The position numbers and the translations under genes were made by a program. A stretch of 64,000 nt of DNA from Bryobacterales bacterium (GTDB lineage Bacteria > Acidobacteriota > Terriglobia > Bryobacterales > UBA6623), in NCBI GenBank assembly GCA_028819575.1, contig JAPPLB010000123.1:1-64000 (forward strand), in the 5' to 3' direction. The notes under the pieces are model-generated. The model ran no database searches, was not told the DNA's origin, and worked only from the letters and a program-made list of their open reading frames with translations. The first letter of the stretch is position 1. Each line of letters opens with the position of its first letter. Positions 1-64,000 of this stretch are shown here, one piece after another.

Positions 1-56
1 TCCGCGAAGGCTCCCGCACCATCGGCGCCGGTACCGTCTCCGATATCGTCGAGTAG
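1..56 (+). CDS. tuf: Elongation factor Tu, C-terminal end (partial)
   Basis: The first 56 bases read in frame as [17 protein letters not shown] followed by TAG. This is the standard C-terminus of EF-Tu domain 3 (the REGGRTVGAGVVTEI-type ending). EF-Tu is the GTPase that delivers aminoacyl-tRNA to the ribosome. Only the last 17 residues lie in the window. The gene ends 5 bases before rpsJ, the usual str-S10 junction in bacteria, so it is probably co-transcribed with the S10 block. Confidence 0.93.
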
Positions 57-61
57 GTCTC

Positions 62-379
62 ATGCCCAAAGAACGCATCCGCATCCGCCTGAAGGCCTAC
101 GACCATCGCATCCTCGATCAGTCTACGGGCGAGATCGTCGACACGGCCAAGAGGACGGGCGCATCGGTGGCGGGACCGATTCCGCTGCCGACCGTGAAGA
201 ACAAGTACACAGTGCTGCGCTCGCCGCATACGGACAAGCGTTCGCGAGAACAGTTTGAAGTGCGCACCCACAAGAGGTTGTTGGACATTCTCGAACCGAC
301 GCAGGAAACGGTGGATGCGCTGATGCGGCTGGATCTGCCCGCAGGCGTCGACGTCGAGATCAAAGCTTTCGGCGGCTGA
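62..379 (+). CDS. rpsJ: 30S ribosomal protein S10 (NusE)
   Basis: 105 residues, the normal S10 length. The conserved core is visible: [16 protein letters not shown] at the start, GPIPLPT and [14 protein letters not shown] in the middle, and [12 protein letters not shown] at the end. S10 sits in the 30S head and also acts as NusE in antitermination complexes. It is the first gene of the S10 cluster, 5 bases after the tuf stop and 34 bases before rplC. Confidence 0.98.
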
Positions 380-413
380 GGGTTTATGGATCGAACCAAG
401 CAGGGATAGCAAC

Positions 414-1049
414 ATGGCGCCAGGAATTCTAGGAAAGAAAATCGGGATGACGCAGGTCTTCCGCGACAACGGCCGGATCGTTCCCGTGACTGCGTTGCAG
501 GCCGGTCCGTGCGTCGTCGTCAGCCGCAAAACATCGGAGAAAGACGGCTACGAGGCCTTGCAGGTCGGCCTTGTGGAATTCATCAATGAGAATCGCGTGA
601 ACCTGCCGATGCGCGGCCATTTCGCCAAGTCGAATGTGGCGCCCTGCCGCTTCCTTCGCGAGCTGCTTCTGGAAGGAAGCGAGGAGGAGGAATGGAAAAC
701 CGGCGACCGTATTCTGGCGGGTGACTTCAGCGTTGCCGAGCGCGTCGACGTGATCGGCACCAGCAAGGGCCGCGGTTTTGCGGGGACGATCAAGCGGCAC
801 AACTTCCGCCGCGGCCCTGAATCGCACGGTTCGATGTCACACCGCGCCCCGGGCTCGATCGGTCAGAGCTCGTATCCCTCCCGCGTCATCAAGGGATTGC
901 GGATGCCGGGGCAGATGGGCAAGCAACGGGTAACCGTGAAGAACCTGGAAATTATCGAGGTGCAGGCCGACGAGAACGTTCTTCTTGTCAAGGGCGCTGT
1001 GCCGGGGCCGAACGGCGGCTACATCATCGTGCGCCGGATTGCGAACTGA
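414..1049 (+). CDS. rplC: 50S ribosomal protein L3
   Basis: 211 residues starting [16 protein letters not shown], typical for L3. The extended loop that reaches toward the peptidyl transferase centre is recognisable ([39 protein letters not shown]). The GQ in GQMG corresponds to the glutamine that PrmB methylates in E. coli. L3 is an early 50S assembly protein. The stop is followed after 4 bases by the rplD start. Confidence 0.98.
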
Positions 1050-1053
1050 AGCC

Positions 1054-1680
1054 ATGCCGACAGTCGACGTCATTGATCTCGAGAACAACAAGGTCGGTTC
1101 CGTGGAGTTGAGCGACCAGGTGTTCGGGGCGCAGGTGAATGAAGCGCTGTTGTATCAGGCGGTGCATCACTATCAGGCCTCGCGCCGCGCCGGTACGCAC
1201 AGCACCAAGACCAGAGCGGAGGTGTCGGGTTCGGGTCGTAAGCCCTGGCGGCAAAAAGGGACAAGCCGCGCGCGCGTTGGATCGATTCGCACTCCGCTGT
1301 GGCGGTCCGGCGGCATCACGCACGGCCCAAAGCCGCGCGATTACAGTTATCACCTTCCGAAAAAGATGCTGTTGGGCGCGTTGCGGGCGGCGCTCAGCGC
1401 GCGCCTGCAGGAAGGGGCGCTCAAGGTCGTCAAGGAATTCGAGCTCTCCACGCATAAGACCAGGGACTTCCATGAAGTGCTCGACCGGCTTGATCTGGAC
1501 TCTACGGTTCTCATCGTTGACAATGCCGACAACCCGAACCTCGCGCTCTCCAGTCGCAACATTCCCCATGTGACGCTGTTGGAATCGCGTGAGGTCCATC
1601 CGTTCCATTTGCTGGGACATAAGAGCGTGGTCTTCACCGAGTCGACGATCAAGCATTGCAGCGAGGTGTTGGCGTCATGA
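1054..1680 (+). CDS. rplD: 50S ribosomal protein L4
   Basis: 208 residues from the ATG at 1054 (MPTVDVIDLENNKVG). The frame is open further upstream, but that would run into rplC, and the L4 family begins near this residue. The long tunnel-lining loop is present (HYQASRRAGTHSTKTRAEV, GRKPWRQKGTSRARVGS). L4 lines the exit tunnel and, in E. coli, represses the S10 operon; no such leader can be judged here. The stop overlaps the rplW start (ATGA). Confidence 0.97.
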   Translation: MPTVDVIDLENNKVGSVELSDQVFGAQVNEALLYQAVHHYQASRRAGTHSTKTRAEVSGSGRKPWRQKGTSRARVGSIRTPLWRSGGITHGPKPRDYSYHLPKKMLLGALRAALSARLQEGALKVVKEFELSTHKTRDFHEVLDRLDLDSTVLIVDNADNPNLALSSRNIPHVTLLESREVHPFHLLGHKSVVFTESTIKHCSEVLAS

Positions 1681-1964
1681 GCCCGTTCGAAGCGATCCGC
1701 AGCCCGATGATCACGGAAAAGTCGGAGACGCGCAGGGCACTCGAGCAGACGCTCTGTTTTCGCGTGCATCCGAAGGCCACCAAGACGGACATCAAGAACG
1801 CCGTCGAGCAGATCTTCAAGGTGAAAGTGGCCGGTGTGCGGACGGCCAACTACCTCGGCAAGGTGAAGCGGCGGGGGCAATCATCCGGCCGCCGATCGAG
1901 CTGGAAGAAAGCGTACGTGAAGCTGAAAGAAGGCGAAAAGATGGTGGAGTACGCGCAGATCTAG
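1677..1964 (+). CDS. rplW: 50S ribosomal protein L23
   Basis: 95 residues from the ATG at 1677, which overlaps the rplD stop in an ATGA. MSPFEAIRSPMITEKSE matches the L23 N-terminus (xxIIxPxITEKS). The C-terminal half has the basic loop YLGKVKRRGQSSGRRSSWKK. L23 lies at the tunnel exit and docks trigger factor and SRP. An upstream in-frame ATG at 1656 lies inside rplD and is not needed. Confidence 0.96.
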   Translation: MSPFEAIRSPMITEKSETRRALEQTLCFRVHPKATKTDIKNAVEQIFKVKVAGVRTANYLGKVKRRGQSSGRRSSWKKAYVKLKEGEKMVEYAQI

Positions 1965-2005
1965 TGCGCTGCTGACCCTCGGAGAGGACCAGGGCCGAGT
2001 CAACC

Positions 2006-2842
2006 ATGCCGATCAAGACCTATAGACCGACGACGAGTACGAGACGCTTCCAGACGACGCTGGTGCGTGACCAGATCACGCGCGATCGTCCCGAGAAGTC
2101 GCTGGTCGAGGGGAAATCAAAAAGCGGCGGCCGCAACAACAAGGGACGGATCTGCTTCTGGAGTCGGGGTGGAGGTCACAAGCGGAAGTACCGGATCATC
2201 GACTTCAAGCGGGACAAGCACGGAATTCCGGCCGTCGCCGCCGCCATCGAGTACGATCCGAACCGCTCGGCGAACGTGGTGCTGTTGCATTACAGCGATG
2301 GCGAGAAGAGATACATCCTTCAACCGACCGGCCTGAAAGTCGGGATGACGATCATGTCTGGGCCTGACGCCGATATTCTCGTGGGCAACGCGCTGCCGCT
2401 CAAGAACATCCCGCCGGGTACGCTGGTGCACAACGTGGAGTTGCGACCGGGCAAGGGCGGCCAGATGGCGCGTGCGGCCGGCACGGAAATCCGGCTGATT
2501 TCGAAAGAGGGCGGCTACGCGCTGCTGAAGCTGCCTTCGGGGGAAACCCGGCGGGTGCCGACGGAATGCATTGCGACGGTCGGAACGGTCGGCAATGCGG
2601 ACCACGGCAACGTCTCGTACGGCAAGGCCGGGAAGTCGCGCTGGTACGGCCGGCGCCCCGTGAACCGAGGAGTGACGATGAATCCCGTCGATCATCCGCA
2701 CGGAGGTGGAGAGGGCCGTTCATCCGGCGGACGGCATCCGGTGACGCCTTGGGGCAAGCCGACTCGCGGGTTCAAGACGCGCACGAACAAGCGTAGCGAC
2801 AAGTATATTCTCGTGCGCCGCGGACAGAAGAAACGATCGTAA
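2006..2842 (+). CDS. rplB: 50S ribosomal protein L2
   Basis: 278 residues, the usual L2 length. It begins [15 protein letters not shown] and has the C-terminal RNA-binding signature [17 protein letters not shown], which includes the His region implicated in peptidyl transfer. L2 is a primary 23S-binding protein that bridges the subunits. It lies 41 bases after rplW and 19 before rpsS. Confidence 0.98.
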
Positions 2843-2861
2843 GTAGCGGAGAGTTCAGATC

Positions 2862-3143
2862 ATGGGTCGATCGCTTAAGAAAGGGCCGTTCTACGATGAG
2901 CACCTCAATCGCAAGATCGAGGCGTTGGGCGTCGGCGGGGCCAAGAAGGTCGTCAAGACCTGGTCGCGCCGCTCGACGATTCTGCCGGAGTGGGTGAGTC
3001 ATACGATCGCGGTGCACAACGGGCGTAAGTTCATACCGGTGTTCATCACCGAGAACATGGTCGGACACAAGCTCGGTGAATTTGCGCCGACGCGGACGTT
3101 TCGCGGTCATGCCGGCGATAAGGGCGCCAAGAGCAGCAGATAG
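2862..3143 (+). CDS. rpsS: 30S ribosomal protein S19
   Basis: 93 residues: [15 protein letters not shown], then the conserved [20 protein letters not shown] and [17 protein letters not shown]19 forms a complex with S13 in the 30S head. It sits between rplB and rplV as in almost all bacteria. Confidence 0.98.
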
Positions 3144-3163
3144 CAGAACGGGTACGTTAGCTT

Positions 3164-3529
3164 ATGCAGGCGACGGCGAAGATGAACTACGCGCGGGTCT
3201 CACCGCAAAAGGCGCGCCTCGTCGTGGACCAGATCCGCGGTCGGAGTGTCGGTGAGGCGTTGACGATCCTGAGGATGACCAACAAGAGGGTCGCGCCGCA
3301 AATCGAAAAAGTGCTGCGCTCCGCGATGGCGAATGCCGAGAACAACAACGAAGCCGATGTCGACGAGTTGTTCGTCAAGGAAGCGTATGTCAACGAAGGC
3401 CCGCGGCTGAAGCGCTTGCGGCCGGCCCCGATGGGACGGGCCCACCGTTATGTGCACCACCTTTCGCATATCATCGTGGTCGTCTCCGACGGGCAGGAGG
3501 AAGAGGTCGAGGAGCCGCAGGAAGAGTAG
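3164..3529 (+). CDS. rplV: 50S ribosomal protein L22
   Basis: 121 residues. The L22 fold signature is clear: ARVSPQKARLVVDQIRGRS at the N-terminus, then the beta-hairpin that lines the exit tunnel (GPRLKRLRPAPMGRAHRY). The last ten or so residues (EEEVEEPQEE) are a short acidic tail absent from many L22 proteins. It lies 20 bases after rpsS. Confidence 0.97.
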   Translation: MQATAKMNYARVSPQKARLVVDQIRGRSVGEALTILRMTNKRVAPQIEKVLRSAMANAENNNEADVDELFVKEAYVNEGPRLKRLRPAPMGRAHRYVHHLSHIIVVVSDGQEEEVEEPQEE

Positions 3530-3555
3530 CTCCCGGCAAGTAGAGCAGACACGCT

Positions 3556-4491
3556 ATGGGCCAAAAAGTACATCCTTACGGGTTCCGGTTGGGCTATACC
3601 AAGACCTGGAATTCCCGCTGGTTTGCCAAGCAGGGCTATGTCGATCTCCTCAAGGAGGATCTGCGTCTCAAGACCACGCTGCGAACGCGCTTGAAGGCGG
3701 CCGGCATCAGTTCGGTCGAGATCGACCGGCCCGGCAACAAATTGCGGATCACGATCCGTACCGCGCGCCCGGGCATCGTCATCGGACGGCGCGGCTCGGA
3801 AATCGAAAAACTCAAGTCCGAAATCCAGGAACGGACGCAGCGCGAAGTCTACATCGACATTCAGGAAGTGCACCGCCCGGAGGTGGACGCCCAATTGGTG
3901 TCGGAGTCGGTCGCCCTGCAGATCGAGAAACGCGTTGCGTTTCGGCGGGCGATGCGCAAAGCCGTCGACTCGGCGCTGCGATTCGGATGCAGGGGGATCA
4001 AGATCTGGGTGGCGGGCCGTCTGAACGGTCACGAAATCGCACGGACGGAATGGTATCTGCAAGGGCGGTTGCCTCTGCAAACGTTGCGGGCCGATATCGA
4101 TTACGGCTTCAGTGAAGCGCACACGACGTACGGGGTAATCGGCGTCAAGTGTTGGATGTACCGTGGCGAGATTATCGACACTCGGGCGCAGTCGCTGGCC
4201 GCCAGCGGCATGAAGGGCGAACTCGAGCCGGCCCGGCGCCGCGAAGCGCGCTCCGCCGCCGAGCGCGAGCGTGAGAGGATTCGCGCTTCGCGCACGGTCG
4301 ATCGCACCCAGCAGGAATCCGTGCCCGCTCCGCCGCCGCCTGCTCCCGTGGAAGGCGCGACGGCTCCCGTCAAGCCGCCCTTGATCGGTGATCCCGCTGC
4401 CGAAGAGCCGGCAAAAGAAGACGTCACTGAAGCCGCGGCCACTGAAGCCGGCCCCGAACCGGATGCCGAAGACAAGCTTTCAGAAACCTGA
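3556..4491 (+). CDS. rpsC: 30S ribosomal protein S3 with long C-terminal tail
   Basis: 311 residues, against about 210-230 for most S3. Residues 1 to about 208 are ordinary S3: [18 protein letters not shown], a KH domain with [15 protein letters not shown], and [14 protein letters not shown] at the end of the core. From about residue 209 a tail follows, first rich in Arg/Glu (about residues 225-250), then Pro/Ala/Glu-rich and acidic. The tail is likely disordered. S3 forms part of the mRNA entry helicase. The extension is in frame and ends in a clean TGA, so it is not an obvious frameshift product. Confidence 0.97.
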
Positions 4492-4522
4492 TTGCACGTA
4501 GCCGGATAAGAGGACAAACGCC

Positions 4523-4945
4523 ATGTTGATGCCAAAGAAAGTGAAGCACCGCAAGGTCCAGCGCGGCAAGCGCCGCGGCAAGGCTTGGCGCGGCTCGTCG
4601 CTTTCCTTCGGCGACTACGGCCTCAAGGTCGAAAAGGCGGGCTGGATCACGGACCGGCAGATCGAAGCGGCGCGTGTCGCCATGATGCGGCACATCAAGC
4701 GCGGCGGCAAGTTGTGGATTCGGATTTTTCCGGACAAGCCCATCACGAAGAAACCCGCCGAAACCCGAATGGGCAAAGGCAAAGGCGCGCCGGAGCAGTG
4801 GGTAGCGGTGGTTCGGCCGGGGCGGATGCTGTTCGAGATGGAAGGAGTGCCGGAGGACTTGGCGCAGCGCGCGATGCAGCTCGCTTCGCAGAAGCTTCCG
4901 CTGCCGACCCGCTTCGTGAGCCGTAGTTCGGGAGCGTTGGTATGA
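4523..4945 (+). CDS. rplP: 50S ribosomal protein L16
   Basis: 140 residues beginning [19 protein letters not shown], typical of L16. The conserved basic stretch [20 protein letters not shown] and the following [14 protein letters not shown] are present. L16 organises the A-site side of the 50S. The stop codon overlaps the rpmC start (ATGA). Confidence 0.97.
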
Positions 4946-5148
4946 GGGCGGAAGAGATCCGCGAGCTGGACCTCGAAGAGCTGGCCGCGAAAGAGAACGA
5001 GATGCGCGAACAAATGTTCCGACTGCGCTTTCAGTTGGGAATGGGGCAGACCGACGGACTCAAGAAGTACCGCGCGCTCCGCAAGGACTTGGCGCGGCTG
5101 CTGACCGTTCGTCAGGAGAAGGCTCTCGCGGCCGAGCAAGGAACCTAG
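4942..5148 (+). CDS. rpmC: 50S ribosomal protein L29
   Basis: 68 residues, two helices: [18 protein letters not shown], then [18 protein letters not shown] and [14 protein letters not shown]29 sits at the tunnel exit beside L23. It overlaps rplP by four bases and ends two bases before rpsQ, suggesting translational coupling. Confidence 0.96.
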
Positions 5149-5150
5149 CC

Positions 5151-5420
5151 ATGGCGGAATCGACGGAAACCAAGGGACCCAAGAACCAGAAGATCGGTAT
5201 TGTTGTCCAGTCCAGCATGCCCAAGACGGCCGTTGTTGAGGTCAGTCGGCGGGTTCCCCATCCGTTGTACCGGCGTGTCGTGACTCGCAAGAAGAAGTTC
5301 TACGCCCACGACGAAAACGGCGAAGCACGGCCGGGGGATCGCGTCCGGATCGTGGAATCCCGCCCGCTCAGCAAGCTCAAACGCTGGCGGTTGGAAGAAG
5401 TTCTTTGGAGGGCGAGCTAA
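5151..5420 (+). CDS. rpsQ: 30S ribosomal protein S17
   Basis: 89 residues. The OB-fold core is recognisable: GIVVQSSMPKTAVVEVSR, HPLYRRVVTRKKKFYAHDE and GDRVRIVESRPLSKLKRWR. This is a primary 16S-binding protein. It follows rpmC after two bases. The first 15 residues are Lys/Thr-rich and precede the conserved core. Confidence 0.97.
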   Translation: MAESTETKGPKNQKIGIVVQSSMPKTAVVEVSRRVPHPLYRRVVTRKKKFYAHDENGEARPGDRVRIVESRPLSKLKRWRLEEVLWRAS

Positions 5421-5453
5421 GCGGCTCGAGGCGCAGTCAAGGAGCAGATCGAC

Positions 5454-5822
5454 ATGATCGGCATGCAGACGAAGTTGGAGGTCGCCGACAATTCCGGCGC
5501 GCGGCGACTGCGCTGCATTGGCCCGCGTGGTGGCTCCACGGGACCGAAGGCCGGCCTGGGCGATATCGTCATGGCCTCGGTGCAGGAAGCAGCCCCGGAG
5601 TCGAATGTGAAGAAAGGCTCGGTCGTCCGTGCGGTCGTCGTAAGAATGCGCAAGGAATCGCGTCGTAAAGATGGCACTTACATTCGCTTCGACACGAACG
5701 CGGCGGTGCTGGTGAATGAATTGGGGGAGCCGGTTGGTACGCGCGTTTTCGGGCCCGTGGCTCGCGAATTGCGTGAGAAGCGATTCATGAAGATTGTCTC
5801 GCTGGCGCCGGAAGTGCTGTAA
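5454..5822 (+). CDS. rplN: 50S ribosomal protein L14
   Basis: 122 residues, the standard length: [20 protein letters not shown], then [33 protein letters not shown] and the C-terminal [17 protein letters not shown]14 forms an inter-subunit bridge with 16S helix 14. Confidence 0.98.
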
Positions 5823-5851
5823 GGCGGAGATCAAGCTCGGAACAGACGAAC

Positions 5852-6199
5852 ATGCGAGGCGTACATCAGGAACGGGTCAAGACGAAGATCCGCAAGAACG
5901 ACGTGGTCCAGGTGATCGCGGGAAAAGACAAGGGCAAGCAGGGCCGTGTCCTTCAAGTGGACCGGCGGCGAGGGCGGATTCTTGTCGAAGATGTGCAGAA
6001 GATCAAAGAACACGTCAAGCCGAACCCGCAACGGCAGATCAAGGGCGGAGTGGCGGAGCGAGAGTCGATGCTTCACATTTCGAACGTGATGATCATTACC
6101 GCTGATGGCAGGCCGACGCGGATCGCAACGCATATCGACGACGACGGTGTCCGCATGCGCGTGGATGTGCGCGAGGGCGCTCCGTTGGAGAAGAAGTAA
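5852..6199 (+). CDS. rplX: 50S ribosomal protein L24
   Basis: 115 residues with the KOW motif near the N-terminus (KIRKNDVVQVIAGKDKGKQG) and the usual continuation RVLQVDRRRGRILVEDV. L24 initiates 50S assembly. The ATG at 5852 gives about nine extra residues before the KOW region; a slightly later start is possible. It ends three bases before rplE. Confidence 0.96.
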   Translation: MRGVHQERVKTKIRKNDVVQVIAGKDKGKQGRVLQVDRRRGRILVEDVQKIKEHVKPNPQRQIKGGVAERESMLHISNVMIITADGRPTRIATHIDDDGVRMRVDVREGAPLEKK

Positions 6200-6202
6200 G
6201 AG

Positions 6203-6850
6203 ATGGCGAAAGCAAAGAAAGACCCTGCTCCGGCTCGGAAAGCGAAAGGGTCGGACGGCGGCAAGAATCGCCGCGCGAAAGCCGAAGTCGGTCCGCCGCG
6301 CGAGATTCCGCCGCCGCGGCTCAAGCTTCACTACCGCGGCCAGGTGGCCGCCGCCTTGCAGCAAGAGTTCGGGTATGCGAGCTCGATGGCCGTTCCGCGG
6401 ATCGCAATGATCAAGATCAACATGGGCATGGGGGAAGCCACTCAGAACGTTCGTGTCCTTGATGCGGCAGTCGCCGAACTGGGTGCGATTGCCGGGCAAA
6501 AGCCGATCATCACCAAGGCTCGCAAGTCGATCGCTGCCTTCAAGGTGCGGGAAGGTATGCCGATCGGCGTGGCCGTGACGTTGCGTGGTGACCGCATGTA
6601 TGAGTTCCTGGACCGCTTGATCAGCATCGGGCTGCCACGCGTGAGGGATTTCCGCGGCATATCGACAAAGGCTTTTGACGGCCGCGGCAATTATACGCTG
6701 GGACTCAAGGAGCACGTAGTCTTCCCGGAAATCGACTATGCCAAGGCCGACGGCATGAAAGGCATGAACATTACGATCGTGACGACGGCCAGGACAGATC
6801 CGGAATCGCTCTCGCTGTTGCGTCACATGGGTATGCCTTTCAGCAACTAA
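6203..6850 (+). CDS. rplE: 50S ribosomal protein L5 with basic N-terminal extension
   Basis: 215 residues, about 35 more than the usual 179-180. The extra residues 1-35 are Lys/Arg/Pro/Ala-rich ([16 protein letters not shown]...). The normal L5 then starts around [18 protein letters not shown]. The conserved [35 protein letters not shown] and FRGIS regions follow. L5 binds 5S rRNA. The start at 6203 has a weak ribosome site, but no better internal ATG exists before the conserved part. Confidence 0.96.
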
Positions 6851-6871
6851 GGGGAAAACGAGGAAAACACT

Positions 6872-7057
6872 ATGGCGACCACGGCAAAAATCGCCAAGGA
6901 TTTGAAGAAGCCCAAGTACGAAGGACGCCGCCGCAATCGCTGTTGGCGTTGCGGACGCCCTCGCGGCTTCATCCGCAAGTTCGGACTTTGTCGTATCTGC
7001 TTCCGCGAGTTGGCGCTGCGCGGCGATCTGCCAGGCGTGGTGAAGAGCAGTTGGTGA
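6872..7057 (+). CDS. rpsN: 30S ribosomal protein S14 type Z (zinc-binding)
   Basis: 61 residues, the short zinc-binding form. Ligands are C24xxC27 and C40xxC43 in [11 protein letters not shown] and [11 protein letters not shown], and the protein ends GVVKSSW, typical of type Z. It lies between rplE and rpsH as usual. The presence of the zinc form means 30S head assembly uses zinc unless a Cys-free paralogue exists elsewhere. Confidence 0.97.
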
Positions 7058-7075
7058 AGTAGCAGGAGTGATTCG

Positions 7076-7471
7076 ATGCAGATAGATCCCGTATCCGACA
7101 TGCTGACCCGCATCCGCAACGCGATGGCCGCACGCCACTCCAAGGTCGAGATCCCGGCGTCCAAACTCAAGATCGAGATCGTGCGGATCCTGAAAGAAGA
7201 AGGCTATATCGCCAACTACCGCATCGCCGAGGAAGGCAGCAAAACGACAATCAAGGCATATCTCAAGTACGGTTCCGATACGCGCCCCGTGATCAGCAGG
7301 ATCGAGCGCGTGTCAAAACCGGGCCGGCGTGTTTTCGTCGGCTCGAAAGAAGTGCCGCGCGTAATCGGAGGCATGGGCGTGAATATCCTGAGCACCTCCT
7401 CCGGCGTGATGACCGGAGCACAGGCTCGAAAGAAGGGAGTAGGCGGAGAAATCGTCTGCAGCATCTATTAG
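7076..7471 (+). CDS. rpsH: 30S ribosomal protein S8
   Basis: 131 residues: MQIDPVSDMLTRIRNA at the start, and the C-terminal signature GVNILSTSSGVMTGAQARKKGVGGE. S8 binds 16S helix 21 and is the spc-operon repressor in E. coli. Confidence 0.98.
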   Translation: MQIDPVSDMLTRIRNAMAARHSKVEIPASKLKIEIVRILKEEGYIANYRIAEEGSKTTIKAYLKYGSDTRPVISRIERVSKPGRRVFVGSKEVPRVIGGMGVNILSTSSGVMTGAQARKKGVGGEIVCSIY

Positions 7472-7477
7472 GCGCTT

Positions 7478-8020
7478 ATGTCGCGAGTAGGTCTCAAACC
7501 GATCAGCGTGCCCTCTGAGGCAACGGTCGAAATCCACCCCGGACGGCTCGATGTCAAAGGTCCGAAGGGAAAGCTCTCCTGTCCCATCCCCGAGGGCATC
7601 GAGTTCGACTTCAGCGATGGGGTGCTTACCGCCAAGCGCGGACGTGACTCTCACGCCGCTTTACACGGGCTGACACGCAGCCTGGCGCAGAATGCCATTA
7701 CCGGTGTCACGGCGGGGTTTACCAAAAAACTGGAGATCGTCGGCATCGGATACCGCGCGCAGGTCACGGGGCGTGTCGTGATTTTCAGCCTGGGCTACTC
7801 ACACACGATCGAGTTTCTGATGCCCGAGGGAATCGACATCAAGGTTGAAAACCAGACAAAGATCACCGTGACCGGTAGTGACCGGCAGTTGGTGGGCCAG
7901 ACGGCGGCGAACATTCGAGCTCTACGTCCGCCTGAACCGTACAAGAACAAAGGGATTCGCTACGAAGGAGAAGTCCTGCGGAAGAAGGAAGGAAAAGCCG
8001 GCGTGACGGCGTCCGCCTAG
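7478..8020 (+). CDS. rplF: 50S ribosomal protein L6
   Basis: 180 residues, the usual length, with the two repeated L6 domains: [29 protein letters not shown], and the C-terminal signature [20 protein letters not shown]6 lies near the sarcin-ricin loop. It starts six bases after the rpsH stop. Confidence 0.98.
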
Positions 8021-8032
8021 TGAGCATCAACG

Positions 8033-8395
8033 ATGTATAGTCCCAAACCTCGATCCCGGAGCCGCGTGCAGGTCCACAAGCGGATCCGCAAGAACCTGCG
8101 CGGCACGATCGATCGGCCGCGCTTGGCGGTATTCCGATCGCTCCGGCATATCTACACCCAGGTCATCGACGATTCGACCGGAAGGACTCTTGTGGCGGCA
8201 AGCTCGGTGGAGAGAGACGGACCGGTTCAAAAGGGTGGCACGGTCGATGCGGCGACCGAGATCGGCAAGTTGATTGCCCAGAGAGCCTCCAAGGCCGGCA
8301 TCAGGCAGGTCGTTTTCGATCGTGGCGGGCATCGTTTCCACGGACGGGTGAAGGCCCTTGCCGAAGCAGCTCGGGAAGCGGGGTTGGAATTCTAA
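8033..8395 (+). CDS. rplR: 50S ribosomal protein L18
   Basis: 120 residues. It has the basic N-terminus ([20 protein letters not shown]), then [20 protein letters not shown] and the C-terminal [22 protein letters not shown]18 binds 5S rRNA together with L5. It is followed by a 48-base gap before rpsE, one of the larger gaps in this block. Confidence 0.97.
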
Positions 8396-8443
8396 CGAGG
8401 CGGCGTCCCCGGACGTTCCCTCGGGAAAGCATTTGCTGAGCAT

Positions 8444-8965
8444 ATGAAAGCTGAACTCACTCGACGGCGGCTTCTCGAAGCGGACACGCAAGAGTTGAAT
8501 TTGAAGGACCAGGTTGTCTCGATCAATCGTGTCACCAAGGTGGTGAAGGGCGGCAAGAATCTCAGTTTCGCCGCGCTCGTCGTGGTCGGCGATCCGGAAA
8601 AGCATATTGTCGGTTTCGCCAAGGGCAAGGCGAAAGAAGTTCCTTCCGCGATTCGAAAGGCGATCGAGAAGGCCAAGAAGAACCTAGTGAAGGTGCATAC
8701 GTTGGAGCATACGATTCCACATCAGGTCGTGGGACGGTTCGGCGCGGGTCAGGTCTTGTTGAAGCCCGCCCGCGAGGGCAAGGGCACTATCGCCGGCGGA
8801 GCGGTGAGGGCGGTGATGGAAGCGGCCGGAATCCAGAACGTGTTGACGAAATCGATCGGCACGAAGAATCCTCATAACGTCGTCAAGGCGACCTTCGCGG
8901 CGCTGCTGCAGTTGAGGGACGAGCGGGAAATGGCCGCCCTGCGTGGTTTGGACCTGAGCGCGTAG
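8444..8965 (+). CDS. rpsE: 30S ribosomal protein S5
   Basis: 173 residues. The double-stranded-RNA-binding-like N-terminal domain is present ([31 protein letters not shown]), followed by [13 protein letters not shown] and the C-terminal [21 protein letters not shown]5 is involved in decoding fidelity and the mRNA entry site. Confidence 0.98.
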
Positions 8966-8977
8966 CGGGAAGGAACG

Positions 8978-9166
8978 ATGTCGAGAGTGCTGAAGATTCG
9001 CTTGATCCGGAGCCCGATCGCCATTCCGGGCAAGCTGAAGAAAGTGGTGAAGGGCTTGGGACTGCGGCGCATCGATCAGACGGTCAAGCGTCCCGACAAC
9101 GAAGCGACGTGGGGTATGGTGCGCAAGATCCCGCACATGGTCGAGGTGACGAATGAATCTGAGTAG
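8978..9166 (+). CDS. rpmD: 50S ribosomal protein L30
   Basis: 62 residues: [33 protein letters not shown] and [12 protein letters not shown] are L30 hallmarks. It overlaps the next gene, rplO, by 14 bases in another frame, so the two are probably translationally coupled. Confidence 0.96.
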
Positions 9167-9596
9167 TCTTCATCCCCCGGCCGGCCAGACCCAGAAGCGT
9201 AAACGTATCGGGAGAGGTCCGGGATCGGGTTTTGGCAAAACGTCGGGTCGCGGCGAAAAAGGTCAGAAATCGCGTAGCGGCTACAAACGCAAGCGCGGGT
9301 TCGAGGGCGGCCAGATGCCGCTGATCCGGCGTGTTCCCAAGCGCGGATTTCACAACCGCTTCCGTAAGGAACATGCGATCGTCAACCTCGCGCGCCTCGA
9401 AAAGCTCGAGGGAGACGCATTCACACCGGACAGTCTCGTCGAAAAGGGCGTCATCAAGTCTCTCAAAGACGGACTCAAGATTCTGGGAAACGGCGAGATC
9501 GGCCGTGCCATATCCGTTTCCGCTCATCGATTCACGGCCTCGGCTCGCGAAAAGATCGAGGCCGCTGGCGGCAAGGCGACCGTCATCGAGAAGTAA
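9153..9596 (+). CDS. rplO: 50S ribosomal protein L15
   Basis: 147 residues. The Gly/Arg/Lys-rich N-terminus is typical ([37 protein letters not shown]), followed by the globular C-terminal part ending in an alanine-rich [10 protein letters not shown]. The start lies within rpmD. The stop is three bases before secY. Confidence 0.97.
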
Positions 9597-9599
9597 TTC

Positions 9600-10988
9600 A
9601 TGAAGTTCGCCGAAGCCGTCGTCAACGTCTTTAAGATCCCCGATCTGCGCAAGAGGATTCTCTTTACGCTGAGTCTGCTGGCGGTTTATCGCATCGGCGG
9701 CCATATTCCCACTCCGGGCGTCAATACGGAAGAGCTGCAGCGTATGTTCGAGGCGGCGGCCGGCACGGCGCTGGGCCTGATGAACATGTTCTCGGGCGGC
9801 CAGCTCGAGCAGTTGACGATCTTCGCCTTGGGCATCATGCCCTACATCACGGCGTCGATCATCCTGCAATTGATGACCGTCGTCATCCCCACGCTCGAGA
9901 AACTGCAGAAGGAAGGCGAACTCGGTCGGCGTAAGATCACCCAATGGACGCGCTATCTGACGATCGGTCTGAGTATTGTGCAGTCTGCGGGCATCGCGTT
10001 CGGGTTGCAGCGCAGCGAGAATCTGGTCTACGAGCCCGGGCTCGGCTTTGTCGTGATGACGATCACTACCCTTACCACCGGGACGGCTTTCATCATGTGG
10101 CTGGGCGAGCAGATCACAGAGCGGGGGATCGGCAACGGCATGTCGCTGATCATCTTCGCGGGCATCGTCGTCGGGTTGCCGAGCGCGCTTCAGAACATCT
10201 ACGAGAACGTGTTCGTCACGCAGCAGTGGAACATGTTTCAGTTGTTCCTCATCCTGGGATTCATGGTGGTGATCCTGGCCTTCATCGTGCTGGTCGAGCG
10301 CGGTGAGCGGCGGATTCCGGTGCAGTACGCGCGGAGAATCGTCGGCCGCAGGATGATGGGGGGGCAATCCACGCATCTGCCGCTGAAGGTCAACTCCGGC
10401 GGTGTGATCCCGGTGATCTTCGCCTCGTCGATTCTGGCGTTCCCGCAGACCTTGGGTCTGGTCGTGCAAGACAGCCCGTATCTGACGCAGCTCCTCGAGC
10501 CCATCTCCTATGGCGAGCCGCTCTACGAGCTGCTGTACGTGCTGGGCATCGTATTCTTCTGTTTCTTCTATGTCTCGATCATCTTCAACCCGACCGAAGT
10601 CGCCGACAACATGCGCAAGTACGGCGGGTTTGTGCCGGGTATCCGCTCCGGGAAACCGACTGCGGACCACATCAATGAAATCCTGACCAAGATCACCATG
10701 GTGGGCGGGCTGTACCTTGCGCTCATTTCCGTGATCCCCGACCTTTTGATCGCAGGAGCGAGGGTTCACCACCTGCCGTTCATCGGGAATTGGGCGGATG
10801 CGACTTTTCCGCGCTGGGTTCTCGACGGCTTGAACGTGAACTTCTATTTCGGCGGCACCTCGCTTCTGATTGTGATTGGAGTTGCGATGGACACGATCAA
10901 TCAAATCGAAGCACAACTCATCATGCGCCACTATGAAGGATTTACGCCTCGTGCGGGGAGGATCCGGGGAAGGCGCTCGTTTGGCTAG
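9600..10988 (+). CDS. secY: Protein translocase subunit SecY
   Basis: 462 residues and strongly hydrophobic with about ten membrane segments. This is the central pore of the Sec translocon in the inner membrane. Signatures: RIGGHIPTPGVN at residues 31-42, the plug region with LMNMFSGGQLEQLTIFALGI, and the cytoplasmic loop with RRIPVQYARR. It lies directly behind rplO, the classical spc-operon position. Confidence 0.98.
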   Translation: MKFAEAVVNVFKIPDLRKRILFTLSLLAVYRIGGHIPTPGVNTEELQRMFEAAAGTALGLMNMFSGGQLEQLTIFALGIMPYITASIILQLMTVVIPTLEKLQKEGELGRRKITQWTRYLTIGLSIVQSAGIAFGLQRSENLVYEPGLGFVVMTITTLTTGTAFIMWLGEQITERGIGNGMSLIIFAGIVVGLPSALQNIYENVFVTQQWNMFQLFLILGFMVVILAFIVLVERGERRIPVQYARRIVGRRMMGGQSTHLPLKVNSGGVIPVIFASSILAFPQTLGLVVQDSPYLTQLLEPISYGEPLYELLYVLGIVFFCFFYVSIIFNPTEVADNMRKYGGFVPGIRSGKPTADHINEILTKITMVGGLYLALISVIPDLLIAGARVHHLPFIGNWADATFPRWVLDGLNVNFYFGGTSLLIVIGVAMDTINQIEAQLIMRHYEGFTPRAGRIRGRRSFG

Positions 10989-11029
10989 CCGTGACGACAG
11001 CGAGGGTGTCCGTGACGATCAGTCCCCCC

Positions 11030-11713
11030 GTGAAGGAAGCCGTCAGGGCAATTATCCTGTTCGGTTCGCCCGGCGCAGGCAAAGGGACGCAAGCACGAAA
11101 GATCACCTCGCGTTACCGGATTCCGCAGATCTCGACTGGGGACATCATCCGCGAGGAAGTCGGTTCGGGTTCGAGCCTGGGGAAGAAGGTGGAGGCGATA
11201 CTGGCCGCCGGGCGGTTGGTGGATGACGAAACGGTGAATCAGTTGGTGGAGGCCCGGCTGGACAGCAAGGATTGCCGTAAGGGGTTCTTGTTGGATGGCT
11301 ATCCGCGGACAATCTGCCAGGCGCGCGCGCTGCAGGGCATTCTGGATCGCATGCCTTGCCGGCTCGTGATCATCGAAGTTCAAGTCGGTTACAATGAGAC
11401 CGTTAGACGAATCACGGGCCGACGGCTCTGCGCACAATGTGGAGCCATCTATAACATCTATTCGCACCCGCCGAAAGTTGCCGACGTTTGTGATGGATGC
11501 GGTCACCGTCCGCTTAGTATCCGATCGGACGACAGACCGGAAGTTGTCAAGAAACGCTTCCACCTGTATCAGGAAGGGACCGTGCCGGTATACGAAGTGT
11601 TTCGGTCCGCCGGCGAGAAGATTCATCAGGTGGACGGGACGCAACCGGAGCAGGTTGTGTGCGCGCAGATCTTTGAGATTTTGGAAGCAGAAGGGTCGAA
11701 TGATCATCCGTAA
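11030..11713 (+). CDS. adk: Adenylate kinase
   Basis: About 227 residues; catalyses ATP + AMP to 2 ADP. The P-loop is ILFGSPGAGKGTQA near the start. The NMP-binding part is ISTGDIIREEV, followed by GFLLDGYPRT. The lid contains four cysteines (CAQCG ... CDGCG), the zinc-binding lid type. The frame is open from GTG 10991. I prefer GTG 11030, which leaves a short N-terminus before the P-loop, but the choice is uncertain. The 3' end overlaps map by 14 bases. Confidence 0.94.
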   Translation: MKEAVRAIILFGSPGAGKGTQARKITSRYRIPQISTGDIIREEVGSGSSLGKKVEAILAAGRLVDDETVNQLVEARLDSKDCRKGFLLDGYPRTICQARALQGILDRMPCRLVIIEVQVGYNETVRRITGRRLCAQCGAIYNIYSHPPKVADVCDGCGHRPLSIRSDDRPEVVKKRFHLYQEGTVPVYEVFRSAGEKIHQVDGTQPEQVVCAQIFEILEAEGSNDHP

Positions 11714-12470
11714 GAGCCCGTCTGAGCTGGCGAAAATGCGGCAGAGCGGCATGCTCGTATGGCGGATTCTGGATGAATTGACCAAGCTCGTCGAGCCGGG
11801 TGTCACCACCCTGGATCTGGAGACCGTGGCCGAGCAGCGCATCAAGGAGGCGGGTGCCCGGGCGGCGTTCAAAGGCTACTATGTGCCGGCCGCGGGCCGG
11901 CGGTTTCCGTGTGTGCTGTGCACTTCGATCAATCAAGAGGTGGTGCACGGGGTTCCCTCGGCGAAGCGCGTTCTTTGTGACGGCGACATCGTGAAAGTCG
12001 ACATCGGAGTTCAGTTGGATGGATATTATGGCGACTCGGCCACGACGATTCCGGTCGGAGAGGTGGCTGAGGAGACGCTGCGCTTGATGGCTGTGACGAA
12101 GCAATCCCTGGAATTGGCCATTGAGCAGATGGTGGCCGGACGGCGACTGTTCGACGTTTGCGGAACGGTCGAGAGGCACGTGACGAGCAATGGATTCACG
12201 GTGGTGCGTGAGTTCGTGGGTCATGGCATCGGCAAGAAGCTTCACGAGGAGCCGCACGTGCCCAACTACGTGGACCCCAAGTTGAGCAATCCCCGTCTGC
12301 GCGAGGGGATGGTCCTGGCCGTCGAGCCGATGGTGAGTGCCGGCAAACCCGACACCAAGGTGCTTTCGGACCGCTGGACGGCGGTGACTTCGGATGGCTC
12401 GAAAGCCGCCCACTATGAGCATTGCGTTGCAGTGACATCCAACGGCCCGTGGGTGTTGACGAGGCCTTAG
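11700..12470 (+). CDS. map: Methionine aminopeptidase, type I
   Basis: 256 residues from the ATG at 11700 (MIIRKSPSELAKMRQSG), which lies inside the end of adk. It removes the N-terminal Met from nascent proteins. The five metal ligands of the pita-bread fold are visible in order: D in KVDIGVQ, D in YYGDSATT, H in EFVGHGIG, E in AVEPMV and E in HYEHCVAV. There is no N-terminal extension. The adk-map-infA order is standard. Confidence 0.97.
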   Translation: MIIRKSPSELAKMRQSGMLVWRILDELTKLVEPGVTTLDLETVAEQRIKEAGARAAFKGYYVPAAGRRFPCVLCTSINQEVVHGVPSAKRVLCDGDIVKVDIGVQLDGYYGDSATTIPVGEVAEETLRLMAVTKQSLELAIEQMVAGRRLFDVCGTVERHVTSNGFTVVREFVGHGIGKKLHEEPHVPNYVDPKLSNPRLREGMVLAVEPMVSAGKPDTKVLSDRWTAVTSDGSKAAHYEHCVAVTSNGPWVLTRP

Positions 12471-12476
12471 CCGGGA

Positions 12477-12686
12477 ATGCAGGACGAGATCGATGCACAC
12501 GTCGTTGAAGCTCTGCCGAATGAGTTGTTTCGGGTGGAACTGGAAAATCACAAGCAGGTGCTGGCTCATCCGGCGTCGCGGCAGCGGCGCAGTTTCTTGC
12601 GACTGCTGCCGGGAGATCGTGTGAAGGTGAAACTCTCCTCGAAAGACCGGACTCGGGGATGCATTGTGGAGCGTTGTGAATCATGA
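12477..12686 (+). CDS. infA: Translation initiation factor IF-1 (divergent)
   Basis: 69 residues, S1/OB-fold: [23 protein letters not shown], then [19 protein letters not shown]. Position between map and rpmJ also fits IF-1. The loop that in E. coli reads ISGKMRKNFIRI here reads [12 protein letters not shown], so the conserved Gly and Met of the 16S-contacting loop are replaced. The N-terminus is short. The ATG at 12477 follows the map stop by six bases, and the stop overlaps the rpmJ ATG. Confidence 0.9.
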
Positions 12687-12796
12687 AAGTTCGGGCATCG
12701 GTCAAGAAGATGTGCAAGGACTGCAAAATCGTCCGGCGCAAGGGTATTTTGCGCGTGCTGTGCAGCAACCCCAAGCACAAGCAACGCCAAGGCTGA
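12683..12796 (+). CDS. rpmJ: 50S ribosomal protein L36 (zinc form)
   Basis: A 37-residue gene read directly from the sequence: [20 protein letters not shown], continuing to [11 protein letters not shown]. The zinc ligands C11, C14, C27 and H32 are all present. It overlaps the infA stop (ATGA) and precedes rpsM by 12 bases, the normal position. Confidence 0.97.
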
Positions 12797-12808
12797 GGGA
12801 GATACAAG

Positions 12809-13192
12809 ATGGCACGTTTGGAAGGTGTCGATTTGCCGAACAACAAACGATCCGAGATCGCGCTGACCTATCTCTATGGGGTCGGTCGTTCGCGGGCGCG
12901 TTCGCTGCTCTATCGAGCCGGCATCGATTTCGGAAAGAAGATGGGTGATCTCAACGACGAAGAGATTACGAACCTCCGTAAGCTCATCGAAGAAGAGGGC
13001 GCCGTCGAGGGTGATCTGCGTAAGGAAGTGCAGATGAACATCCGGCGCCTGATCGAGATCGGTTGCTATCGCGGATTGCGCCACCGCCGGAGCTTGCCCG
13101 TGCGCGGCCAGCGAACGCATACCAACGCCCGCACGCGCAAGGGGCCGAAGCGGGGTACGATCGCAGGCAAACGCAAAACGGGTAAGAAGTAG
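12809..13192 (+). CDS. rpsM: 30S ribosomal protein S13
   Basis: 127 residues: [30 protein letters not shown], then [20 protein letters not shown] with the C-terminal basic tail [17 protein letters not shown] that contacts P-site tRNA. S13 is the first gene of the alpha section. Confidence 0.98.
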
Positions 13193-13216
13193 CAGTGGCA
13201 TTGGCAGCGAGGACGT

Positions 13217-13627
13217 ATGGCTAGGACAAAGGCAAAAACCGGCAAGAAGGGCAAGAAGTTCAAGAGCCGGGTCCGGAAGAATATTCCCGACGGGATCGTG
13301 AGCATTCAAGCCACGTTCAACAACACGATTGTGACGATCAGCGATGCCAAGGGGAACGTCATTTCGTGGTCGAGCGCAGGCTCGCTGGGATTCCGCGGTT
13401 CTCAAAAAGGCACTCCGTTCGCCGCGCAGCAGGCCAGTTTGACCGCAGCGAACGCCGCCAAGGAACATGGCTTGCGTCGCGTCAATGTGCGGGTCAAAGG
13501 GCCGGGCGGCGGGCGCGAATCCGCGATTCGGGCGTTGGCGACGGCAGGCATTGAAGTGCGCCACATCAAGGACGTGACACCGATTCCGCATAACGGCTGC
13601 CGGCCACCGAAACGGAGACGGGTCTAA
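13217..13627 (+). CDS. rpsK: 30S ribosomal protein S11
   Basis: 136 residues. It has a Lys-rich N-terminus, then [34 protein letters not shown] and the C-terminal signature [18 protein letters not shown]11 forms part of the platform near the E site. It is followed by a 73-base gap containing a perfect 9-bp hairpin before rpsD. Confidence 0.98.
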
Positions 13628-13644
13628 GCGACGACCGACTCGGT

Positions 13645-13668
13645 CTCGCGCGAAGACTCTCGCGCGAG
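13645..13668 (+). promoter_or_regulatory. Hairpin between rpsK and rpsD
   Basis: CTCGCGCGA at 13645-13653 and TCGCGCGAG at 13660-13668 form a perfect 9-bp stem with a six-base loop. No T-run follows, so it is unlikely to be a simple intrinsic terminator. It could be a processing or attenuation site, or a target for ribosomal-protein feedback. The function is inferred only from position. Confidence 0.5.
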
Positions 13669-13700
13669 TCGAGCTTGTCGGGAGGGGGAAACACAAGTTC

Positions 13701-14336
13701 ATGGCAAGATACGTCGGACCGGCTTGCAGGCTCTGCCGAAGGGAAGGGATGAAGCTCTTCCTGAAGGGGGAACGCTGCTATGGCCCCAAGTGCGCCATCG
13801 AAAAACGTAACTATTTCCCGGGACAGCACGGCAAGACGGCTCGGCCCAGAAAGCTGATGGGTTACGGGTTGCAGCTTCGGGAAAAACAGCGTGTCAAACG
13901 CATCTACGGAGTGTTGGAGCGCCAGTTCCGCCGCTATTTCGAAAAGGCGGCGCACATGAAGGGAGTCGTGGGCGAGAATCTGCTGGCTCTGCTCGAGCGG
14001 CGGCTCGACAACGTCATCTACCGCGCCGGAATGGGAACCAGCCGTCCACAAGCGCGTCAGATCGTCCGCCACGGTCACATCGAGGTCAATGGTCAGAAGG
14101 CCGATATACCTTCGTACCTCGTCAAGCCCGGCGATGTGGTTCAGATCAGAGAGAAAAGCCGCGGGCATTCGGGCATCACGGCCTCGGTCGAGGCAACCTC
14201 CCACAGCTCGGCGCCCGGCTGGATGGAAGTGGATCGCGAGAAGCTCTCGGTGAAGGTCATTGGAATGCCCCGCCGGGATGAGTTGGTGCAGATCCCGATC
14301 AATGAGCAACTCATCGTCGAGTTGTATTCGAGATAG
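13701..14336 (+). CDS. rpsD: 30S ribosomal protein S4 (zinc form)
   Basis: 211 residues. The N-terminus [19 protein letters not shown] has C9 and C12, followed by C26 and C31, the pattern of zinc-binding S4. NYFPGQHGK and the S4 RNA-binding domain ([36 protein letters not shown]) follow. S4 is a primary 16S binder and represses the alpha operon in E. coli. Perfect hairpins lie both before and after the gene. It ends 80 bases before rpoA. Confidence 0.98.
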
Positions 14337-14372
14337 CGTTGCCTGAAAACACGAGATTACGACCCACCACCT

Positions 14373-14391
14373 TTGGCGTCTCGGACGCCAA
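14373..14391 (+). promoter_or_regulatory. Hairpin between rpsD and rpoA
   Basis: TTGGCGTC (14373-14380) and GACGCCAA (14384-14391) form a perfect 8-bp stem with a three-base TCG loop in the 80-base rpsD-rpoA gap. No poly-T follows. It ends 25 bases before the rpoA start and could influence the ribosomal protein to RNA polymerase output ratio. This role is an inference from location. Confidence 0.5.
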
Positions 14392-14416
14392 TCGAGTTGA
14401 ATAGGGGAAAGCCACT

Positions 14417-15430
14417 ATGTGGAAAGGATTTCAAAAGCCCAGACGCTTGGCCGCAGAGGGCGATTCTCTGAGCGATACCTTCGGCCGTTTCAGCGCCCAG
14501 CCTTTCGAGAGAGGTTTCGGCACGACTGTGGGGAATTCTCTGCGGAGGGCGCTGCTGAGTTCCATCGAAGGTGCGGCGATCACTGCCGTTCGGATTGAAG
14601 GCATCTCACACGAGTTCAGCCCCATCCCGGGCGTGGTCGAGGATGCAACCGATATCATCCTCAACCTCAAACAGATTCCGCTCAAGCTCCATGGAGAAGG
14701 CGCGAGGACCATTCGTCTTCGGGCGACCGAACCCGGTCCGGTTCTAAGCGGCGCGATCGAGGCCGACTCCGATGTTGAGATTCTCGACCCCAATCAGTAC
14801 ATCGCCACCGTCAGCGAGGGCAGCATCCTGGATCTCGAAATGCGAGTCAAGCTCGGACGCGGATACGTCGGAGCGGAGAAGAATTTCGACGAAGACCTGG
14901 CGTTGGGTTACATCCCGATCGATTCCGTCCACTCGCCGGTCCGCAAGGTCAACTACTCCGTCGAAGCCGCGCGGCTGGGCCAGATGACCGACTATGACAA
15001 GCTGACGCTCGAGGTCTGGACCAACGGAGCTCTGCCGCCTCAGGACGCCATCGGCTTGGCTGCGAAGCTGTTGAAGGACCATATGACGATCTTCATCAAC
15101 TTCGAGGAGGAAGCCGCGACCGAGGAGGCTCCGGCTGATACATCGACCGACCAGTACCAGGAGTACCTGAATCGGTCCGTGGAGGAGTTGGAGCTCAGCG
15201 TGCGTTCCTATAACTGTCTCAAGAATGCGAACATCCAAACGATCGGCGATTTGGTGGTCCGCACCGGGGCCGACATGCTCAAGACGAAGAATTTCGGCCG
15301 CAAGTCCTTGATGGAGATCAAGGAAATTCTGGCCTCCATGGGTTTGTCCCTGGGCATGATTTTCGACGAGCACGGACGTCTGGTGCCACCTCCGACGATC
15401 GAAGGAGAGGACGACGCTTCCGCTGCCTGA
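14417..15430 (+). CDS. rpoA: DNA-directed RNA polymerase subunit alpha
   Basis: 337 residues. The N-terminal dimerisation domain (about residues 1-235) has [18 protein letters not shown] and [14 protein letters not shown]. The C-terminal domain (about residues 255-325) that contacts UP elements and activators has [20 protein letters not shown] and [15 protein letters not shown]. The start at 14417 follows an AGGGGAAAG ribosome site. The order rpsD-rpoA-rplQ is standard. Confidence 0.98.
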
Positions 15431-15447
15431 GCCGTGGGAGAGATTCG

Positions 15448-15918
15448 ATGAGACATAGAAAAGGTGGTTTCAAACTGCAGCGGAACCCCTCCGCGCGTCG
15501 CGCGCTGCTAAGGGGTCTTGCCACGAACGTGATCGAGCGGGATCGTATCGTCACGACCGTCACCAAGGCCAAGGCGGTGAGGCCCTGGGTCGAAAAGATG
15601 ATCACGCTCGGCAAGCGGGATACTCTTCACAGCCGGCGGCAGGCCGCCGCGTTCCTGCAGACGCCCGCGGCCGTCAAGAAGTTGTTCGATACTTTGGCGC
15701 CGCGGTTCTCACAGCAGGACGGCGGTTACACACGGATCATCAGGTTAGGGCCGCGCAAGGGCGACGGCGCAGAGGAAGTGGTCATCGAGATTCTCGGCAC
15801 CGAACTGAAGAAGCGGGCGGAAGAAAGGCGTAAGCGCAAGGAAGAACGCCTGAAACGCCAACAGGAGGAATCGGAGTCGGCCGAGGAAGTCGAGAAGGCC
15901 CCGGAAGCGCCATCTTGA
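15448..15918 (+). CDS. rplQ: 50S ribosomal protein L17 with charged C-terminal tail
   Basis: 156 residues; the L17 core is about residues 1-120. It starts MRHRKGGFKLQRNPSARRAL and has TTVTKAKAVRPWVEKMIT and YTRIIRLGPRKGDGAE. The last 35 or so residues are a charged Arg/Lys/Glu-rich helix and an acidic Ala/Pro tail, an extension compared with many L17. It is the last gene of the ribosomal block. Confidence 0.97.
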   Translation: MRHRKGGFKLQRNPSARRALLRGLATNVIERDRIVTTVTKAKAVRPWVEKMITLGKRDTLHSRRQAAAFLQTPAAVKKLFDTLAPRFSQQDGGYTRIIRLGPRKGDGAEEVVIEILGTELKKRAEERRKRKEERLKRQQEESESAEEVEKAPEAPS

Positions 15919-15975
15919 TTCATCGGGCAGCTTCGTAGAGTTTCACGGAAGTCCTGCCGATGCCAGGCATCAAGC

Positions 15976-15990
15976 CACGAAGCCTTCGTG
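15976..15990. terminator. Short palindrome downstream of rplQ
   Basis: CACGAAG C CTTCGTG is a perfect short inverted repeat about 60 bases after rplQ and just before a dispersed repeat copy. No T-run is seen. It could help end transcription of the ribosomal block, or be part of the repeat's insertion context. Weak evidence. Confidence 0.25.
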
Positions 15991-15998
15991 ACAGGTAG

Positions 15999-16140
15999 CC
16001 TGTATTTCTCACTGCGCGGCGAGGCGAAGTGGGTGAGAGGGGCGTCAGGACGAGGCGCAAGCCGGGCGGAGGAAAAAGGCGCGAGCCGCTTGGCGCGCGC
16101 AGGCGTACTTGAAAGTACATCGAGCACGGCATGCCAAGCT
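15999..16140 (+). repeat. Dispersed inverted-repeat element, copy A (right end lost)
   Basis: The left end CCTGTATTTCTCACT (15999-16013) matches the family terminus at 13 of 15 positions and is preceded by TAG. The interior (GGCGAGGCGAAG, GCCGCTTGGCGCGCGCAGG, GTACTTGAAAGTACAT, CGAGCACGGC) matches copy C in the same orientation. The right arm is lost: after GCACGGCATGCCAAGC the sequence diverges into a GC-rich palindrome just before the next gene. The end coordinate is approximate. Confidence 0.8.
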
Positions 16141-16168
16141 TGTGGCCCCGGGGGGCCGAACAGGGTAC

Positions 16169-17194
16169 ATGCGCCTCGTTGCCATTCTATGGGTAGGGCT
16201 GGTCTTCGGGACGAGCGCTTGCGACCGTGACCCCGTGGACGGTGTGGCGGCGCGGGTCAACGGCTACCGTATCACTCGCGCTGAACTCGAAAAGTATTAC
16301 CAAAGCCAGGTCGGCGACTCTCCCAGCGTCGGGACAGCGGATCAAGAGCGGATGCTGCGCTTGAATCTGCTCGGAGAGTTGATCGACCGCCAGATCATGC
16401 TCGATCGGGCCGAAAAGCTGGGGCTGATGGCCGTGGACGCCGAGGTCGAGAACAGCTATCAGGAATATCGATCGCGCTTCAAGGAAGACGCCGAGTTCGA
16501 CCGATATCTTGAGGATCGTGTGATCACGGTCGAGGAACTCAAAAACGAGATCCGCCGCAACTTGACGATCGAGAAGCTGCTGAACCATCAAATCACCTCA
16601 CGCATTCAGGTCGATGAACCCGAAGTGCGAACGTACTACGAGGGCAACATCGGGAGCTTTAACGTGCCGGAGCAGCAGGTGCACATGGCATGGATCCTGG
16701 TCACCGCCCGCAGCGAGACGCCGGTGCCCAATCTGCACAACGATGACGCCGTCGACGAGGAAGCCGCCAAGAAAAAGATCGAGATGATCGAGGCGCGGTT
16801 GCGAGACGGCGAGGAGTTCGCGACGCTGGCGCAGAACTACTCTGAGGATCCGGTCTCGACGGCAAGCGGTGGGGACCTGGGATTTATTCCGCAGTCTTCG
16901 CTCGAGCAGGTGGACCTGAGCCTTCGTCAAGTCGTCGCTTCGCTCACTCCCGGCGAGGTCTCGCCGATCGTCAAGACCGGCGACGAGTACCGCATCATCA
17001 AGCTCATCTCGGTGGAGCAGGCTGGTCAGCGCGACTATTCCGACCCGCGGGTCCAGCAGACCATTCGCGAGACGATTCGCAGCCGCAAAGATCAACTCCT
17101 CCGGGCCGCCTACCTTGAAATCGCCCGCAATGAAGCCGAGATCAAGAACTATCTGGCGCGGGAAGTCGTGGACGACTTTGGTGTATTGCACTAG
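16169..17194 (+). CDS. Parvulin-type peptidyl-prolyl isomerase lipoprotein (SurA/PpiC-like)
   Basis: 341 residues from the ATG at 16169. MRLVAILWVGLVFGTSAC is a short signal peptide ending in a likely lipobox Cys (18). A SurA-N-like helical region follows (about 25-165: VAARVNGYRITRAELEKYY, LLGELIDRQIMLDRAEKL). The parvulin domain is about 180-295, with the hallmark FATLAQNYSEDP, then GGDLGFIP and LTPGEVSPIVKTGDEYRI. It probably folds outer-membrane or secreted proteins. A longer frame from 16109 would start inside repeat copy A and lose the signal peptide. Confidence 0.9.
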   Translation: MRLVAILWVGLVFGTSACDRDPVDGVAARVNGYRITRAELEKYYQSQVGDSPSVGTADQERMLRLNLLGELIDRQIMLDRAEKLGLMAVDAEVENSYQEYRSRFKEDAEFDRYLEDRVITVEELKNEIRRNLTIEKLLNHQITSRIQVDEPEVRTYYEGNIGSFNVPEQQVHMAWILVTARSETPVPNLHNDDAVDEEAAKKKIEMIEARLRDGEEFATLAQNYSEDPVSTASGGDLGFIPQSSLEQVDLSLRQVVASLTPGEVSPIVKTGDEYRIIKLISVEQAGQRDYSDPRVQQTIRETIRSRKDQLLRAAYLEIARNEAEIKNYLAREVVDDFGVLH

Positions 17195-17289
17195 CTGAAT
17201 TTCCCATCCTCATGGCCTGCGGTTCCGCAAGAGGTTCCTTCCCGGCACGACGGGCCGATCGTCCGCGGACGGATCTGGAACGAACATAG

Positions 17290-17469
17290 CCTGCATTTCT
17301 CACCCCGGGGCGGGGCGAACGGTAGGACGAGGTACGAGTACGAGCCGCTTGGCGTGCGCAGGTGTACGTTATCCGTACATCGAGCACGGCCAGCAAGCAT
17401 TGCGAAGGAAAAGCGAAATCATGGCGGCCATATCGCGTGCTTCGGCCGTCATGTGGTGAGATACGCAGG
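17290..17469 (+). repeat. Dispersed inverted-repeat element, copy B (complete)
   Basis: 180 bp. The left terminus CCTGCATTTCTCACC (17290-17304) and right terminus GGTGAGATACGCAGG (17455-17469) are inverted repeats at 13 of 15 positions, flanked by TAG and CTA. The interior has GCCGCTTGGCGTGCGCAGG, a TGTACG-TTAT-CCGTACA hairpin and CGAGCACGGC. The right flank CTA (17470-17472) is the stop codon of the minus-strand M81 gene. The copy lies in a convergent gap, so it may act as a two-way transcription end. Confidence 0.88.
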
Positions 17470-19023
17470 CTAACGTGCTGCAAGATCTGGACGGGCGCGT
17501 TTGAACACGAAGTGCTTCGGATTGACGGAAGTGACGCCCGGACTATCGACGGTGATCACCTGAGCCGAGATCGGCTCATAGGCAGCCCGCGGCGCAATCA
17601 CTCCCTTGGCGACCAGGATCTTCTGTCGCTCGGGATACACACCGCAACTCCTCATCTGGTGCAGGCTGAACGGAATGACGCGCTTGCTGGTAAGCATCAG
17701 GATGTTCGGAAAATCGCGCGTCGATCCCTCGACTTCGATCACCGAGGTCAAACCCATATCCCAATAGCGGCCGCCCCCGTGACGCACTTCAGGTTCCACG
17801 AATCTTCCGTCGTGCAGCGACTTCACCCGGCCGCGAATGCGCACCGGATGGCCGTGCATGGAGTCCGACTTGCCGCCGACGAGCATGTCGAACTTACCGT
17901 CGATCCCGGCGGCGAAAGCCGCCTCGTTCGATTCCTTATCGTTGATGACAACGACCCAACCCTCGGCCCTCTGCTCGAGCAACGGATGGAGGATGAAAGT
18001 ACTGTCGCCCGGGGAGCCGCCGCCGATGTTATCGCCTGTGTCCATGAGGGTGATCGGAAATTCGTCAGCGGCCATCGCCATCTTCACGGCCTCCGAGGGG
18101 CTCGGCAGGTCCAACACGAGCTGGTCGCTGACGGCCAGCAGCATATCCGCTAGGCGCTTCGCCTCGCGCCGCGCCAACTCGGGGTCGTTATCCGTCACCA
18201 CGACCACGCTTGGGCCCATCGCCGGGATGTCGGACCACTGATATCCCGCCGACACGCTCGCGGCCAGGATCGTTGGATTCTGCTCCATCCGTCGGCTCTC
18301 GTCAACGATCGGCTTGAGCGGCTCGGTATACGTGTTTTGAAATACGAGATTGTAGAAAAGCGCGGGTTTCTCGATCGCGGAGGTGGGCTTCACCTTGCCC
18401 AGGATCGTGTTCGCCAGGATGCGCGCTGAGTGCACCCCTCTCTCTCTGGCGTCAAGGTGGGGATTCTCTTTGTAGGTGATGACCGCCGTCGCCTCCTCGA
18501 CGATCTCCTTCGACACGTTGGCGTGAAAATCGTGGGTGACCACGATTGGGATGTCGTTGCCGAAGGCAGTACGCACCCGCCGAACGACTTCCGCATCGGC
18601 GTGCGGATAGCTCTCGGCCACCATCGTGCCGTGCAGGTAGAGCAGGATGCCATCGAGTTTCGGCGCCGCCTGAAGACGCTCGATCAGCTCCTGCGTCAGA
18701 GCCTCGAACGCCTCGTCCGTCACCATGCCGATCGTTTGCGGCCCGGCGAGGATGGTCGGATAGAGTTCCAGTCCGTTCAGCCTGGCGCCCTCGATGTGCC
18801 CCGCCGTCACGTTGGTGCCGCCCGTGTATTCGTCCAGAATCTCCTGACCGCGCAAAATACCCTTTGCTCCGCGCAACCCCCTTGCAAAATCAGCGAGCGT
18901 GGTCTTCCTCGGATTGAACGTGTTCGTCTCGTGAGCGATACCACCCAATCCGACCAGAAGATCACGATCCTGCGCCGTCACGGTAGTTGCCAGTAGTAAA
19001 AGGAAGATGAATGGTTTGAGCAC
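17470..19023 (-). CDS. M81 family metallopeptidase (MlrC-like)
   Basis: 517 residues with a signal peptide (MLKPFIFLLLLATTVTAQ). The MlrC hallmark VGLGGIAHETNTFNP follows. Further family motifs are YLHGTMVAESYPHADAEVVR, VVTHDFHANVSKEIV, YKENPHLDARERG and DTGDNIGGGSPGDSTF. MlrC cleaves linearised microcystin, but most members are of unknown substrate. The start is a GTG. A TACAAT box lies 8-13 bases upstream on this strand (19031-19036), suggesting a very short leader. The stop codon is the edge of repeat copy B. Confidence 0.93.
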   Translation of the reverse strand: MLKPFIFLLLLATTVTAQDRDLLVGLGGIAHETNTFNPRKTTLADFARGLRGAKGILRGQEILDEYTGGTNVTAGHIEGARLNGLELYPTILAGPQTIGMVTDEAFEALTQELIERLQAAPKLDGILLYLHGTMVAESYPHADAEVVRRVRTAFGNDIPIVVTHDFHANVSKEIVEEATAVITYKENPHLDARERGVHSARILANTILGKVKPTSAIEKPALFYNLVFQNTYTEPLKPIVDESRRMEQNPTILAASVSAGYQWSDIPAMGPSVVVVTDNDPELARREAKRLADMLLAVSDQLVLDLPSPSEAVKMAMAADEFPITLMDTGDNIGGGSPGDSTFILHPLLEQRAEGWVVVINDKESNEAAFAAGIDGKFDMLVGGKSDSMHGHPVRIRGRVKSLHDGRFVEPEVRHGGGRYWDMGLTSVIEVEGSTRDFPNILMLTSKRVIPFSLHQMRSCGVYPERQKILVAKGVIAPRAAYEPISAQVITVDSPGVTSVNPKHFVFKRARPDLAAR

Positions 19024-19030
19024 GGCTGTG

Positions 19031-19098
19031 ATTGTAGCGCCTCGCGGAGGAAGGGCAGGATCGAACCGGGTCGTCGATCAGCGAGTGCTGCCTACAAT
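19031..19098. promoter_or_regulatory. Divergent promoter region with two TACAAT boxes
   Basis: Between the minus-strand M81 gene and the plus-strand TPR/ASPIC gene, TACAAT occurs once on each strand: minus strand at 19031-19036, plus strand at 19093-19098. Both fit -10 boxes. No good -35 box is seen at 16-18 bases for either. The plus-strand box overlaps the first candidate ATG (19097), which raises the chance that the real start is the ATG at 19115. Confidence 0.4.
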
Positions 19099-21481
19099 GA
19101 GAGACCCCGAAGCCATGCTGCAGCCTTCTCCCTCTTGGCGGTTCCGTCGATCGATCGTGATGCTTCTGCTCGCCATGGCGGCAACGGCAGGGGCGCTTGC
19201 CCAAGATGCCCTGCGGCAGGCTCGTCAACTTTATCAGCGAGGCGATTTCGGGGGCGCGGTCGTCGTTTTGAATCGACACCTCTCAGTGGAGCCGGAAGAC
19301 GACCAGGCCCGCATGCTGCTCGGGGTCTGCCACCAGCGCAGCGGCAACAACGAAGCTGCGGAGGCGGCTTTCCTCATGCTGGAGCACCGGAATCCGGGCA
19401 ATCCGCAAGTGTTGTTCATGCTGGCCTTGACACAGTTCACGACTGGGAAATACGACCAGGCCGAGTCGAATGGCTTGAAGGTCATCGCGTCGGGAACACA
19501 GGCCGGCCCCGCTCACCACCTGCTGGGTATGGTCTACGAAGAGCGGAACGCGCTTGACAAGGCCCTCGCTTCGTATGAACAAGCCATCAAGGCGGACCGG
19601 CAGCTCGTCGACGCTTATCTGAGCTCGGGGAGCGTCCTGCTGAAGCTGCGCCGTCCGGCCGACGCGCTGCCGATGTTGGACAAGGCGGTGGAGCTCCGTC
19701 CTGGTCTTGCCGAGGCTCACTATCACCGGGCCCGCGCACGAATTGAATTGGGACAACTGTCCGCTGCGCGAGAGGACCTGGAAACCACTGTCCGCCTGCA
19801 AGACCATCGCCAGGCCCGCAGCTTACTGGAGCGGGTGAAGTCAGGCGAGTTTGCAACGGTAAAGAGAATGGCGAAGGGAGATGCCCCGAAACCGCCGGCC
19901 ATGCTCTCGCCAATTCGCTTCCGCAATGTTGCCGGCCAGGCGGGTCTCGACTTCGTAGTCGCGAATCACCCTACCGCAGACAAGCACCTCGTTGAGACGA
20001 TGGCCGGCGGTATGGCGGCTTTCGACTACGACAACGACGGGCTCACCGACATCTTCTTCGCGAACGGAGCCGAGACCCCCAGCCTCGTGAAGACATTCGC
20101 GAAATACCACAATCGCCTCTTCCGCAACGTCGGGAACATGGAATTTCGCGACGTGACCGCGGCCGCAGGGTTGCAGGGCACTGGTTATTCGATGGGGGCC
20201 GCGGCCGGAGACTTCGACAATGATGGCTACGTGGACTTGTTCGTCCCCGGCGCCTTCGGCAACCTGCTCTACCGCAATCTCGGCAACGGACGTTTCGAAG
20301 AGATCACGGCGAATGCGGGCGTCAAGAGCGATCGCTGGTCCGTTGCGGCCGGCTGGTTTGACTATGACAACGACGGTTTTCTTGATCTTTTCGTCGTTGA
20401 CTACCTCCAGTGGTCACCCGAGAACAATCTCTACTGCGGTGACAACGCCAAGAAGCTGCGCACTTACTGTCATCCCAAATACTACGAGGGTCATCCGAAC
20501 ACCCTCTACCGCAACAAGAAGGACGGCACTTTCGAAGACGTCTCGGAGGCGTCGGGCATCGCGTCCCACGTCGGCAAGGGTATGAGCGTTGCCTTTGCAG
20601 ACTACGACCAGGACGGGCACGCCGACGTATTCATCACCAACGACACCGAACCCAACTTCCTTTTTCGCAACAGGGGAGACGGCGTGTTCGAGGAAGTGGC
20701 TCTGGAGGCTGGCCCCGCGCTCACCGACGATGGCCGGTCCGTTTCCGCCATGGGAATGGATTTCCGGGACTACGATAACGACTCGCTTCCCGACATCATC
20801 TTCACGGCGCTCGTTGGCGAGACATTCCCGGTCTTTCGCAACGAGGGGGGAGGTGTCTTCCGGGACGCCACCTACGGCACGAAAGTGGGCCGCCTCAGCA
20901 TGGGTCTCGCTGGCTGGGGCATCGGGTTGGTCGACTTCAACAACGACGGTTGGAAAGACCTCTTCACGGCGAACTCTCATGTCACCGACAACATCGAAGA
21001 ATTCTCAAGCGAGAAATACCGCCAAAACAATGCCGTTTGGGCAAACACGGGCCACGGGACTTTCCAAGATATGTCGTCCGGGTCAGGTGAAGCCTTTCAA
21101 ATACAACGCGCGCACCGCGGCAGCGCCTTCGCGGATTTCAACAACGACGGCCGCGTTGACGTTGTCGTCTCATCGCTCGAAGGACCCGCTGAACTCTGGG
21201 AAAATATCAGCGCCCCGGAGAAGCACTGGATTCGAATTCGTTTGAAAGGTGTTGGAAGCAACCGTGATGCTATTGGCGCGCGTGTGTCCGTCGACGGACA
21301 GCACAACCAAATGACGTCGAGCGTGGGTTACTCGTCGTCGAGCCTGGTGGGAGTGCACTTCGGCCTGGGGGATCGTGAACGGGTGTCCCGTATCGAGATT
21401 CTCTGGCCCAGCGGAGCCCATCAGGTCTTGCAGGACGTGGCTTCCGACCAGGTGCTGACCGTGATCGAACCCGACTGTTAG
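19097..21481 (+). CDS. Secreted TPR / FG-GAP repeat / ASPIC-UnbV protein
   Basis: About 794 residues. A signal peptide (IVMLLLAMAATAGALAQ) is followed by TPR repeats (roughly 35-260). A seven-bladed propeller of FG-GAP/VCBS repeats follows, with many Asp-rich calcium loops (FDYDNDGLTDIFFANG, FDNDGYVDLFVPGAFG, FADFNNDGRVDVVVSS). The ASPIC/UnbV domain closes the protein (HWIRIRLKGVGSNRDAIGAR, RIEILWPSG). It is exported, function unknown; such proteins are common in Acidobacteriota and Planctomycetota. The start is ATG 19097 or 19115. The stop TAG is the edge of repeat copy C. Confidence 0.9.
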   Translation: MRDPEAMLQPSPSWRFRRSIVMLLLAMAATAGALAQDALRQARQLYQRGDFGGAVVVLNRHLSVEPEDDQARMLLGVCHQRSGNNEAAEAAFLMLEHRNPGNPQVLFMLALTQFTTGKYDQAESNGLKVIASGTQAGPAHHLLGMVYEERNALDKALASYEQAIKADRQLVDAYLSSGSVLLKLRRPADALPMLDKAVELRPGLAEAHYHRARARIELGQLSAAREDLETTVRLQDHRQARSLLERVKSGEFATVKRMAKGDAPKPPAMLSPIRFRNVAGQAGLDFVVANHPTADKHLVETMAGGMAAFDYDNDGLTDIFFANGAETPSLVKTFAKYHNRLFRNVGNMEFRDVTAAAGLQGTGYSMGAAAGDFDNDGYVDLFVPGAFGNLLYRNLGNGRFEEITANAGVKSDRWSVAAGWFDYDNDGFLDLFVVDYLQWSPENNLYCGDNAKKLRTYCHPKYYEGHPNTLYRNKKDGTFEDVSEASGIASHVGKGMSVAFADYDQDGHADVFITNDTEPNFLFRNRGDGVFEEVALEAGPALTDDGRSVSAMGMDFRDYDNDSLPDIIFTALVGETFPVFRNEGGGVFRDATYGTKVGRLSMGLAGWGIGLVDFNNDGWKDLFTANSHVTDNIEEFSSEKYRQNNAVWANTGHGTFQDMSSGSGEAFQIQRAHRGSAFADFNNDGRVDVVVSSLEGPAELWENISAPEKHWIRIRLKGVGSNRDAIGARVSVDGQHNQMTSSVGYSSSSLVGVHFGLGDRERVSRIEILWPSGAHQVLQDVASDQVLTVIEPDC

Positions 21482-21658
21482 CCTGCATTTCTCACCACGC
21501 GGCGAGGCGAAGTGCGCGAGAGGGCCGTCAGGACCAGGCGCGCGCCGCTTGGCGCGCGCAGGCGTACTTGAACAGTACGTTGAGCACGGCAAGCAAGCGC
21601 AACGAAGTCCTGGCGGTCGTATCGTGTGCTTCGACCGTCGGGTGGTGAGAAATGCAGG
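21482..21658 (+). repeat. Dispersed inverted-repeat element, copy C (complete, perfect ends)
   Basis: 177 bp with perfect 15-bp terminal inverted repeats: CCTGCATTTCTCACC (21482-21496) and GGTGAGAAATGCAGG (21644-21658). The left flank TAG (21479-21481) is the stop codon of the TPR/ASPIC gene; the right flank is TTA. Inside are a GCGCGCC-GCTT-GGCGCGC hairpin and GTACT-TGAAC-AGTAC, then GAGCACGGCAAGCAAGCGC. It is about as similar to the reverse complement of copy D as two members of one family should be (most positions identical by eye). Confidence 0.92.
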
Positions 21659-23198
<1,540 letters not shown>

Positions 23199-23203
23199 AC
23201 TGA

Positions 23204-23773
23204 ATGGCGTTGGCGGATACCGGACAGAACCTCGTTTGCAGCCTCACTGCGGGCGGTGTCAGCGCGGGCTCTCCCGTCGCGCAAACAGAGTTCGCCACGC
23301 CATGGCAGGTCCGGCTGCGTATCCTACAGGACTATCGCGACATCGCGATGGTCGGCCTGTCCGCCAACCCCTACCGTCCCAGTCATTTCGCCGCGAGGTA
23401 CCTCCTTGCCGAGGGCTACAACGTCATTCCAGTGAACCCCCGCGAAAAAGAGATCCTCGGCCGGCAATCCTATCCCTCCGTAAAGGACATCCCTGGACCA
23501 GTTGATGTCGTGGACATCTTCCGTGCATCCAAAGAGGCGCCTTCGATCGTCGAGCAGGCTATCGCGATCGGCGCCAAGGTCGTCTGGATGCAGTTCGGTG
23601 TCATCAACTATGAGGCTGCCCGGCGTGCCCGCGAGGCAGGGCTTGAAGTCGTGATGGACCAGTGCATGAAGGTGGAGCACGCACGCTTCTTCGGCGGGCT
23701 GCATACGCTCGGATTGAACACCGGCATTGTGTCCTCCCGCCGATGGAACCCGGCCGCGGGCAGAAAGCCCTAG
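23204..23773 (+). CDS. CoA-binding domain protein (YccU-like)
   Basis: 189 residues with a Rossmann CoA-binding fold (about residues 40-155): ILQDYRDIAMVGLSANPYRPS, YLLAEGYNVIPVNPREKEI, PVDVVDIFRASKEAP and GAKVVWMQFGV. The cellular role of the family is not known. It starts five bases after metY, so the two are probably one operon. Its stop TAG shares a CTAG with the stop of the minus-strand aminotransferase gene. Confidence 0.88.
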   Translation: MALADTGQNLVCSLTAGGVSAGSPVAQTEFATPWQVRLRILQDYRDIAMVGLSANPYRPSHFAARYLLAEGYNVIPVNPREKEILGRQSYPSVKDIPGPVDVVDIFRASKEAPSIVEQAIAIGAKVVWMQFGVINYEAARRAREAGLEVVMDQCMKVEHARFFGGLHTLGLNTGIVSSRRWNPAAGRKP

Positions 23774-24936
23774 GCCGTACTACAAACTGCGAGAAGCCGT
23801 TCAAGGCCCTCTCGGAAGGTTTCTGGCCGCGGAAGCAGGCTCACCACCAGGAGTCCCTCCTGCGGAGCATCGAACAGGTACCCAGGATGCACGTGCACTC
23901 CCTCCGCAAGCAGGTCGAGCGCCCACTGCTCGTCGCCGCGGGTCCTTGGGACCCTGAGGAGCGCATACCACCCGGCCTGGGCCTCGAGCCGATCGCAGGC
24001 AGTGCGCGATAGAATCTCGTCGAGCCTATTCAAATTGCCCCGAATCCTGTTCAGGATGTTGCACTGCACACTGTGACGAAGCTGTAGCAAAGCAGGAGCC
24101 GCGAGTTGTACGGGCGTATTCACCGATAGATACGTGTCGCCGATTACCTCCAGGCGCGCCAGCGCCTCATCACGGATCGCTTGCGGTCCCGTCACGACCA
24201 TCCAACCCAGTTTCATCTGAGGCAATGCCGCTATCTTCGATAGCCCGCTCAGCGTCAATGTCAAGCAGGACTCTTCAGCGGCCGTGCTTGCGGGCGTCTT
24301 TCCTGTTCTGCACCAGCGATAGTCGAGAAACACCTCGTCGACGATCAGCGCCAATCTTCGCTCGGCGGCGATTTGCGCGATGCGACGGCGTTCTTCCTCC
24401 AGCAGATAAGACCCGGCGGGATTATTCGGCGACACAGTGATGATGGCTCTCGTTCGCGGTGTGATCGATGCCTGCAAAGTCTCAATATCGATCGCCCATC
24501 CATGGTCATAGACCAGTGGATAGCTCGTCAGCACGATGTCGTGCAGCTTCGCCAAGTAGTCAAGAAGCGGATAGCTCGGCCGCGAGACCAAGACCTCATC
24601 GCCGGGTTGCGCCAGCAGTTGGAATGCGAACGCGTATCCCTCGCTGGTGCTCGCGGTAAGAACAATCTTTTGCACATCGACATCGACTCCGTGATCGGAA
24701 TAATAGGCCCGCACTGCGTTGCGGGCGAGCAGTGCACCCCTCGGCTGGGGGTCATACGAGTCAATGGAGGCGCGGCTTAGCGCGGCGTTGAGCGTAATGG
24801 AGTCGGGTGACAGGCCGCATCGAGTCGGATTCGATTCCGTGAGATCGATGGTGTCGAGTCCCTCTGCGCGCCTCGTCGCGAAGGCCTCCGACAAGCGATT
24901 CGGATTGCGTCGCCAGTTCGTGCGGGGGGAAAACAT
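23770..24936 (-). CDS. PLP-dependent aminotransferase, class I/II
   Basis: 388 residues, fold type I aminotransferase (AspC/AlaA-like). Visible features: TESNPTRCGL near the N-terminus, YDPQPRGALLARNAV, the NNPAGS loop at ITVSPNNPAGSYL, VDEVFLDYRW, and the PLP lysine in TLSGLSKIAALPQMKLGW. The amino acid substrate cannot be told from sequence. It ends tail-to-tail with the CoA-binding gene at a shared CTAG and is divergent from the gamma-glutamyltransferase gene. Confidence 0.92.
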   Translation of the reverse strand: MFSPRTNWRRNPNRLSEAFATRRAEGLDTIDLTESNPTRCGLSPDSITLNAALSRASIDSYDPQPRGALLARNAVRAYYSDHGVDVDVQKIVLTASTSEGYAFAFQLLAQPGDEVLVSRPSYPLLDYLAKLHDIVLTSYPLVYDHGWAIDIETLQASITPRTRAIITVSPNNPAGSYLLEEERRRIAQIAAERRLALIVDEVFLDYRWCRTGKTPASTAAEESCLTLTLSGLSKIAALPQMKLGWMVVTGPQAIRDEALARLEVIGDTYLSVNTPVQLAAPALLQLRHSVQCNILNRIRGNLNRLDEILSRTACDRLEAQAGWYALLRVPRTRGDEQWALDLLAEGVHVHPGYLFDAPQEGLLVVSLLPRPETFREGLERLLAVCSTA

Positions 24937-25016
24937 CGGGATCGCAAGGTCTCGTTCAGGGCACCGGAAATGAATGGGAAACTCGCGCCCCGGAGTTCAA
25001 AAAGGAGACTGCTATC

Positions 25017-26915
25017 ATGACAGAGATTTCGTGCAAGGCCGCTATGGTCTCCTTTCCCCGGCTCTTTCTCGGCTTGATCCTCGGCGCGCTTCTTTCGCCG
25101 CCCGCTTTACCGCAGCGCACGCAAGACGCCGGGAAGAATAGAGACCAGATGAACTGGCGCGTGTTGCGCCCCGTTGTGCGTGGCACCAGGGCGGCGGTAG
25201 CCGCGGGAGCTCCGCTCTCGAGCGAAGCAGCCATGCGCATTCTGCACACGGGCGGAAACGCTGTAGACGCGGGAGTCGGCGGACTGTATGCGGCAGCCGT
25301 CTGTGAGTTTTCTCACTTCGGGTTCGGCGGCGAAGCACCCATCCTGATCCGGACGGCAGAGGGACAGGTACACTCTATCGGCGGTCTCGGTACGGCTCCC
25401 CGGAAGATGACCCTGGAGTTCTTCCGCTCGCACCGTCAGGAGCCGGAGATCGTACAGGAATCCCTCCGGCGGGGCCACAACGGAGGGCCGATCCCAGCCT
25501 ACGGAATTCTGCCGGCCCTGGTTCCCGGCATGGTGGACGGCGGGTTGCTCGCGCTGCGGGACTTCGGTACGCGATCGTTCGGAGAGATCATTCAACCCGC
25601 TATCGATCTGGCGGATGGCATGCCGGTCGACGGCTTTCGATCGTCCTCGATTGCACACGCCGTTCGCATTTTCAAGCTGTTCCCGACATCCCAAAGGGTC
25701 TATCTCCCGAACGGCAGAGTTCCTCGTGTGGGCAGCATCTTCCGTCAACCGGACTTGGCTCGGACGCTGCGCTCGATGATGGCTGCAGAGAAAGAGGCTC
25801 TCGCGAAAGGAGCCACACGGGAGGCGGCGATCGATGCGGTCCGCGATTTCTTTTACCGGGGCGAGATCGGGCGAAAGATCGGGCGCTTTTCGAAAGACAA
25901 CGGGGGGCTGCTGCGGTACGAAGACCTGGCCAACTTCCGGCTGGAAGTGGAAGAGCCGGAGATGGTGACCTACCGTGGGTTCGATGTCTATAAAAACGGA
26001 TTCTACACCCAGGGACCGATTCTCCTGCAAGCTTTGAATCTGCTCGAAGGCTTTAACCTCCGCTCCATGGGATGGAACACGGCTGAATACATCCACATCA
26101 TCGTGGAAGCCCTCAAGCTGGCCTACGCCGACCGCGACACCTACTATGCCGATCCCGAGTTTTCGGAGATTCCGGCGGTGCTTCTCACCAAGACGTATGC
26201 TGCCCAAAGGCGGGAATTAATCGAGCCGACGCAAGCCTCGAGCGAGTTTCGGCCTGGTCGCTTCGGTGCAAGACAGCCGCCCCACCCGGCGTTCTATGCC
26301 GGCAGGCTTCGGCCTTTGACGGACGCCTTGGCATCGAGAGACACGACCTGTCTGAATATTATCGACAACTCCGGAGTCATGTTCTCGGTAACGCCGTCAG
26401 GCGCTTGGATGCCTTCTGTCATCGCGGCCGACACCGGCATTCCGCTGACTCAGCGAGCCCAGAGCTTCCTGATGATTCCAGATCACCCGAATGTCGTTGC
26501 ACCGGGCAAGCGTCCACGCATCACGCTGTCGCCGACCCTGATCACCAGGCGCGGACAGCCCGTCATGGCCCTCTCGACACCCGGGGGAGACCAGCAGGAC
26601 CAGGCATTGGTGCAAGTGATGCTGGCGGTGCTGGAGTTCGGGCTCAATCCGCAAGCGGCGGTCGAGGCTCCACGGATTCAGACGAGGCATCTGGTGGCAA
26701 GCTTTGACGATCACGCGATGGACCCGAATCTTCTCTTGCTGGATGAACGGATTCCGCCTTCCGTCGAAGCGGCTCTCAAACAGCTCGGACATCAAGTCGA
26801 GCGCCGCAGCCGTTGGAACAGCGGCTCCGCGCCCGTGGCCGTCCTGAAAACCCCCAACGGTGTCATCTCCGCAGGGGCCGACCCCTACGGCTACCGCTAC
26901 GCTGACGCCTGGTAG
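25017..26915 (+). CDS. Gamma-glutamyltransferase family protein (Ntn hydrolase)
   Basis: 632 residues with an N-terminal hydrophobic signal (FPRLFLGLILGALLSPPALP), so it is exported. It is a self-cleaving Ntn hydrolase of the GGT family. The large-subunit start has AAMRILHTGGNAVDAGVGG; the autoprocessing site is at DTTCLNIIDN, where Thr becomes the nucleophile. The usual TTH here reads TTC. The small subunit has GKRPRITLSPT and ALSTPGGDQQDQALVQV, typical of GGT-like proteins. A good ribosome site (AAAGGAGA) precedes the ATG. The stop TAG is followed by CCTGC, a possible repeat remnant. Confidence 0.92.
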   Translation: MTEISCKAAMVSFPRLFLGLILGALLSPPALPQRTQDAGKNRDQMNWRVLRPVVRGTRAAVAAGAPLSSEAAMRILHTGGNAVDAGVGGLYAAAVCEFSHFGFGGEAPILIRTAEGQVHSIGGLGTAPRKMTLEFFRSHRQEPEIVQESLRRGHNGGPIPAYGILPALVPGMVDGGLLALRDFGTRSFGEIIQPAIDLADGMPVDGFRSSSIAHAVRIFKLFPTSQRVYLPNGRVPRVGSIFRQPDLARTLRSMMAAEKEALAKGATREAAIDAVRDFFYRGEIGRKIGRFSKDNGGLLRYEDLANFRLEVEEPEMVTYRGFDVYKNGFYTQGPILLQALNLLEGFNLRSMGWNTAEYIHIIVEALKLAYADRDTYYADPEFSEIPAVLLTKTYAAQRRELIEPTQASSEFRPGRFGARQPPHPAFYAGRLRPLTDALASRDTTCLNIIDNSGVMFSVTPSGAWMPSVIAADTGIPLTQRAQSFLMIPDHPNVVAPGKRPRITLSPTLITRRGQPVMALSTPGGDQQDQALVQVMLAVLEFGLNPQAAVEAPRIQTRHLVASFDDHAMDPNLLLLDERIPPSVEAALKQLGHQVERRSRWNSGSAPVAVLKTPNGVISAGADPYGYRYADAW

Positions 26916-26930
26916 CCTGCGAACTCTGTT
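26913..26930 (+). repeat. Possible decayed repeat terminus at the GGT stop codon
   Basis: TAGCCTGC at the stop of the gamma-glutamyltransferase gene equals the first eight bases of the repeat family (TAG flank plus CCTGC). The following GAACTCTG has drifted. It again sits in a convergent gap (only 33 bases). On its own this match is too short to be sure. Confidence 0.35.
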
Positions 26931-26948
26931 GGCTCCGCGACCTTCCGC

Positions 26949-28082
26949 TCAGATGCCGGCCGGAATTTCGACAACGTAAACCTGCGTGTGTCCCGACCGG
27001 TCGCTGGCGAAGGCAATCATCGATTCGTCCGGTGAGAACGACGGGTGGGGATGAGTCCACTGGGGGCCGTAAACGGTATCGACCGCCATCTCCATCCAAC
27101 TCAGGGCCTTGTCCTTGTCAGCCTCGGCGCGCGCCGCCGCCCAGTCTTCGGCTACGGCATAGCGGGACGTCAGCCATTGCGTCCCGCCGTTTGAGCTTTG
27201 AGGGTAGCAAAGGGTCTCACGATCGCCCGTCGCGACATCCACAAGCTGAATGCCGATGTCGGGCTGATTCGTGTCGCACAAGATCTTCGTGCCAGCGCGG
27301 TTGGGCGTGATATGCCAAGCGTTGAACTCCGCGATGGTATGGATTGCTCTCGTCTCCCAGCTCATGCGCTTCAGCGCCCTCGGCCAAACCGTGAACACCA
27401 GATCGCCGGTGTCACCGAGAAAGGTCTCGTGAACCACGAACTCGTCGTTGTCGTGCTCATACAAGCATTCGATTTCCGACCCGTCGCGACGCATCCGGAA
27501 CATCCGTGGCGCCGGGTCGGCCGCGAACTCGATCCACTCAGAATCGACTGGCGAGAATTGCGGATGAATAACGGTTCGATCGAACGGTATGGTCTGCTGG
27601 CGGCCTGCCGAGGTATGTCCCACGACGACGCCGTTCTGCTGTCCGGTCTTGCAGGCAGCTACGAACCAGTCACCGTCGCGGCTGAGGGAGCATTCGCCGA
27701 GTTGCCCGTCGAATTCAGCGATGAGTCTCTCTCCCAGGCTGTCGCGGTCGATTACGAAGACCGATCCACCGCGTACGAAATAGACCGATTCGCCGTCAGG
27801 GGCGATGGCGGGAGAAAACGGATGGATCGGGCCGTCACTGGTAAGCTGCCGAATCTCGCCATCGAAGACGCCCACTTCGAAGAGTTGCGCCTGTCCGGTG
27901 CGGTAGGACGCAAAGACCAGGGCCTCTTGGTCGGGCGTAAATGAACTCTGCAAGAAGTACGTCGGATGGTTGATCGATGGATGATTCGTAAGTTGATGGA
28001 CTCGCGCGCCGGTCTGCTCGTCCTCGAATACGGTGTGCTCGGATGGAAAGAGGGCGCCTTTACCGGTAGTCATGCCCTTCAT
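26949..28082 (-). CDS. Oligogalacturonide lyase-like beta-propeller (PL22-type)
   Basis: 377 residues with no signal peptide. It has WD40/TolB-like propeller repeats: SSFTPDQEALVFASYRTG, FSPAIAPDGESVYFVRGG and PQFSPVDSEWIEFAADP. The end, THPHPSFSPDESMIAFASDR, is like the family-22 pectate/oligogalacturonate lyases, which use Mn in a propeller. That makes it a candidate for intracellular breakdown of pectic oligosaccharides, but the catalytic residues were not verified. It is the last gene of a minus-strand operon; its ATG overlaps the stop of the CehA-like gene (ATGA). Confidence 0.8.
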   Translation of the reverse strand: MKGMTTGKGALFPSEHTVFEDEQTGARVHQLTNHPSINHPTYFLQSSFTPDQEALVFASYRTGQAQLFEVGVFDGEIRQLTSDGPIHPFSPAIAPDGESVYFVRGGSVFVIDRDSLGERLIAEFDGQLGECSLSRDGDWFVAACKTGQQNGVVVGHTSAGRQQTIPFDRTVIHPQFSPVDSEWIEFAADPAPRMFRMRRDGSEIECLYEHDNDEFVVHETFLGDTGDLVFTVWPRALKRMSWETRAIHTIAEFNAWHITPNRAGTKILCDTNQPDIGIQLVDVATGDRETLCYPQSSNGGTQWLTSRYAVAEDWAAARAEADKDKALSWMEMAVDTVYGPQWTHPHPSFSPDESMIAFASDRSGHTQVYVVEIPAGI

Positions 28083-30235
28083 CGGCCCTCGGCGGCAACC
28101 CCTTCGTAGTAGGCCCTCGCCTTCTTGAACAGTGCGACCACTTCCTGACGTTGCTCTTCGGAAGCGAATCGACCCTTGTCCTGGACTCGTGAGATCAACT
28201 GGTCGACCCAGGCGACGAAGAACTGCCCGTCCTCCCTGCGCGAGACTCCTTTGCCGTCGACGGTCAGATAGACGGGACTCGTGTGTGCGTACAGATCGGT
28301 GTCATTGACCAGATAGCGGTGGAAATCGCCGCGGACACGAGCGGCAACCCAGGAGCCCTCCGCAACAGGAATCTCCTTCGTAAGCTGAACGAATGATCCA
28401 TCCGCGCGAGGTTCCTCGCTGGCGACCACCTCGCCGTTGACCACGATCTCCAGTCGTTTCATCGGGACGAGCGAGGTGGCCGACGCCTCCACGCGAATCC
28501 TGTCACCGGACGAGATCTTGAGCTCGTCGCCAGGGAGTCGGCCGTTCACCTTAAATCGAAGTATCGGGCCATTCGTGGCGAAGCTCCGCCCTTTTCGAAA
28601 GTTCTCAACCCAGTCGCCGGCGTTGAGTGCATCACCGGTGTAGACATAGACACGGTGGCCGCCGGGGATCCAATGATGGCGACGGTTCGTGAAGCTGTCG
28701 GTGCCGGCGGAGATCGCACAGCGCAAGCCGGTGTTCAGCAGACGATACCAGTAGGGCGTTGCGGCGTCTTCGTTCGAGTTGCTCATCACATCCATCGCAT
28801 CGACGGAGCCGAGCGCCAGGTCCACCGGCATTTCACGAGCGCTCATGGTTTGCGGGTCGGAGGTAAAGCTGTATCCCGGATGGGCGTAGCTCGCCACGCC
28901 GCCCTGTTGCTTGGCGCCCCACGCCTGGACGTGATTCGGCGGATAATCGTGCGGGTACGAGGTATCGCTAAAACCCGTGTAGAGCGGCTTGACGAGTTGT
29001 TTCAGACCCGTGAAGCACATATGCCCATAGGGGCCGTTGTTGCGCATCTCCTCGCCCCAGTAGAGGATGTGCGTCGGATCGCTCAACTTGTGAGGACGCC
29101 CCTCGAAATACTGCTCGTCGTGAACTTGCGGTCCAGACGAGTTCGCAACCATCAAATTCGCGTAGTTGAGGTCCTCGCCGAGGACCTGGGTCTGAATGTC
29201 CTCCGGTGTCATGAACTCGTGGTCGTTGTAGTTGACGTGCGTGTGGAGATCGCCGCCATACCAATGTCTCTTCGCCAAGTGGGATGTGCGCTCGAGCTTG
29301 ATGGTGACAGCGGTCGTTTCGCCGGCGAGCACTTCGACGTCATGCTTGACGGGTTTGTACTCGATTCCCCGAACCGCCTCGATCGAGGCAGTTCCCTCGG
29401 GAATGCGGATCTCGTGCTCGCCACGGCTGTAGTAGAAGTAGTCACCGTGGGTCCACGTGATGCGGGAGAGTGTGGCGTCGCCGGCCCGTCCGTCGGGTGC
29501 ATAGGCAAGGCCGTCGGAACCGCGCACGTAGACGCGGGCCGCAACCGCGGCGCCGTCCTCCTCCGTCCTGACGCGCAACCTTCCCCAGCTCACGACTTCG
29601 ATCGGGAAACGAGTCGTCGACCCAATCCGGCTTTCGGGCGGCGATCCTTCAGAGGGGATATCGATTCCGGCGAAGACCCGGACCCTCGCTTCGCGCGGTT
29701 CGAGCGACTGCGGCCGGAGGTTCAGCAAGGCATACGTCACACGTCCAGCCGATGCGGTCCAACGGTCGGTGGGTCCGATGTCGCCGACGGTCGCGATGAT
29801 CTTGATGTCCTTCGTTTGGTCCAACTCGTTCCGCAACATCACGGGCAGGTTGTAGGTTTCCCGGAGGCCCAAGCGCAGGCGGTCGGGCTTCGCGACGACC
29901 TCCAGTCCCGACGAGTTGAGGCGTATCTTGAGCACACCGGGAAGATCGAGATCCCATAGCTCCGGTATTCCAGCGCGCCGCCAACGGCGGAACGACACCG
30001 TCAAAGGCAAATGGAAATCCCCATCCCGGCGCAGCAGGATCCGCACCATGTCGAGTTCCGTCAGCGGACCCGGATAGTTGACGGGCTGGAACCCTTGGCG
30101 GGACGTCTCGAATGTATATTCGTCCCCAGGGGTGGGCAGGTTGCGTCCCGCCGTCGAGATCTCGGCAACCCACCAGAGGCATACCGCAAACCCAAGAAGA
30201 ATCCCTAAGCGCTTGGCGATCATGGGGGCAATCAT
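28079..30235 (-). CDS. CehA/McbA-type PHP-fold metallohydrolase, secreted
   Basis: About 718 residues from the first ATG (30235). A TTG at 30286 would overlap the preceding gene, and the ATG at 30223 starts MIAKRLGILLGFAVCLWW, a good signal/anchor, so the start is uncertain. The PHP-type metal site is GGDLHTHVNYNDHEF, then YWGEEMRNNGPYGHM, YAHPGYS and SAGTDSF. Carboxypeptidase-like beta domains flank it. CehA and McbA hydrolyse carbamate esters; the substrate here is unknown. It is in an operon with DUF1501 and DUF1549/DUF1553 genes upstream and a PL22-like gene downstream. Confidence 0.88.
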   Translation of the reverse strand: MIAPMIAKRLGILLGFAVCLWWVAEISTAGRNLPTPGDEYTFETSRQGFQPVNYPGPLTELDMVRILLRRDGDFHLPLTVSFRRWRRAGIPELWDLDLPGVLKIRLNSSGLEVVAKPDRLRLGLRETYNLPVMLRNELDQTKDIKIIATVGDIGPTDRWTASAGRVTYALLNLRPQSLEPREARVRVFAGIDIPSEGSPPESRIGSTTRFPIEVVSWGRLRVRTEEDGAAVAARVYVRGSDGLAYAPDGRAGDATLSRITWTHGDYFYYSRGEHEIRIPEGTASIEAVRGIEYKPVKHDVEVLAGETTAVTIKLERTSHLAKRHWYGGDLHTHVNYNDHEFMTPEDIQTQVLGEDLNYANLMVANSSGPQVHDEQYFEGRPHKLSDPTHILYWGEEMRNNGPYGHMCFTGLKQLVKPLYTGFSDTSYPHDYPPNHVQAWGAKQQGGVASYAHPGYSFTSDPQTMSAREMPVDLALGSVDAMDVMSNSNEDAATPYWYRLLNTGLRCAISAGTDSFTNRRHHWIPGGHRVYVYTGDALNAGDWVENFRKGRSFATNGPILRFKVNGRLPGDELKISSGDRIRVEASATSLVPMKRLEIVVNGEVVASEEPRADGSFVQLTKEIPVAEGSWVAARVRGDFHRYLVNDTDLYAHTSPVYLTVDGKGVSRREDGQFFVAWVDQLISRVQDKGRFASEEQRQEVVALFKKARAYYEGVAAEGR

Positions 30236-30278
30236 AGCAACCGCTGCGCCCGGCTCCGGCTTTTGGGGAGAAGCAGCC

Positions 30279-31697
30279 TTAGACAATCTCCGAGATCACC
30301 CGGCCGTGAACCTGGGTCAGCCGTTCCTTACGACCCATGTGAAGATAGCTCAAGTTGTCCTGGTTCAATCCGAGCTGGTGCAGCATCGTGGTGTGGATGT
30401 CGCGGAAGTGGTAGGGTTTCTCGATCGCGCGAAGACCGATCGCATCGGTAGCACCGACCGTCTGTCCGCCCTTGACGCCGCCACCGGCCATCCACATCGA
30501 GAATCCCAAGTTGTGATGATCGCGGCCTACCCCACCCTGGGCTTCAGGCGATCGTCCGAACTCGCCGCCCCACAGGACCAATGTTTCATCGAGCAAGCCG
30601 CGGCGCTTGAGATCCTTCAATAGACCGGCCACCGGCTTATCGGTCTCCGACGCCATGCGGAGATGGTTTTCTTCGATGTCTTTGTGGGCGTCCCACTGCA
30701 AGTTGCCCGGACCGCCGCCGGAAACAACGCACACGAACCGCACGCCGCTCTCCACCAATCGCCGCGCCAGCAGGCAGCGCCGGCCATAGTCATTCGTCGG
30801 CTCGACTCCGACTCCGTAGAGATCCAGCGTTTCCCGCGGTTCGTTGCCGAGGTCCAAAACCTCTGGCGCTTCCATCTGCATCTTGAACGCCAGGTCGTAA
30901 GCCTTGATCCGCGCACCGAATTCATCTTCGTCCTCGGCCAGGGTCTGCTCGTTGAGCTTGCGAATCAGGTCGAGCGTCTCCCGGCGTTGGTCGAGCGAGA
31001 CTCCCTGGGGCAGGTCGAGATTCAGAACCGGCCGCGTACCGGATCGGAACATTGTCGGCTGATACACCGCCGGCAGGAAGCCGTGCATATACATCGGCTG
31101 GCCTGCCTCGAGCGCCCCGTCGGGATCAGGCATCACTACATACGAGGGCAGAGATTCGCTCTCGGACCCGAGGCCGAAGACGGTCCACGACCCCATGCTC
31201 GGGAAGCCCGGCACGATACGTCCGGTGAACAGTTCGTACTGCGCCGCCGAATGGACGACCATATCGCCATGGCAGCTTCGCAGCACCGCGATGTCGTCGA
31301 TGCACTCGGCCGTATAGGGGAACAAGTCGGAGACTTCGATGCCGCTCCGGCCGTACTTCTTGAAAACCCGCTTGGTGCCGAGAAGCTTGGCGTCTTCCTT
31401 GACGAACTGGTACTTCGCCTCTCCGAATTCCTTCGGGCGCGGCTGACCGTGCAACTCGTTCAACAACGGTTTGGGGTCGAACGTCTCGACCTGGCTCGGC
31501 CCTCCGGCCATGAACAGAAAGATGACGGATTTCGCCTTGGCATCGTGATGCGGCGGTTTGGCCGCCAAAGGATTCAGATTCGCCCCACGAGCCCGATCGC
31601 GCTGGAGCATCGAGGCCAGCGCCAAAGCACCGAAACCACAGAAGCCGTCACGGATGAACTCCCGCCGGTTACGGGTGAATCGCACATGTTCCGGCAT
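30279..31697 (-). CDS. DUF1501 protein (sulfatase-like fold), Tat-like signal
   Basis: 472 residues. The N-terminus NRREFIRDGFCGFGALALA is a twin-arginine-like signal. DUF1501 signatures follow: KSVIFLFMAGGPSQVETFDP, RSCHGDMVVHSAAQYELFTG, SMGSWTVFGLGSESESLPSY, LLARRLVESGVRFVCV and LWGGEFGRSPEAQGGVGRDHH. The family is related to alkaline phosphatase/sulfatase folds. It almost always sits beside a DUF1549/DUF1553 gene, as here, where that gene ends two bases upstream. Confidence 0.93.
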   Translation of the reverse strand: MPEHVRFTRNRREFIRDGFCGFGALALASMLQRDRARGANLNPLAAKPPHHDAKAKSVIFLFMAGGPSQVETFDPKPLLNELHGQPRPKEFGEAKYQFVKEDAKLLGTKRVFKKYGRSGIEVSDLFPYTAECIDDIAVLRSCHGDMVVHSAAQYELFTGRIVPGFPSMGSWTVFGLGSESESLPSYVVMPDPDGALEAGQPMYMHGFLPAVYQPTMFRSGTRPVLNLDLPQGVSLDQRRETLDLIRKLNEQTLAEDEDEFGARIKAYDLAFKMQMEAPEVLDLGNEPRETLDLYGVGVEPTNDYGRRCLLARRLVESGVRFVCVVSGGGPGNLQWDAHKDIEENHLRMASETDKPVAGLLKDLKRRGLLDETLVLWGGEFGRSPEAQGGVGRDHHNLGFSMWMAGGGVKGGQTVGATDAIGLRAIEKPYHFRDIHTTMLHQLGLNQDNLSYLHMGRKERLTQVHGRVISEIV

Positions 31698-31698
31698 A

Positions 31699-33717
31699 TC
31701 AGTTCACGTAGAGGAAAGAGTTCAAGTTGAACATCGCCAAGGCGAACTCCCTCAACGGCTGCTTCTCGATAAACGCAACGGCAAGCCGCTTTTCGGTCTC
31801 GCCAGGCATCCGCCCGGTGGTGAGCAAATAGGCGCGCTCCGCCTGCTGGGCCGGGTCTGTGCCCACCTCCCGCACCAGGCGTTTGGCGAAGACCTCGGCG
31901 AGTTCGTTCGATGACCGGCCGTTGAGCAATTCCAGCGCCTGAGGAGCGTGAGTGCTTGCCTCGCGGCGGGCGCAACTCGTCATCAAGGCCGGCTGATCGA
32001 ACACTTCCATGAACGGCAGCCGCAGATTCCTCTTCGCAATCAGATAGACCGATCGGCGATAGTGGTCTTCGGAGTTCTTGGCGACTTGCCACTGGTGCGG
32101 CTTGTACAACGAGTCCACGAGCTCCTGTTCCACGGGGATCATGATGCTTTCCCCGCCCCGCTTCGGATTCAGCTTGCCGCTAACCGCCAGCATCGCATCC
32201 CGAATCTCTTCGGCTTCCAGACGCCGCCGGTTGAACTTCCACAAGAGCCGGTTCTGCGGGTCCGCCTCCGTTGCCCTCTTCTCGCCGGGAGACAGCGAAG
32301 ATTGCCGGTAGGTGCTGCTCAGCACCATCATGCGGTGCATCGGTTTGGCCTTCCAGCCGCTGTCGACAAAGGCATTGGCCAAGTGGTCGAGCAACTCGGG
32401 GTGACTCGGGCGGTCTCCCATGAATCCGAAGTCGTTGGGGGTATTGACAATCCCGTTGCCGAAGTGAGATGCCCACATGCGGTTCACGGCGACGCGCGCC
32501 GTCAGCGGGTGTTGCGGATCAGTCAGCCAGTGTGCGAGCCGCGTCCTCGGATTCAAGGTGTCCCCGGGAAGTTCCGGCACACCGTCGGGAAGGAGAACGC
32601 CCAGAGGCCGCATGCCGACCTCTTCGCCCTTGCTCGCGTAATTCCCCCGCTCCAGGACGTGAATGGGCGATCGCTTCTCACGGTCATTCCTGATGCTCGC
32701 GATGGCTGGAAGCGGCTTGGGAATTTGCGCCTCCAGTTCCTTGATCCGGGCCTGAATCTTTTTCTCCGCCGCTTCTTTCTCCTCGCCTTTCAGGCCTTTC
32801 GTCTCACCCCGGAGCTTCTTGATCTGCTTCTCGATACGCTCCGTGGTGCTCTTGACGTAGTCTTGCTGCTCCTGAGGTGCGATGACGATCTGGTGCTCCT
32901 GTGTTTCCGCGAGGAAGGCTTGCAAGCGGTAATAGTCCTTCTGCCGGATCGGGTCGAACATGTGGTCGTGGCAGCGGGCGCAACCCACAGTCAGGCCGAG
33001 AAAAGCCGCTCCAATGATGTCGGTCCGCTCGGTGAGCACTTCGTTGCGGCTGCTCGCCACTTCCTGGTTGCCGGCGTTCCGGCGCACCGCCCCGAGGCGA
33101 TGGAACCCCGCCGCGATCTGCATCTCGCGGTTGTCCGGACCGATCTCATCGCCCGCGAGTTGCTCCCGGACAAACTGATCGAAGGGTTTGTCGTTGTTGA
33201 ACGCCCGGATCACGTAGTCGCGGAAGCGCCACGAGCCGTGCATCGTGCGATCGTATTCGAAACCTTCGGTCTCGGCGAAACGCACCAAGTCGAGCCATCG
33301 CTGTCCCCAGCGCTCGCCGTAGTGTTGGCTCGCGAGAAGACGATCCACGACTTTTTCGTACGCGTCAGGCGAGCGGTCGAATACGAAATCGGCGACCTCG
33401 CCAGGAGACGGCGGAAGGCCGATCAGGTCGAACGTCACGCGGCGAATCAAAGTCGCGCGGTCCGCTTCGGGAGCCGGCCGCAGCCCCTTTTCCTTGAGCT
33501 TCTCGAGAACGAAGGCGTCAATCGAGTTGCGAACCCAGGTTTGATCACTCGGATTCGAAAACGCCGGGACAGCAGGGCGGCTTCGTTCTTGAAGAGACCA
33601 GAACTTGCGCTCAGAATCGCGGTACTTCGACTCGACTCCGACCGAGGCGGCGAACACGACCGAGGCGGCGATCAGTATCGCGCCGCTGGATAGCAACAGC
33701 CGTCGACTCTGCGACAT
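31699..33717 (-). CDS. DUF1549/DUF1553 protein (planctomycete-type)
   Basis: 672 residues from the ATG at 33717 (MSQSRRLLLSSGAILIAASV, a signal peptide). The frame stays open to 34053, but that part is not conserved. DUF1549: WVRNSIDAFVLEKLKEKGL, RRVTFDLIGLPPSPGEVADF, ERWGQRWLDLVRFAETEGFE and GCARCHDHMFDPI, a CxxCH-like motif. A coiled coil (about 370-430) is followed by DUF1553: HPLTARVAVNRMW, FMGDRPSHPELLDHLA and RRRLEAEEIRDAMLAVSG. There is no N-terminal cytochrome c domain. It is the first gene of the minus-strand operon, probably exported. Confidence 0.92.
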   Translation of the reverse strand: MSQSRRLLLSSGAILIAASVVFAASVGVESKYRDSERKFWSLQERSRPAVPAFSNPSDQTWVRNSIDAFVLEKLKEKGLRPAPEADRATLIRRVTFDLIGLPPSPGEVADFVFDRSPDAYEKVVDRLLASQHYGERWGQRWLDLVRFAETEGFEYDRTMHGSWRFRDYVIRAFNNDKPFDQFVREQLAGDEIGPDNREMQIAAGFHRLGAVRRNAGNQEVASSRNEVLTERTDIIGAAFLGLTVGCARCHDHMFDPIRQKDYYRLQAFLAETQEHQIVIAPQEQQDYVKSTTERIEKQIKKLRGETKGLKGEEKEAAEKKIQARIKELEAQIPKPLPAIASIRNDREKRSPIHVLERGNYASKGEEVGMRPLGVLLPDGVPELPGDTLNPRTRLAHWLTDPQHPLTARVAVNRMWASHFGNGIVNTPNDFGFMGDRPSHPELLDHLANAFVDSGWKAKPMHRMMVLSSTYRQSSLSPGEKRATEADPQNRLLWKFNRRRLEAEEIRDAMLAVSGKLNPKRGGESIMIPVEQELVDSLYKPHQWQVAKNSEDHYRRSVYLIAKRNLRLPFMEVFDQPALMTSCARREASTHAPQALELLNGRSSNELAEVFAKRLVREVGTDPAQQAERAYLLTTGRMPGETEKRLAVAFIEKQPLREFALAMFNLNSFLYVN

Positions 33718-34340
33718 TCCGTTCTCAGCGTCCAGGATTCTTTTTGCCGAGCGCACCCTTTTGCCAACCAACGAGAGGGCTCCCGGCGAACCACAAAACT
33801 CCACAGTAATCATAGCGCAACGACCCGAAGCTGCCGTGTCAACGCAATTTGGAACGTTCCCCTTTCCCGGCATGGATTCATTTTGCGTTTGGCGGCCCGG
33901 CCGGAGATTCCCGGCGGTGCGACCTGAGCTCAACAAAGGCGAACCGAACGGACGTAAAGCCACGTTTCGTAACTCGTGATTCGTAAAAAACGTTACAGGC
34001 CGTGTTGCCGGCGCGGACGGCTCGCACTTCGTTCTGCCTGCCCTCTCAGGCACTTCGCCCCGCCCACTTGGGGAGACATGCGAGCCGGGATTGCCGCCTG
34101 GCAGTCCTCATGCTATGCAGGCCGGGACGGCAAAAAAAGACTGAAGGGCTTCAGTACTTGTTGGGTCGAAGGGAACTTTCTGCTTGGCTCACATTGGGAC
34201 AACTCAGACTACATAGACACAACCTGGAGCTACCGAGGTCCTCCCGCTTTTTCCCGGCTCATCCGAATGAAGTCCGGGGCGGAGAGACCCGGTTGCGGTT
34301 CGCTAACATGGGCAATGCATCGCCTATTGATGAACCTCTC
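33718..34340. other. Divergent intergenic region with a decayed repeat copy
   Basis: 623 bases without a credible gene, between the DUF1549/1553 gene and the sugar isomerase-like gene. On the minus strand a TTGACA (33837-33842) and TATGAT (33809-33814) occur, but 22 bases apart, too far for a normal promoter. About 33975-34084 matches the dispersed repeat family. Nothing else is recognised. Confidence 0.6.
33975..34084 (-). repeat. Dispersed inverted-repeat element, decayed copy
   Basis: CGGCTCGCACTTCGT, TGCCTGCCCTCTCAGGCACTT, CGCCCCGCCCACTT and GGGGAGACATGCGAG (34070-34084) follow the same order as copies D and E. The preceding ACGTTTCGTAACTCGTGATT resembles GTGTTTCGTG and GTGATTCGTG in the interior of copy E. 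The left terminus is not recognisable. Confidence 0.6.
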
Positions 34341-35342
34341 ATGAAACTCGGTCTCGATCTCTTCAGCCTGCGTTCACAGAACTGGACGGCCTTCGAACTG
34401 CTCGACTACAGCGCGCAGCTTGGCGTCGAGACGGCGCACTTCTCTGAACCGCGTTTCCTGGGCAGTCTGGAGGAATCCCACCTCGACCGGGTCAAGGCTC
34501 ATGCCGACCGCCTCGGTCTCGATCTTGAAGTTGGCTTCACCTCGATTTGCGAGACGTCGCACCGTTTCGAGCCCGAGCACGGCACGCCCGCGGCGCAGCT
34601 CCGCCGCATGCTCCAGGTTGCGCGACGGCTGGGCTCACCGATCGTTCGGTGTTTTCTCGGCACTTCGGAGGACCGTGAAGGACCGATCCCCCTGGAACAG
34701 CACATCGAGAACACCATCAAGACCTGCAAGGCGGTTCGCTCCGAAGCGCTTGATCTGGGCCTGAAGATTGCGGTCGAGAATCACGCCGGCGACCTGCAAT
34801 CCCGTCAGCTTCGGATGCTCATCGAGGAAGCCGGACCGGAGTACGTCGGGGCGCTCTATGACGCCGGCAACGCCGCCTGGACCCTGGAAGATCCTCTGCG
34901 GGCTCTCGAAACCCTCGCGCCTCATGTCCTGACCTCCGGCATGCGCGACTCGGCGATTTGGGAGGTTCCGGGCGGCGGGGCGGTGCAATGGGTGCCGATG
35001 GGCTCAGGCAATGTCGAGATCGACAAGGTGGCCGAACGCTACGCCGAGTTGTGCCCCGGCAAAGCGTTCTCACTCGAGATCATCACTACCCGAACAGCTC
35101 GGATCTTCGGCTACTGGGATGAGACGTTCTGGAGACACTATCGCGACGTCCCGGCCTGGGCCTTCGCCCAGTTCCTGCGGCGCGCGCGGTCAGGCTCGCC
35201 TTATGAAGATGTGCCTCCCGGGCCCCAGGGCGCGTCTCCGGACAGCCCGGCGTTCAAGCAATTCCTTGTCGATCAGGAGCGCCGCGACGTCGAGCAGGCC
35301 GTGGAGTATTGCCGCACGACACTCGGTCTCGGCCGCGGCTGA
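34341..35342 (+). CDS. Sugar phosphate isomerase/epimerase-like TIM barrel
   Basis: 333 residues from ATG 34341 (MKLGLDLFSLRSQNWTAFEL); an ATG at 34308 is the alternative. The fold is the xylose isomerase-like (AP endonuclease 2) TIM barrel. Metal-site stretches are KIAVENHAGDLQSRQLRM, YVGALYDAGNAAWTLED, HVLTSGMRDSAIW and FSLEIITTRTA. Substrates of this family vary (inositol, keto-sugars), so no specific reaction is claimed. A long upstream open frame (from 34002) runs through the decayed repeat and is not coding. Confidence 0.86.
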   Translation: MKLGLDLFSLRSQNWTAFELLDYSAQLGVETAHFSEPRFLGSLEESHLDRVKAHADRLGLDLEVGFTSICETSHRFEPEHGTPAAQLRRMLQVARRLGSPIVRCFLGTSEDREGPIPLEQHIENTIKTCKAVRSEALDLGLKIAVENHAGDLQSRQLRMLIEEAGPEYVGALYDAGNAAWTLEDPLRALETLAPHVLTSGMRDSAIWEVPGGGAVQWVPMGSGNVEIDKVAERYAELCPGKAFSLEIITTRTARIFGYWDETFWRHYRDVPAWAFAQFLRRARSGSPYEDVPPGPQGASPDSPAFKQFLVDQERRDVEQAVEYCRTTLGLGRG

Positions 35343-35545
35343 CCTGAAACATCCCCCTGATCAAGCGGTCCCCTTGGGAGCGCGCGGGTGCCCTCTGGGC
35401 GCCTGCCCGCCTCTCCGCATGACCCGCAGGCAGACGGATGAAAAGCGAACCCGAAACATCGTCCGAATCAAGCAGCCATGACACCGATCCGGATGTTTCT
35501 TGCTCGAATGATCCGCACCGTGTAGCGGGGCGGGGGCGGGACTAG

Positions 35546-35587
35546 CCTGCAAGTCTCAACACGCCGGGAGGCGGGGAGGCATGCAGG
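35546..35587 (+). repeat. Miniature inverted-repeat element, copy F (42 bp)
   Basis: CCTGCAAGTCTCAAC (35546-35560) and GGGGAGGCATGCAGG (35573-35587) are imperfect inverted repeats (11 of 15) with only 12 bases between them. The flanks are TAG and CTA. The right-flank CTA (35588-35590) is the stop codon of the minus-strand PHP gene. It lies in a convergent gap. It looks like a copy reduced to its termini. Confidence 0.75.
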
Positions 35588-36595
35588 CTAACCGCCGAAG
35601 GCCGGCTGCACCCAGGCATGCCTGCCATCCGACCGGGTCACCGTCGCTCTCACATAAGCTTCGCCGGGACGAAGCTCATACTTCGCCTCCAGCCCGTGAG
35701 CCTCGGCGAGCACCTTGCCACCCTTGCCGATGAAGCGTGTCGTGTACCTGAAATTCAACTCCTCCCGGATCGTAATCTCCAAGCCCTTCGAAGAGCGCTC
35801 GACGGTATCGAGATTCACGCCCGTGGATGCGTAAAACCTCCCCTGCTCGAGGGCTTGCACAATCGCCGCTTCCGAAAGCTCCGACGCCAGCACCGAAACC
35901 CAGCCGCGGCCTGGATTCGAAAGCGTCGGCCCGAATTCCTTGAAGTTGTGCGCATCGTCGACCGCGACGCCATAGACCTCACGTCCCGTGCTCAGCACCA
36001 TGTCCCACATTTGCTCCAGACTCGGCGAGCCGCCCCCGCCGAAGTTGTGGGTCGTCCGAATCCCGTTGTACACCTCGAACAGCTTCATGTCGTTGACCCG
36101 CGCCAAGTCGTCCGGCGTCACCGCCCAACGGTAGTTCGGGTGGTTCAGGGACGGCACTGCGTCGGCCGTCCGAATCGCGTCGACGTTCTTCTGAATCGTA
36201 TCCAGGACACTGTGCCCAAAGGCCGGCGGGATGGTCTTGCGAAGCCCGAAGGCGTTGACGTGGACCGGCTTATCCTCGTACCGCGACGTGACTTCCTCAC
36301 CGGCGATCAGCAAGAATCGCTCGTCCGCAGCGAAGAACGAATTCAGAGGCCCCGGGTCCGTGAAGTAGTTGTGATCGGTGAGCACCAGGAACTGATAGCG
36401 GTGCTCCTTGTACCAGCGCGCCACCGCATCCGGCGTGCTGTCGCCATCGCTGTTGATCGTATGCGTGTGAAGATTGCCTTTGTACCAGTTCAATTTCGGT
36501 GTCGAGGCCGCCTGCCTCCCGGACGAAAACGCCCACACCCAGGCCGTGAGGAACACCAAACCGGCTCGAAGCAACCAAGCGGATCGAAGTTTCAT
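35588..36595 (-). CDS. PHP-domain phosphoesterase-like protein, secreted
   Basis: 335 residues from the ATG at 36595, with a signal peptide (MKLRSAWLLRAGLVFLTAWV). PHP motifs: YKGNLHTHTINSDGDSTPD, FLVLTDHNYFTDPG, LIAGEEVTS, SLNHPNYRWAV and GVAVDDAHNF. These are the metal-binding His/Asp/Glu groups of the PHP family, which splits phosphoesters. It is secreted, so histidinol phosphatase is unlikely and the substrate is unknown. It is the second of three PHP/CehA-like proteins in the window. The long N-terminal open frame to 36988 is not conserved. Confidence 0.88.
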   Translation of the reverse strand: MKLRSAWLLRAGLVFLTAWVWAFSSGRQAASTPKLNWYKGNLHTHTINSDGDSTPDAVARWYKEHRYQFLVLTDHNYFTDPGPLNSFFAADERFLLIAGEEVTSRYEDKPVHVNAFGLRKTIPPAFGHSVLDTIQKNVDAIRTADAVPSLNHPNYRWAVTPDDLARVNDMKLFEVYNGIRTTHNFGGGGSPSLEQMWDMVLSTGREVYGVAVDDAHNFKEFGPTLSNPGRGWVSVLASELSEAAIVQALEQGRFYASTGVNLDTVERSSKGLEITIREELNFRYTTRFIGKGGKVLAEAHGLEAKYELRPGEAYVRATVTRSDGRHAWVQPAFGG

Positions 36596-36994
36596 ACCGC
36601 ATAAAGCTACCACAGCTGGGTCCCCCGCTGTGACCCGCTCGGTCGTGACGGAAACAGGGAAGCATCGGGCTGCTGCTTCATGGGTGTCCCCCGTCCGAGA
36701 GTCGACGAGCCATGTTGGGGGCAACCGTAAAAGCAGCGCCGCGGCAACACCTCTCTCGCCAAAACAGTGCAAGCGCGGAACGAGCGGGGATCGCACAGTC
36801 CTGGGCCACGAAGGGTGACTAGTGGCGGGATCAGGTACCATGGGGCATGTGGTCGCGGCGATGAACGGCAGCCACCGCCAAACGTCGGACCGGAGGCCGG
36901 AGTACTCGGAGACGCGCCGGGGTGAATCACTTTGTTGTTGACTGGTGCGTTCCGATGTACGTTGTGAGATCTGTTCGAATGCAGCCATGCAAGG
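36596..36994. other. Intergenic region before the restriction-modification cassette
   Basis: About 400 bases without a supported gene between the secreted PHP gene and the small ribbon-helix-helix gene. TTGTTGACT occurs near 36940-36950 and could be a -35 element for the cassette, but no matching -10 box at 16-18 bases is clear. No repeat-family terminus is seen. Confidence 0.4.
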
Positions 36995-37168
36995 ATGATG
37001 GTCGAACGCCGGAAGAAGACGACAAGACTGACCGTGAGTCTCAACGAAGTGGACTACGCCGTGCTCAACGCCATGGCGCCCAGAAGCGACGTGTCCCTAT
37101 CCTGGGTCATCCAGCAGCCGATCCAGCGCTTCATGCGGAAACACGGCGCGAACCCGAGTTGCCGCTGA
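36995..37168 (+). CDS. Small ribbon-helix-helix (CopG/Arc-like) protein, possibly frameshifted at its end
   Basis: 56-57 residues from ATG 36998 (or the adjacent ATG 36995). RKKTTRLTVSLNEVDYAVLN is a beta-strand and first helix, and SLSWVIQQPIQRFMRK the second helix, a typical RHH DNA-binding dimer fold. It sits directly before the methyltransferase and is a likely regulator of the cassette. The reading frame ends NPSCR at 37168. The other frame continues EPELPLTLAEQACRKEASG to a TAG at 37209, one base before the methyltransferase TTG. The original gene may therefore have been longer and a one-base indel has truncated it. Confidence 0.7.
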   Translation: MMVERRKKTTRLTVSLNEVDYAVLNAMAPRSDVSLSWVIQQPIQRFMRKHGANPSCR

Positions 37169-37210
37169 CCCTGGCGGAGCAAGCGTGTAGGAAGGAGGCA
37201 TCGGGGTAGA

Positions 37211-38863
37211 TTGCCGGTCTTGAACCAGAACCTGGGAATTCCCCCGACGGAAGAGACCGCGCGGTCCTACCAGGACATGCCCCGTCCTCGGAGAGGAGAA
37301 CGGCCTGCCGCCTATGCCGACCACATCGGCGAATGGTATGCCGCGCGGAGGTCCAATCGGCAACGCAAGGACCACGGCCTCTTCCTCACGCCGGTGCCCG
37401 CTGCCGATTTCATGGCTAAGCGGATCACGGCAGAGGCGCGAAAGGTCAGGGTGCTCGATCCCGCCGCGGGCACCGGCATCCTCTGCTGCGCGGCCGTGGA
37501 GGCGCTCGCCTCCCGCCAGACGAAGCCGGACTCCATTGAACTGGTCGCCTACGAGATCGACGGCGACCTGATCGCTCCGCTGCGGGCTGTCCTCGACCAT
37601 CTCTCCGACTGGTGCCGTGGGCACCATCGGGTGACGGTGGACATTCATATCGAAGCTGCCGACTTCATCATGGCGAACGCCGAGGCTTTACGTCCATACG
37701 GGCTTTTCCCCTCGCAGTCGGAAGTGGAAAGCTTCGACGTCATCATCGCCAACCCACCCTATTTCAAGATCGGCAAGGACGATCCACGCGCGGTGGCCGT
37801 GTCCCAGGTAGTCCACGGCCAGCCGAACATCTACGCGCTCTTCATGACAGTCGGCGCCGCATTACTGCGACAGAGCGCAGATTTCGTATTCATCACCCCG
37901 CGCAGCTTCGCGTCGGGTCCGTACTTCCGGCGGTTCCGGACCGTGTTCTTCGACATGATCCGGCCGACCGGAATCCACTTGTTCGGCTCGAGGCGCGATG
38001 CGTTCCGCCGGGACGCTGTGCTGCAAGAGAATGTCATCGTCTCCGGCGTCCGCCAGAACGGCTGGCACGAGAACGGCGCCGCTACGCCTCTCGCAATATC
38101 GTCAAGCCTCGGAGTCGACGATATCGACGAGTCGGAAGCCCGTGAGGTTTCAGCAGGGGCGGTGCTCGACTTCGACTCTGTGGACAAGGTCCTCAGGCTA
38201 CCGGTCTGCGACGACGACGAGGAGGCATTGGCACTGGTGGACTCGTGGCCCGGCAACCTGCGCGACCTGGGCTTGAGCATATCGACTGGGCCCGTAGTGC
38301 CGTTTCGAGCGACGGAACTCGTTGCCAGGGAAGGCAAGGTCCCCGTGAGCCATGTGCCGCTGTTGTGGATGAACCACGTGCTCGCCATGCGAGCCACTTG
38401 GCCGCTGGACCGGCACAAGCCCGAATACATCGCCCGCGCCGGCGCCGAGGCGCTTCTCGTGCCCAACAGGAACTATGTTCTCATACGCCGCTTCAGCGCT
38501 AAGGAGGAGCCGCGCCGGCTGACGGCCGCTCCTTACATCGCCACCGACTTCGCGATCCCAGAGATCGGATTGGAGAACCACCTCAACTACATTCACCGGC
38601 CCGGCGACACGCTCTCGGAGGACGAGGCCTGGGGTCTGGCGGCACTCTACAACAGCCGTCTCCTCGACACCTGGTTCCGGGCGGTCAACGGCAACACTCA
38701 AGTGAGCGCCACCGAACTGCGCGCCATGCCGCTCCCCCCCCGCGAGACGATCGTTGCGCTCGGCGGGCGGACGAAGCGTCTAGCAGACCCGATGGCGGGA
38801 CTGGATACGCTAGTCGCCGACATTGTAGGCTCTCTGCCGTTGAAGGAGGCGGCCGTTGGCTGA
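37211..38863 (+). CDS. Adenine-specific DNA methyltransferase of a BsuBI/PstI-type system
   Basis: 550 residues from TTG 37211 (AAGGAGG lies just upstream); ATG 37277 is the alternative. It is an N6-adenine methyltransferase of the Eco57I/TaqI kind: SAM motif I VLDPAAGTGILCCAA at about residues 78-92, and catalytic motif IV IIANPPYFK. HGQPNIYALFMTVGAAL and FVFITPRSFASGPYFRRF follow, as in M.BsuBI/M.PstI relatives. The C-terminal half is probably the target recognition region. It overlaps the restriction enzyme gene by 8 bases. Self-protection is its expected job. Confidence 0.92.
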   Translation: MPVLNQNLGIPPTEETARSYQDMPRPRRGERPAAYADHIGEWYAARRSNRQRKDHGLFLTPVPAADFMAKRITAEARKVRVLDPAAGTGILCCAAVEALASRQTKPDSIELVAYEIDGDLIAPLRAVLDHLSDWCRGHHRVTVDIHIEAADFIMANAEALRPYGLFPSQSEVESFDVIIANPPYFKIGKDDPRAVAVSQVVHGQPNIYALFMTVGAALLRQSADFVFITPRSFASGPYFRRFRTVFFDMIRPTGIHLFGSRRDAFRRDAVLQENVIVSGVRQNGWHENGAATPLAISSSLGVDDIDESEAREVSAGAVLDFDSVDKVLRLPVCDDDEEALALVDSWPGNLRDLGLSISTGPVVPFRATELVAREGKVPVSHVPLLWMNHVLAMRATWPLDRHKPEYIARAGAEALLVPNRNYVLIRRFSAKEEPRRLTAAPYIATDFAIPEIGLENHLNYIHRPGDTLSEDEAWGLAALYNSRLLDTWFRAVNGNTQVSATELRAMPLPPRETIVALGGRTKRLADPMAGLDTLVADIVGSLPLKEAAVG

Positions 38864-39803
38864 CGTCGAAGAAGCGCAGCAGATCCTCGCAGCCTTAGGC
38901 ATGCCGCTGGCCCAGCACAACCAGATGGCAGGCATGACGCTCATCGCGCTCTGCGGACTGACGCCCGATGCGGCTTGGTCGACTGCTGAGCGGCGGCGCT
39001 GCACTGTCACCAAGGGCATCATGGACTATCTCAAGAAGCATTACGGAACGGAGTATGCGCCGAACACACGCGAGACCTTTCGGCGTCAGGTGCTGCACCA
39101 GTTCGTCCAGGCCGGCGTTGCCGATTACAACCCGTTCGAGCCCGACCTTCCGACGAACAGCCCAAAGGCCCATTACGCCGTCACGGACCCGGTCTTGGAG
39201 GTCGTTCGGCGATATGGAACCAAGGACTGGGAATCCGCCGTCGGCCGCTTCCGCCGCGACCAGGGCGCACTCATCGAGCGCTACGCGCGTGAGCGGAGTC
39301 GGAGCCTGATTCCAGTCCGACTGCCTGACGGGCGGGAACTACGCCTCTCGCCCGGCCGGCACAATTACGTACAGCGGGCCATCGTGGAGGAGTTTGCACC
39401 TCGCTTCGCTCCCGGATCGCACTTGCTCTACCTGGGTGACACGGCGAAGAAGGACCTGTTCGTCGACAGGGAGCGCCTTGCCGAGCTGGGCATTCCTATC
39501 ACTGATCACGACAAGCTACCCGACGTGGTGCTCTATGACGCCAAACGCGAGTGGCTGTTTCTCGTTGAGGCGGTGACATCCCACGGCCCGGTCTCTCCCA
39601 CCCGGATAGTCGATCTGGAAGCCATGCTTGCCGGTTGCCCTGCTGGAACCGTCTACGTCAGCGCGTTTCCGGATTTCGGAGAGTTCCGCAAGCACATGAG
39701 AAACATCGCCTGGGAGACGGAGGTATGGCTCTGCGATACGCCGGACCACATGATCCACTACGACGGCGAGCGGTTCCTCGGCCCCAGACCACGGGATGAA
39801 TAA
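38856..39803 (+). CDS. BsuBI/PstI family restriction endonuclease
   Basis: 315 residues from TTG 38856, with AAGGAGG seven bases upstream; the start lies inside the methyltransferase gene. Family motifs: GLTPDAAWSTA, TKGIMDYLKKHYGTEYAPNT, ETFRRQVLHQFVQAGVADY and the catalytic region LPDVVLYDAKREWLFLVEAV followed by TSHGPVSPTRI. Family members cut CTGCAG; that specificity is known for BsuBI and PstI but is only a guess here. Frame and motifs look intact, so the system may be active. Confidence 0.93.
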   Translation: MADVEEAQQILAALGMPLAQHNQMAGMTLIALCGLTPDAAWSTAERRRCTVTKGIMDYLKKHYGTEYAPNTRETFRRQVLHQFVQAGVADYNPFEPDLPTNSPKAHYAVTDPVLEVVRRYGTKDWESAVGRFRRDQGALIERYARERSRSLIPVRLPDGRELRLSPGRHNYVQRAIVEEFAPRFAPGSHLLYLGDTAKKDLFVDRERLAELGIPITDHDKLPDVVLYDAKREWLFLVEAVTSHGPVSPTRIVDLEAMLAGCPAGTVYVSAFPDFGEFRKHMRNIAWETEVWLCDTPDHMIHYDGERFLGPRPRDE

Positions 39804-39941
39804 TATTGCGTGATGCGCTACTTCTGCTGCGAAGGACGATGATCAATCGCTCCTCCACGAAGACTTCCTGGCTCAACCGGGCGATGGCCGGCTGACGACG
39901 CTCCGAAAGTTCGTGTCCCAACCACAAAATCCTCTCACCTA

Positions 39942-39955
39942 ATGGCAAATGCCAT
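39942..39955. terminator. Palindrome in the convergent gap after the restriction enzyme gene
   Basis: ATGGCA-AA-TGCCAT is a perfect 14-base palindrome in the 254-base gap between the restriction enzyme gene and the minus-strand PQQ dehydrogenase. It is not followed by a T-run, and its function as a transcription end is unproven. The rest of the gap holds no supported gene. Confidence 0.3.
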
Positions 39956-40057
39956 GGGGGACAGAGCCGAAACAAGGCGCTATCGGGCGCAGCTATTCGG
40001 GTTCCCGGTCGATCGTCTGCTCACCATCCGCCTTCTACCGTGAAGGCAGTCAAGAGG

Positions 40058-42202
40058 CTAGAGCGAGTCGCGGGAGAGAAGAAAGGCATGGACCTGCCAG
40101 ATTTCGTTCCGCGAAAGGATTTCGGCGAACGGGGCCATGGCTGTGCCGGGCCGCCCTTTTGTCACCGTATCGACAAACTGCGCCGGGCTGAGCCCGGTCC
40201 TGAAAAGGCTCGGCCCCGCCGCCCCGCCGCCGGATCGATGACAACCTGCGCAGCGTCCGCGGTAGATCCGTTCACCGGCAGCGACCGCCTCCGCCCGGCC
40301 CAGAACCGGGTTTCGCAGCTCAGCCTGGACGGGCGATGGGGAAGGCGGACCCGCTCCGGTCTTGATCGGCTCGCCGCCTTCGGTCGGCGCAAAACCGTAA
40401 CCCGGCAAGACCCGGCCGCCGAGGGTGTGCCCCGGCTGCCCCACACGGGGCAGGCCTCCTTCTAGAAGCGTCAGGTTCGTCCCGGGAGCTACTCGCGCCG
40501 GGCCGCCGCCATCCAGCGCAAAGACCCAGAGATTACCGGCCTTCGGCTCGGTGTAGTAGAACGTCATGTCGCCGCCGATACCGCCGGACGGCACCGCGAG
40601 ATACTGGATCCCGTCGAGTTCGTAGGTGATCGGGCTGCCGATGATCCCCGAGCCGGTCTGGAACTTCCACAACTCCGCGCCGGTGCGGGCATCGAACGCC
40701 ATGAAATAGCCGCGCATATCGCCCGTAAACACGAGTCCGCTTGACGTCGCGACGGCGCCCGCCCAGAAGGGCGCGGGGCTCACGGCGCGCCACACCACCT
40801 TGCGGTTCACCACGTCATAAGCGACGAAGTTACCGGGGTGGTCGCTGGTCAGGTACTGCTGATAGTCAGCACCGAGATACCACTCGCCCCTGGTCGGTGG
40901 CTCGAAAGTGTCCTCGGCCCAAAACTTGTATCCCATCGCCCACTGATTCGACATGAAGTACAGCGTTTCGAGTTGCGGGTTGTAGGCGAGCGGCTGCCAG
41001 TCGATCGCCCCTTCGAGGCTGGGAATGATCGGGCCCACTTCCGGCCCGCCCGACTCGGCGATCATGTCCGGGTTTACCTTCGGGCGGCCGGTCACGGGAT
41101 CGAGTCCGAAGGCCCAGTTGATGCCCGGCACAATCGGATCGCCGTAGATGAACTTGCCGTTCGTGCGGTCCAGCGCGTAGAAGAAACCGTTCTTGTCGTG
41201 GTGGAAGAGGGCTTTGACCGAGCCGTCGGAACCAAGGTCGACGTCCGCCAGCAACGGCGTGCTGACGGCGTCGTAATCCCAACAATCCCAAGGGGTGTAC
41301 TGAAAGCCCCACTCGATGCCGCCGCTATCGGCATTGATGGCAATGGTGGCCGCCGTCCATTGGTTGTCGCCCTTGCGGACGTGGCAATTCCAGGGAGCGG
41401 CGTTGCCGGTATTCCAATAGACGAGGTTCAGGTCCGGGTCGTAGACGCCGGTGGTCCAGGTCGAGCCGCCGCCGTGCTTCCAGGTGTCGCCGGGCCAGGT
41501 GTCGTTGCCCGGCTCGCCGGGACCTGGAATCGTGTATGCCGTCCAACGCGGCTCGCCGGTCTTCGCGTCGAAGGCCTTGACAAAGCCGCGAATGCCGAAC
41601 TCGCCTCCGGCCACACCGGTGAGCACCATATCCTTGACGACCAAGGGGGCGCCGGTAATGCTGTAGCCCTGCTCCCAATCGATGACCTCGACTTCCCACA
41701 CCACATCGCCAGTGCGCATGTCGAGCGCGACCAGCCGGGCATCCATCGTCCCGACGTAGACCAGATCGCCCCAGATCGCCACGCCGCGGTTGATCGAGCC
41801 GCAGCAGTAAACGCGCTCCGTCTCGTCGGAAAGCTCGGGATCGTAGCCCCACTTCCTTGCTCCGGTTCGCGCGTCGATGGCGAAGACGCGAGACCCATCG
41901 GCCGAAACGTAGAGCACCCCGTTGTGAATCAGCGGCGTTGCCTCCAAGCCGCGGTTTTCACCACCGGTCGCGAACACCCACACCGGATGCAGCCGGTCCA
42001 CGTTGGCTGGCGAAATCTGATCGAGCTCAACGTAGCGGTGGCCGTAGTAGTCCCGGCCATACATCAACCACGATGAGTTGTCGCCGGCGGCCTTCCTGAG
42101 CTGCTCGTAGGTGACGGGTTGGGGCTGAGCCGTCACCCGCGGCAAGATCGCTGCGAACCCGAGGGCCGCCGCAAACAAGACAACAAGCCTTGAAGAGCGC
42201 AT
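40058..42202 (-). CDS. PQQ-dependent alcohol dehydrogenase with fused cytochrome c domain
   Basis: 714 residues from the ATG at 42202 (MRSSRLVVLFAAALGFAAIL, signal peptide). An eight-bladed PQQ propeller: NSSWLMYGRDYYGHRYVEL, the vicinal Cys pair in ERVYCCGSINRGVAIWGD, WTAYTIPGPGEPGNDTW, and CWDYDAVSTPLLADVDLG. A C-terminal c-type haem domain has CAGCHRSGGGAAGPSL. This is the type II quinohaemoprotein ADH layout: periplasmic oxidation of an alcohol with electrons passed through the haem. The alcohol used is not known. It converges with the restriction enzyme gene. Confidence 0.93.
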   Translation of the reverse strand: MRSSRLVVLFAAALGFAAILPRVTAQPQPVTYEQLRKAAGDNSSWLMYGRDYYGHRYVELDQISPANVDRLHPVWVFATGGENRGLEATPLIHNGVLYVSADGSRVFAIDARTGARKWGYDPELSDETERVYCCGSINRGVAIWGDLVYVGTMDARLVALDMRTGDVVWEVEVIDWEQGYSITGAPLVVKDMVLTGVAGGEFGIRGFVKAFDAKTGEPRWTAYTIPGPGEPGNDTWPGDTWKHGGGSTWTTGVYDPDLNLVYWNTGNAAPWNCHVRKGDNQWTAATIAINADSGGIEWGFQYTPWDCWDYDAVSTPLLADVDLGSDGSVKALFHHDKNGFFYALDRTNGKFIYGDPIVPGINWAFGLDPVTGRPKVNPDMIAESGGPEVGPIIPSLEGAIDWQPLAYNPQLETLYFMSNQWAMGYKFWAEDTFEPPTRGEWYLGADYQQYLTSDHPGNFVAYDVVNRKVVWRAVSPAPFWAGAVATSSGLVFTGDMRGYFMAFDARTGAELWKFQTGSGIIGSPITYELDGIQYLAVPSGGIGGDMTFYYTEPKAGNLWVFALDGGGPARVAPGTNLTLLEGGLPRVGQPGHTLGGRVLPGYGFAPTEGGEPIKTGAGPPSPSPVQAELRNPVLGRAEAVAAGERIYRGRCAGCHRSGGGAAGPSLFRTGLSPAQFVDTVTKGRPGTAMAPFAEILSRNEIWQVHAFLLSRDSL

Positions 42203-42358
42203 TCGACCGAGCAAGAGACAACCCCCGCCGGCACGGGGGAACCAGAGATTATCCCAGGAAGGAACTAGGAGCCGCCATTCCACACCTTATCCGCCGACCG
42301 TTCGGGCCGGCGAGTTCTTCTTTCCGCACTTTCCTTGCTTGTCACGAAGCGGGCCGTC

Positions 42359-42387
42359 TTGATTCCCGTGTGATGTTGGCGTAGTAT
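42359..42387 (+). promoter_or_regulatory. Sigma70-like promoter of the TPR protein gene
   Basis: TTGATT (42359-42364) and TAGTAT (42382-42387) are separated by 17 bases, a good fit to a vegetative promoter. The ATG of the TPR gene is 33 bases further on and has AAGGGAGA as ribosome site. It is the best promoter-like pair I found in the window. Confidence 0.6.
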
Positions 42388-42419
42388 GCTTGAGTATCCA
42401 CGAGCCAAGGGAGAACACG

Positions 42420-43577
42420 ATGAAACGACTACCGGCCGCGCTTACGATTTTTCTCATGACTTGCGCCTTGGCGTTCGCTCAGGTCGAAGACATTCGCAAC
42501 CCTTCGATCAATACGGAGACCGAACAAGGCTCCTTGATTTCGCAGGCCGGCACGGCCGAGGACGACGCCACGAGAATGCAGCTCCTCGAGACTTTCGTCG
42601 AGAGATACGGTGACCACGACGCCATCAACTACGTTTACCTGCAACTCCAGGGACTCCATCTCGCCGCCGGCAATTTCGACAAGGTCATCTCTTACGGAGA
42701 GAAGCTGATCGAGGCCGTCCCGGAGGATGTCGAAATTCGTCAGAACCTGACCAAGGGCTACGAGGGCAAGCAGGATTTCGACAACCTGCTTCCGCATCTA
42801 CTCGCAACCAGGCCTTACGCCGAGAAAGACACTCAGCTTCCCGAACCGGAATACGAGGACGAAGTCGAAGCCTGGCAGGCTCAGATCGATTACGCCAAGG
42901 GCGTCCTGCAATACATCGAATACTCGTTGTACGCCTCGCTGTTCAAGATCACCGATCCCGCGAAAAAGATCGAGTACATGGACGCACTCAGGGAACTCTA
43001 TCCCGAGGGGCAGTATGCGGGCGTACTGGACGACTATTATGTTCAGTCGTACCAGCAGTTGGGCGACGTCGCGAAGATGCTGGCCGCCATGGAAGCGGCC
43101 GTCCAGAAGAACCCGGGAAACGAAAACTACCTGTTCACACTGGCCGAGAGTTCCGTCCGCCAAGCGCAATATGACAAAGCGAAGGGCTACGCCGAGCAAC
43201 TCATTCAAGTGATGAACCAAAAAGCCAAGCCCGAAAACCAAACCGAAGAAGAGTGGACCAAGAACAAAGAGCTATTCACCGCCTACGGCAACTACATGCT
43301 GGGTAAGCTGACCGTCCTGCAGGCCGGCAACGCCGCGCAAGGCTATCGGGACGGCCGCAAGCAATTGCTCACGACGGTCGGCCCCATCCAGGAAAGGGGC
43401 GGAGAGCACTACGGCATCCTGGCCTACATGCTCGGCATCTGCTACGTGAAGCTCGACATCGCCGGCGACAACATCGGGCAGGCCACGAAGTGGATGGGCA
43501 TCGCCGCCCAGGAACCCAACCCCTACCAGGGAGAAGCCCAGAATACTCTGGCCGCCATTCGCGCGGCCACCGAGTAA
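42420..43577 (+). CDS. Exported TPR-like protein of unknown function
   Basis: 385 residues from the ATG at 42420, with a signal peptide (MKRLPAALTIFLMTCALAFA). The rest is helical and TPR-like: YVYLQLQGLHLAAGNFDKVI, YVQSYQQLGDVAKMLAAMEA, LFTLAESSVRQAQYDKAKGY, and the final GDNIGQATKWMGIAAQEPN. No enzyme motif is seen. It may be a periplasmic scaffold. A clear promoter and ribosome site precede it, so it is probably a single-gene unit. It converges with lon across an array of repeat elements. Confidence 0.88.
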   Translation: MKRLPAALTIFLMTCALAFAQVEDIRNPSINTETEQGSLISQAGTAEDDATRMQLLETFVERYGDHDAINYVYLQLQGLHLAAGNFDKVISYGEKLIEAVPEDVEIRQNLTKGYEGKQDFDNLLPHLLATRPYAEKDTQLPEPEYEDEVEAWQAQIDYAKGVLQYIEYSLYASLFKITDPAKKIEYMDALRELYPEGQYAGVLDDYYVQSYQQLGDVAKMLAAMEAAVQKNPGNENYLFTLAESSVRQAQYDKAKGYAEQLIQVMNQKAKPENQTEEEWTKNKELFTAYGNYMLGKLTVLQAGNAAQGYRDGRKQLLTTVGPIQERGGEHYGILAYMLGICYVKLDIAGDNIGQATKWMGIAAQEPNPYQGEAQNTLAAIRAATE

Positions 43578-43959
43578 GTAACGGAACCATCTGCTGCACC
43601 GGCAGAGGCAGCACGTGGTGAGCAAGGCAGGTCAGGAGGGCGACAATCCCAGCCCGCTTTTCTCAGCTCCGGCGGCACAGAAGCGTACCGCGCACATGGT
43701 GAGACATTCAGGTCCAAGCCTGCCTTTCTCCCCACCCGACGGCCGCAATACGCGATAACAAGGCCGTGATTCGTGACCCAAAAACCTGGGCAGGCGGTAC
43801 GACCGTTGCTCCAGGGTGGCTTGCATTGAGGCCGAGGCTCGTGCAAGGCCGTGTTTCGTGAAATACCTTAAAGGCCACGTTGCTTGCGCCAAGCGGCTCG
43901 CGCCTCGTCCTGACGGGCCTCTCACCCACTTTGCCTCGCCACGTGGTGAGACATGCAGG
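43578..43959. repeat. Tandem array of inverted-repeat elements between TPR gene and lon
   Basis: 382 bases without a gene. Three right-end sequences occur in series: GGTGAGCAAGGCAGG (from 43616), GGTGAGACATTCAGG (43698-43712) and GGTGAGACATGCAGG (43945-43959). Two left ends precede the last two: CCCGCTTTTCTCAGC (43653-43667) and CCTGCCTTTCTCCCC (43719-43733). Copy G is about 60 bp (43653-43712), copy E about 241 bp. The whole gap is thus made of family members. Confidence 0.75.
43719..43959 (-). repeat. Dispersed inverted-repeat element, copy E (241 bp)
   Basis: Left end CCTGCCTTTCTCCCC, right end GGTGAGACATGCAGG. The interior runs in the same orientation as copy D: CCCGACGGCCGC, ACGCGATAACAAGGCC, then GCCAAGCGGCTCGCGCCTCG, TCCTGACGGGCCTCTCAC and CCACGTGGTGAG. 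It carries about 60 extra bases in the middle with two similar units (GGCCGTGATTCGTGACC and GGCCGTGTTTCGTGAAA). The right flank TCA (43960-43962) is the stop codon of lon. Confidence 0.82.
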
Positions 43960-46455
43960 TCAGGCGCTCGCCACTGGGCTGACGGTGTGAGATCGCGCGG
44001 GGCGTCTGCGCGTCTTGGGGGCGGTCTTGCCGGCGTCCTTGGGCGGTTCAAGAACCAGCGAGATCACCTGATCCACGGTCTCGACGTACTTGATCTCGAG
44101 ATCACCGAGCTGCTCGCTCTTGAGGTCCTCTTTTACCTGAACTTCATTCTCGGCCGGCAGGATGACTGTCTTGACGCCGGCGCGCCGAGCCGCCAGCACT
44201 TTCTCCTTGATGCCGCCGACGGGGAGGACCAGACCGCTGAGGGTCGTTTCGCCGGTCATTGCCAACTCCTTGTTGACGCAACGACCGGTAATGAGTGAGA
44301 CCAGCGCCGTCACGGCCGTAATGCCTGCCGAGGGGCCGTCCTTCGGGATCGCGCCGGCCGGGACATGCAGATGCAAGTCGTGCTCCTTGAAATGGGCCGG
44401 CGGTATGTCCAGTTGCTTGGCATGGGCCCGCACCCAACTCAGCGCCGCCTGCATCGATTCCTGCATCACCTTGCCGAGGTGCCCGGTGAGCGTGAGCCCT
44501 TTGCCCGCGCCCGGCATCTGCGTTGCTTCGAGGTACAGCACGTCGCCGCCGGTGGGCGTCCACGCCAAACCGACCGATACCCCGGGGCGCCGCGTCCGTT
44601 TTGCGACTTCCGCCGCCTTGCGGTGCTTCGGGGCTCCGAGCGCCTCTTCCACTTTCTTGCGGCTCACCCGCAAGACGGAACGCTTCTTCGGTTTTACGGA
44701 CTTCCTCTCGTCGGCTTGCTGCTCCGCCAGTGACTTGTCATGCGCAATGCGCCGCGCGCGTTTGCGGCAGACGGTCCCAATCTCCCGCTCCAGGTTCCGC
44801 ACGCCGGCTTCGCGCGTGTAGCGGCGAATGATGTGCGACACCGCGTCCTCGCTGAAGCGAATATCAGACGCCCTCAGGCCGTTCTCGGAGATCTGCCGAG
44901 GTATCAGATACTGGAAGGCGATCTGTATCTTCTCGGATTCGGTGTACCCCTGAAGCCGGAGCACTTCCATCCGGTCGCGCAGGGCATCGGGCACGGGGTC
45001 CATCACGTTGGCCGTCGTTACGAACAGGACTTTCGACAAATCAAAAGGCACGTCGAGGTAGTTGTCCCGGAAGGCGCTGTTCTGCTCCGGGTCGAGCACT
45101 TCCAGCAGCGCCGCTGACGGATCGCCCCGGAAGTCGCGGCCCAGCTTGTCGATCTCATCCAGCATGAAGACCGGGTCTCTCGTGCCCGCCCGTCGCAAGC
45201 TCTGGATAATCTGTCCGGGCAACGCTCCGATGTAGGTCCGGCGATGGCCGCGGACTTCCGCCTCGTCGTGAACGCCGCCGAGAGAAAGCCGCACAAATTC
45301 ACGGCCAAGCGCGCGAGCAATCGATTTCCCGAGCGAAGTCTTGCCGACCCCCGGCGGCCCCACGAAGCACAGGATCGGCCCCTTGAGCGACGGCTTGAGC
45401 TGCAAGACCGCCAAATAGTCGAGGATGCGCTCCTTGACCTTCTCGAGATCGTAGTGGTCTTCGTCGAGCACCTGCTTCGCCTTGATGATGTCCACGGAGC
45501 CGTCGGACGTCTTTTCCCACGGCAGCACGACCAGCCAGTCGAGGTAGGTCCGCGTGACCGTGTAATCGGCGGCGGCGGGCGACATGCGTGAGAGCTTCTT
45601 CAACTCGCGATGCGCTTCTTTCCTGACGTCGTCGGGCATGCCGGACTCGTCGATCTTCACGCGCAACTCTTCGATTTCCGCATTTTCGTCAAACTCGCCC
45701 AGCTCCTTCTGGATGGCCTTGATCTGCTCGCGCAAATAGAACTCGCGCTGCGATTCGGAAAGCTGATCCTGCACCTGAGATTGGATCTTGCTGCGAAGCT
45801 GCAGAACCTCGCGCTCTTTCACCAGAAAGCGCATCAGGTCTTCCATGCGCTGCTTGACGTCGGTTGTCTCGAGGACACCCTGCTTCTCGGGAGACGCCAG
45901 TCCAGGCAGCGCGGCGGCCATAAAATCGGCCACGCGGCCGGGCTCCTCCAGATGGGTCACCATGGTGAGTGCGTCTTCGGAGAGCGCCGGCGACAGTTCG
46001 ACCACTTCGCTGAAGACGTGGATGGAGTTCTGGCGCAACGCCTCCATCTCGGGCGTCGTCTCTCCGCCTTCTTCCATCACCTGCTCGTAACGCACCGTGT
46101 AGTAGGGCTTTTGCGATACGAACTCCGTGACGCGAATGCGCTCCAACCCTTCGCAGAAAATCAGCAGGCTGTTGTCGGGCATCCGCACGGATTTGTGGAT
46201 CACGGCCAGGGTGCCGAGATGGTAGAGGTCGTCCGGGTCGGGCGCATCGATGCGCGGATCCCGCTGCGTCACGACGCCCAGAATCTTGTTCTCTCCGAGG
46301 GATGTCACCAGCGAGATCGAGCTCTCCCGGCCGATGTTCAAGGGCATCACGGCACGCGGGAAGAGCACCGTATCCCTCACCGGCAACAGCGCGATCTCTT
46401 CGGGAAACTCCGTCTCTGTGAACTCAACCGGTTGATCGCTCTGCGATTCCGCCAT
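43960..46455 (-). CDS. lon: ATP-dependent protease Lon
   Basis: 831 residues from the ATG at 46455 (MAESQSDQPVEF), chosen because GAAGGA precedes it; the frame is open to 46494, inside the end of pheA. The N-terminal substrate domain has EIALLPVRDTVLFPRAVMPL. AAA+ Walker A is FVGPPGVGKTSLGKSIA, followed by DEIDKLGRDFRGDP. The protease domain has the catalytic Ser in KDGPSAGITAVT and the Lys in LPVGGIKEKVLAA. It acts in the cytoplasm on misfolded and regulatory proteins. It is the last gene of the folE-der-pheA-lon operon; its TGA stop is the edge of repeat copy E. Confidence 0.97.
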   Translation of the reverse strand: MAESQSDQPVEFTETEFPEEIALLPVRDTVLFPRAVMPLNIGRESSISLVTSLGENKILGVVTQRDPRIDAPDPDDLYHLGTLAVIHKSVRMPDNSLLIFCEGLERIRVTEFVSQKPYYTVRYEQVMEEGGETTPEMEALRQNSIHVFSEVVELSPALSEDALTMVTHLEEPGRVADFMAAALPGLASPEKQGVLETTDVKQRMEDLMRFLVKEREVLQLRSKIQSQVQDQLSESQREFYLREQIKAIQKELGEFDENAEIEELRVKIDESGMPDDVRKEAHRELKKLSRMSPAAADYTVTRTYLDWLVVLPWEKTSDGSVDIIKAKQVLDEDHYDLEKVKERILDYLAVLQLKPSLKGPILCFVGPPGVGKTSLGKSIARALGREFVRLSLGGVHDEAEVRGHRRTYIGALPGQIIQSLRRAGTRDPVFMLDEIDKLGRDFRGDPSAALLEVLDPEQNSAFRDNYLDVPFDLSKVLFVTTANVMDPVPDALRDRMEVLRLQGYTESEKIQIAFQYLIPRQISENGLRASDIRFSEDAVSHIIRRYTREAGVRNLEREIGTVCRKRARRIAHDKSLAEQQADERKSVKPKKRSVLRVSRKKVEEALGAPKHRKAAEVAKRTRRPGVSVGLAWTPTGGDVLYLEATQMPGAGKGLTLTGHLGKVMQESMQAALSWVRAHAKQLDIPPAHFKEHDLHLHVPAGAIPKDGPSAGITAVTALVSLITGRCVNKELAMTGETTLSGLVLPVGGIKEKVLAARRAGVKTVILPAENEVQVKEDLKSEQLGDLEIKYVETVDQVISLVLEPPKDAGKTAPKTRRRPARSHTVSPVASA

Positions 46456-46472
46456 AGATTCCTTCACTCCGA

Positions 46473-47309
46473 TCAGGTCGCCTGCGGATAGCACCCGAGG
46501 ACGGCCATGAAGTCCGTCATCTCACGCAGATGGGACATCGCGTTACGGCAGTTCGGTTCGTCGGGCGAACCCAGAAAATCAAGATAAAAGAGATATTCGA
46601 ACATCCGTCCCCGAAACGGACGCGACTCGATCTTGTCCATATTGATGTCACGCAGGGCAAAGGCGCTCAGGCATCGGAACAGCGTCCCCGGCTTGTTCGG
46701 GGTCGAGAAGACAATCGAGGTCTTCAGCGGGACACCCTTCTTCGCCGCCCTGCGCGGGGCCTTGCGCTTCAGCAGAAAGAAGCGCGTGTAGTTATGGCGA
46801 TCGTCTTCGATCGACTTCTTCAACAACTTGGCGCCGTAATACGCGGCCGCTGTCTCGGAGGCAATCGCGGCTACGGACGGATCGTTCTCCTTCATGATCC
46901 GCCGCACACTGCCGGCCGTGTCGTAGTCGATCTGCGCGCGAATCCGCTTGCGGCTCTTGAAGAAGTTCAGACATTGACGCAGCGCCACCGGGTGCGAGAT
47001 CGCCGTCCGGACTTTCAAGAGCGTGGCTTCCGGGCGGCCGATGAGGTTGTGCACGATCCGCACCCGCGTCTCGGCCACGATCGGCAGCTTGAAGTTCAAC
47101 AGGTGGTCGTAGTTCTCATGCACCGAGCCGTGAAGCGTATTCTCGATCGGCACGACCGAGGCGTCCGCCTGGCCCGACGCCAGCGCCTGGAACACATCTT
47201 CGAAGCTCTCACAAGGCAAGAAGTCGATCGCGTCCCCCAGCATGCGCCGGGCGGCGTCTTCACTGAACGCCCCGCGCGCTCCTTGAAAGGCTACTCGATT
47301 TCGAGCCAC
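46473..47309 (-). CDS. pheA: Prephenate dehydratase
   Basis: 278 residues. It converts prephenate to phenylpyruvate in phenylalanine synthesis. Motifs: VAFQGARGAFSEDAARR, VPIENTLHGSVHENYD, the catalytic IDYDTAGSVRRIM and HNYTRFFLLKR. A C-terminal ACT domain for Phe feedback starts at KTSIVFSTPNKPGTLFRCLS and includes KIESRPFRGRMFEYLFYLD. There is no chorismate mutase domain. It lies between der and lon in a minus-strand operon. Confidence 0.96.
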   Translation of the reverse strand: MARNRVAFQGARGAFSEDAARRMLGDAIDFLPCESFEDVFQALASGQADASVVPIENTLHGSVHENYDHLLNFKLPIVAETRVRIVHNLIGRPEATLLKVRTAISHPVALRQCLNFFKSRKRIRAQIDYDTAGSVRRIMKENDPSVAAIASETAAAYYGAKLLKKSIEDDRHNYTRFFLLKRKAPRRAAKKGVPLKTSIVFSTPNKPGTLFRCLSAFALRDINMDKIESRPFRGRMFEYLFYLDFLGSPDEPNCRNAMSHLREMTDFMAVLGCYPQAT

Positions 47310-47371
47310 TGGCGAATCTCTCGGGACTGCCGGAAAATCGGCGCCGGACGGCGCTCCGTCCCGCCCTTATC

Positions 47372-48694
47372 TTATCCCGATCTGCGTTTTCGCTTCGCCT
47401 TGACGACGACCGGCGTCCCCTCGAACGGGAAGGCGGCGCGGAGCTGATTCACGAGGAACCGCTCGAACGAGAAGTGGAACTTGTCATCGCCGGTGATGAA
47501 GAAGACGAACGTCGGCGGCGCCACGCCGGCCTGCGTAACGTAACGGATTTTCGGACGACGCGCTCCGGGATACGTCGCACGCTCGAAGTCGACGCTTTCT
47601 AGAAAGCGGTTGAGCTCGCCGGTCGGCACGCGGCGCCGGGACGCTTGCACCACCTGATGCAGCGACGAGAAGATCTGCTGCATGCCCTTGTCCTCGAGCG
47701 CCGAGACGAACCGCACCGGCGCGTAGGAAAGAAACTTGATCTTCTCGCGCATGTCCGTCTCGAACCGGCGCCGGCGCTTGTCGTCGACCAAGTCCCACTT
47801 GTTGACGATCACCACGGCGGCCTTGCCCGCTTCGTGCGCGTAGCCCGCGATACGGGTGTCGAGCGCCGCAACTCCTTCCACCGCGTCGACCATGAACAGG
47901 ACCGCATCCGCGAGCCGGATGTGGCGCTGTGCCATGACGACGCTCAGCTTCTCGGCTAGCTCCCGCGTGGCGCCCTTGCGGCGGATCCCGGCGGTATCGA
48001 CGAACTGGTACACCTTGCCCCGCCTTGTGACCTGCTCATCGACGGCGTCGCGGGTCGTCCCCGCCGTCGGAGAAACGATGGCCCGCTCCTTTCCGGTCAA
48101 ACGATTCAGCAGCGTCGATTTGCCGGCGTTCGGACGTCCGATGATGGCGACGCGGATCGGCCGCTCCAGGTCATCCTCAGCCTCACCCTGAGGCAGATCG
48201 GCCGTCACGCGATCGAGAAGAGCCTCGATGCCGCGGCCGTGCTCGGCGGAGATCGGCAAAACGGCGTCGAACCCCAACTCATGAAAGTTCGCGGCGGCGC
48301 CGTCGGACGCGGGGGTATCGCACTTGTTCACCACGAGCGTGGACGGCTTGCCGACCCGGCGCAGCAGATCCGCCAAGTCGCGGTCGGTGCTCGTCAACTC
48401 CGCGCGGCCGTCGGCGACGAGCATCACGTGAGCCGCCGTCTCCAGCGCTTCGCGCACCTTGTGATTGACGAGGATGGGGAACTCCTCCTTCTCGCCGAAC
48501 AGCATGCCTCCCGTGTCGACCAAGTCAAACGCGCTGCCTTTCCAGGCGGCGCGCATCTGAATCCGGTCGCGGGTGATGCCCGGCTGGTCTCCGACAATCG
48601 ACCGGCGGCTCGCGGTGATGCGGTTGAAGAGAGTGGACTTGCCGACGTTGGGACGCCCGACAATCACGACGGTCGGGCGCGCCGGGGCGCTCAT
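47372..48694 (-). CDS. der: Ribosome-associated GTPase Der (EngA)
   Basis: 440 residues with two tandem GTPase domains, unique to Der: GRPNVGKSTLFNRITA (first) and GRPNAGKSTLLNRLTGKERA (second). Both have the G3 region (DTGGML, DTAGIRRKG) and NKCD / NKWD for guanine recognition. The C-terminal KH-like domain ends KAKRKRRSG. Der is essential for 50S maturation in E. coli. It lies 10 bases after folE. Confidence 0.97.
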   Translation of the reverse strand: MSAPARPTVVIVGRPNVGKSTLFNRITASRRSIVGDQPGITRDRIQMRAAWKGSAFDLVDTGGMLFGEKEEFPILVNHKVREALETAAHVMLVADGRAELTSTDRDLADLLRRVGKPSTLVVNKCDTPASDGAAANFHELGFDAVLPISAEHGRGIEALLDRVTADLPQGEAEDDLERPIRVAIIGRPNAGKSTLLNRLTGKERAIVSPTAGTTRDAVDEQVTRRGKVYQFVDTAGIRRKGATRELAEKLSVVMAQRHIRLADAVLFMVDAVEGVAALDTRIAGYAHEAGKAAVVIVNKWDLVDDKRRRRFETDMREKIKFLSYAPVRFVSALEDKGMQQIFSSLHQVVQASRRRVPTGELNRFLESVDFERATYPGARRPKIRYVTQAGVAPPTFVFFITGDDKFHFSFERFLVNQLRAAFPFEGTPVVVKAKRKRRSG

Positions 48695-48704
48695 GGCGGT
48701 TGGC

Positions 48705-49334
48705 CTACACCCCGTCGGTCGGACGCTGAATCAACGAGAGGAACTCTTCCCGCGTCTGCAGGTTGTCGCGGAACGCCCCCACCATGGCGCTGGTCACCGC
48801 GGACGAGTGCTGTTTCTCGATACCGCGCATCATGATGCAAAGATGCCGCGCTTCGATCACGACACCGACGCCGGCCGGATCGATCGCCTCCTGGATCGTG
48901 TCGGCGATCTGCTTGGTGAGCCTCTCCTGGACTTGCAACCGGCGGGCGAACATCTCGACGACGCGGGCCACCTTGCTGAGCCCGATCACCTTCTTCGTCG
49001 GAATGTAGGCCACGTGGACCTTGCCGAAGAAGGGCAGCAGGTGATGCTCGCAGAGACTGAACATCTCGATGTCTTTCACGATCACCATCTCGTCGTAGCT
49101 GACCTCGAACAGCGCGCCGTTCAACACCTCTTTGGCGTCCATCCGATAGCCCTTCGTCAGCTCGGCGAGCGCCTTGCCGGCGCGCTCCGGCGTGCGCCGC
49201 AGCCCGTCGCGATCAGGGTCTTCGCCGATTTCCAGCAGCAATTGGCGATAAAACTCCGACATCGTCAGGTTCTCGAGCTCGCCGGAGGATTCCACTTCAT
49301 CCAGGAGGTCGTGCAGGTTCAGTTTCATGCTCAT
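48705..49334 (-). CDS. folE: GTP cyclohydrolase I
   Basis: 209 residues from ATG 49334; a TTG at 49346 would overlap the QueD-like stop. It converts GTP to dihydroneopterin triphosphate. Zinc and active-site motifs: [41 protein letters not shown] and [15 protein letters not shown]. It is placed directly after two PTPS/QueD-family genes, so its product may feed 6-carboxy- or 6-pyruvoyl-tetrahydropterin formation, queuosine or folate synthesis. Confidence 0.96.
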
Positions 49335-49342
49335 GGCGCGCG

Positions 49343-49762
49343 TCAACCCGTCACTTCACAAGAATTGCGAGCCGTCTCCTCGATGCGAACCCGATCCAGC
49401 CTCGCTCCATCGTCCCCGAACTCCGCATCCCAGGCGGAGTTCAACCAGCGATGCACGAGCAACGAAAGATTCTCGGTCGTCGGGACGATCTCCCGCAACT
49501 CCTTGACGTCGTTGTTGAGGTCGGCGTGATCGATGCGGTCGAGGGCCGTGCGTCCGACGAAATCGTCCAGTTTCCCGCGGGGCACGACCATTCCCGCGAA
49601 CCCGTCGGGTTCGCCCGTCACGCTCACTTCGAGGACGTAGTTGTGCCCGTGGCCGAACGGATTGTTGCATTTGCCGAACAGACTCTCGTTCTCCGCGTCG
49701 CTCAGCACTCCGGCGTGCAGACGATGCGAAGCCGAAAATGAATACCGCCGAGTAAGCCGCAC
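49343..49762 (-). CDS. 6-pyruvoyl/6-carboxy-tetrahydropterin synthase family protein (with catalytic Cys)
   Basis: 139 residues from GTG 49762, which shares its G with the TAG of the preceding paralogue (TAGTG). PTPS/QueD fold: [13 protein letters not shown] with the first zinc His, then [16 protein letters not shown] with two more zinc His. The Cys in KCNNP is the position of the catalytic Cys in PTPS. ERGE-type C-terminal motif: [12 protein letters not shown]. It acts on the folE product. PTPS versus QueD activity cannot be decided by eye. Confidence 0.9.
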
Positions 49763-50253
49763 TACAGGATCGATCCTTGCCGAGCCGCTGATTCCCGCGG
49801 CCCAAAGTAGTCTACATAGAGGTCGCTCGTCTCATACAGCCGAACCCCGTGCAGCCGGCAGTCCTTCTCTTCGACCGGAGCCTCCAGCCGCCGCCAGATG
49901 TCTTTCGCGATATTCTCCGGCGTCGGCACGACCCGGTCGAACGGCTCGACTTCGTGATTGAGGAAGCGGTGATCGTAGAGATCGACCACATTCTCGTTGA
50001 TGATCTCCTTGAGCACCTTCAAATCCATGACCATGCCGTGAACCGGATCGACATCCCCCGTGACGGTGACCTCCAGGACGTAGTTGTGGCCGTGACCGGA
50101 GCGTCGGGCGGCCTTGCCGAAGAGCGCCTCGTTCTCCGCAACGCTCAAACCCGGAACGGCACAGAAATGGGAGGCCGAAAACTCAGCCTTGCGGGTGATC
50201 AATACCAATTTGCGGAATCCCGGCGGGCTCGTTACATTGAGACCAGACCTCAT
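49762..50253 (-). CDS. 6-pyruvoyl-tetrahydropterin synthase family paralogue lacking the catalytic Cys
   Basis: About 163 residues if it starts at ATG 50253; TTG 50208 (MVLITRKAEFSASH) is a reasonable alternative. The zinc histidines are kept: RKAEFSASHFCAVPG and [17 protein letters not shown]. The residue aligned with the catalytic Cys of its neighbour is Ala (GKAARRSGHGH against [11 protein letters not shown]). RVVPTPENIAKDIWRRL and RLHGVRLYETSD are normal. It may have another activity (PTPS-III-like or QueD-like variant) or be a partner subunit. It is nearly back-to-back with the TlpA-like gene. Confidence 0.87.
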   Translation of the reverse strand: MRSGLNVTSPPGFRKLVLITRKAEFSASHFCAVPGLSVAENEALFGKAARRSGHGHNYVLEVTVTGDVDPVHGMVMDLKVLKEIINENVVDLYDHRFLNHEVEPFDRVVPTPENIAKDIWRRLEAPVEEKDCRLHGVRLYETSDLYVDYFGPRESAARQGSIL

Positions 50254-50256
50254 TTT

Positions 50257-50778
50257 ATGGCATGGAGTTCCAAAGCGACGTGGGCCGGGGCCGTGAACCT
50301 GATCCTGCTGGGTGTGCTGCTCACCCGAGCGGTGCCGTACTTCCAGGTCCACAATGTCGAGGTCGGCGACCGCGCACCCGATTTCAACCTGACCGCCGAT
50401 GACGGGAGCGGGATGAGCCTCTCGGACTATCGGGGCAAGTACGTGCTTCTCAACTTCTGGGCGACCTGGTGTCCGCCCTGCGTTGAGGAGATGCCTTCTC
50501 TCAGCACCGTCCACGATCGATTCCAACGGGACGGCCTCGTCGTTCTCGGCGTGAGCGTCGACGAGGAAAAAGAAGCGTACGACCGCTTTCTCGAGATTCG
50601 GCCGGTGAGCTTTCCCACTGCGCGCGACCCGGAGCGCTCCGTCAGCACCATCTACGGCACGGCCAAGTACCCGGAGACGTATCTCATCGACCCCGAGGGG
50701 ATCGTCATCCGCAAATACATCGGCCCCGAAGACTGGAACCGCCCGGAAATCTCGAACTACCTCAGCTCGCTGCTGTAG
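50257..50778 (+). CDS. TlpA/ResA-like thioredoxin-fold protein, membrane-anchored
   Basis: 173 residues from ATG 50257. An N-terminal anchor (AGAVNLILLGVLLTRAV) places the rest outside the cytoplasm. The thioredoxin fold has VGDRAPDFNLTADDGSG, LLNFWATWCPPCVEEMPSL with the CxxC active site, and TYLIDPEGIVIRKYIG. It probably reduces disulfides or apocytochrome c Cys. The frame is open to 49849, but that part is a shadow of the opposite-strand gene. Confidence 0.92.
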   Translation: MAWSSKATWAGAVNLILLGVLLTRAVPYFQVHNVEVGDRAPDFNLTADDGSGMSLSDYRGKYVLLNFWATWCPPCVEEMPSLSTVHDRFQRDGLVVLGVSVDEEKEAYDRFLEIRPVSFPTARDPERSVSTIYGTAKYPETYLIDPEGIVIRKYIGPEDWNRPEISNYLSSLL

Positions 50779-50843
50779 AAGGACGTGTTTCGTGTCTCGT
50801 GACCCGCAAACACTTCGCTTCTCCATGTGGGGAGAAATACAGG
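50779..50843 (-). repeat. Dispersed inverted-repeat element, right-end remnant
   Basis: GGGGAGAAATACAGG (50829-50843) is a family right end (13 of 15). The stretch before it, GTGTTTCGTGTCTCGTGACC and ACACTTCGCTTCTCCATG, resembles the interior of copies D and E. It begins immediately after the TlpA stop. The left terminus is missing. Confidence 0.6.
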
Positions 50844-51010
50844 CTGGGGCCGAATCTATTGCAGTCGCGCGGCTTTCGTGACGGCTCGGGAGCCTGCGCG
50901 CCGAGCAGTCTGCTCTGCCCGGTCCTCGATCTCCGGAACGCCGACCGTGTGATAGATTGGAGTTGCAAGATCCACTCCCGCGGCCCGCGCCGCGCGCTCA
51001 CCCTCACAGC

Positions 51011-51104
<94 letters not shown>

Positions 51105-51408
51105 GCTAGTCCGATATGCCGACGGGTTTCGCGACGGCTTTCGCCCCACCGAACGGATACGTGCTACTGTCAGTCGGCTCCTCTGCCACCAAGAGCTTAG
51201 CCGCCTCAGTGAGTTCGAGCCGGAGCCGCCCTCCAGAGATACAAGCGGAGACCTAGAGCTCAGCCATCGGCCTCCGAACTGAGCAGCTAAAGTATCGAGG
51301 TCAGCCCCATCAAAGAGCTACTTGCTGGACCAGTGCGGACTGAATAAGCTGGGTAGTTCAAGTTCGCAGTACGGAGCAGGTAAGCCTGAACGGAATTAGG
51401 GATAGGAC
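51105..51408. other. Intergenic region between tRNA-Ser and AlbA_2 gene
   Basis: 304 bases without a supported gene. A 46-codon open frame starts at MPTGFATAFAPP (about 51117), but has no ribosome site and no recognised family. No second copy of the tRNA 3' end is seen in this stretch. AGGGATAGG precedes the ATG at 51409. Confidence 0.4.
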
Positions 51409-52773
51409 ATGGGCAAGGCCAAGAGCGTCCGATCCAGCTTCATGACTAACGAAGAGACACGTGACAAACAGACTATGGACCTCCTTAAGGTTGACTCAAA
51501 ACATCCTAGGCGTCTCATCTCTCGGGAGAACAGCAAGCTGGAATATAAGCAAAGCTTCAATTGGGGGAGTAAGGCAAAATATGCCAGGACGATGGCTGCC
51601 TTCGCGAACAATGCTGGCGGATTCATCGTTTTCGGTGTCAAGGACTCACCACACGACATCGTAGGGGTAGATCAGGAGCGGTTCGAAAGACTAGACCCGT
51701 CCCGCGTCACTGAGTACTTGAACTCGACATTTGCGCCCGAGTTGGATTGGGAAATGTTCCAAATTGATTTAGTTGGCGTCCAGCTCGGTGTCATCGCGGT
51801 CGCCTCCGCAAAAGAGAAGCCGATCGTATGTATCAAAGGGGATGGAAAGGACTTGCAAGAGGCAGAAATCTACTACCGGTATAGGGGGCAGTCTGGCCGC
51901 ATCAGGTACCCAGAGCTTCAGAGCCTAATTGCTGAAGGACAGAGGCGTGAGAGGGCTGCCTTTTTAAAGCACCTGCGAAACATCGTCCGCATCGGCCCGG
52001 AGAACGTGGGGGTGCTAGATCTTGTCGATGGCAAACTTACTGGTCATGGAGGAAGCCTCATCGTCAACCAAGAGCTCCTAAATCAGATCCAGTTCATTCG
52101 AGAGGGTCACTTCACTGAGAGGGATGAGGAGAGAAAGCCAACGCTCCGTGTGGTCGGCGAAGTGGAGGAAGTGCAAGCGAATGTCCTACGCAAGGTTGGG
52201 ACAATCATACGCCCAATGGTTATTGGTCAAGAAGAACTCATGCTTGGCTTCCTGCGACAAGAGCACCCTCAAGCGCCAGTTGAATATCTCAGGCAAGCCT
52301 GTCGCGAAAGCTCGACGAACATGCCAATCTACCATTTCGCTCTGGTAGCAAACATAGACACAAAGCAACTCCGAGAGTTGATCGTGAAGGAGAAGCCAAA
52401 CCGCAAAGCACTCCTAAATCGCCTTGATGGCGCTACAATCCAAGCCGTTGGTTCTCTTCAGTTAGAAACGCCGGCCTCTATACAGCGGAAGGAGATCTTT
52501 GACATTTTGAACGCAGGAGAACTCAATCGACTGGTGAGGTACGGGAACATAAGGCTGTTTGAGGCGATAAGTCACTACATGCCAACTTCACCACCGCTGG
52601 CACTCATGGCCGCGCTTGTGAAGTTAGTCGAGGACGAGTTCGAGAGGATGAATTCTAACGAACGGTCACTATGTCGAAAGGCAGTGGCACACCTTGATGA
52701 AGTGCTGAACCAGGATGAATGTTCTCGTCTTAGCAACTTTGAACTCACCTCCCGACAAACTGTTCATTCCTAG
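51409..52773 (+). CDS. AlbA_2 (Schlafen-like) domain protein
   Basis: 454 residues. The AlbA_2 domain is about residues 40-180: RENSKLEYKQSFNWGSKA, RTMAAFANNAGGFIVFGVKD and IYYRYRGQSGRIRYPEL. The C-terminal 250 residues have no recognised domain. AlbA_2 proteins are DNA- or RNA-binding and frequent in mobile and defence islands. Codons here are more A/T-rich than in surrounding genes, suggesting transfer. It converges with a HEPN-like gene across a strong hairpin. Confidence 0.82.
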   Translation: MGKAKSVRSSFMTNEETRDKQTMDLLKVDSKHPRRLISRENSKLEYKQSFNWGSKAKYARTMAAFANNAGGFIVFGVKDSPHDIVGVDQERFERLDPSRVTEYLNSTFAPELDWEMFQIDLVGVQLGVIAVASAKEKPIVCIKGDGKDLQEAEIYYRYRGQSGRIRYPELQSLIAEGQRRERAAFLKHLRNIVRIGPENVGVLDLVDGKLTGHGGSLIVNQELLNQIQFIREGHFTERDEERKPTLRVVGEVEEVQANVLRKVGTIIRPMVIGQEELMLGFLRQEHPQAPVEYLRQACRESSTNMPIYHFALVANIDTKQLRELIVKEKPNRKALLNRLDGATIQAVGSLQLETPASIQRKEIFDILNAGELNRLVRYGNIRLFEAISHYMPTSPPLALMAALVKLVEDEFERMNSNERSLCRKAVAHLDEVLNQDECSRLSNFELTSRQTVHS

Positions 52774-52793
52774 GTTCTCTCTGATCGTGATTT

Positions 52794-52811
52794 GTAGCCA
52801 TCGCTGGCTAC
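52794..52811. terminator. Bidirectional hairpin between AlbA_2 and HEPN-like genes
   Basis: GTAGCCA (52794-52800) and TGGCTAC (52805-52811) form a perfect 7-bp stem with a TCGC loop in the 84-base convergent gap. Pyrimidine-rich sequence follows on the plus strand (CCTTGCTTG), but no true T-run. It is a plausible two-way terminator. Confidence 0.45.
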
Positions 52812-52857
52812 CCTTGCTTGCCACCGTCATGTCAGCTGTGCCCACCGGCGGGAACGG

Positions 52858-53691
52858 TTAGGGGCGCGCTCCTGCCACGCTGGCGAGCGCCGCCTTCAAT
52901 ACCTGAAAACACACCTTTGCGGTGTGCTCATCAGGCGTGAAGTTGGACACTATCTGCTGGTAAGGATGAATGTAGTTTCGAAAATCACGAAGCCCATGAC
53001 TGAATTTCTGCACATCAGGCTTCAGGACATCCACGTCGCTCGCCACGTGAATAAACTGTGCAAGAGTCCAGTCATGGAATCGCTTGACTTTTCCGTCTTC
53101 CGTCTTCGGGCTGACCGACGACTTGTTGAACTTGGCCGGCTCGTATTGCGCTTTACCAAGCAAGACGCCTTCAAGTATGCTTCCACATAAGAAGATGACC
53201 GAGAGATAAGCCCCTGCCTCTAGAGCCTTTTGAGCCTCTAGCAAGCGGCTCTCAATGATTGGGACAACGGCCGGTTCGACGGGAAGGTTCCGAACGTTTG
53301 GAATTGTGATTTCCTGGCTGAGAAAGCCCTGGACCGTGTTGACCGGTCTCGTTTCCTGACCAGCTCCCAAGATACGACCTATGATGTGACGTGCCTTTTC
53401 CAGGATCGGCCCATCGATATCTCTGCCGCTGAGTTCACAATCGACTTCATATTCATCCAGCATGTCAGAAAGCACTCGCCCTACCAGAGCGTCAGGTTCC
53501 TGCTCCCAGAACGATCGCATTTTCTTTGCTTTGGAAGTTCCATGAGTTTGGTACTTTCGACCGTGGATATCCACGCGATGTCGTCCAAAGAATTCACCGA
53601 AGGTCTTGTCGGAGTAGTTCAGAACAAAGCCGTCACCCATCTGCAGAGCCTTCTCAAGATAGCGCTTGTCAATGTGTGTAAGGCTGTTCAT
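52858..53691 (-). CDS. Abortive-infection-like protein with HEPN-type C-terminus
   Basis: 277 residues. The N-terminal part (about residues 12-90: LQMGDGFVLNYSDKTFGEFF, HGTSKAKKMRSFWEQEPD) looks like the small N-terminal module shared by many Abi-like proteins. The C-terminal part (about 145-270) is helical with SVIFLCGSILEGVLLGKA and RDFRNYIHPYQQ, which fits a HEPN RNase-type R-x6-H motif. Antiphage or toxin function is an inference. It is A/T-richer than neighbours and sits in the insert beside tRNA-Ser. Confidence 0.7.
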   Translation of the reverse strand: MNSLTHIDKRYLEKALQMGDGFVLNYSDKTFGEFFGRHRVDIHGRKYQTHGTSKAKKMRSFWEQEPDALVGRVLSDMLDEYEVDCELSGRDIDGPILEKARHIIGRILGAGQETRPVNTVQGFLSQEITIPNVRNLPVEPAVVPIIESRLLEAQKALEAGAYLSVIFLCGSILEGVLLGKAQYEPAKFNKSSVSPKTEDGKVKRFHDWTLAQFIHVASDVDVLKPDVQKFSHGLRDFRNYIHPYQQIVSNFTPDEHTAKVCFQVLKAALASVAGARP

Positions 53692-54106
53692 TAAGTGCCT
53701 CTATCTGTTGCCATCTCGACTTGGCTGTACGCGCGCGCTCGGTCTATGCAAGCAGAATTTGTTCTATGACATGGTATGCTCTCCGATGCCGCCACGGCCA
53801 CAACATGTGGATCGGCTGACAAGTGCGTAACTGTCGACCACAAGGGCCGGGCTTCCCTCCACTGGTGATCTGAGCCGTTGGCGCGCACAAGGAACTCCTG
53901 ATTTGGACGACGTGGATCGGGCTGTGCTAGCCTGACTACGTCCATTAGGGACCTGGGAATGGCGCCGGCGCCTGGTGGTTCATCAGGTGCGTCAGGCCGG
54001 GCAACCTCCGTTCCGACAAGACCGGAGCAAGGCTCAGGCTCTCGGGTATTGGGCGGCTGCCGGGCTCGGACGCCGGTTGCGGCATGATTGTGGAAGGGGA
54101 TCAACC
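53692..54106. other. Region upstream of the sulfite-oxidase-like gene
   Basis: 415 bases without a supported gene, from the HEPN-like start to the sulfite-oxidase-like ATG. GGCGCCGGCGCC (53961-53972) is a perfect palindrome, and CTCCG...CGGAG near 54006-54028 a further inverted repeat. These could form a structured leader, but I do not recognise a known riboswitch. GAAGGGGATC before 54107 is the ribosome site. Confidence 0.35.
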
Positions 54107-55273
54107 ATGACAAGACAGAGCACACGTCGTGACATTCTCAAAGACAGCCTCGCGCTGGCGGGGCTGGGTGCGCTGGGCATACCGCAGTGGGCGGTTCCGG
54201 CCCTGGCGCAGGGCGAAACGCTCATGGAGTTCACCGACCTGCCGGACGAGATCAAGCTGATCCGGGGGCCCGACCGCCGCATCATCGACGTGCGTCACAT
54301 TGACAGCTTCCTGACGCCGGCCGACGAGTTCTTCACGACGCAGCACTACGGCCACCCCGAGATCGACGTCTCGACGTACCGTTTGCAGGTCTCCGGCCTG
54401 GTTGACAAGCCGCTGGCGCTGTCGATCGAAGACCTGCGGTCGATGCCCAGCCGCGAGTTGATCTTCGGGTTCGAGTGCTCGGGCAACCGCGGTCCGCTGA
54501 ACGGGTTGTCGAGCAACGGCCGCTGGATGGGCGTCCCGCTGCGGGCGGTGCTCGATCTCGCCGGGGTACAAGACGAAGCGCGGGAGATCGTCTTCCTTGG
54601 CGCCGATCACGGCGAAGAGGAAGTGCAGTTCCGGAGAGGGACCTACAAGGTCGACCAGCAGTACGGCCGGAGCCTGCCGCGCGACAAGGCGATGTCGGAC
54701 GAGCCGCTGCTCGCCTACAGCCTCAACGGCGAACCGCTGACCCCTCATCAGGGACGACCGGTGCGCCTGCTCGTGCCGGGATGGTACGGCGCGCCCAACG
54801 TCAAGTTCCTCGCCGAGATCCACGTCCAGCGAGACCAATATCTCGGGAAGTACCAGGCGCGGTGGTACCGCACCCTGAAGGGCGAGATGGTCAACGGCGA
54901 GATGAAGTGGAAGGAGACGGCGATTACGCGGATGCAGTTGAAGTCATTCATCGCGCGGGTCACCCGCCGCGGAAACGGCCACAACATCTTCGGCGTCGTG
55001 CTGCACGACGGCACCCCGGTCCGCTCGGTCGAGGTGAAGATCGACGACGGGCCGTGGCAGCCGGCGACGATCGATCAGGAAACGACGCGCGAGAAGTATT
55101 CCTGGAAGTTCTTCAACTACGCCTGGAACGGCGCGACGCCGGGCGAGCACACGGTCACCTCGCGGGCGACGGACGTCAACGGAGTGGTGCAGCCGACGGC
55201 GGAGGAACTGGAGGTCAAGAAGACGTTCCTGGAGCACAACGCGCAGCTACCGCGGCCCGTGATCATCGCGTGA
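54107..55273 (+). CDS. Sulfite oxidase-type molybdopterin oxidoreductase, Tat-exported
   Basis: 388 residues from the ATG at 54107. The Tat signal is STRRDILKDSLALAGLGALG. The Mo-cofactor domain has FGFECSGNRGPLNGLSSNGR with the Mo-ligand Cys, then GADHGEE and LLAYSLNGEPLTPHQGRPVR, VPGWYGAPNVKFLAEIHV. The C-terminal Ig-like dimer domain has VEVKIDDGPWQPATIDQE and ATDVNGVVQP. The protein is probably periplasmic; sulfite or another small oxyanion/sulfur substrate is possible. No haem domain or partner cytochrome is adjacent. It converges with the macrodomain gene. Confidence 0.93.
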   Translation: MTRQSTRRDILKDSLALAGLGALGIPQWAVPALAQGETLMEFTDLPDEIKLIRGPDRRIIDVRHIDSFLTPADEFFTTQHYGHPEIDVSTYRLQVSGLVDKPLALSIEDLRSMPSRELIFGFECSGNRGPLNGLSSNGRWMGVPLRAVLDLAGVQDEAREIVFLGADHGEEEVQFRRGTYKVDQQYGRSLPRDKAMSDEPLLAYSLNGEPLTPHQGRPVRLLVPGWYGAPNVKFLAEIHVQRDQYLGKYQARWYRTLKGEMVNGEMKWKETAITRMQLKSFIARVTRRGNGHNIFGVVLHDGTPVRSVEVKIDDGPWQPATIDQETTREKYSWKFFNYAWNGATPGEHTVTSRATDVNGVVQPTAEELEVKKTFLEHNAQLPRPVIIA

Positions 55274-55351
55274 CGCTCGCCGGCCGTTCGCCAACAACCC
55301 AAAGCCGCTCGCAATCGAAGACGGGGCTCGGCTGACAGCTTACGTCTTCCG

Positions 55352-55912
55352 TCAGCCAAGCAGTTGTTCCGCGGCGCGGACGTGGACTCCGAAGGCCTCC
55401 GCGCCGAAGAGGACAAAGGCCACCCGCTCAATCGGACACTCGGGAGCGCTGAGTTCCGCGGAGACGGTTCCGACAGCGATCTCGGCGGCGGCAGCCATCG
55501 GATAGCCGTAGACACCCGTCGAGATGGAGGGGAACGTGATCGTGCGCGCGCCTTTTTCCGCGGCGAGTTGCATCGAGACGCGGTAACAGGAAGCCAGCAG
55601 ATCGGGCTCACCCTGCTCGCCATCGCGATAGACGGGCCCCACGGCGTGGACCACATAGCGGGCCGGCAACTCTCCGGCGCCGGTCACGACGGCCTGGCCG
55701 GTTTGGCAGCGCCCGATCGAGGGGCGGATGGCGTCGAGCTCCCTCATGATCGAGGGCCCGCCGGCGCGGTGGATCGCTCCGTCGACGCCCCCGCCGCCCA
55801 CCAGCCGCGCATTGGCGGCGTTGACGATGGCGTCAACGGGGACCTTGGTGATGTCTCCTTCCAAGAAAGACAGCGTTGCGTCGGCGACTTGAAAATCCCT
55901 GGATGCGGACAT
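55352..55912 (-). CDS. Macrodomain protein (O-acetyl-ADP-ribose deacetylase type)
   Basis: 186 residues from ATG 55912, with GGAGGAG as ribosome site. ADP-ribose-binding macrodomain: LSFLEGDITKVPVDAIVNAA, NARLVGGGGVDGAIHRAGG and ITFPSISTGVYGYPMAAAAE. It may hydrolyse O-acetyl-ADP-ribose or remove ADP-ribose from proteins or nucleic acids. The longer frame to 56185 lacks conservation. The upstream gap holds a repeat terminus at 55938. Confidence 0.92.
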   Translation of the reverse strand: MSASRDFQVADATLSFLEGDITKVPVDAIVNAANARLVGGGGVDGAIHRAGGPSIMRELDAIRPSIGRCQTGQAVVTGAGELPARYVVHAVGPVYRDGEQGEPDLLASCYRVSMQLAAEKGARTITFPSISTGVYGYPMAAAAEIAVGTVSAELSAPECPIERVAFVLFGAEAFGVHVRAAEQLLG

Positions 55913-55937
55913 CCTGCGCTCCTCCGGATCCGGATTA

Positions 55938-55952
55938 CCTGCATTTCTCGCG
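55938..55952 (+). repeat. Dispersed inverted-repeat element, left-end remnant
   Basis: CCTGCATTTCTCGCG (55938-55952) matches the family left end at 13 of 15 positions and is preceded by TTA. No interior or right end of the family follows; GGGCAGTGGGTGATGAACC comes next. It sits in the divergent gap between the macrodomain gene and nuoB. Confidence 0.55.
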
Positions 55953-56161
55953 GGCAGTGGGTGATGAACCGAACCGAAACAACCATTATCGCCGCACCCT
56001 CGACCGCAGAGCCGGAGGCTGCAATCGCCGTCCGGATGAATGATCGCCGCGATGACGAGAGGGGCCAAGGCGAACATCCGGTCAGCGGTCCGGCCGTGAG
56101 AAGAGCGGCGGCCTGATCGAGGCAGCTCGAAATCATCGCTTCCCACAGTGCCCCGCCCGGC

Positions 56162-56167
56162 TATAAT
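56162..56167 (+). promoter_or_regulatory. Consensus -10 box upstream of nuoB
   Basis: TATAAT, a perfect vegetative -10, lies 20 bases before the nuoB ATG. A weak TTCCCA (56140-56145) lies 16 bases upstream of it as a possible -35. This suggests nuoB has its own promoter, in keeping with its isolated position. Confidence 0.55.
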
Positions 56168-56187
56168 GTTCTCTTCGGGGATCACGA

Positions 56188-56754
56188 ATGCCGTATCTGC
56201 AAAACCAATTCGAACGCAACTTCATGACGACGTCGGTTGACTACGTATTCAACTGGGCGCGCAAATCGGCCATCTGGCCACTGACGTTCGGATTGGCCTG
56301 CTGCGCGATCGAGATGATCGCCTCGTCGACCTCGCGGTTCGACATCGCCCGTTTCGGGGCCGAAGTGTTCCGGCCCAGCCCGCGCCAATCGGACCTGATG
56401 ATCGTCGCCGGGACGGTGACGCTGAAGATGTCGCCGGTCCTCAAGCGCATCTGGGACCAGATGCCCGAACCGAAGTGGTGCATTTCGATGGGCGCCTGCT
56501 CGTCTGTCGGCGGGCCGTTCAACACCTACGGCGTGCTGCAGGGCGTCGACAAGATCGTGCCGGTCGATGTGTATGTCCTCGGCTGTCCGCCGCGTCCGGA
56601 GAACCTCTTCTACGCGCTCCTGAAGCTGCAGGACAAAATCGACCGCATGACGACGCTCACCACGCGGCCGACGCAAGTCCGGCTCGACGAGTCGATGTTC
56701 GAAGACTTCAAGCGCCGCGTCATGATCGCTCAGACGCAGAACCCGGCGGCCTGA
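56188..56754 (+). CDS. nuoB: NADH-quinone oxidoreductase subunit B (orphan)
   Basis: 188 residues. It carries the N2 [4Fe-4S] cluster of complex I: all four ligands are present in [34 protein letters not shown] and [11 protein letters not shown]. No other nuo gene is nearby: a macrodomain gene lies upstream and a cytochrome c gene downstream. The protein looks complete and functional. Either the nuo operon elsewhere lacks nuoB or this is a second copy. It has its own TATAAT box. Confidence 0.96.
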
Positions 56755-56902
56755 GAACACGCGCCGGTCATCGCGGAGCGGAGGGCGTAGCACCCCTGAC
56801 AGTCCAGTCCGTTCCCGTTTGCCATTCGTCGTAATCAGAGGCCGTCCTTGCCCATGAGGCGCGGGGGTTCGCTGATGCACCCCAGGGCTTCGGTTCGCCA
56901 AT

Positions 56903-57469
56903 ATGAAAGGGAGCGAGCGGATCGCAAGAACATTGACTGCCACGAAACCCGGAGACCAGCGACGGCCGAACAAGGACGATTTGTCACAACACTTCAAGAA
57001 CCAATGGTTTGTCGTCATCTCCTGGACGGCAGCGCTGCTCAGTTCCTGCTCGCTCTTCATGCCGCCCGGGTATGTGCCTCGAATGCCCGCTCCGCCCGTC
57101 CCGTCCGGCGGCGAGCTGTTCCAGAGCTACTGCGCCGCCTGCCATCAGTACGACGGACAGGGCGTCGGCGAGGCGCCGCCGCTCGACAACTCCCCCTGGG
57201 TGGTCGGCCCTGCCGAGCGCCTGATCAAGATCGCGCTCCACGGCGTGCGGGGAAAGATGGAAATCCAAGGCAAGACCTACAATCGCGAAATGCCCGGCTT
57301 CGGCCAGATCCTCTCCGACGAGGACACGGCTACTCTGCTCAGCTTCGTCCGTTCCCGCTTCGGAGCTCCCGAGGAACCCATTTCCGCCGCCATGGTCCAT
57401 CAGGTCCGCACCGCCAACGAAGGGCGTACCGACTACTGGACCGTCGAAGAGCTGCTCAACGCCCCCTGA
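56903..57469 (+). CDS. c-type cytochrome, probable lipoprotein
   Basis: 188 residues from ATG 56903. A TTG at 56981 (preceded by AAGGA) would give LSQHFKNQWFVVISWTAALL then SSC, a better lipoprotein signal; the start is undecided. The haem site is YCAACHQYDGQGVGEAPPLD, and the axial Met is probably in REMPGFGQILSDED. It is a small periplasmic, membrane-attached electron carrier. It lies after orphan nuoB and converges with arfB. Confidence 0.87.
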   Translation: MKGSERIARTLTATKPGDQRRPNKDDLSQHFKNQWFVVISWTAALLSSCSLFMPPGYVPRMPAPPVPSGGELFQSYCAACHQYDGQGVGEAPPLDNSPWVVGPAERLIKIALHGVRGKMEIQGKTYNREMPGFGQILSDEDTATLLSFVRSRFGAPEEPISAAMVHQVRTANEGRTDYWTVEELLNAP

Positions 57470-57484
57470 TCTGCGAGGGTTCTC

Positions 57485-57498
57485 GACGCCGGGGCGTC
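57485..57498. terminator. Palindrome between cytochrome c and arfB genes
   Basis: GACGCC-GG-GGCGTC is a perfect palindrome in the 50-base convergent gap. It could act as a two-way terminator hairpin, but no T-run is present. Confidence 0.35.
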
Positions 57499-57519
57499 AG
57501 GAGTTCACCGGCGCGAACA

Positions 57520-57951
57520 TCAGCCTTCTCCGTCGAAGGGCGCACGGCGGTCCGCTTTGAGCCGTGCGTGCAGGCGCTTCTCATCGAGCCGCCGTTGCAC
57601 CGACTTGTGGGAGGGCCGAGTCTTCCTTCTGACCTTCGCCGGCTCGATCGCTTGACGAATCAACGCGGCGAGTTTCGTTCGCGCGTCCTCGCGGTTCCTG
57701 GACTGGTCACGCGTGCGGCTCGAGGTAACGATCAATTCCCCGCCCTCTGTCAGCCGCGGTGAGAGACGTTCGATCAGGCGGGACCTCTCATCGCCGGCCA
57801 AGACAGTACTCTGGTGAGGTTTCCACCGCAGCTCCACCTTCGTCTCGACCTTGTTGACATTCTGGCCGCCGGGGCCACCTGACCGCGCGAAAGAGATCCG
57901 CACTTCCGCCGCCGGGATCGTCAACCGGTCGTTGATGATCAAGTCGTCCAT
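57520..57951 (-). CDS. arfB: Ribosome rescue factor ArfB (release factor-like peptidyl-tRNA hydrolase)
   Basis: 143 residues. The catalytic GGQ motif is in FARSGGPGGQNVNKVETKVE, near residue 27. The basic C-terminal tail (AKVRRKTRPSHKSVQRRLDE) is the part that enters the empty mRNA channel of stalled ribosomes. It lacks the codon recognition domain of RF1/RF2. It frees peptides from non-stop complexes. Confidence 0.95.
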   Translation of the reverse strand: MDDLIINDRLTIPAAEVRISFARSGGPGGQNVNKVETKVELRWKPHQSTVLAGDERSRLIERLSPRLTEGGELIVTSSRTRDQSRNREDARTKLAALIRQAIEPAKVRRKTRPSHKSVQRRLDEKRLHARLKADRRAPFDGEG

Positions 57952-58015
57952 GGAATCCGGGCTTCAACGCCTTCTTGGATTGTAATCTTCCATACGCGGC
58001 GCAGATAGAACGGAC

Positions 58016-58052
58016 TTGACTTGCGCCCGCAATCTATACTAAAAAATTAGTA
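58016..58052 (+). promoter_or_regulatory. blaI promoter/operator
   Basis: TTGACT (58016-58021) resembles a -35. TACTAA-AAAA-TTAGTA (58037-58052) is a perfect 6+6 inverted repeat with a four-base centre that ends three bases before the blaI ATG. It overlaps TATACT (58035-58040), a -10-like box, though the spacer to TTGACT is only 13. TACTAA-type palindromes fit BlaI-family operators (TACA/TAGTA type half-sites), so autorepression is likely. Confidence 0.6.
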
Positions 58053-58055
58053 CTA

Positions 58056-58433
58056 ATGAAGACGAAAACTAACGTCCTTACTCCGCAGGAACTCGAAATC
58101 ATGAAGGTCGTCTGGGAGCGGGGAGCAAGCACCGTCCGCGATGTCTACGAGCTTCTTCGCAAAAAGCGCAAGGTCGCCTACACAACGGTGATGACGATGA
58201 TGAACATCCTGGTCGACAAGAAGCACCTGCAACGAGAGAAAGTAGACGGCGCGTATCGCTACGAGCCGACCAAGCCGAAGAAGCAGGTTGTGGGCGCAAT
58301 GGTGCGGGACTTTGTCGGCCGGGTCTTCGATGGATCGGCGCGGCCCTTGTTGCTGCAACTGGTCGAGGATCGGCACTTGACCGAAGCGGACCTGCAAGAG
58401 ATCGAGCAACTCATCGAGGAGAAGCTGAAATGA
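58056..58433 (+). CDS. BlaI/MecI/CopY family repressor
   Basis: 125 residues. The winged helix is about residues 9-75: LTPQELEIMKVVWERGASTV, AYTTVMTMMNILVDKKHLQR. The C-terminal dimerisation region ends LTEADLQEIEQLIEEKLK. It represses its own operon until the M56 sensor protein triggers its cleavage. The ATG sits right behind an operator-like palindrome and there is hardly room for a ribosome site. It overlaps the M56 gene by four bases (ATGA). Confidence 0.93.
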   Translation: MKTKTNVLTPQELEIMKVVWERGASTVRDVYELLRKKRKVAYTTVMTMMNILVDKKHLQREKVDGAYRYEPTKPKKQVVGAMVRDFVGRVFDGSARPLLLQLVEDRHLTEADLQEIEQLIEEKLK

Positions 58434-59776
58434 TGTCGTGGTGGGTTGGGAATCTGTTTGACTACTCATTGCAGGTCATGCTGTTGATTACGGCCGGCAG
58501 CCTGCTTGCGGCGGTGTTTCGGCTGCGCGAGCCGCGAGTCCGGCTTGCCTGCCGGCAAACACTTCTGGCCTGTTGCCTGCTGCTGCCGCTGGTGCAGCCT
58601 TGGCGCGAACCGGTTGCGACCCCGGCCTCGGACTTCACCCTGGCGGCTCCGGTAGCTGCTGTGGGCAATGGGCTGGACGAGTCGTGGGGTACTGTGGCCG
58701 CTTTCGTGCTCGGAGGCGGAGCCGTCTTTCATCTGCTGTGGTTGGGCGCCGGGATCATCCGGCTCCGTCGTCTGAAAAAGTCGGCGCGACGATTCGATGC
58801 CCGCGAGGAACGTGTTCCGGTGCTCACTACAGGGAACGTAGCTCCTCAGTTTCTTGTCACTTCACTGGTGGATGGACCCGTCACGTTCGGCTGGTTTCGA
58901 CCGGTCATACTTCTGCCGGAATCGTTTGCCGAGACCCATCCCGGAACGCAATCAGCCGTACTCACCCATGAGCTGGTTCACGTAGAGCGCCGTGACTGGT
59001 TGTGGACCGCAGCGGAAGAAATCATCCGGTCCCTGTTGTGGTTTCATCCGGCTGTTCGTTGGCTGATCAGCCGGATTCAGCTTGCTCGCGAGCAGGTGGT
59101 GGACCGTGAAGTCGTGAACCGCACCGGTGACCGTGAAGCGTATCTGCGCGCGTTGGTGGAGATCACAAAGGCTCGCGCCGCTCCGGCGTTCCCGGCAGTT
59201 CCCGCCTTCCTGCGAAGGTGGCATCTCAAAGCAAGAGTCCAAACTCTCTTGGAGGAGGTATCGATGACGAAGTCTCGAATGGTCGTTTCGCTGGCCGCGG
59301 CGGCTGTTTTGTTGACCGCAGTGGGCGTCTTGGCGGTCTCTTACTTCCCTTTGCACACGGATTCCCAACAGGCGCGGGATCTTGAACGCGGCGAGGACGG
59401 AGCCTCCCCACGCCACTTTCGCGATCTCGATGAACGCCAAAGGCGCAATATCCTCGAAGGTCTTGAAGGCCGGACTCGTCAGGGGAATCTCGAACGCGTC
59501 GGGAACGGAGTCTCCGCACCCCGGCTCCTGAACAAGGTCGAGCCGGTGTACAGCGAGGAGGCGCGCGAAGCGAAAGTGCAGGGAACCGCAGTCCTTGAAA
59601 TGGAAGTCTGGCCCGATGGCAAGGCTCACAATATCCGAGTCGTGCGCGGCCTCGGCAGTGGGCTCGACGAGCAAGCGGTGAAAGCGATCGAGCAGTGGGA
59701 GTTCGAGCCCGGGATTAAGGGTGGCGAGCCGGTGCGCGTCGCCGCCACTGTCGAGATGAACTTCCGGATGAACTAA
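58430..59776 (+). CDS. BlaR1-like M56 metallopeptidase with C-terminal TonB domain
   Basis: 448 residues. Three N-terminal membrane segments (MLLITAGSLLAAVF, LLACCLLLPLV, AAFVLGGGAVFHLLWLGAGI) precede the cytoplasmic M56 protease with the zinc motif AVLTHELVHVERRDWLW. A further membrane span (VVSLAAAAVLLTAVGVLAV) follows at about residues 285-305. Instead of the penicillin-binding sensor of BlaR1 the protein ends in a TonB-C domain: APRLLNKVEPVYSEEAREAK, EQAVKAIEQWEFEPG. It may sense or connect envelope state to BlaI cleavage. The TAA stop is the edge of repeat copy D. Confidence 0.9.
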   Translation: MMSWWVGNLFDYSLQVMLLITAGSLLAAVFRLREPRVRLACRQTLLACCLLLPLVQPWREPVATPASDFTLAAPVAAVGNGLDESWGTVAAFVLGGGAVFHLLWLGAGIIRLRRLKKSARRFDAREERVPVLTTGNVAPQFLVTSLVDGPVTFGWFRPVILLPESFAETHPGTQSAVLTHELVHVERRDWLWTAAEEIIRSLLWFHPAVRWLISRIQLAREQVVDREVVNRTGDREAYLRALVEITKARAAPAFPAVPAFLRRWHLKARVQTLLEEVSMTKSRMVVSLAAAAVLLTAVGVLAVSYFPLHTDSQQARDLERGEDGASPRHFRDLDERQRRNILEGLEGRTRQGNLERVGNGVSAPRLLNKVEPVYSEEAREAKVQGTAVLEMEVWPDGKAHNIRVVRGLGSGLDEQAVKAIEQWEFEPGIKGGEPVRVAATVEMNFRMN

Positions 59777-59952
59777 CCTGCATTTCTCACCTCCCGACGG
59801 TCGAAGCACGCGATACGACCGCCATGACTTCGTTGCGCTTTCTTGCCGTGCTCAATGTACCGTCGAGTACACCTGCGCGCGGCAAGCGGCGCGCGCCTCG
59901 CCCTGACGGCCCTCTCACGCACTTCGTCTTGCCACGTGGTGAGAAATACAGG
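59777..59952 (-). repeat. Dispersed inverted-repeat element, copy D (complete)
   Basis: 176 bp in the opposite orientation to copies A-C. The termini CCTGCATTTCTCACC (59777-59791) and GGTGAGAAATACAGG (59938-59952) match at 14 of 15. The interior reads CCCGACGGTCGAAGCACGCG, GACTTCGTTGCGCTTTCTTG, CCGTGCTCAATGTACC, GAGTACACCTGCGCGCGG, as the reverse complement of copy C. The left flank TAA is the stop of the M56 gene; it fills a convergent gap with only 10 bases to spare. Confidence 0.92.
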
Positions 59953-59962
59953 CTAAGGGTCG

Positions 59963-60646
59963 TCACTTCCTGAACAGGAGCACGTACTGATACGGAAGGT
60001 GATCGAAGGTGCGGTCGAATTGGAAACCGACCGACTCGATCTCTTTCCTGAAACCGTCGCGGTCAAGGCGGATATGGTTTTTGCGGCGCTCCTCGGACAT
60101 GCGCGGATGCTCGCGGCTGCGGTAGAAATCGATCACGGCCAGCCTCCCGCCCGGTTTCACGGCTTCGTAGACCGTCGCCATCGTCTCTTCGGGGTAGTTC
60201 AGGTGATGGTAGACATCCAGGATGAAAGCCAGGTCCAAGGAGTTCTCCGGCAGCTCCACGTCCTTCTGGGCTCCCTTCACGATCTCGATGTTCTTCCAGC
60301 CGTTCTCCGTGGCTTTCTGTTTGACCTTCTCGAGGAAGTCGTCCTGAATGTCCTCGGCGTACACCCGGCCTGACGGGCCGACGGCATCGATCATGTAGGG
60401 CAGCATGAAGCCGACTCCGGTGCCGATGTCGGCGATGGTCTCGCCGGGGTCGACACCAATCGATTCCAGCAACTCCACCGGTTTTTGCCGCTCGACACGG
60501 TCGGGGTTGTCGAGATTTCTCGCGACGCGGGCGCGATCCTTTTTGGTCTTGTATCCGGTGTTGGCCTTTTCGGCCACCTGCGCGAATGCGGCGGTCGACA
60601 ACAGAGCTCCGGCAAGCAGGGCGGCGGCGAAGGAATGGATTCTCAT
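59963..60646 (-). CDS. Class I SAM-dependent methyltransferase, exported
   Basis: 227 residues from the ATG at 60646, preceded by GAGGAA. MRIHSFAAALLAGALLSTAA is a signal peptide, unusual for a methyltransferase since SAM is cytoplasmic. SAM motif I is TIADIGTGVGFMLPYM, then GRVYAEDIQDDFL, LDLAFILDVYHHLNYPEE and KPGGRLAVIDF. Such secreted-looking methyltransferases are seen in Acidobacteriota and Planctomycetota; the function is unknown. The longer frame to 60799 is not conserved. Confidence 0.88.
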   Translation of the reverse strand: MRIHSFAAALLAGALLSTAAFAQVAEKANTGYKTKKDRARVARNLDNPDRVERQKPVELLESIGVDPGETIADIGTGVGFMLPYMIDAVGPSGRVYAEDIQDDFLEKVKQKATENGWKNIEIVKGAQKDVELPENSLDLAFILDVYHHLNYPEETMATVYEAVKPGGRLAVIDFYRSREHPRMSEERRKNHIRLDRDGFRKEIESVGFQFDRTFDHLPYQYVLLFRK

Positions 60647-60909
60647 AGCTGTGTTCCTCGGAAGAAGCGGTTGCGGAAGCTGCCGGCTCCCACCCGCCTC
60701 AGTGTCATCATACCGCCCCCGGCTGGAACGATTCTCATTCCGGATGGTCCAGGGCGCGACAGTGGAACAGGACGTCACGGTCCGATTCATTCCCGACAAG
60801 CCGTTCGATATCCACCACGAAGAGGCAACGCAGCATCGGACATCGCCCTCATCGGACTGCGTGAAAGAGAGGCCTCAGGTTCCAGTATCATTGGGAATCG
60901 AGGTTCGCG

Positions 60910-63786
60910 ATGATTCGACAAACGGTCCGGCTGGTTGCCGCACGCACTCTTGTTTTCCTTGTGATCGCTGCCGCGGCGGTTCCGCTCGCGGCGCAGCAGC
61001 GTTTCCGGATCCTGTTCGGCGGCGCCGATGCGACGGTTGCGGATTGGAGCGGTTCACTCTCGGCCGCGTCCGGCGAGGCCAGGATTGTTGCGTCGCACCA
61101 CTTCGGCCCCGATGAATCGTTTGACGAGTCATCATGGCAATGCGGCAATCAGTGGGACGGCAAGCTGCAGATGGAGCCAAAGGACCAGGCGGCCTTCCCG
61201 CCAACGCGCTGGAAGGGCGTGATCGTCGATGTCGAAGGCGGCGACCAGACGTCGATCTCGATCAAGACCGCGCAGGGAGACGCCCGGTTCCGAGCCGGCG
61301 AAGTGCGCTACCAGGAGACTCTGAAGCGGCTCGACGGGCGCATTCAGATCGAGCGCGCTCCGGCCTCGCAGCGAATGTCGGAAAGCTTGGCCGACGATGA
61401 CTATCCGGCAATGACGATCGGCCCGGACGGCCGCGTATGGGTGGCCTGGATCGCGTTCGAGGACGGAATGGATACGGTCCGGCTTCGTTCGTCGTCAGAC
61501 GGCGAGACATGGGACGAGGCCGTCACGCTTGCCCCCGCCGGCGACTACTACCAAGTGGCTCTGATTTCGACCAAGCCGCTGGCGGTCACGGCCGTTGCGT
61601 CGACGATTCGAGACGGTCTCGTTCATCTCCATGAAGTGGAGTACACGGTCGGCGGTGCGCCGACGGGCGAGGCGCTGACACGCGGGCCGGGGCCGGACAC
61701 GTTTCCCCGCATGGCGGCGGCACCGAACGGCGACGTGTACCTGGTGTACCAGTCGGGCGGTGAGGGAAACACGGACGTGTCGCTGATGATCAGGCGCGGG
61801 GAGCGGTGGTCGGCACCGATCAAGGTGACGGAGCATCCGGCCAACGACTGGGAGCCATCGATCGCGGTCAACTCGCGCGGCGAGGCCGCCATTGCCTGGG
61901 ACAGCTATCGACATGGGAACTACGACATCTTCCTGAGGCGCTACGTCAACGGAGAGCTGGGCCTGCTGGAACGCCTGACCGCGAGTGAAGACTTCCAGGC
62001 GCACGTGAGTCTGGCCTATGACCATCGCGACCGACTCTGGATGGCCTGGGACAACGGCGGCCCGAACTGGGGCAAGGATCACTACGGGATCAACGGCATC
62101 CACCGCGGCGAGAGCGGCCTGTACTTCCACCGGCAAGCTCAGGTACGGGTGCTCGATCGCGGCCGGATTGCGAAGCCCACCCTACCGATCGATCATCGGT
62201 TCGCCCCGAGTCCGATCACCGGAAGCTGGATGGCCTTGGGCCTCGACAGTGCCCGGCAGACGTTCACCGAATACCCGGTGTTGCAAGTGGATGGCAAGGG
62301 CCGAGTTTGGGCGATTCTGCGGACGCGCACCCTGGGCCGGGCGAATCCACCCTCGGTTGCGGCGCGCTCGATCTTCCCCTACTGGGATTACAAGGCCACG
62401 ATGTTCGACGGCCACGGCTGGACGCGGCCGGTGTGGTTTGCTTTTTCCGATGGGCGCCTCGAGCAGCGGCCGGCCGTGGCGGTCGATGCTTCGGGCGAAC
62501 TGTGGATCGCGTCGCAGACAGACGGGAAGAGCTATGCGCCGGATCATGAGCGCTTCTGGCAGTACGACGTATATGCGGGCAAGCTTGATCTCGATCAGAC
62601 CCCCGGCGGGCGGGTCGAAAGCGAGTTCTTCGTAGGAACGGACGATCTACCTGCTCCCGAGGTAGTGGATGACGAGGAGCCGGCACTGGCCGATCCTCTT
62701 TGGAAGACCTACCAGATGGAGGTGGACGGCGAGAATTACCACGTCACCTGGGGCGACTTGCATCGGCACAGCGACCTGTCGTTCGACGGATACAGCGACG
62801 GCAGTCTCTATGATTGCTACCGCTATGCCATCGACGCGGCCCGACTGGATTTTCTCGGACCGTCCGAGCACCTGTTGCCGGAGAAGGTCGATACGACGTA
62901 CTTGTGGCGCATGGTCGACAAGGCCGTGGACGTCTACAAGATCCCCGGCGTCTTCTATCCGATGCTGAACTATGAACGCACCGTCGCCTACCCCGACGGG
63001 CACCGCAACATCGTCTGGCGCGGACGCGGATACGATCCTGTCCGCATCAAACTCGGAGACCGTGACAACGGCGTCGCCGAGGACGACATGTTGATGCTCT
63101 GGAAGAGCCTGCTTTCCGGTGCGCGGCAGAAGGCGATCAGCATTCCGCACACGACCGCGACGCAAATGGGAACCGACTGGCGGTACAACGACGAGCAAGT
63201 CGAGCGCCTGGTCGAGATGTTCCAAGGCAACCGCGACTCCTACGAGTACCTGGGGGCTCCCCGAGGCGCCACCGCCGAAAAGATCGTCGTGGGAGGCTAC
63301 ATTACGTCGGGCGACATGCGACCGAAGGGATTTGTCTGGAATGCCCTCGCGAAGGGCTACAAGATGGGGTTCATCGCCAGCTCCGATCACCGCTCGACGC
63401 ATATGTCTTATGCGGCGGTCTATACCCCGGAGCGCAGTTACGACGCAATCTGGGATTCACTCCATGCGCGCCGCACCTACGCGGCCACCGAGAACATCAT
63501 CGTCGACTTCCAGAGCGCCGGCCATGCGATGGGTGAGGAGTTCTCCACCAACGAACCGCCGCGCTTCGACGTGCGAATCATCGGCACGGCGAATCTCCGG
63601 CAGATCGACATCATCAAGGACAACACCTTCGTCTACACCGCCCACCCGGGCGTGCGCGAGGTCACCTTCAGCTATACCGACTCGGACATCGAGCCGGGCA
63701 GCCACTACTTCTACGTGCGCGTCATCCAGGAAGACAACAACATGGCCTGGGGAAGCCCCATCTGGGTCAACTACGCGAAGGACTGA
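60910..63786 (+). CDS. Large secreted BNR-propeller protein with DUF3604/PHP-like C-terminus
   Basis: 958 residues with a signal peptide (RTLVFLVIAAAAVPLAAQQ). About residues 155-560 form a BNR/sialidase-like propeller (AMTIGPDGRVWVAWIAFEDG, SIAVNSRGEAAIAWDSYRHG, LAYDHRDRLWMAWDNG). The C-terminal domain has PHP/DUF3604 motifs: TWGDLHRHSDLSFDGYSDGS, LDFLGPSEHLLPE, AISIPHTTATQ and FIASSDHRSTHMSYAAVY. It is probably a secreted metal-dependent hydrolase; the substrate is unknown. This is the third PHP/CehA-like protein in the window. It converges with a PQQ dehydrogenase. Confidence 0.88.
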   Translation: MIRQTVRLVAARTLVFLVIAAAAVPLAAQQRFRILFGGADATVADWSGSLSAASGEARIVASHHFGPDESFDESSWQCGNQWDGKLQMEPKDQAAFPPTRWKGVIVDVEGGDQTSISIKTAQGDARFRAGEVRYQETLKRLDGRIQIERAPASQRMSESLADDDYPAMTIGPDGRVWVAWIAFEDGMDTVRLRSSSDGETWDEAVTLAPAGDYYQVALISTKPLAVTAVASTIRDGLVHLHEVEYTVGGAPTGEALTRGPGPDTFPRMAAAPNGDVYLVYQSGGEGNTDVSLMIRRGERWSAPIKVTEHPANDWEPSIAVNSRGEAAIAWDSYRHGNYDIFLRRYVNGELGLLERLTASEDFQAHVSLAYDHRDRLWMAWDNGGPNWGKDHYGINGIHRGESGLYFHRQAQVRVLDRGRIAKPTLPIDHRFAPSPITGSWMALGLDSARQTFTEYPVLQVDGKGRVWAILRTRTLGRANPPSVAARSIFPYWDYKATMFDGHGWTRPVWFAFSDGRLEQRPAVAVDASGELWIASQTDGKSYAPDHERFWQYDVYAGKLDLDQTPGGRVESEFFVGTDDLPAPEVVDDEEPALADPLWKTYQMEVDGENYHVTWGDLHRHSDLSFDGYSDGSLYDCYRYAIDAARLDFLGPSEHLLPEKVDTTYLWRMVDKAVDVYKIPGVFYPMLNYERTVAYPDGHRNIVWRGRGYDPVRIKLGDRDNGVAEDDMLMLWKSLLSGARQKAISIPHTTATQMGTDWRYNDEQVERLVEMFQGNRDSYEYLGAPRGATAEKIVVGGYITSGDMRPKGFVWNALAKGYKMGFIASSDHRSTHMSYAAVYTPERSYDAIWDSLHARRTYAATENIIVDFQSAGHAMGEEFSTNEPPRFDVRIIGTANLRQIDIIKDNTFVYTAHPGVREVTFSYTDSDIEPGSHYFYVRVIQEDNNMAWGSPIWVNYAKD

Positions 63787-63797
63787 GGAAACGAGGT

Positions 63798-64000
63798 CTA
63801 CTTCGGCAATGTGAATACGAACAAACCATTCCCGGCCGCCACCGCCACGTGCTGGCGGCCTTTACTCTCGTACGTCATCGGCGAGGCGATAATCCGGCCG
63901 CCCAGGTTGATGTACCAGAGTTGCTCGCCGGTCTTGGCATCGAGCGCTTTCAGGTAGCCTTCTTCGCTACCACCGAAGACGAGCCCGCCCGCGGTCGACA
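63798..64000 (-). CDS. PQQ-dependent dehydrogenase, C-terminal end (partial)
   Basis: The minus strand reads STAGGLVFGGSEEGYLKALD, then AKTGEQLWYINLGGRIIASP, MTYESKGRQHVAVAAGN and GLFVFTLPK with stop at 63798. This is the last blade of a PQQ propeller (SGLVFTGDxxGYFxAxDAxTGxxLW type), with no cytochrome c domain after it, unlike the ADH at 40-42 kb. The start of the gene is outside the window. It ends 11 bases after the DUF3604-like gene. Confidence 0.9.
   Translation of the reverse strand, partial: STAGGLVFGGSEEGYLKALDAKTGEQLWYINLGGRIIASPMTYESKGRQHVAVAAGNGLFVFTLPK

Follow-up and report, generated by a model that had tools for sequence, protein, structure and literature searches.

Prokaryotic MITEs are thought to derive mainly from insertion sequences (PMC10969869), and in two described cases the MITE is mobilized by a co-resident IS: MITEAba12 by ISAba12, with a 9-bp target duplication (PMC6382973), and RUP by IS630-Spn1, with duplication of TA (PMC2229807). 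As far as the available parts of these articles go, the element analyzed here resembles both in being short and noncoding, in sharing terminal repeats with an IS, and in having a matching target duplication that is partly decayed; it differs from them in that its ends are those of IS1380 and its target is YTAR, not 9 bp or TA, and in that its core is kept by structure across several phyla. With IS1380 elements (NF033539, PF13701) it has in common the ends, CCYGCATTTCTCACC, and the YTAR duplication; unlike them, it lacks a gene for a transposase, and a search of IS1380 loci did not detect its core. IS1380 has been used as an outgroup to the piggyBac superfamily (PMC10813416, in the part available), whose 4-bp duplication, TTAA, is one form of YTAR and whose common end motifs start with CCC; piggyBac is eukaryotic, and the likeness is a resemblance only. 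The Caulobacter CIR and Correia repeats are bacterial repeats with RNA stem-loops, CIR being conserved between Caulobacter and Brucella (excerpts of PMC2229807 and PMC10969869), whereas our element recurs in several phyla; it is likened to them by description only. It is likewise set apart by description from the REP palindromes (20 to 40 bp, with a RAYT transposase), from which it differs in size and duplication.

The sequence-only reading of the window (the whole 64-kb stretch of DNA analyzed) had proposed a dispersed palindromic family, which proved real: 16 element termini with at most 3 mismatches lie in the window, against a mean of 1.75 and a maximum of 5 in shuffles, and the whole genome holds 812, against 0 in controls. 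One of the 16 (55938-55952, 2 mismatches) falls within an ORF and may be due to chance. The features are as follows, with gene names in brackets being labels taken from that earlier reading.

15999-16202, plus strand: copy A, degraded and one-ended, adjoining GTAG (repeat search; model R1, 30.7 bits, E 2e-6)
17290-17469, plus strand: copy B, 180 bp, flanks ATAG/CTAA, common to the sibling species (R1 63.3 bits); its right flank contains the TAG stop (17470-17472) of the minus-strand ORF 17470-19023 (M81)
21478-21481, plus strand: left-hand TTAG of copy C's 4-bp duplication, including the TAG stop (21479-21481) of ORF 19007-21481 (ASPIC)
21482-21658, plus strand: copy C, 177 bp, intact, with perfect 15-bp terminal inverted repeats
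21659-21662, plus strand: right TTAG of that duplication
35546-35587, plus strand: 42-bp mini-palindrome, arms without core (R1 16.0 bits, E 0.025), adjoining the TAG stop (35588-35590) of the minus-strand ORF 35588-36988 (PHP)
43617-43712, no strand assigned: three decayed termini beside copy D, 2 to 3 mismatches
43719-43959, minus strand: copy D, 241 bp, with an interrupted core (R1 40 bits); its right flank, TCAG, contains the TGA stop (43960-43962, minus strand) of ORF 43960-46494 (lon)
50829-50843, minus strand: isolated decayed terminus, 2 mismatches
59773-59776, plus strand: left-hand CTAA of copy E's duplication, including the TAA stop (59774-59776) of ORF 58430-59776 (M56)
59777-59952, minus strand: copy E, 176 bp long, with its core on the minus strand (R1 123.5 bits on minus, 47.8 on plus)
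59953-59956, plus strand: right CTAA of that duplication

Copies B, C, D, and E and the mini-palindrome were thus confirmed as described, and copy A is a one-ended remnant; its locus was rejected as a clean empty site in the sibling, which lacks 15999-16121 yet retains a core-like remnant. Copy C scored 151.6 bits on the plus strand and 69.2 on the minus strand with R1, a score to be read with copy C itself being one of the 10 model sequences. At the site of the mini-palindrome, the sibling species carries a longer copy.

The explanation we favor, with a probability of about 0.88 on the sequence comparisons, is a ~176-bp nonautonomous transposon that depends on IS1380-family (DDE) transposases acting in trans and inserts at YTAR, with its stop codon joins mostly a by-product. 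The IS1380 transposase itself would recognize the 15- to 16-bp terminal inverted repeats, insert the element at this palindromic tetramer, and duplicate the tetramer. An insertion at a stop codon leaves a stop-bearing tetramer on either side and harms neither gene, and purging of harmful insertions might add a little to the joins.

The link to IS1380 can be followed within the same genome, which has open IS1380 transposase genes. In locus L200, an IS1380 element (8857-10580) reads CTAG, CCTGCATTTCTCACC ... GGTGAGATATCCGGG, CTAG, with exactly CCTGCATTTCTCACC at one end and a CTAG duplication, and IS1380 at L038/L195 has a CTAA duplication; transposase profile matches reach E 2.9e-148 for PF13701 and E 4e-115 for NF033539. 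The ends of 30 elements differ by 0 to 3 of 16 letters from some sampled IS1380 end, and element ends in distant host groups also resemble those of IS1380; in genome G270, the element entered in this comparison misfits the local IS (6/16 letters differ), and a second copy fits it (1/16 differs). Across the phylum sample, IS1380 was detected in 18 of 60 host genomes, where 8.0 would be expected (p 2.6e-4 in a Fisher test that ignores relatedness). It was not found at E ≤ 1e-20 in 42 of these 60, and 13 other host genomes had it at E ≤ 0.001 in 6 cases and not in 7; draft assemblies or lost partners may explain the absences. Among the loci examined, pairs of termini with identical YTAR, 0.7 to 4 kb apart and enclosing an ORF of 200 amino acids or more, defined ten distinct intervals, four of them IS1380 (L038, L039, L040, and L200) and six others; a Pfam scan of the ORFs in four of these six (L177 and L178 lay outside the scan) found no transposase.

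A search of 26 IS1380 loci with R1 gave strong matches only to separate element copies and none inside an IS. The best match within any IS1380 (L200 8857-8949, 13.1 bits, E 0.048) lies at the terminal repeat, behind which the IS1380 and element ends diverge. No IS-derived interior was seen in these 26 loci, and the element does not appear to have arisen from IS1380 by internal deletion.

The core is instead a hairpin of ~176 nt that covaries and is strand asymmetric. As RNA, copy C folds at -120.8 kcal/mol (z -11.5). Across 44 sequences, 438 doubly changed cells were counted, compared with 129 after shuffling (0/500) and 63-98 after sliding, in an alignment (A4) that was fitted to the model and favors that structure. 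Of 396 genomes from the window's phylum, 60 carried the core, as did 31 of 369 from a gammaproteobacterium's class, both counts being lower bounds from 6 to 7 scored candidates per genome under strict filters, and both obtained without a negative-control clade or shuffled model; host names are record titles of mostly metagenome-assembled genomes, in which misbinning is possible. Of 54 sources searched, only 20 held a core match of at least 60 bits, and a terminus by itself therefore does not indicate that the core is present. A search of 8 element loci against Rfam 15 (E ≤ 5) listed 4 matches, none at an element, and our searches of Rfam and of the literature turned up no such family.

A conserved, covarying, strand-asymmetric hairpin, seemingly not derived from IS1380, is paired with IS1380-like ends in several phyla; a long-lived passenger lineage is most likely, one in which a transcribed hairpin or a folded single strand would be under selection. 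We see about an even chance that the element belongs to a widespread family of mobile, structured RNAs, with the ~176-nt fold selected as RNA and riding IS1380-type transposases across phyla, terminal repeats being swapped or tracked and the core kept; such an RNA may aid its own mobilization, e.g., by binding transposase, or act on the host. It is possible, if rather doubtful, that the core acts instead as DNA, through binding sites or as an extruded or single-strand hairpin in transposition. The subterminal motifs CGTMGCGAG (left) and CTACTGCGGC (right) recur just behind the terminal repeats, copy C also folds well as single-stranded DNA (z -9.7), and orientation in the genome is unbiased, but G-U pairs are kept (GU in 29/44 sequences at columns 122/141 and in 23/44 at 28/270), the consensus folds at -87.8 kcal/mol on the motif strand versus -49.5 on the other, and the interiors of the IS1380 elements yielded no core match better than the one above. 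Three motif-oriented copies (L084, L139, and L306) fold better on the opposite strand. A MITE-like element whose core could not be located in the IS presumed to move it, and whose fold, keeping G-U pairs on one strand, covaries across phyla, is unexpected; it makes it possible to test for a functional RNA in a bacterial MITE.

Six joins of an element end to a stop codon had been claimed, and five, at the stops listed above, are exact ORF ends. The sixth, at the GGT stop (26913-26915), was rejected both as a join and as a copy: the adjacent bases have only CCTGC in common with the terminus, no listed terminus match lies there, and the sibling aligns through 21658-33879 as a single unbroken block. 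Because YTAR contains TAA or TAG on both strands, insertion at a stop codon recreates the stop, and because about 24% of nongenic YTAR sites in this genome of 61% G+C are stop codons, exact joins, including those between convergent genes, come about with no function required. Repeats that seem welded to stop codons are thereby explained by a target tetramer that is itself a stop on either strand, and available target sites should be counted before such joins are read as function. Among young copies, 9 of 37 (24.3%) are stop joined versus 24.1% from target availability; an excess of joins is absent from young copies and modest in the whole set (42/132, p 0.04). Two other genomes gave 14/33 (p 0.026) and 8/12 (p 0.085). 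We read the residual excess as survival of harmless insertions, and weak selection may also lie behind it; the neat joins at gene ends are mostly a by-product of target choice.

That selection keeps the copies at gene ends as functional elements ending transcription in both directions appears very improbable. This alternative could draw on the very stable hairpin, on the modest excess of joins, and on the copies between convergent genes, confirmed for 4 of the 11 convergent pairs in the window, one of them through the mini-palindrome (genes were called with our own script and pairs counted by eye). Against it, young copies show no excess of joins, the gene contexts of copies agree with those of the available YTAR sites (chi-square p 0.33), and joined copies are no better preserved than others (p 0.41). 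Orientation is unbiased though one strand folds far better, with sense:antisense ratios of 39:36 in tandem contexts and 23:21 at joined ends. In copy C, the only copy scanned, no intrinsic terminator (a hairpin followed by a T run) and no promoter was found; the sole terminator-like site in 21400-21760 (0.3 expected) falls outside it. Copies C and E are also absent from the sibling, whose genes still end in stops there. The finding that 0 of 132 copies lie inside genes was not counted as evidence, since insertion itself would break a called ORF.

To a TA-targeting IS630/mariner MITE, with a 2-bp duplication made by a transposase of that family, we give almost no credence: 74 of 132 copies do have TA as the two central letters of both flanks, but among 138 paired copies the identity between flanks extends over exactly 4 bp in 40 and over 2 bp in none (0 or 1 at any other length), outer letters 1 and 4 agree in 87 and 86 of 132 versus 67.2 and 65.5 in shuffles, IS1380 elements have these ends and this tetramer, and empty sites hold single tetramers. 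In its transposon half, the sequence-only reading was right about the kind of element and about flanks containing TA but wrong about the family; the unit is YTAR, and the family is that of an IS1380-type transposase. The duplication survey comprised 139 pairs, 138 with flanks, from 80 stretches plus the window, together 1.485 Mb out of 5.37 Mb; the G000 and G002 stretches were picked partly because matches lay there, and the counts are not a copy density. YTAR stood on both sides of 60 copies, with 38 identical versus 17.8 in shuffles (largest, 28); some of the other 78 of 138 may have used other tetramers. Copy D has flanks CAAG/TCAG and is missing from the sibling, where the same TCAG is found, and none of these is YTAR.

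Orthologous empty sites, proposed as a check for TA duplication, point to a 4-bp duplication. In the sibling (contig G002:C20), the sites of copies C and E are empty, with a single TTAA and a single CTGA, respectively. For the copy at 10423-10599 of locus L178, flanked by CTAG/CTAG, the counterpart empty site is one CTAG.

The repeat family picked out by the sequence-only reading is real: the terminus CCTGCATTTCTCACC (≤3 mismatches) matched 16 times in the window, versus 1.75 expected by chance, and YTAR followed by the terminus (≤1 mismatch) matched 812 times across the genome (G000; 5.37 Mb in 200 contigs, window included), versus 0 for a reversed control. In 1.485 Mb (80 stretches plus the window), we found 139 face-to-face terminus pairs up to 600 bp apart, 90 of them 170 to 189 bp. 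By DNA similarity, the element is present in all three genomes of the genus that were searched (3/3); among the 38 other relatives, one gave a short partial match. Many G000 contigs start within a copy (e.g., C5:37, C6:38, and C16:36), and the repeats thus probably broke the assembly.

We compared the window with a contig of a sibling species of the same genus (G002:C20), which is collinear with much of it (blocks 89 to 97% identical, with one short block at 78%) and lacks some of its stretches. The copies compared as follows:

15999-16202, copy A: no clean empty site in the sibling contig
17290-17469, copy B: common to the window and the sibling contig
21482-21658, copy C: sibling GACTG-TTAA-GGATCGG versus TTAG-[177 bp]-TTAG in the window
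35546-35587, mini-palindrome at the PHP gene: longer counterpart in the sibling
43719-43959, copy D: missing from the sibling contig
59777-59952, copy E: sibling ATGAA-CTGA-GGG versus CTAA-[176 bp]-CTAA in the window

The single tetramers at C and E indicate that the genes there end in stop codons without the element. Flank comparison elsewhere matched 18 sites one way and 8 the other way, of which 11 and 5 were labeled empty by a crude rule, some falsely as judged by eye; the cleanest is L178 10423-10599, with CTAG/CTAG versus a single CTAG. The duplicated unit is YTAR rather than the TA of an IS630/mariner-like transposon: among 138 paired copies with flanks, identity extended over exactly 4 bp in 40, over 3 bp in 0, over 2 bp in 0, and over 1 bp in 1. 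Where YTAR stood on both sides (60 copies), the tetramers were identical in 38, versus 17.8 in shuffles (largest, 28).

The termini point instead to IS1380. G000 carries two open IS1380-type transposase genes plus fragments (the one in L038 matches PF13701 at E = 2.9e-148 and NF033539 at E = 4e-115), and the two insertion sequences have CTAA and CTAG as their flanks. They start with CCCGCATTTCTCACC in L038 and with exactly CCTGCATTTCTCACC in L200, and both have CCCGGATATCTCACC as the opposite end; similar ends lie beside YTAR in IS1380 of relatives (L039 and L040) and, for the one end seen, of an Eisenbacteria MAG (L275). For each of 30 elements, the closest end set among 14 sampled from IS1380 was 0 to 3 of 16 letters away; the sets of G341, G318, and G048, like the G048 element end, were entered by hand from one-sided matches. 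Within the same genome, element and IS ends differed by 2 (G152), 0 (G318), 0 (G341), 6 (G270), and 1 (G048) letters of 16, a sum of 9 versus 16.6 expected (P = 0.02; five pairs, with G318 and G341 from one genus and the window's own genome left out); a second G270 copy (L311 989-1170), examined after the test, was 1/16 from that genome's IS end. Element and IS1380 occurred together in 18 genomes versus 8.0 expected (Fisher P = 2.6e-4, relatedness ignored). In G341, an IS1380 copy starts directly after the CTAA bordering an element-like end (L325 1359-1364), as if inserted into the element's flank.

The alternative proposal, a two-way transcription-end element kept at stop codons, had started from a real observation: of the 132 copies ≥100 bp long, 42 directly abut a stop codon, and the distance is zero for 44 of 137 incoming gene ends. 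However, stop codons make up 204 of 847 (24.1%) nongenic YTAR sites outside elements, so that availability accounts for most joins. The youngest copies, with identical YTAR flanks, show no excess (9/37, 24.3%; P = 1.0), versus P = 0.042 for the whole set and P = 0.030 for copies without YTAR on both sides (26/74). Omitting sites that lie up to 100 bp upstream of a start leaves a mild excess (34/89 versus 137/509, P = 0.041); joined copies were 14/33 in G002 (versus 24.8%, P = 0.026) and 8/12 in a MAG titled Deltaproteobacteria (versus 41.3%, P = 0.085). We attribute this residual excess of 1.3- to 1.7-fold to survival of harmless insertions. Gene contexts resembled those of the available sites, with 30 convergent, 75 tandem, and 24 divergent copies (3 edge copies omitted) versus 164, 472, and 201 sites (2 overlapping sites omitted; chi-square P = 0.33). 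Orientation showed no preference either in tandem contexts (39 sense, 36 antisense) or at joined ends (23 sense, 21 antisense), and joined copies among the 132 were not nearer copy C than others (P = 0.41).

Unexpectedly, a conserved core recurs beyond the genus. Searching for exact matches to YTAR plus terminus gave at least 86 stretches, in records titled Verrucomicrobia, Gammaproteobacteria, Nitrospira, Planctomycetota, Acidobacteria, and others. Many paired copies there have internal motifs in common with the window element, with CGTMGCGAG to one side of a central hairpin (GGCGTA...TACGTYGAG) and GCCGCAGTAG to its other side. A structure model of the core (R1; 176 positions, 56 pairs) was built from copy C and nine cross-phylum copies, two from one MAG; of the 57 pairs that RNAalifold predicted, 34 are maintained in one or more sequences by changes at both paired positions. 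R1 matched at ≥60 bits in 20 of 54 sources, the remainder being weak, partial, mini, or none, and did so in nontraining records titled Eisenbacteria (L136), Verrucomicrobiia (L158), and Thiodiazotropha (L103). At E ≤ 1e-6, it matched 60 of 396 genomes (43 of 211 genera) of the window's phylum; in the class to which G052 (a MAG titled Gammaproteobacteria) belongs, it matched 31 of 369 genomes. G000 and G052 were both among the training sources. By eye, most full matches listed were ~173 to 178 nt. In 44 sequences, aligned by fitting to the model, 91.9% of cells pair, and both-side-changed cells numbered 438, versus 129 in shuffles (0/500) and 63 to 98 with slid partners.

When copies were oriented solely by CGTNGCGAG, RNA from the strand bearing this motif was the more stable of the two in 14 of 16 cross-phylum copies (of 18 given, 2 were undecided; the contrary L084 and L139 are both weak core matches), in 29 of 30 phylum-search copies (contrary, L306), and in 12 of 12 class-search copies, a few of the copies sharing a genome. 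The consensus folds at −87.8 kcal/mol versus −49.5 for the other strand, largely because G-U pairs are kept. This predicted asymmetry argues for the core acting as RNA, although it could also work as single-stranded DNA.

In 8 loci compared with Rfam 15, no match fell at an element. A full-text literature search with parts of the terminus returned three papers with titles on other subjects. No element of this kind was named in the titles or abstract starts returned by searches that combined IS1380 with MITEs or with CTAG, or that covered repeat families or structured RNA with mobile elements, in a scope outside which most subscription journals lie; the main text of a MITE review (PMC10969869) does not mention IS1380. 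A group II intron match (RF00029, 40.6 bits) lies at L157 179-251, on a contig also bearing the element. Mini-palindromes of arms only, 34 to 47 bp long, were seen at L086 3261-3294, L161 7728-7774, L108 1057-1103, L104 7408-7441, and L178 9606-9644; the sibling carries a 176-bp copy at the L178 site, so that this one, at least, resembles an internal deletion. A second repeat (GGCCGTGATTCGTGTCTCGTG...) adjoins or sits within older copies (43780-43870 and 50779-50815 in the window; L176 5102-5381 and L063 18151-18431) and has stretched some of them to 240 to 280 bp, and 33950-34090, ending ...CTCTCAGGCACTTCGCCCCGCCCACTTGGGGAGACATGCGAG, is probably another decayed copy end.

Follow-up and report, generated by a model that had tools for sequence, protein, structure and literature searches.

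A strand-specific fold conserved in the core of IS1380-type MITEs from diverged bacteria

A 177-bp mobile element and its relatives in the window

The window analysed here is a 64,000-nucleotide stretch from the draft genome of a Bryobacterales bacterium (G000; 5.37 Mb in 200 contigs), and a second genome of the same genus (G002) was available for comparison. A repeat with a terminal stem had been recognised in the window in an earlier note from the sequence alone. Both the repeat and the stem are present, although the stem is 17 bp long and not 15 bp as had been claimed, and the identity of the repeat as an IS1380-type MITE had been missed. The element and its relatives in the window are as follows.

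21482..21658, + strand: IS1380-type MITE, 177 bp, one end-to-end rod-like hairpin (evidence: ends, TTAG/TTAG duplication, fold z -11.5)
21478..21481, no strand: left target-site duplication TTAG, its TAG serving as stop codon for the upstream ORF 19007-21481
21659..21662, no strand: right target-site duplication TTAG
21482..21498, + strand: left terminal inverted repeat CCTGCATTTCTCACCAC, its first 16 bases matching the left end of the L040 IS1380 element
21642..21658, - strand: right terminal inverted repeat
59777..59952, - strand: second complete element, core 59816-59912, CTAA/CTAA duplication
17290..17469, + strand: diverged element (copy B of the earlier note), partial core 17342-17398
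15996..16136, + strand: truncated element (copy A of the earlier note), partial core 16085-16136
43719..43959, - strand: variant-class element, core replaced by CACGAATCACG-type sequence
35546..35587, no strand: mini-element, 42 bp, inverted ends only, between CTAG and CTAA
51011-51101: tRNA gene, the sole Rfam match within the window

Two intact IS1380-family elements, L037 and L040, are present in G000. They are 97.5% identical to one another, their proteins match NF033539 transpos_IS1380 at 385 bits, their termini are CCYGCATTTCTCACCA and CCCGGATATCTCACCA, and they are flanked by CTAA/CTAA and CTAG/CTAG. The first 16 end bases and the YTAR target are common to the repeat and to both of these elements, and this identifies the repeat as an IS1380-type MITE. 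The copies in G000 are likewise flanked by YTAR. The outer two bases of the left and right flanking tetranucleotides match each other more often than they do in shuffles, with identical tetranucleotides at 20 of 55 copies compared to a mean of 6.9 in shuffles, and this agreement indicates a 4-bp target duplication. Thus, the 177-bp repeat is shown to be a non-autonomous IS1380-type transposon with 16-17 bp inverted ends and 4-bp YTAR duplications. The autonomous IS1380 elements lack the core described below, whereas the MITE lacks a transposase gene. Inverted ends matching at 11 or more of 16 positions were found in 79 of 83 diverse elements checked, mostly from Acidobacteriota, and IS1380 loci in G273, G546 and G387 have one or both ends of the type found in the local MITE. 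No IS1380 gene was detected in 10 of 16 core-rich genomes, which is weak evidence because these assemblies are drafts.

The element is abundant in G000. A search with the first 14 bases (at most one mismatch) returned 1,066 element ends, compared to 2 for a reversed control, and a search with a 24-base core motif (at most three mismatches) returned 327 cores, compared to none for the control. Within 0.9 Mb sampled from this genome, elements occur at 174 places, 85 of them full length, and the best copies are 95-98% identical to the window copy. Several contigs terminate within copies, and four representative copies gave no match to plasmid records. The interior of the copies is modular. In the sampled part, the core is absent from 25 of 99 paired, TIR-bounded elements, and since these multiplied too, the core is not strictly required.

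Two further kinds of element share these ends or flanks. A second class, making up those 25 of 99 paired elements, has the same ends and an TTTTTCACGAATCACGAGACACGAAACACGAATCACGGCC interior of variable length in place of the core (window 43719-43959; L012:15897-16078; L022:4194-4385; L023:5078-5271). Mini-elements of about 38-50 bp consist of scarcely more than two inverted ends between YTAR-like tetranucleotides (window 35546-35587; L009:8362-8399; L014:1706-1753; L126 from 5647 onward), and they were also seen in a Thermoanaerobaculales MAG.

A strand-specific rod-like fold in the central 98 nucleotides

Over its whole length the element is one long, imperfect palindrome. Its top strand folds at -120.8 kcal/mol, compared to -72.9 ± 4.2 kcal/mol for shuffles (z = -11.5), and the opposite strand folds at -96.9 kcal/mol. 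The center of the top strand holds a conserved core made up of a 13-bp outer stem (P1), a 4-bp stem (P2), a 10-bp stem (P3) and an 8-bp apical hairpin (P4), located as follows.

21522..21619, + strand: structured core, 98 nt, conserved (covariance model R2, 97.0 bits, E 1.4e-22, model E-values being rough by construction)
21522..21534, + strand: P1 5' side, partner 21607-21619; both-sided changes at 12 of 13 pairs (n=39)
21607..21619, + strand: P1 3' side
21540..21543, + strand: P2 5' side (GCGC), pairs with 21597-21600; covaries once other phyla are added
21597..21600, + strand: P2 3' side
21547..21557, + strand: P3 5' side, partner 21584-21594; both-sided changes at 8 of 10 pairs
21584..21594, + strand: P3 3' side, taking in part of the GAGCACGG box of the earlier note
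21561..21581, + strand: stem-loop P4, 21561-21568 pairing with 21574-21581 (hairpin 2 of the earlier note)
21539..21558, + strand: hairpin 1 of the earlier note, without covariation support

Across 39 diverse sequences, the rod formed by these stems has a covariation score of 0.437, compared to 0.177 when shuffled, and 28 of its 35 pairs changed on both sides. Slid versions of the rod scored 0.107 or less in the same alignment, and P2 showed no both-sided change among these sequences. The score was 0.506 in 89 sequences (0.174 shuffled) and 0.669 across phyla (0.198 shuffled), where all 35 pairs changed on both sides. Because the alignments behind these scores were fitted to the model, we repeated the test blind to structure, using MAFFT alignments made without structure, a null that replays substitutions along the tree, and our own implementation of the R-scape idea in place of R-scape itself. 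With 39 sequences, the strongest pairs belonged to P1 and P3. The larger set, 108 non-redundant sequences drawn from several phyla, gave 17 significant column pairs (E<0.05), nearly all of them pairs of P1, P2, P3 or P4. P1, the outer stem of the core, and the long P3 carry most of the covariation. The covariation, together with the strand counts given below, shows that the central 98 nt form a strand-specific, rod-like fold, P1 to P4, which is conserved by covariation in diverged elements of several phyla.

The proposal in the earlier note that a single-stranded fold is maintained through compensating changes is thus strongly supported by the wide alignment, with the addition that the fold is strand-specific. 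The four window copies alone could not have revealed the covariation, for which a wide alignment was needed. Of the structure drawn earlier, hairpin 2 stands as P4: the sequences quoted for its copies are present in the window, and among the 39 diverse sequences 96% of its alignment cells are paired and all 8 pairs show both-sided changes. Hairpin 1, which had also been described as maintained, is not supported. Its covariation is 0.040, compared to 0.041 shuffled, and 65.6% of its cells are paired, compared to 65.5% (n=39). The sequence of this copy allows it to be drawn, yet the predicted fold does not contain it and pairs its bases further downstream, and it competes with P2 and P3. The fold supported by the data is one continuous rod. 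The CGAGCACGG box, put forward as the best-conserved unpaired part, is indeed conserved but is only partly unpaired, since its GC and CG pair in P3.

The outer arms of diverse elements hold a second conserved asymmetric internal loop (5' GUCGCGAGG, 3' CGCAGUAG), which resembles the core loop between P1 and P2 (5' ACAAGG, 3' AACGCAGUAG).

Strand and level of selection

G.U and A.C combinations are found at well-paired positions 225 and 22 times, respectively. When changes were counted on the tree, internal branches gave 19.9 GC->GU changes versus 1.0 GC->AC, and the internal branches of the cross-phylum set gave 25.0 versus 0.6. Unpaired loop positions have no matching bias (C>T 8.4, G>A 8.0), a control that rules out mutation bias as the cause of the G.U excess. 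Since the excess occurs without a loop bias, and a symmetric DNA process would not give it, the fold of the core strand is selected. These counts also bear on the idea that template switching or repair of the palindrome produces the matched changes in the DNA, and that no folded strand is under selection. The palindromic layout of the element, whose outer arms pair too, is what such a process would act upon. However, the process is strand-symmetric and predicts as many A.C as G.U combinations, where a ratio of 20:1 is seen on internal branches with unbiased loops, and it would not have left the conserved, unpaired internal loops in place. We consider this explanation very unlikely.

The ratio of G.U to A.C among single changes is about 26:2.5 on internal branches and 33:18 on terminal branches. 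Rare variants in 67 copies from G000 and G002, a small sample, comprise 14 G.U and 13 A.C combinations, where a tenfold G.U excess would predict about two A.C. This ratio within the genus suggests that inserted copies decay neutrally, and because new copies decay like neutral DNA, selection would act on the lineages that go on jumping. We infer that the fold is kept in multiplying lineages and not in each inserted copy.

The placement of the copies could instead suggest that each one is a host regulatory RNA, a terminator or a stabiliser of mRNA ends, with selection on the fold copy by copy. None of the 85 full copies lies inside a gene predicted by our own hexamer-based call, although 85% of the sequence is coding. 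Many copies abut a stop codon, and about two dozen gene 3' ends adjoining copies have their stop codon inside the duplicated YTAR or next to it. Examples are 21479-21481 and also 59774-59776, at which ORF 58430-59776 ends on the TAA of the CTAA duplication. Terminator-like A and T runs border some cores in the phylum of G665. The stop-codon position is nevertheless explained by the target itself, because a TAA or TAG is part of YTAR, and the stop is re-created upon insertion. Moreover, the copies have no preferred orientation relative to co-directional neighbour genes (23 same, 27 opposite), and the rare variants within the genus break stems as they would under neutrality. A host function for each copy is therefore unlikely.

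MITEs are usually seen as passive leftovers that require their ends alone. We favor, as the probable reading, an IS1380 MITE with a strand-specific core fold that is selected in jumping lineages, the folded strand helping propagation. A putative IS1380 transposase, supplied in trans, would cut and join the ends. The folded strand, less certainly, would take part in the propagation of the element itself, since a fold kept in multiplying lineages suggests that it aids propagation. Strand-specific covariation combined with neutral decay of the copies points to selection on the fold itself for propagation, which makes for a testable model.

The folded strand could be RNA read from the element or single-stranded DNA, and G.U (G.T) is tolerated in both alike. 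A lagging-strand model predicts a bias to one replication strand. The core strand lies on the G-rich strand at 42 of 64 copies in strongly skewed regions of G000, a hint that carries no weight here because G545 (8 of 18 loci) and G522 (10 of 20) have no replication-strand bias. The lack of bias in the latter two genomes weakens the single-stranded DNA version, and we lean slightly toward RNA.

Distribution across bacteria and comparison with known systems

Searches with the covariance model identified cores in the class of the window genome (7 of 299 genomes), in Acidobacteriota as sampled (54 of 396), in the phylum to which G665, a MAG labelled Deltaproteobacteria, belongs (99 of 297) and in the class to which G660, a Gammaproteobacteria MAG, belongs (41 of 369). 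G042, which belongs to the same order as the window genome but to a different family, has kept the core, and its arms have changed. The gammaproteobacterial elements are laid out in the same way, between CTAG duplications and with CCCGCATTTCTCACC ends, and their P2 has changed from GCGC/GCGC to CTTTCGC/GCGAAAG. Thus, the core recurs in at least three broad bacterial groups, usually inside IS1380-type elements of about 176 bp.

Alternatively, the core might be a mobile or structured unit in its own right, which MITEs with various ends have picked up time and again, and the IS1380 ends would then be incidental. The modular interiors in G000 fit this idea, as do other cores that lie between different ends (GGGCRCCTCTAAAAATG, CTTACATAACC, TGTTGAAAAA and AAGCTTCCATGAAG) or have no detectable outer repeats. 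Against it stands the spacing, which in 83 elements is almost always 40 nt, core and 39 nt, for a total of 174-178 bp. This fixed distance from core to IS1380 end holds in most Acidobacteriota copies and many gammaproteobacterial ones, and it argues that core and ends travel together. Repeated capture of this kind is thus quite unlikely, and we retain the reading of an IS1380 MITE with a selected fold. A broader proposal, which we offer tentatively as a possibility, is that of a widespread class of bacterial non-autonomous transposons propagating through a folded 98-nt RNA or single-stranded DNA. MITEs whose ends are unrelated would have this folded strand in common in at least three broad groups; it would raise mobility and could fit between the ends of more than one IS family.

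Among known systems, MITEPye1 is an IS1182-related MITE (PMC11578231) and TIMEs are Tn3-related MITEs (PMC4133298). Like the element described here, they are short and non-coding, with inverted ends, target duplications, the ends of a full-size element and a predicted hairpin. Those reports give single-sequence fold predictions only, whereas the core fold here has strand-specific covariation across phyla; this element also differs in having hundreds of copies and in its relation to IS1380 (NF033539), with which it shares end bases and target in the same genome. Our literature search found no paper that describes MITEs linked to IS1380 or repeats of this type in Acidobacteria.

REPs are single-strand substrates that insert without target duplication. 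Like this element, REPs and BIMEs with RAYT transposases are intergenic, palindromic and present in hundreds of copies. However, GTAG- and CGTC-tagged REPs are 20-40 bp long (PMC3733652), compared to about 177 bp with 4-bp duplications here, and the presence of a duplication argues against membership among RAYT-mobilised REP/BIME elements.

Covarying stems, conserved internal loops and tolerance of G.U are features that the core shares with the structured RNAs of Rfam 15. Unlike them, it matches no Rfam family: searches at the gathering score or at E<=0.5-1 gave only the tRNA of the window and weak, unrelated matches. The covariance model therefore detects elements in three groups that Rfam would leave unannotated.

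High-identity elements were also seen on short contigs from sponge-associated bins, namely L137 (Proteobacteria MAG SB0676_bin_28) and L139 (Rhodothermales MAG Plut_88865). These copies may reflect horizontal transfer or mis-binned contigs, and the cross-phylum claim is independent of both. In the phylum of G665, L330:1197-1597 carries three tandem cores at 152-bp spacing, without IS1380-type ends.
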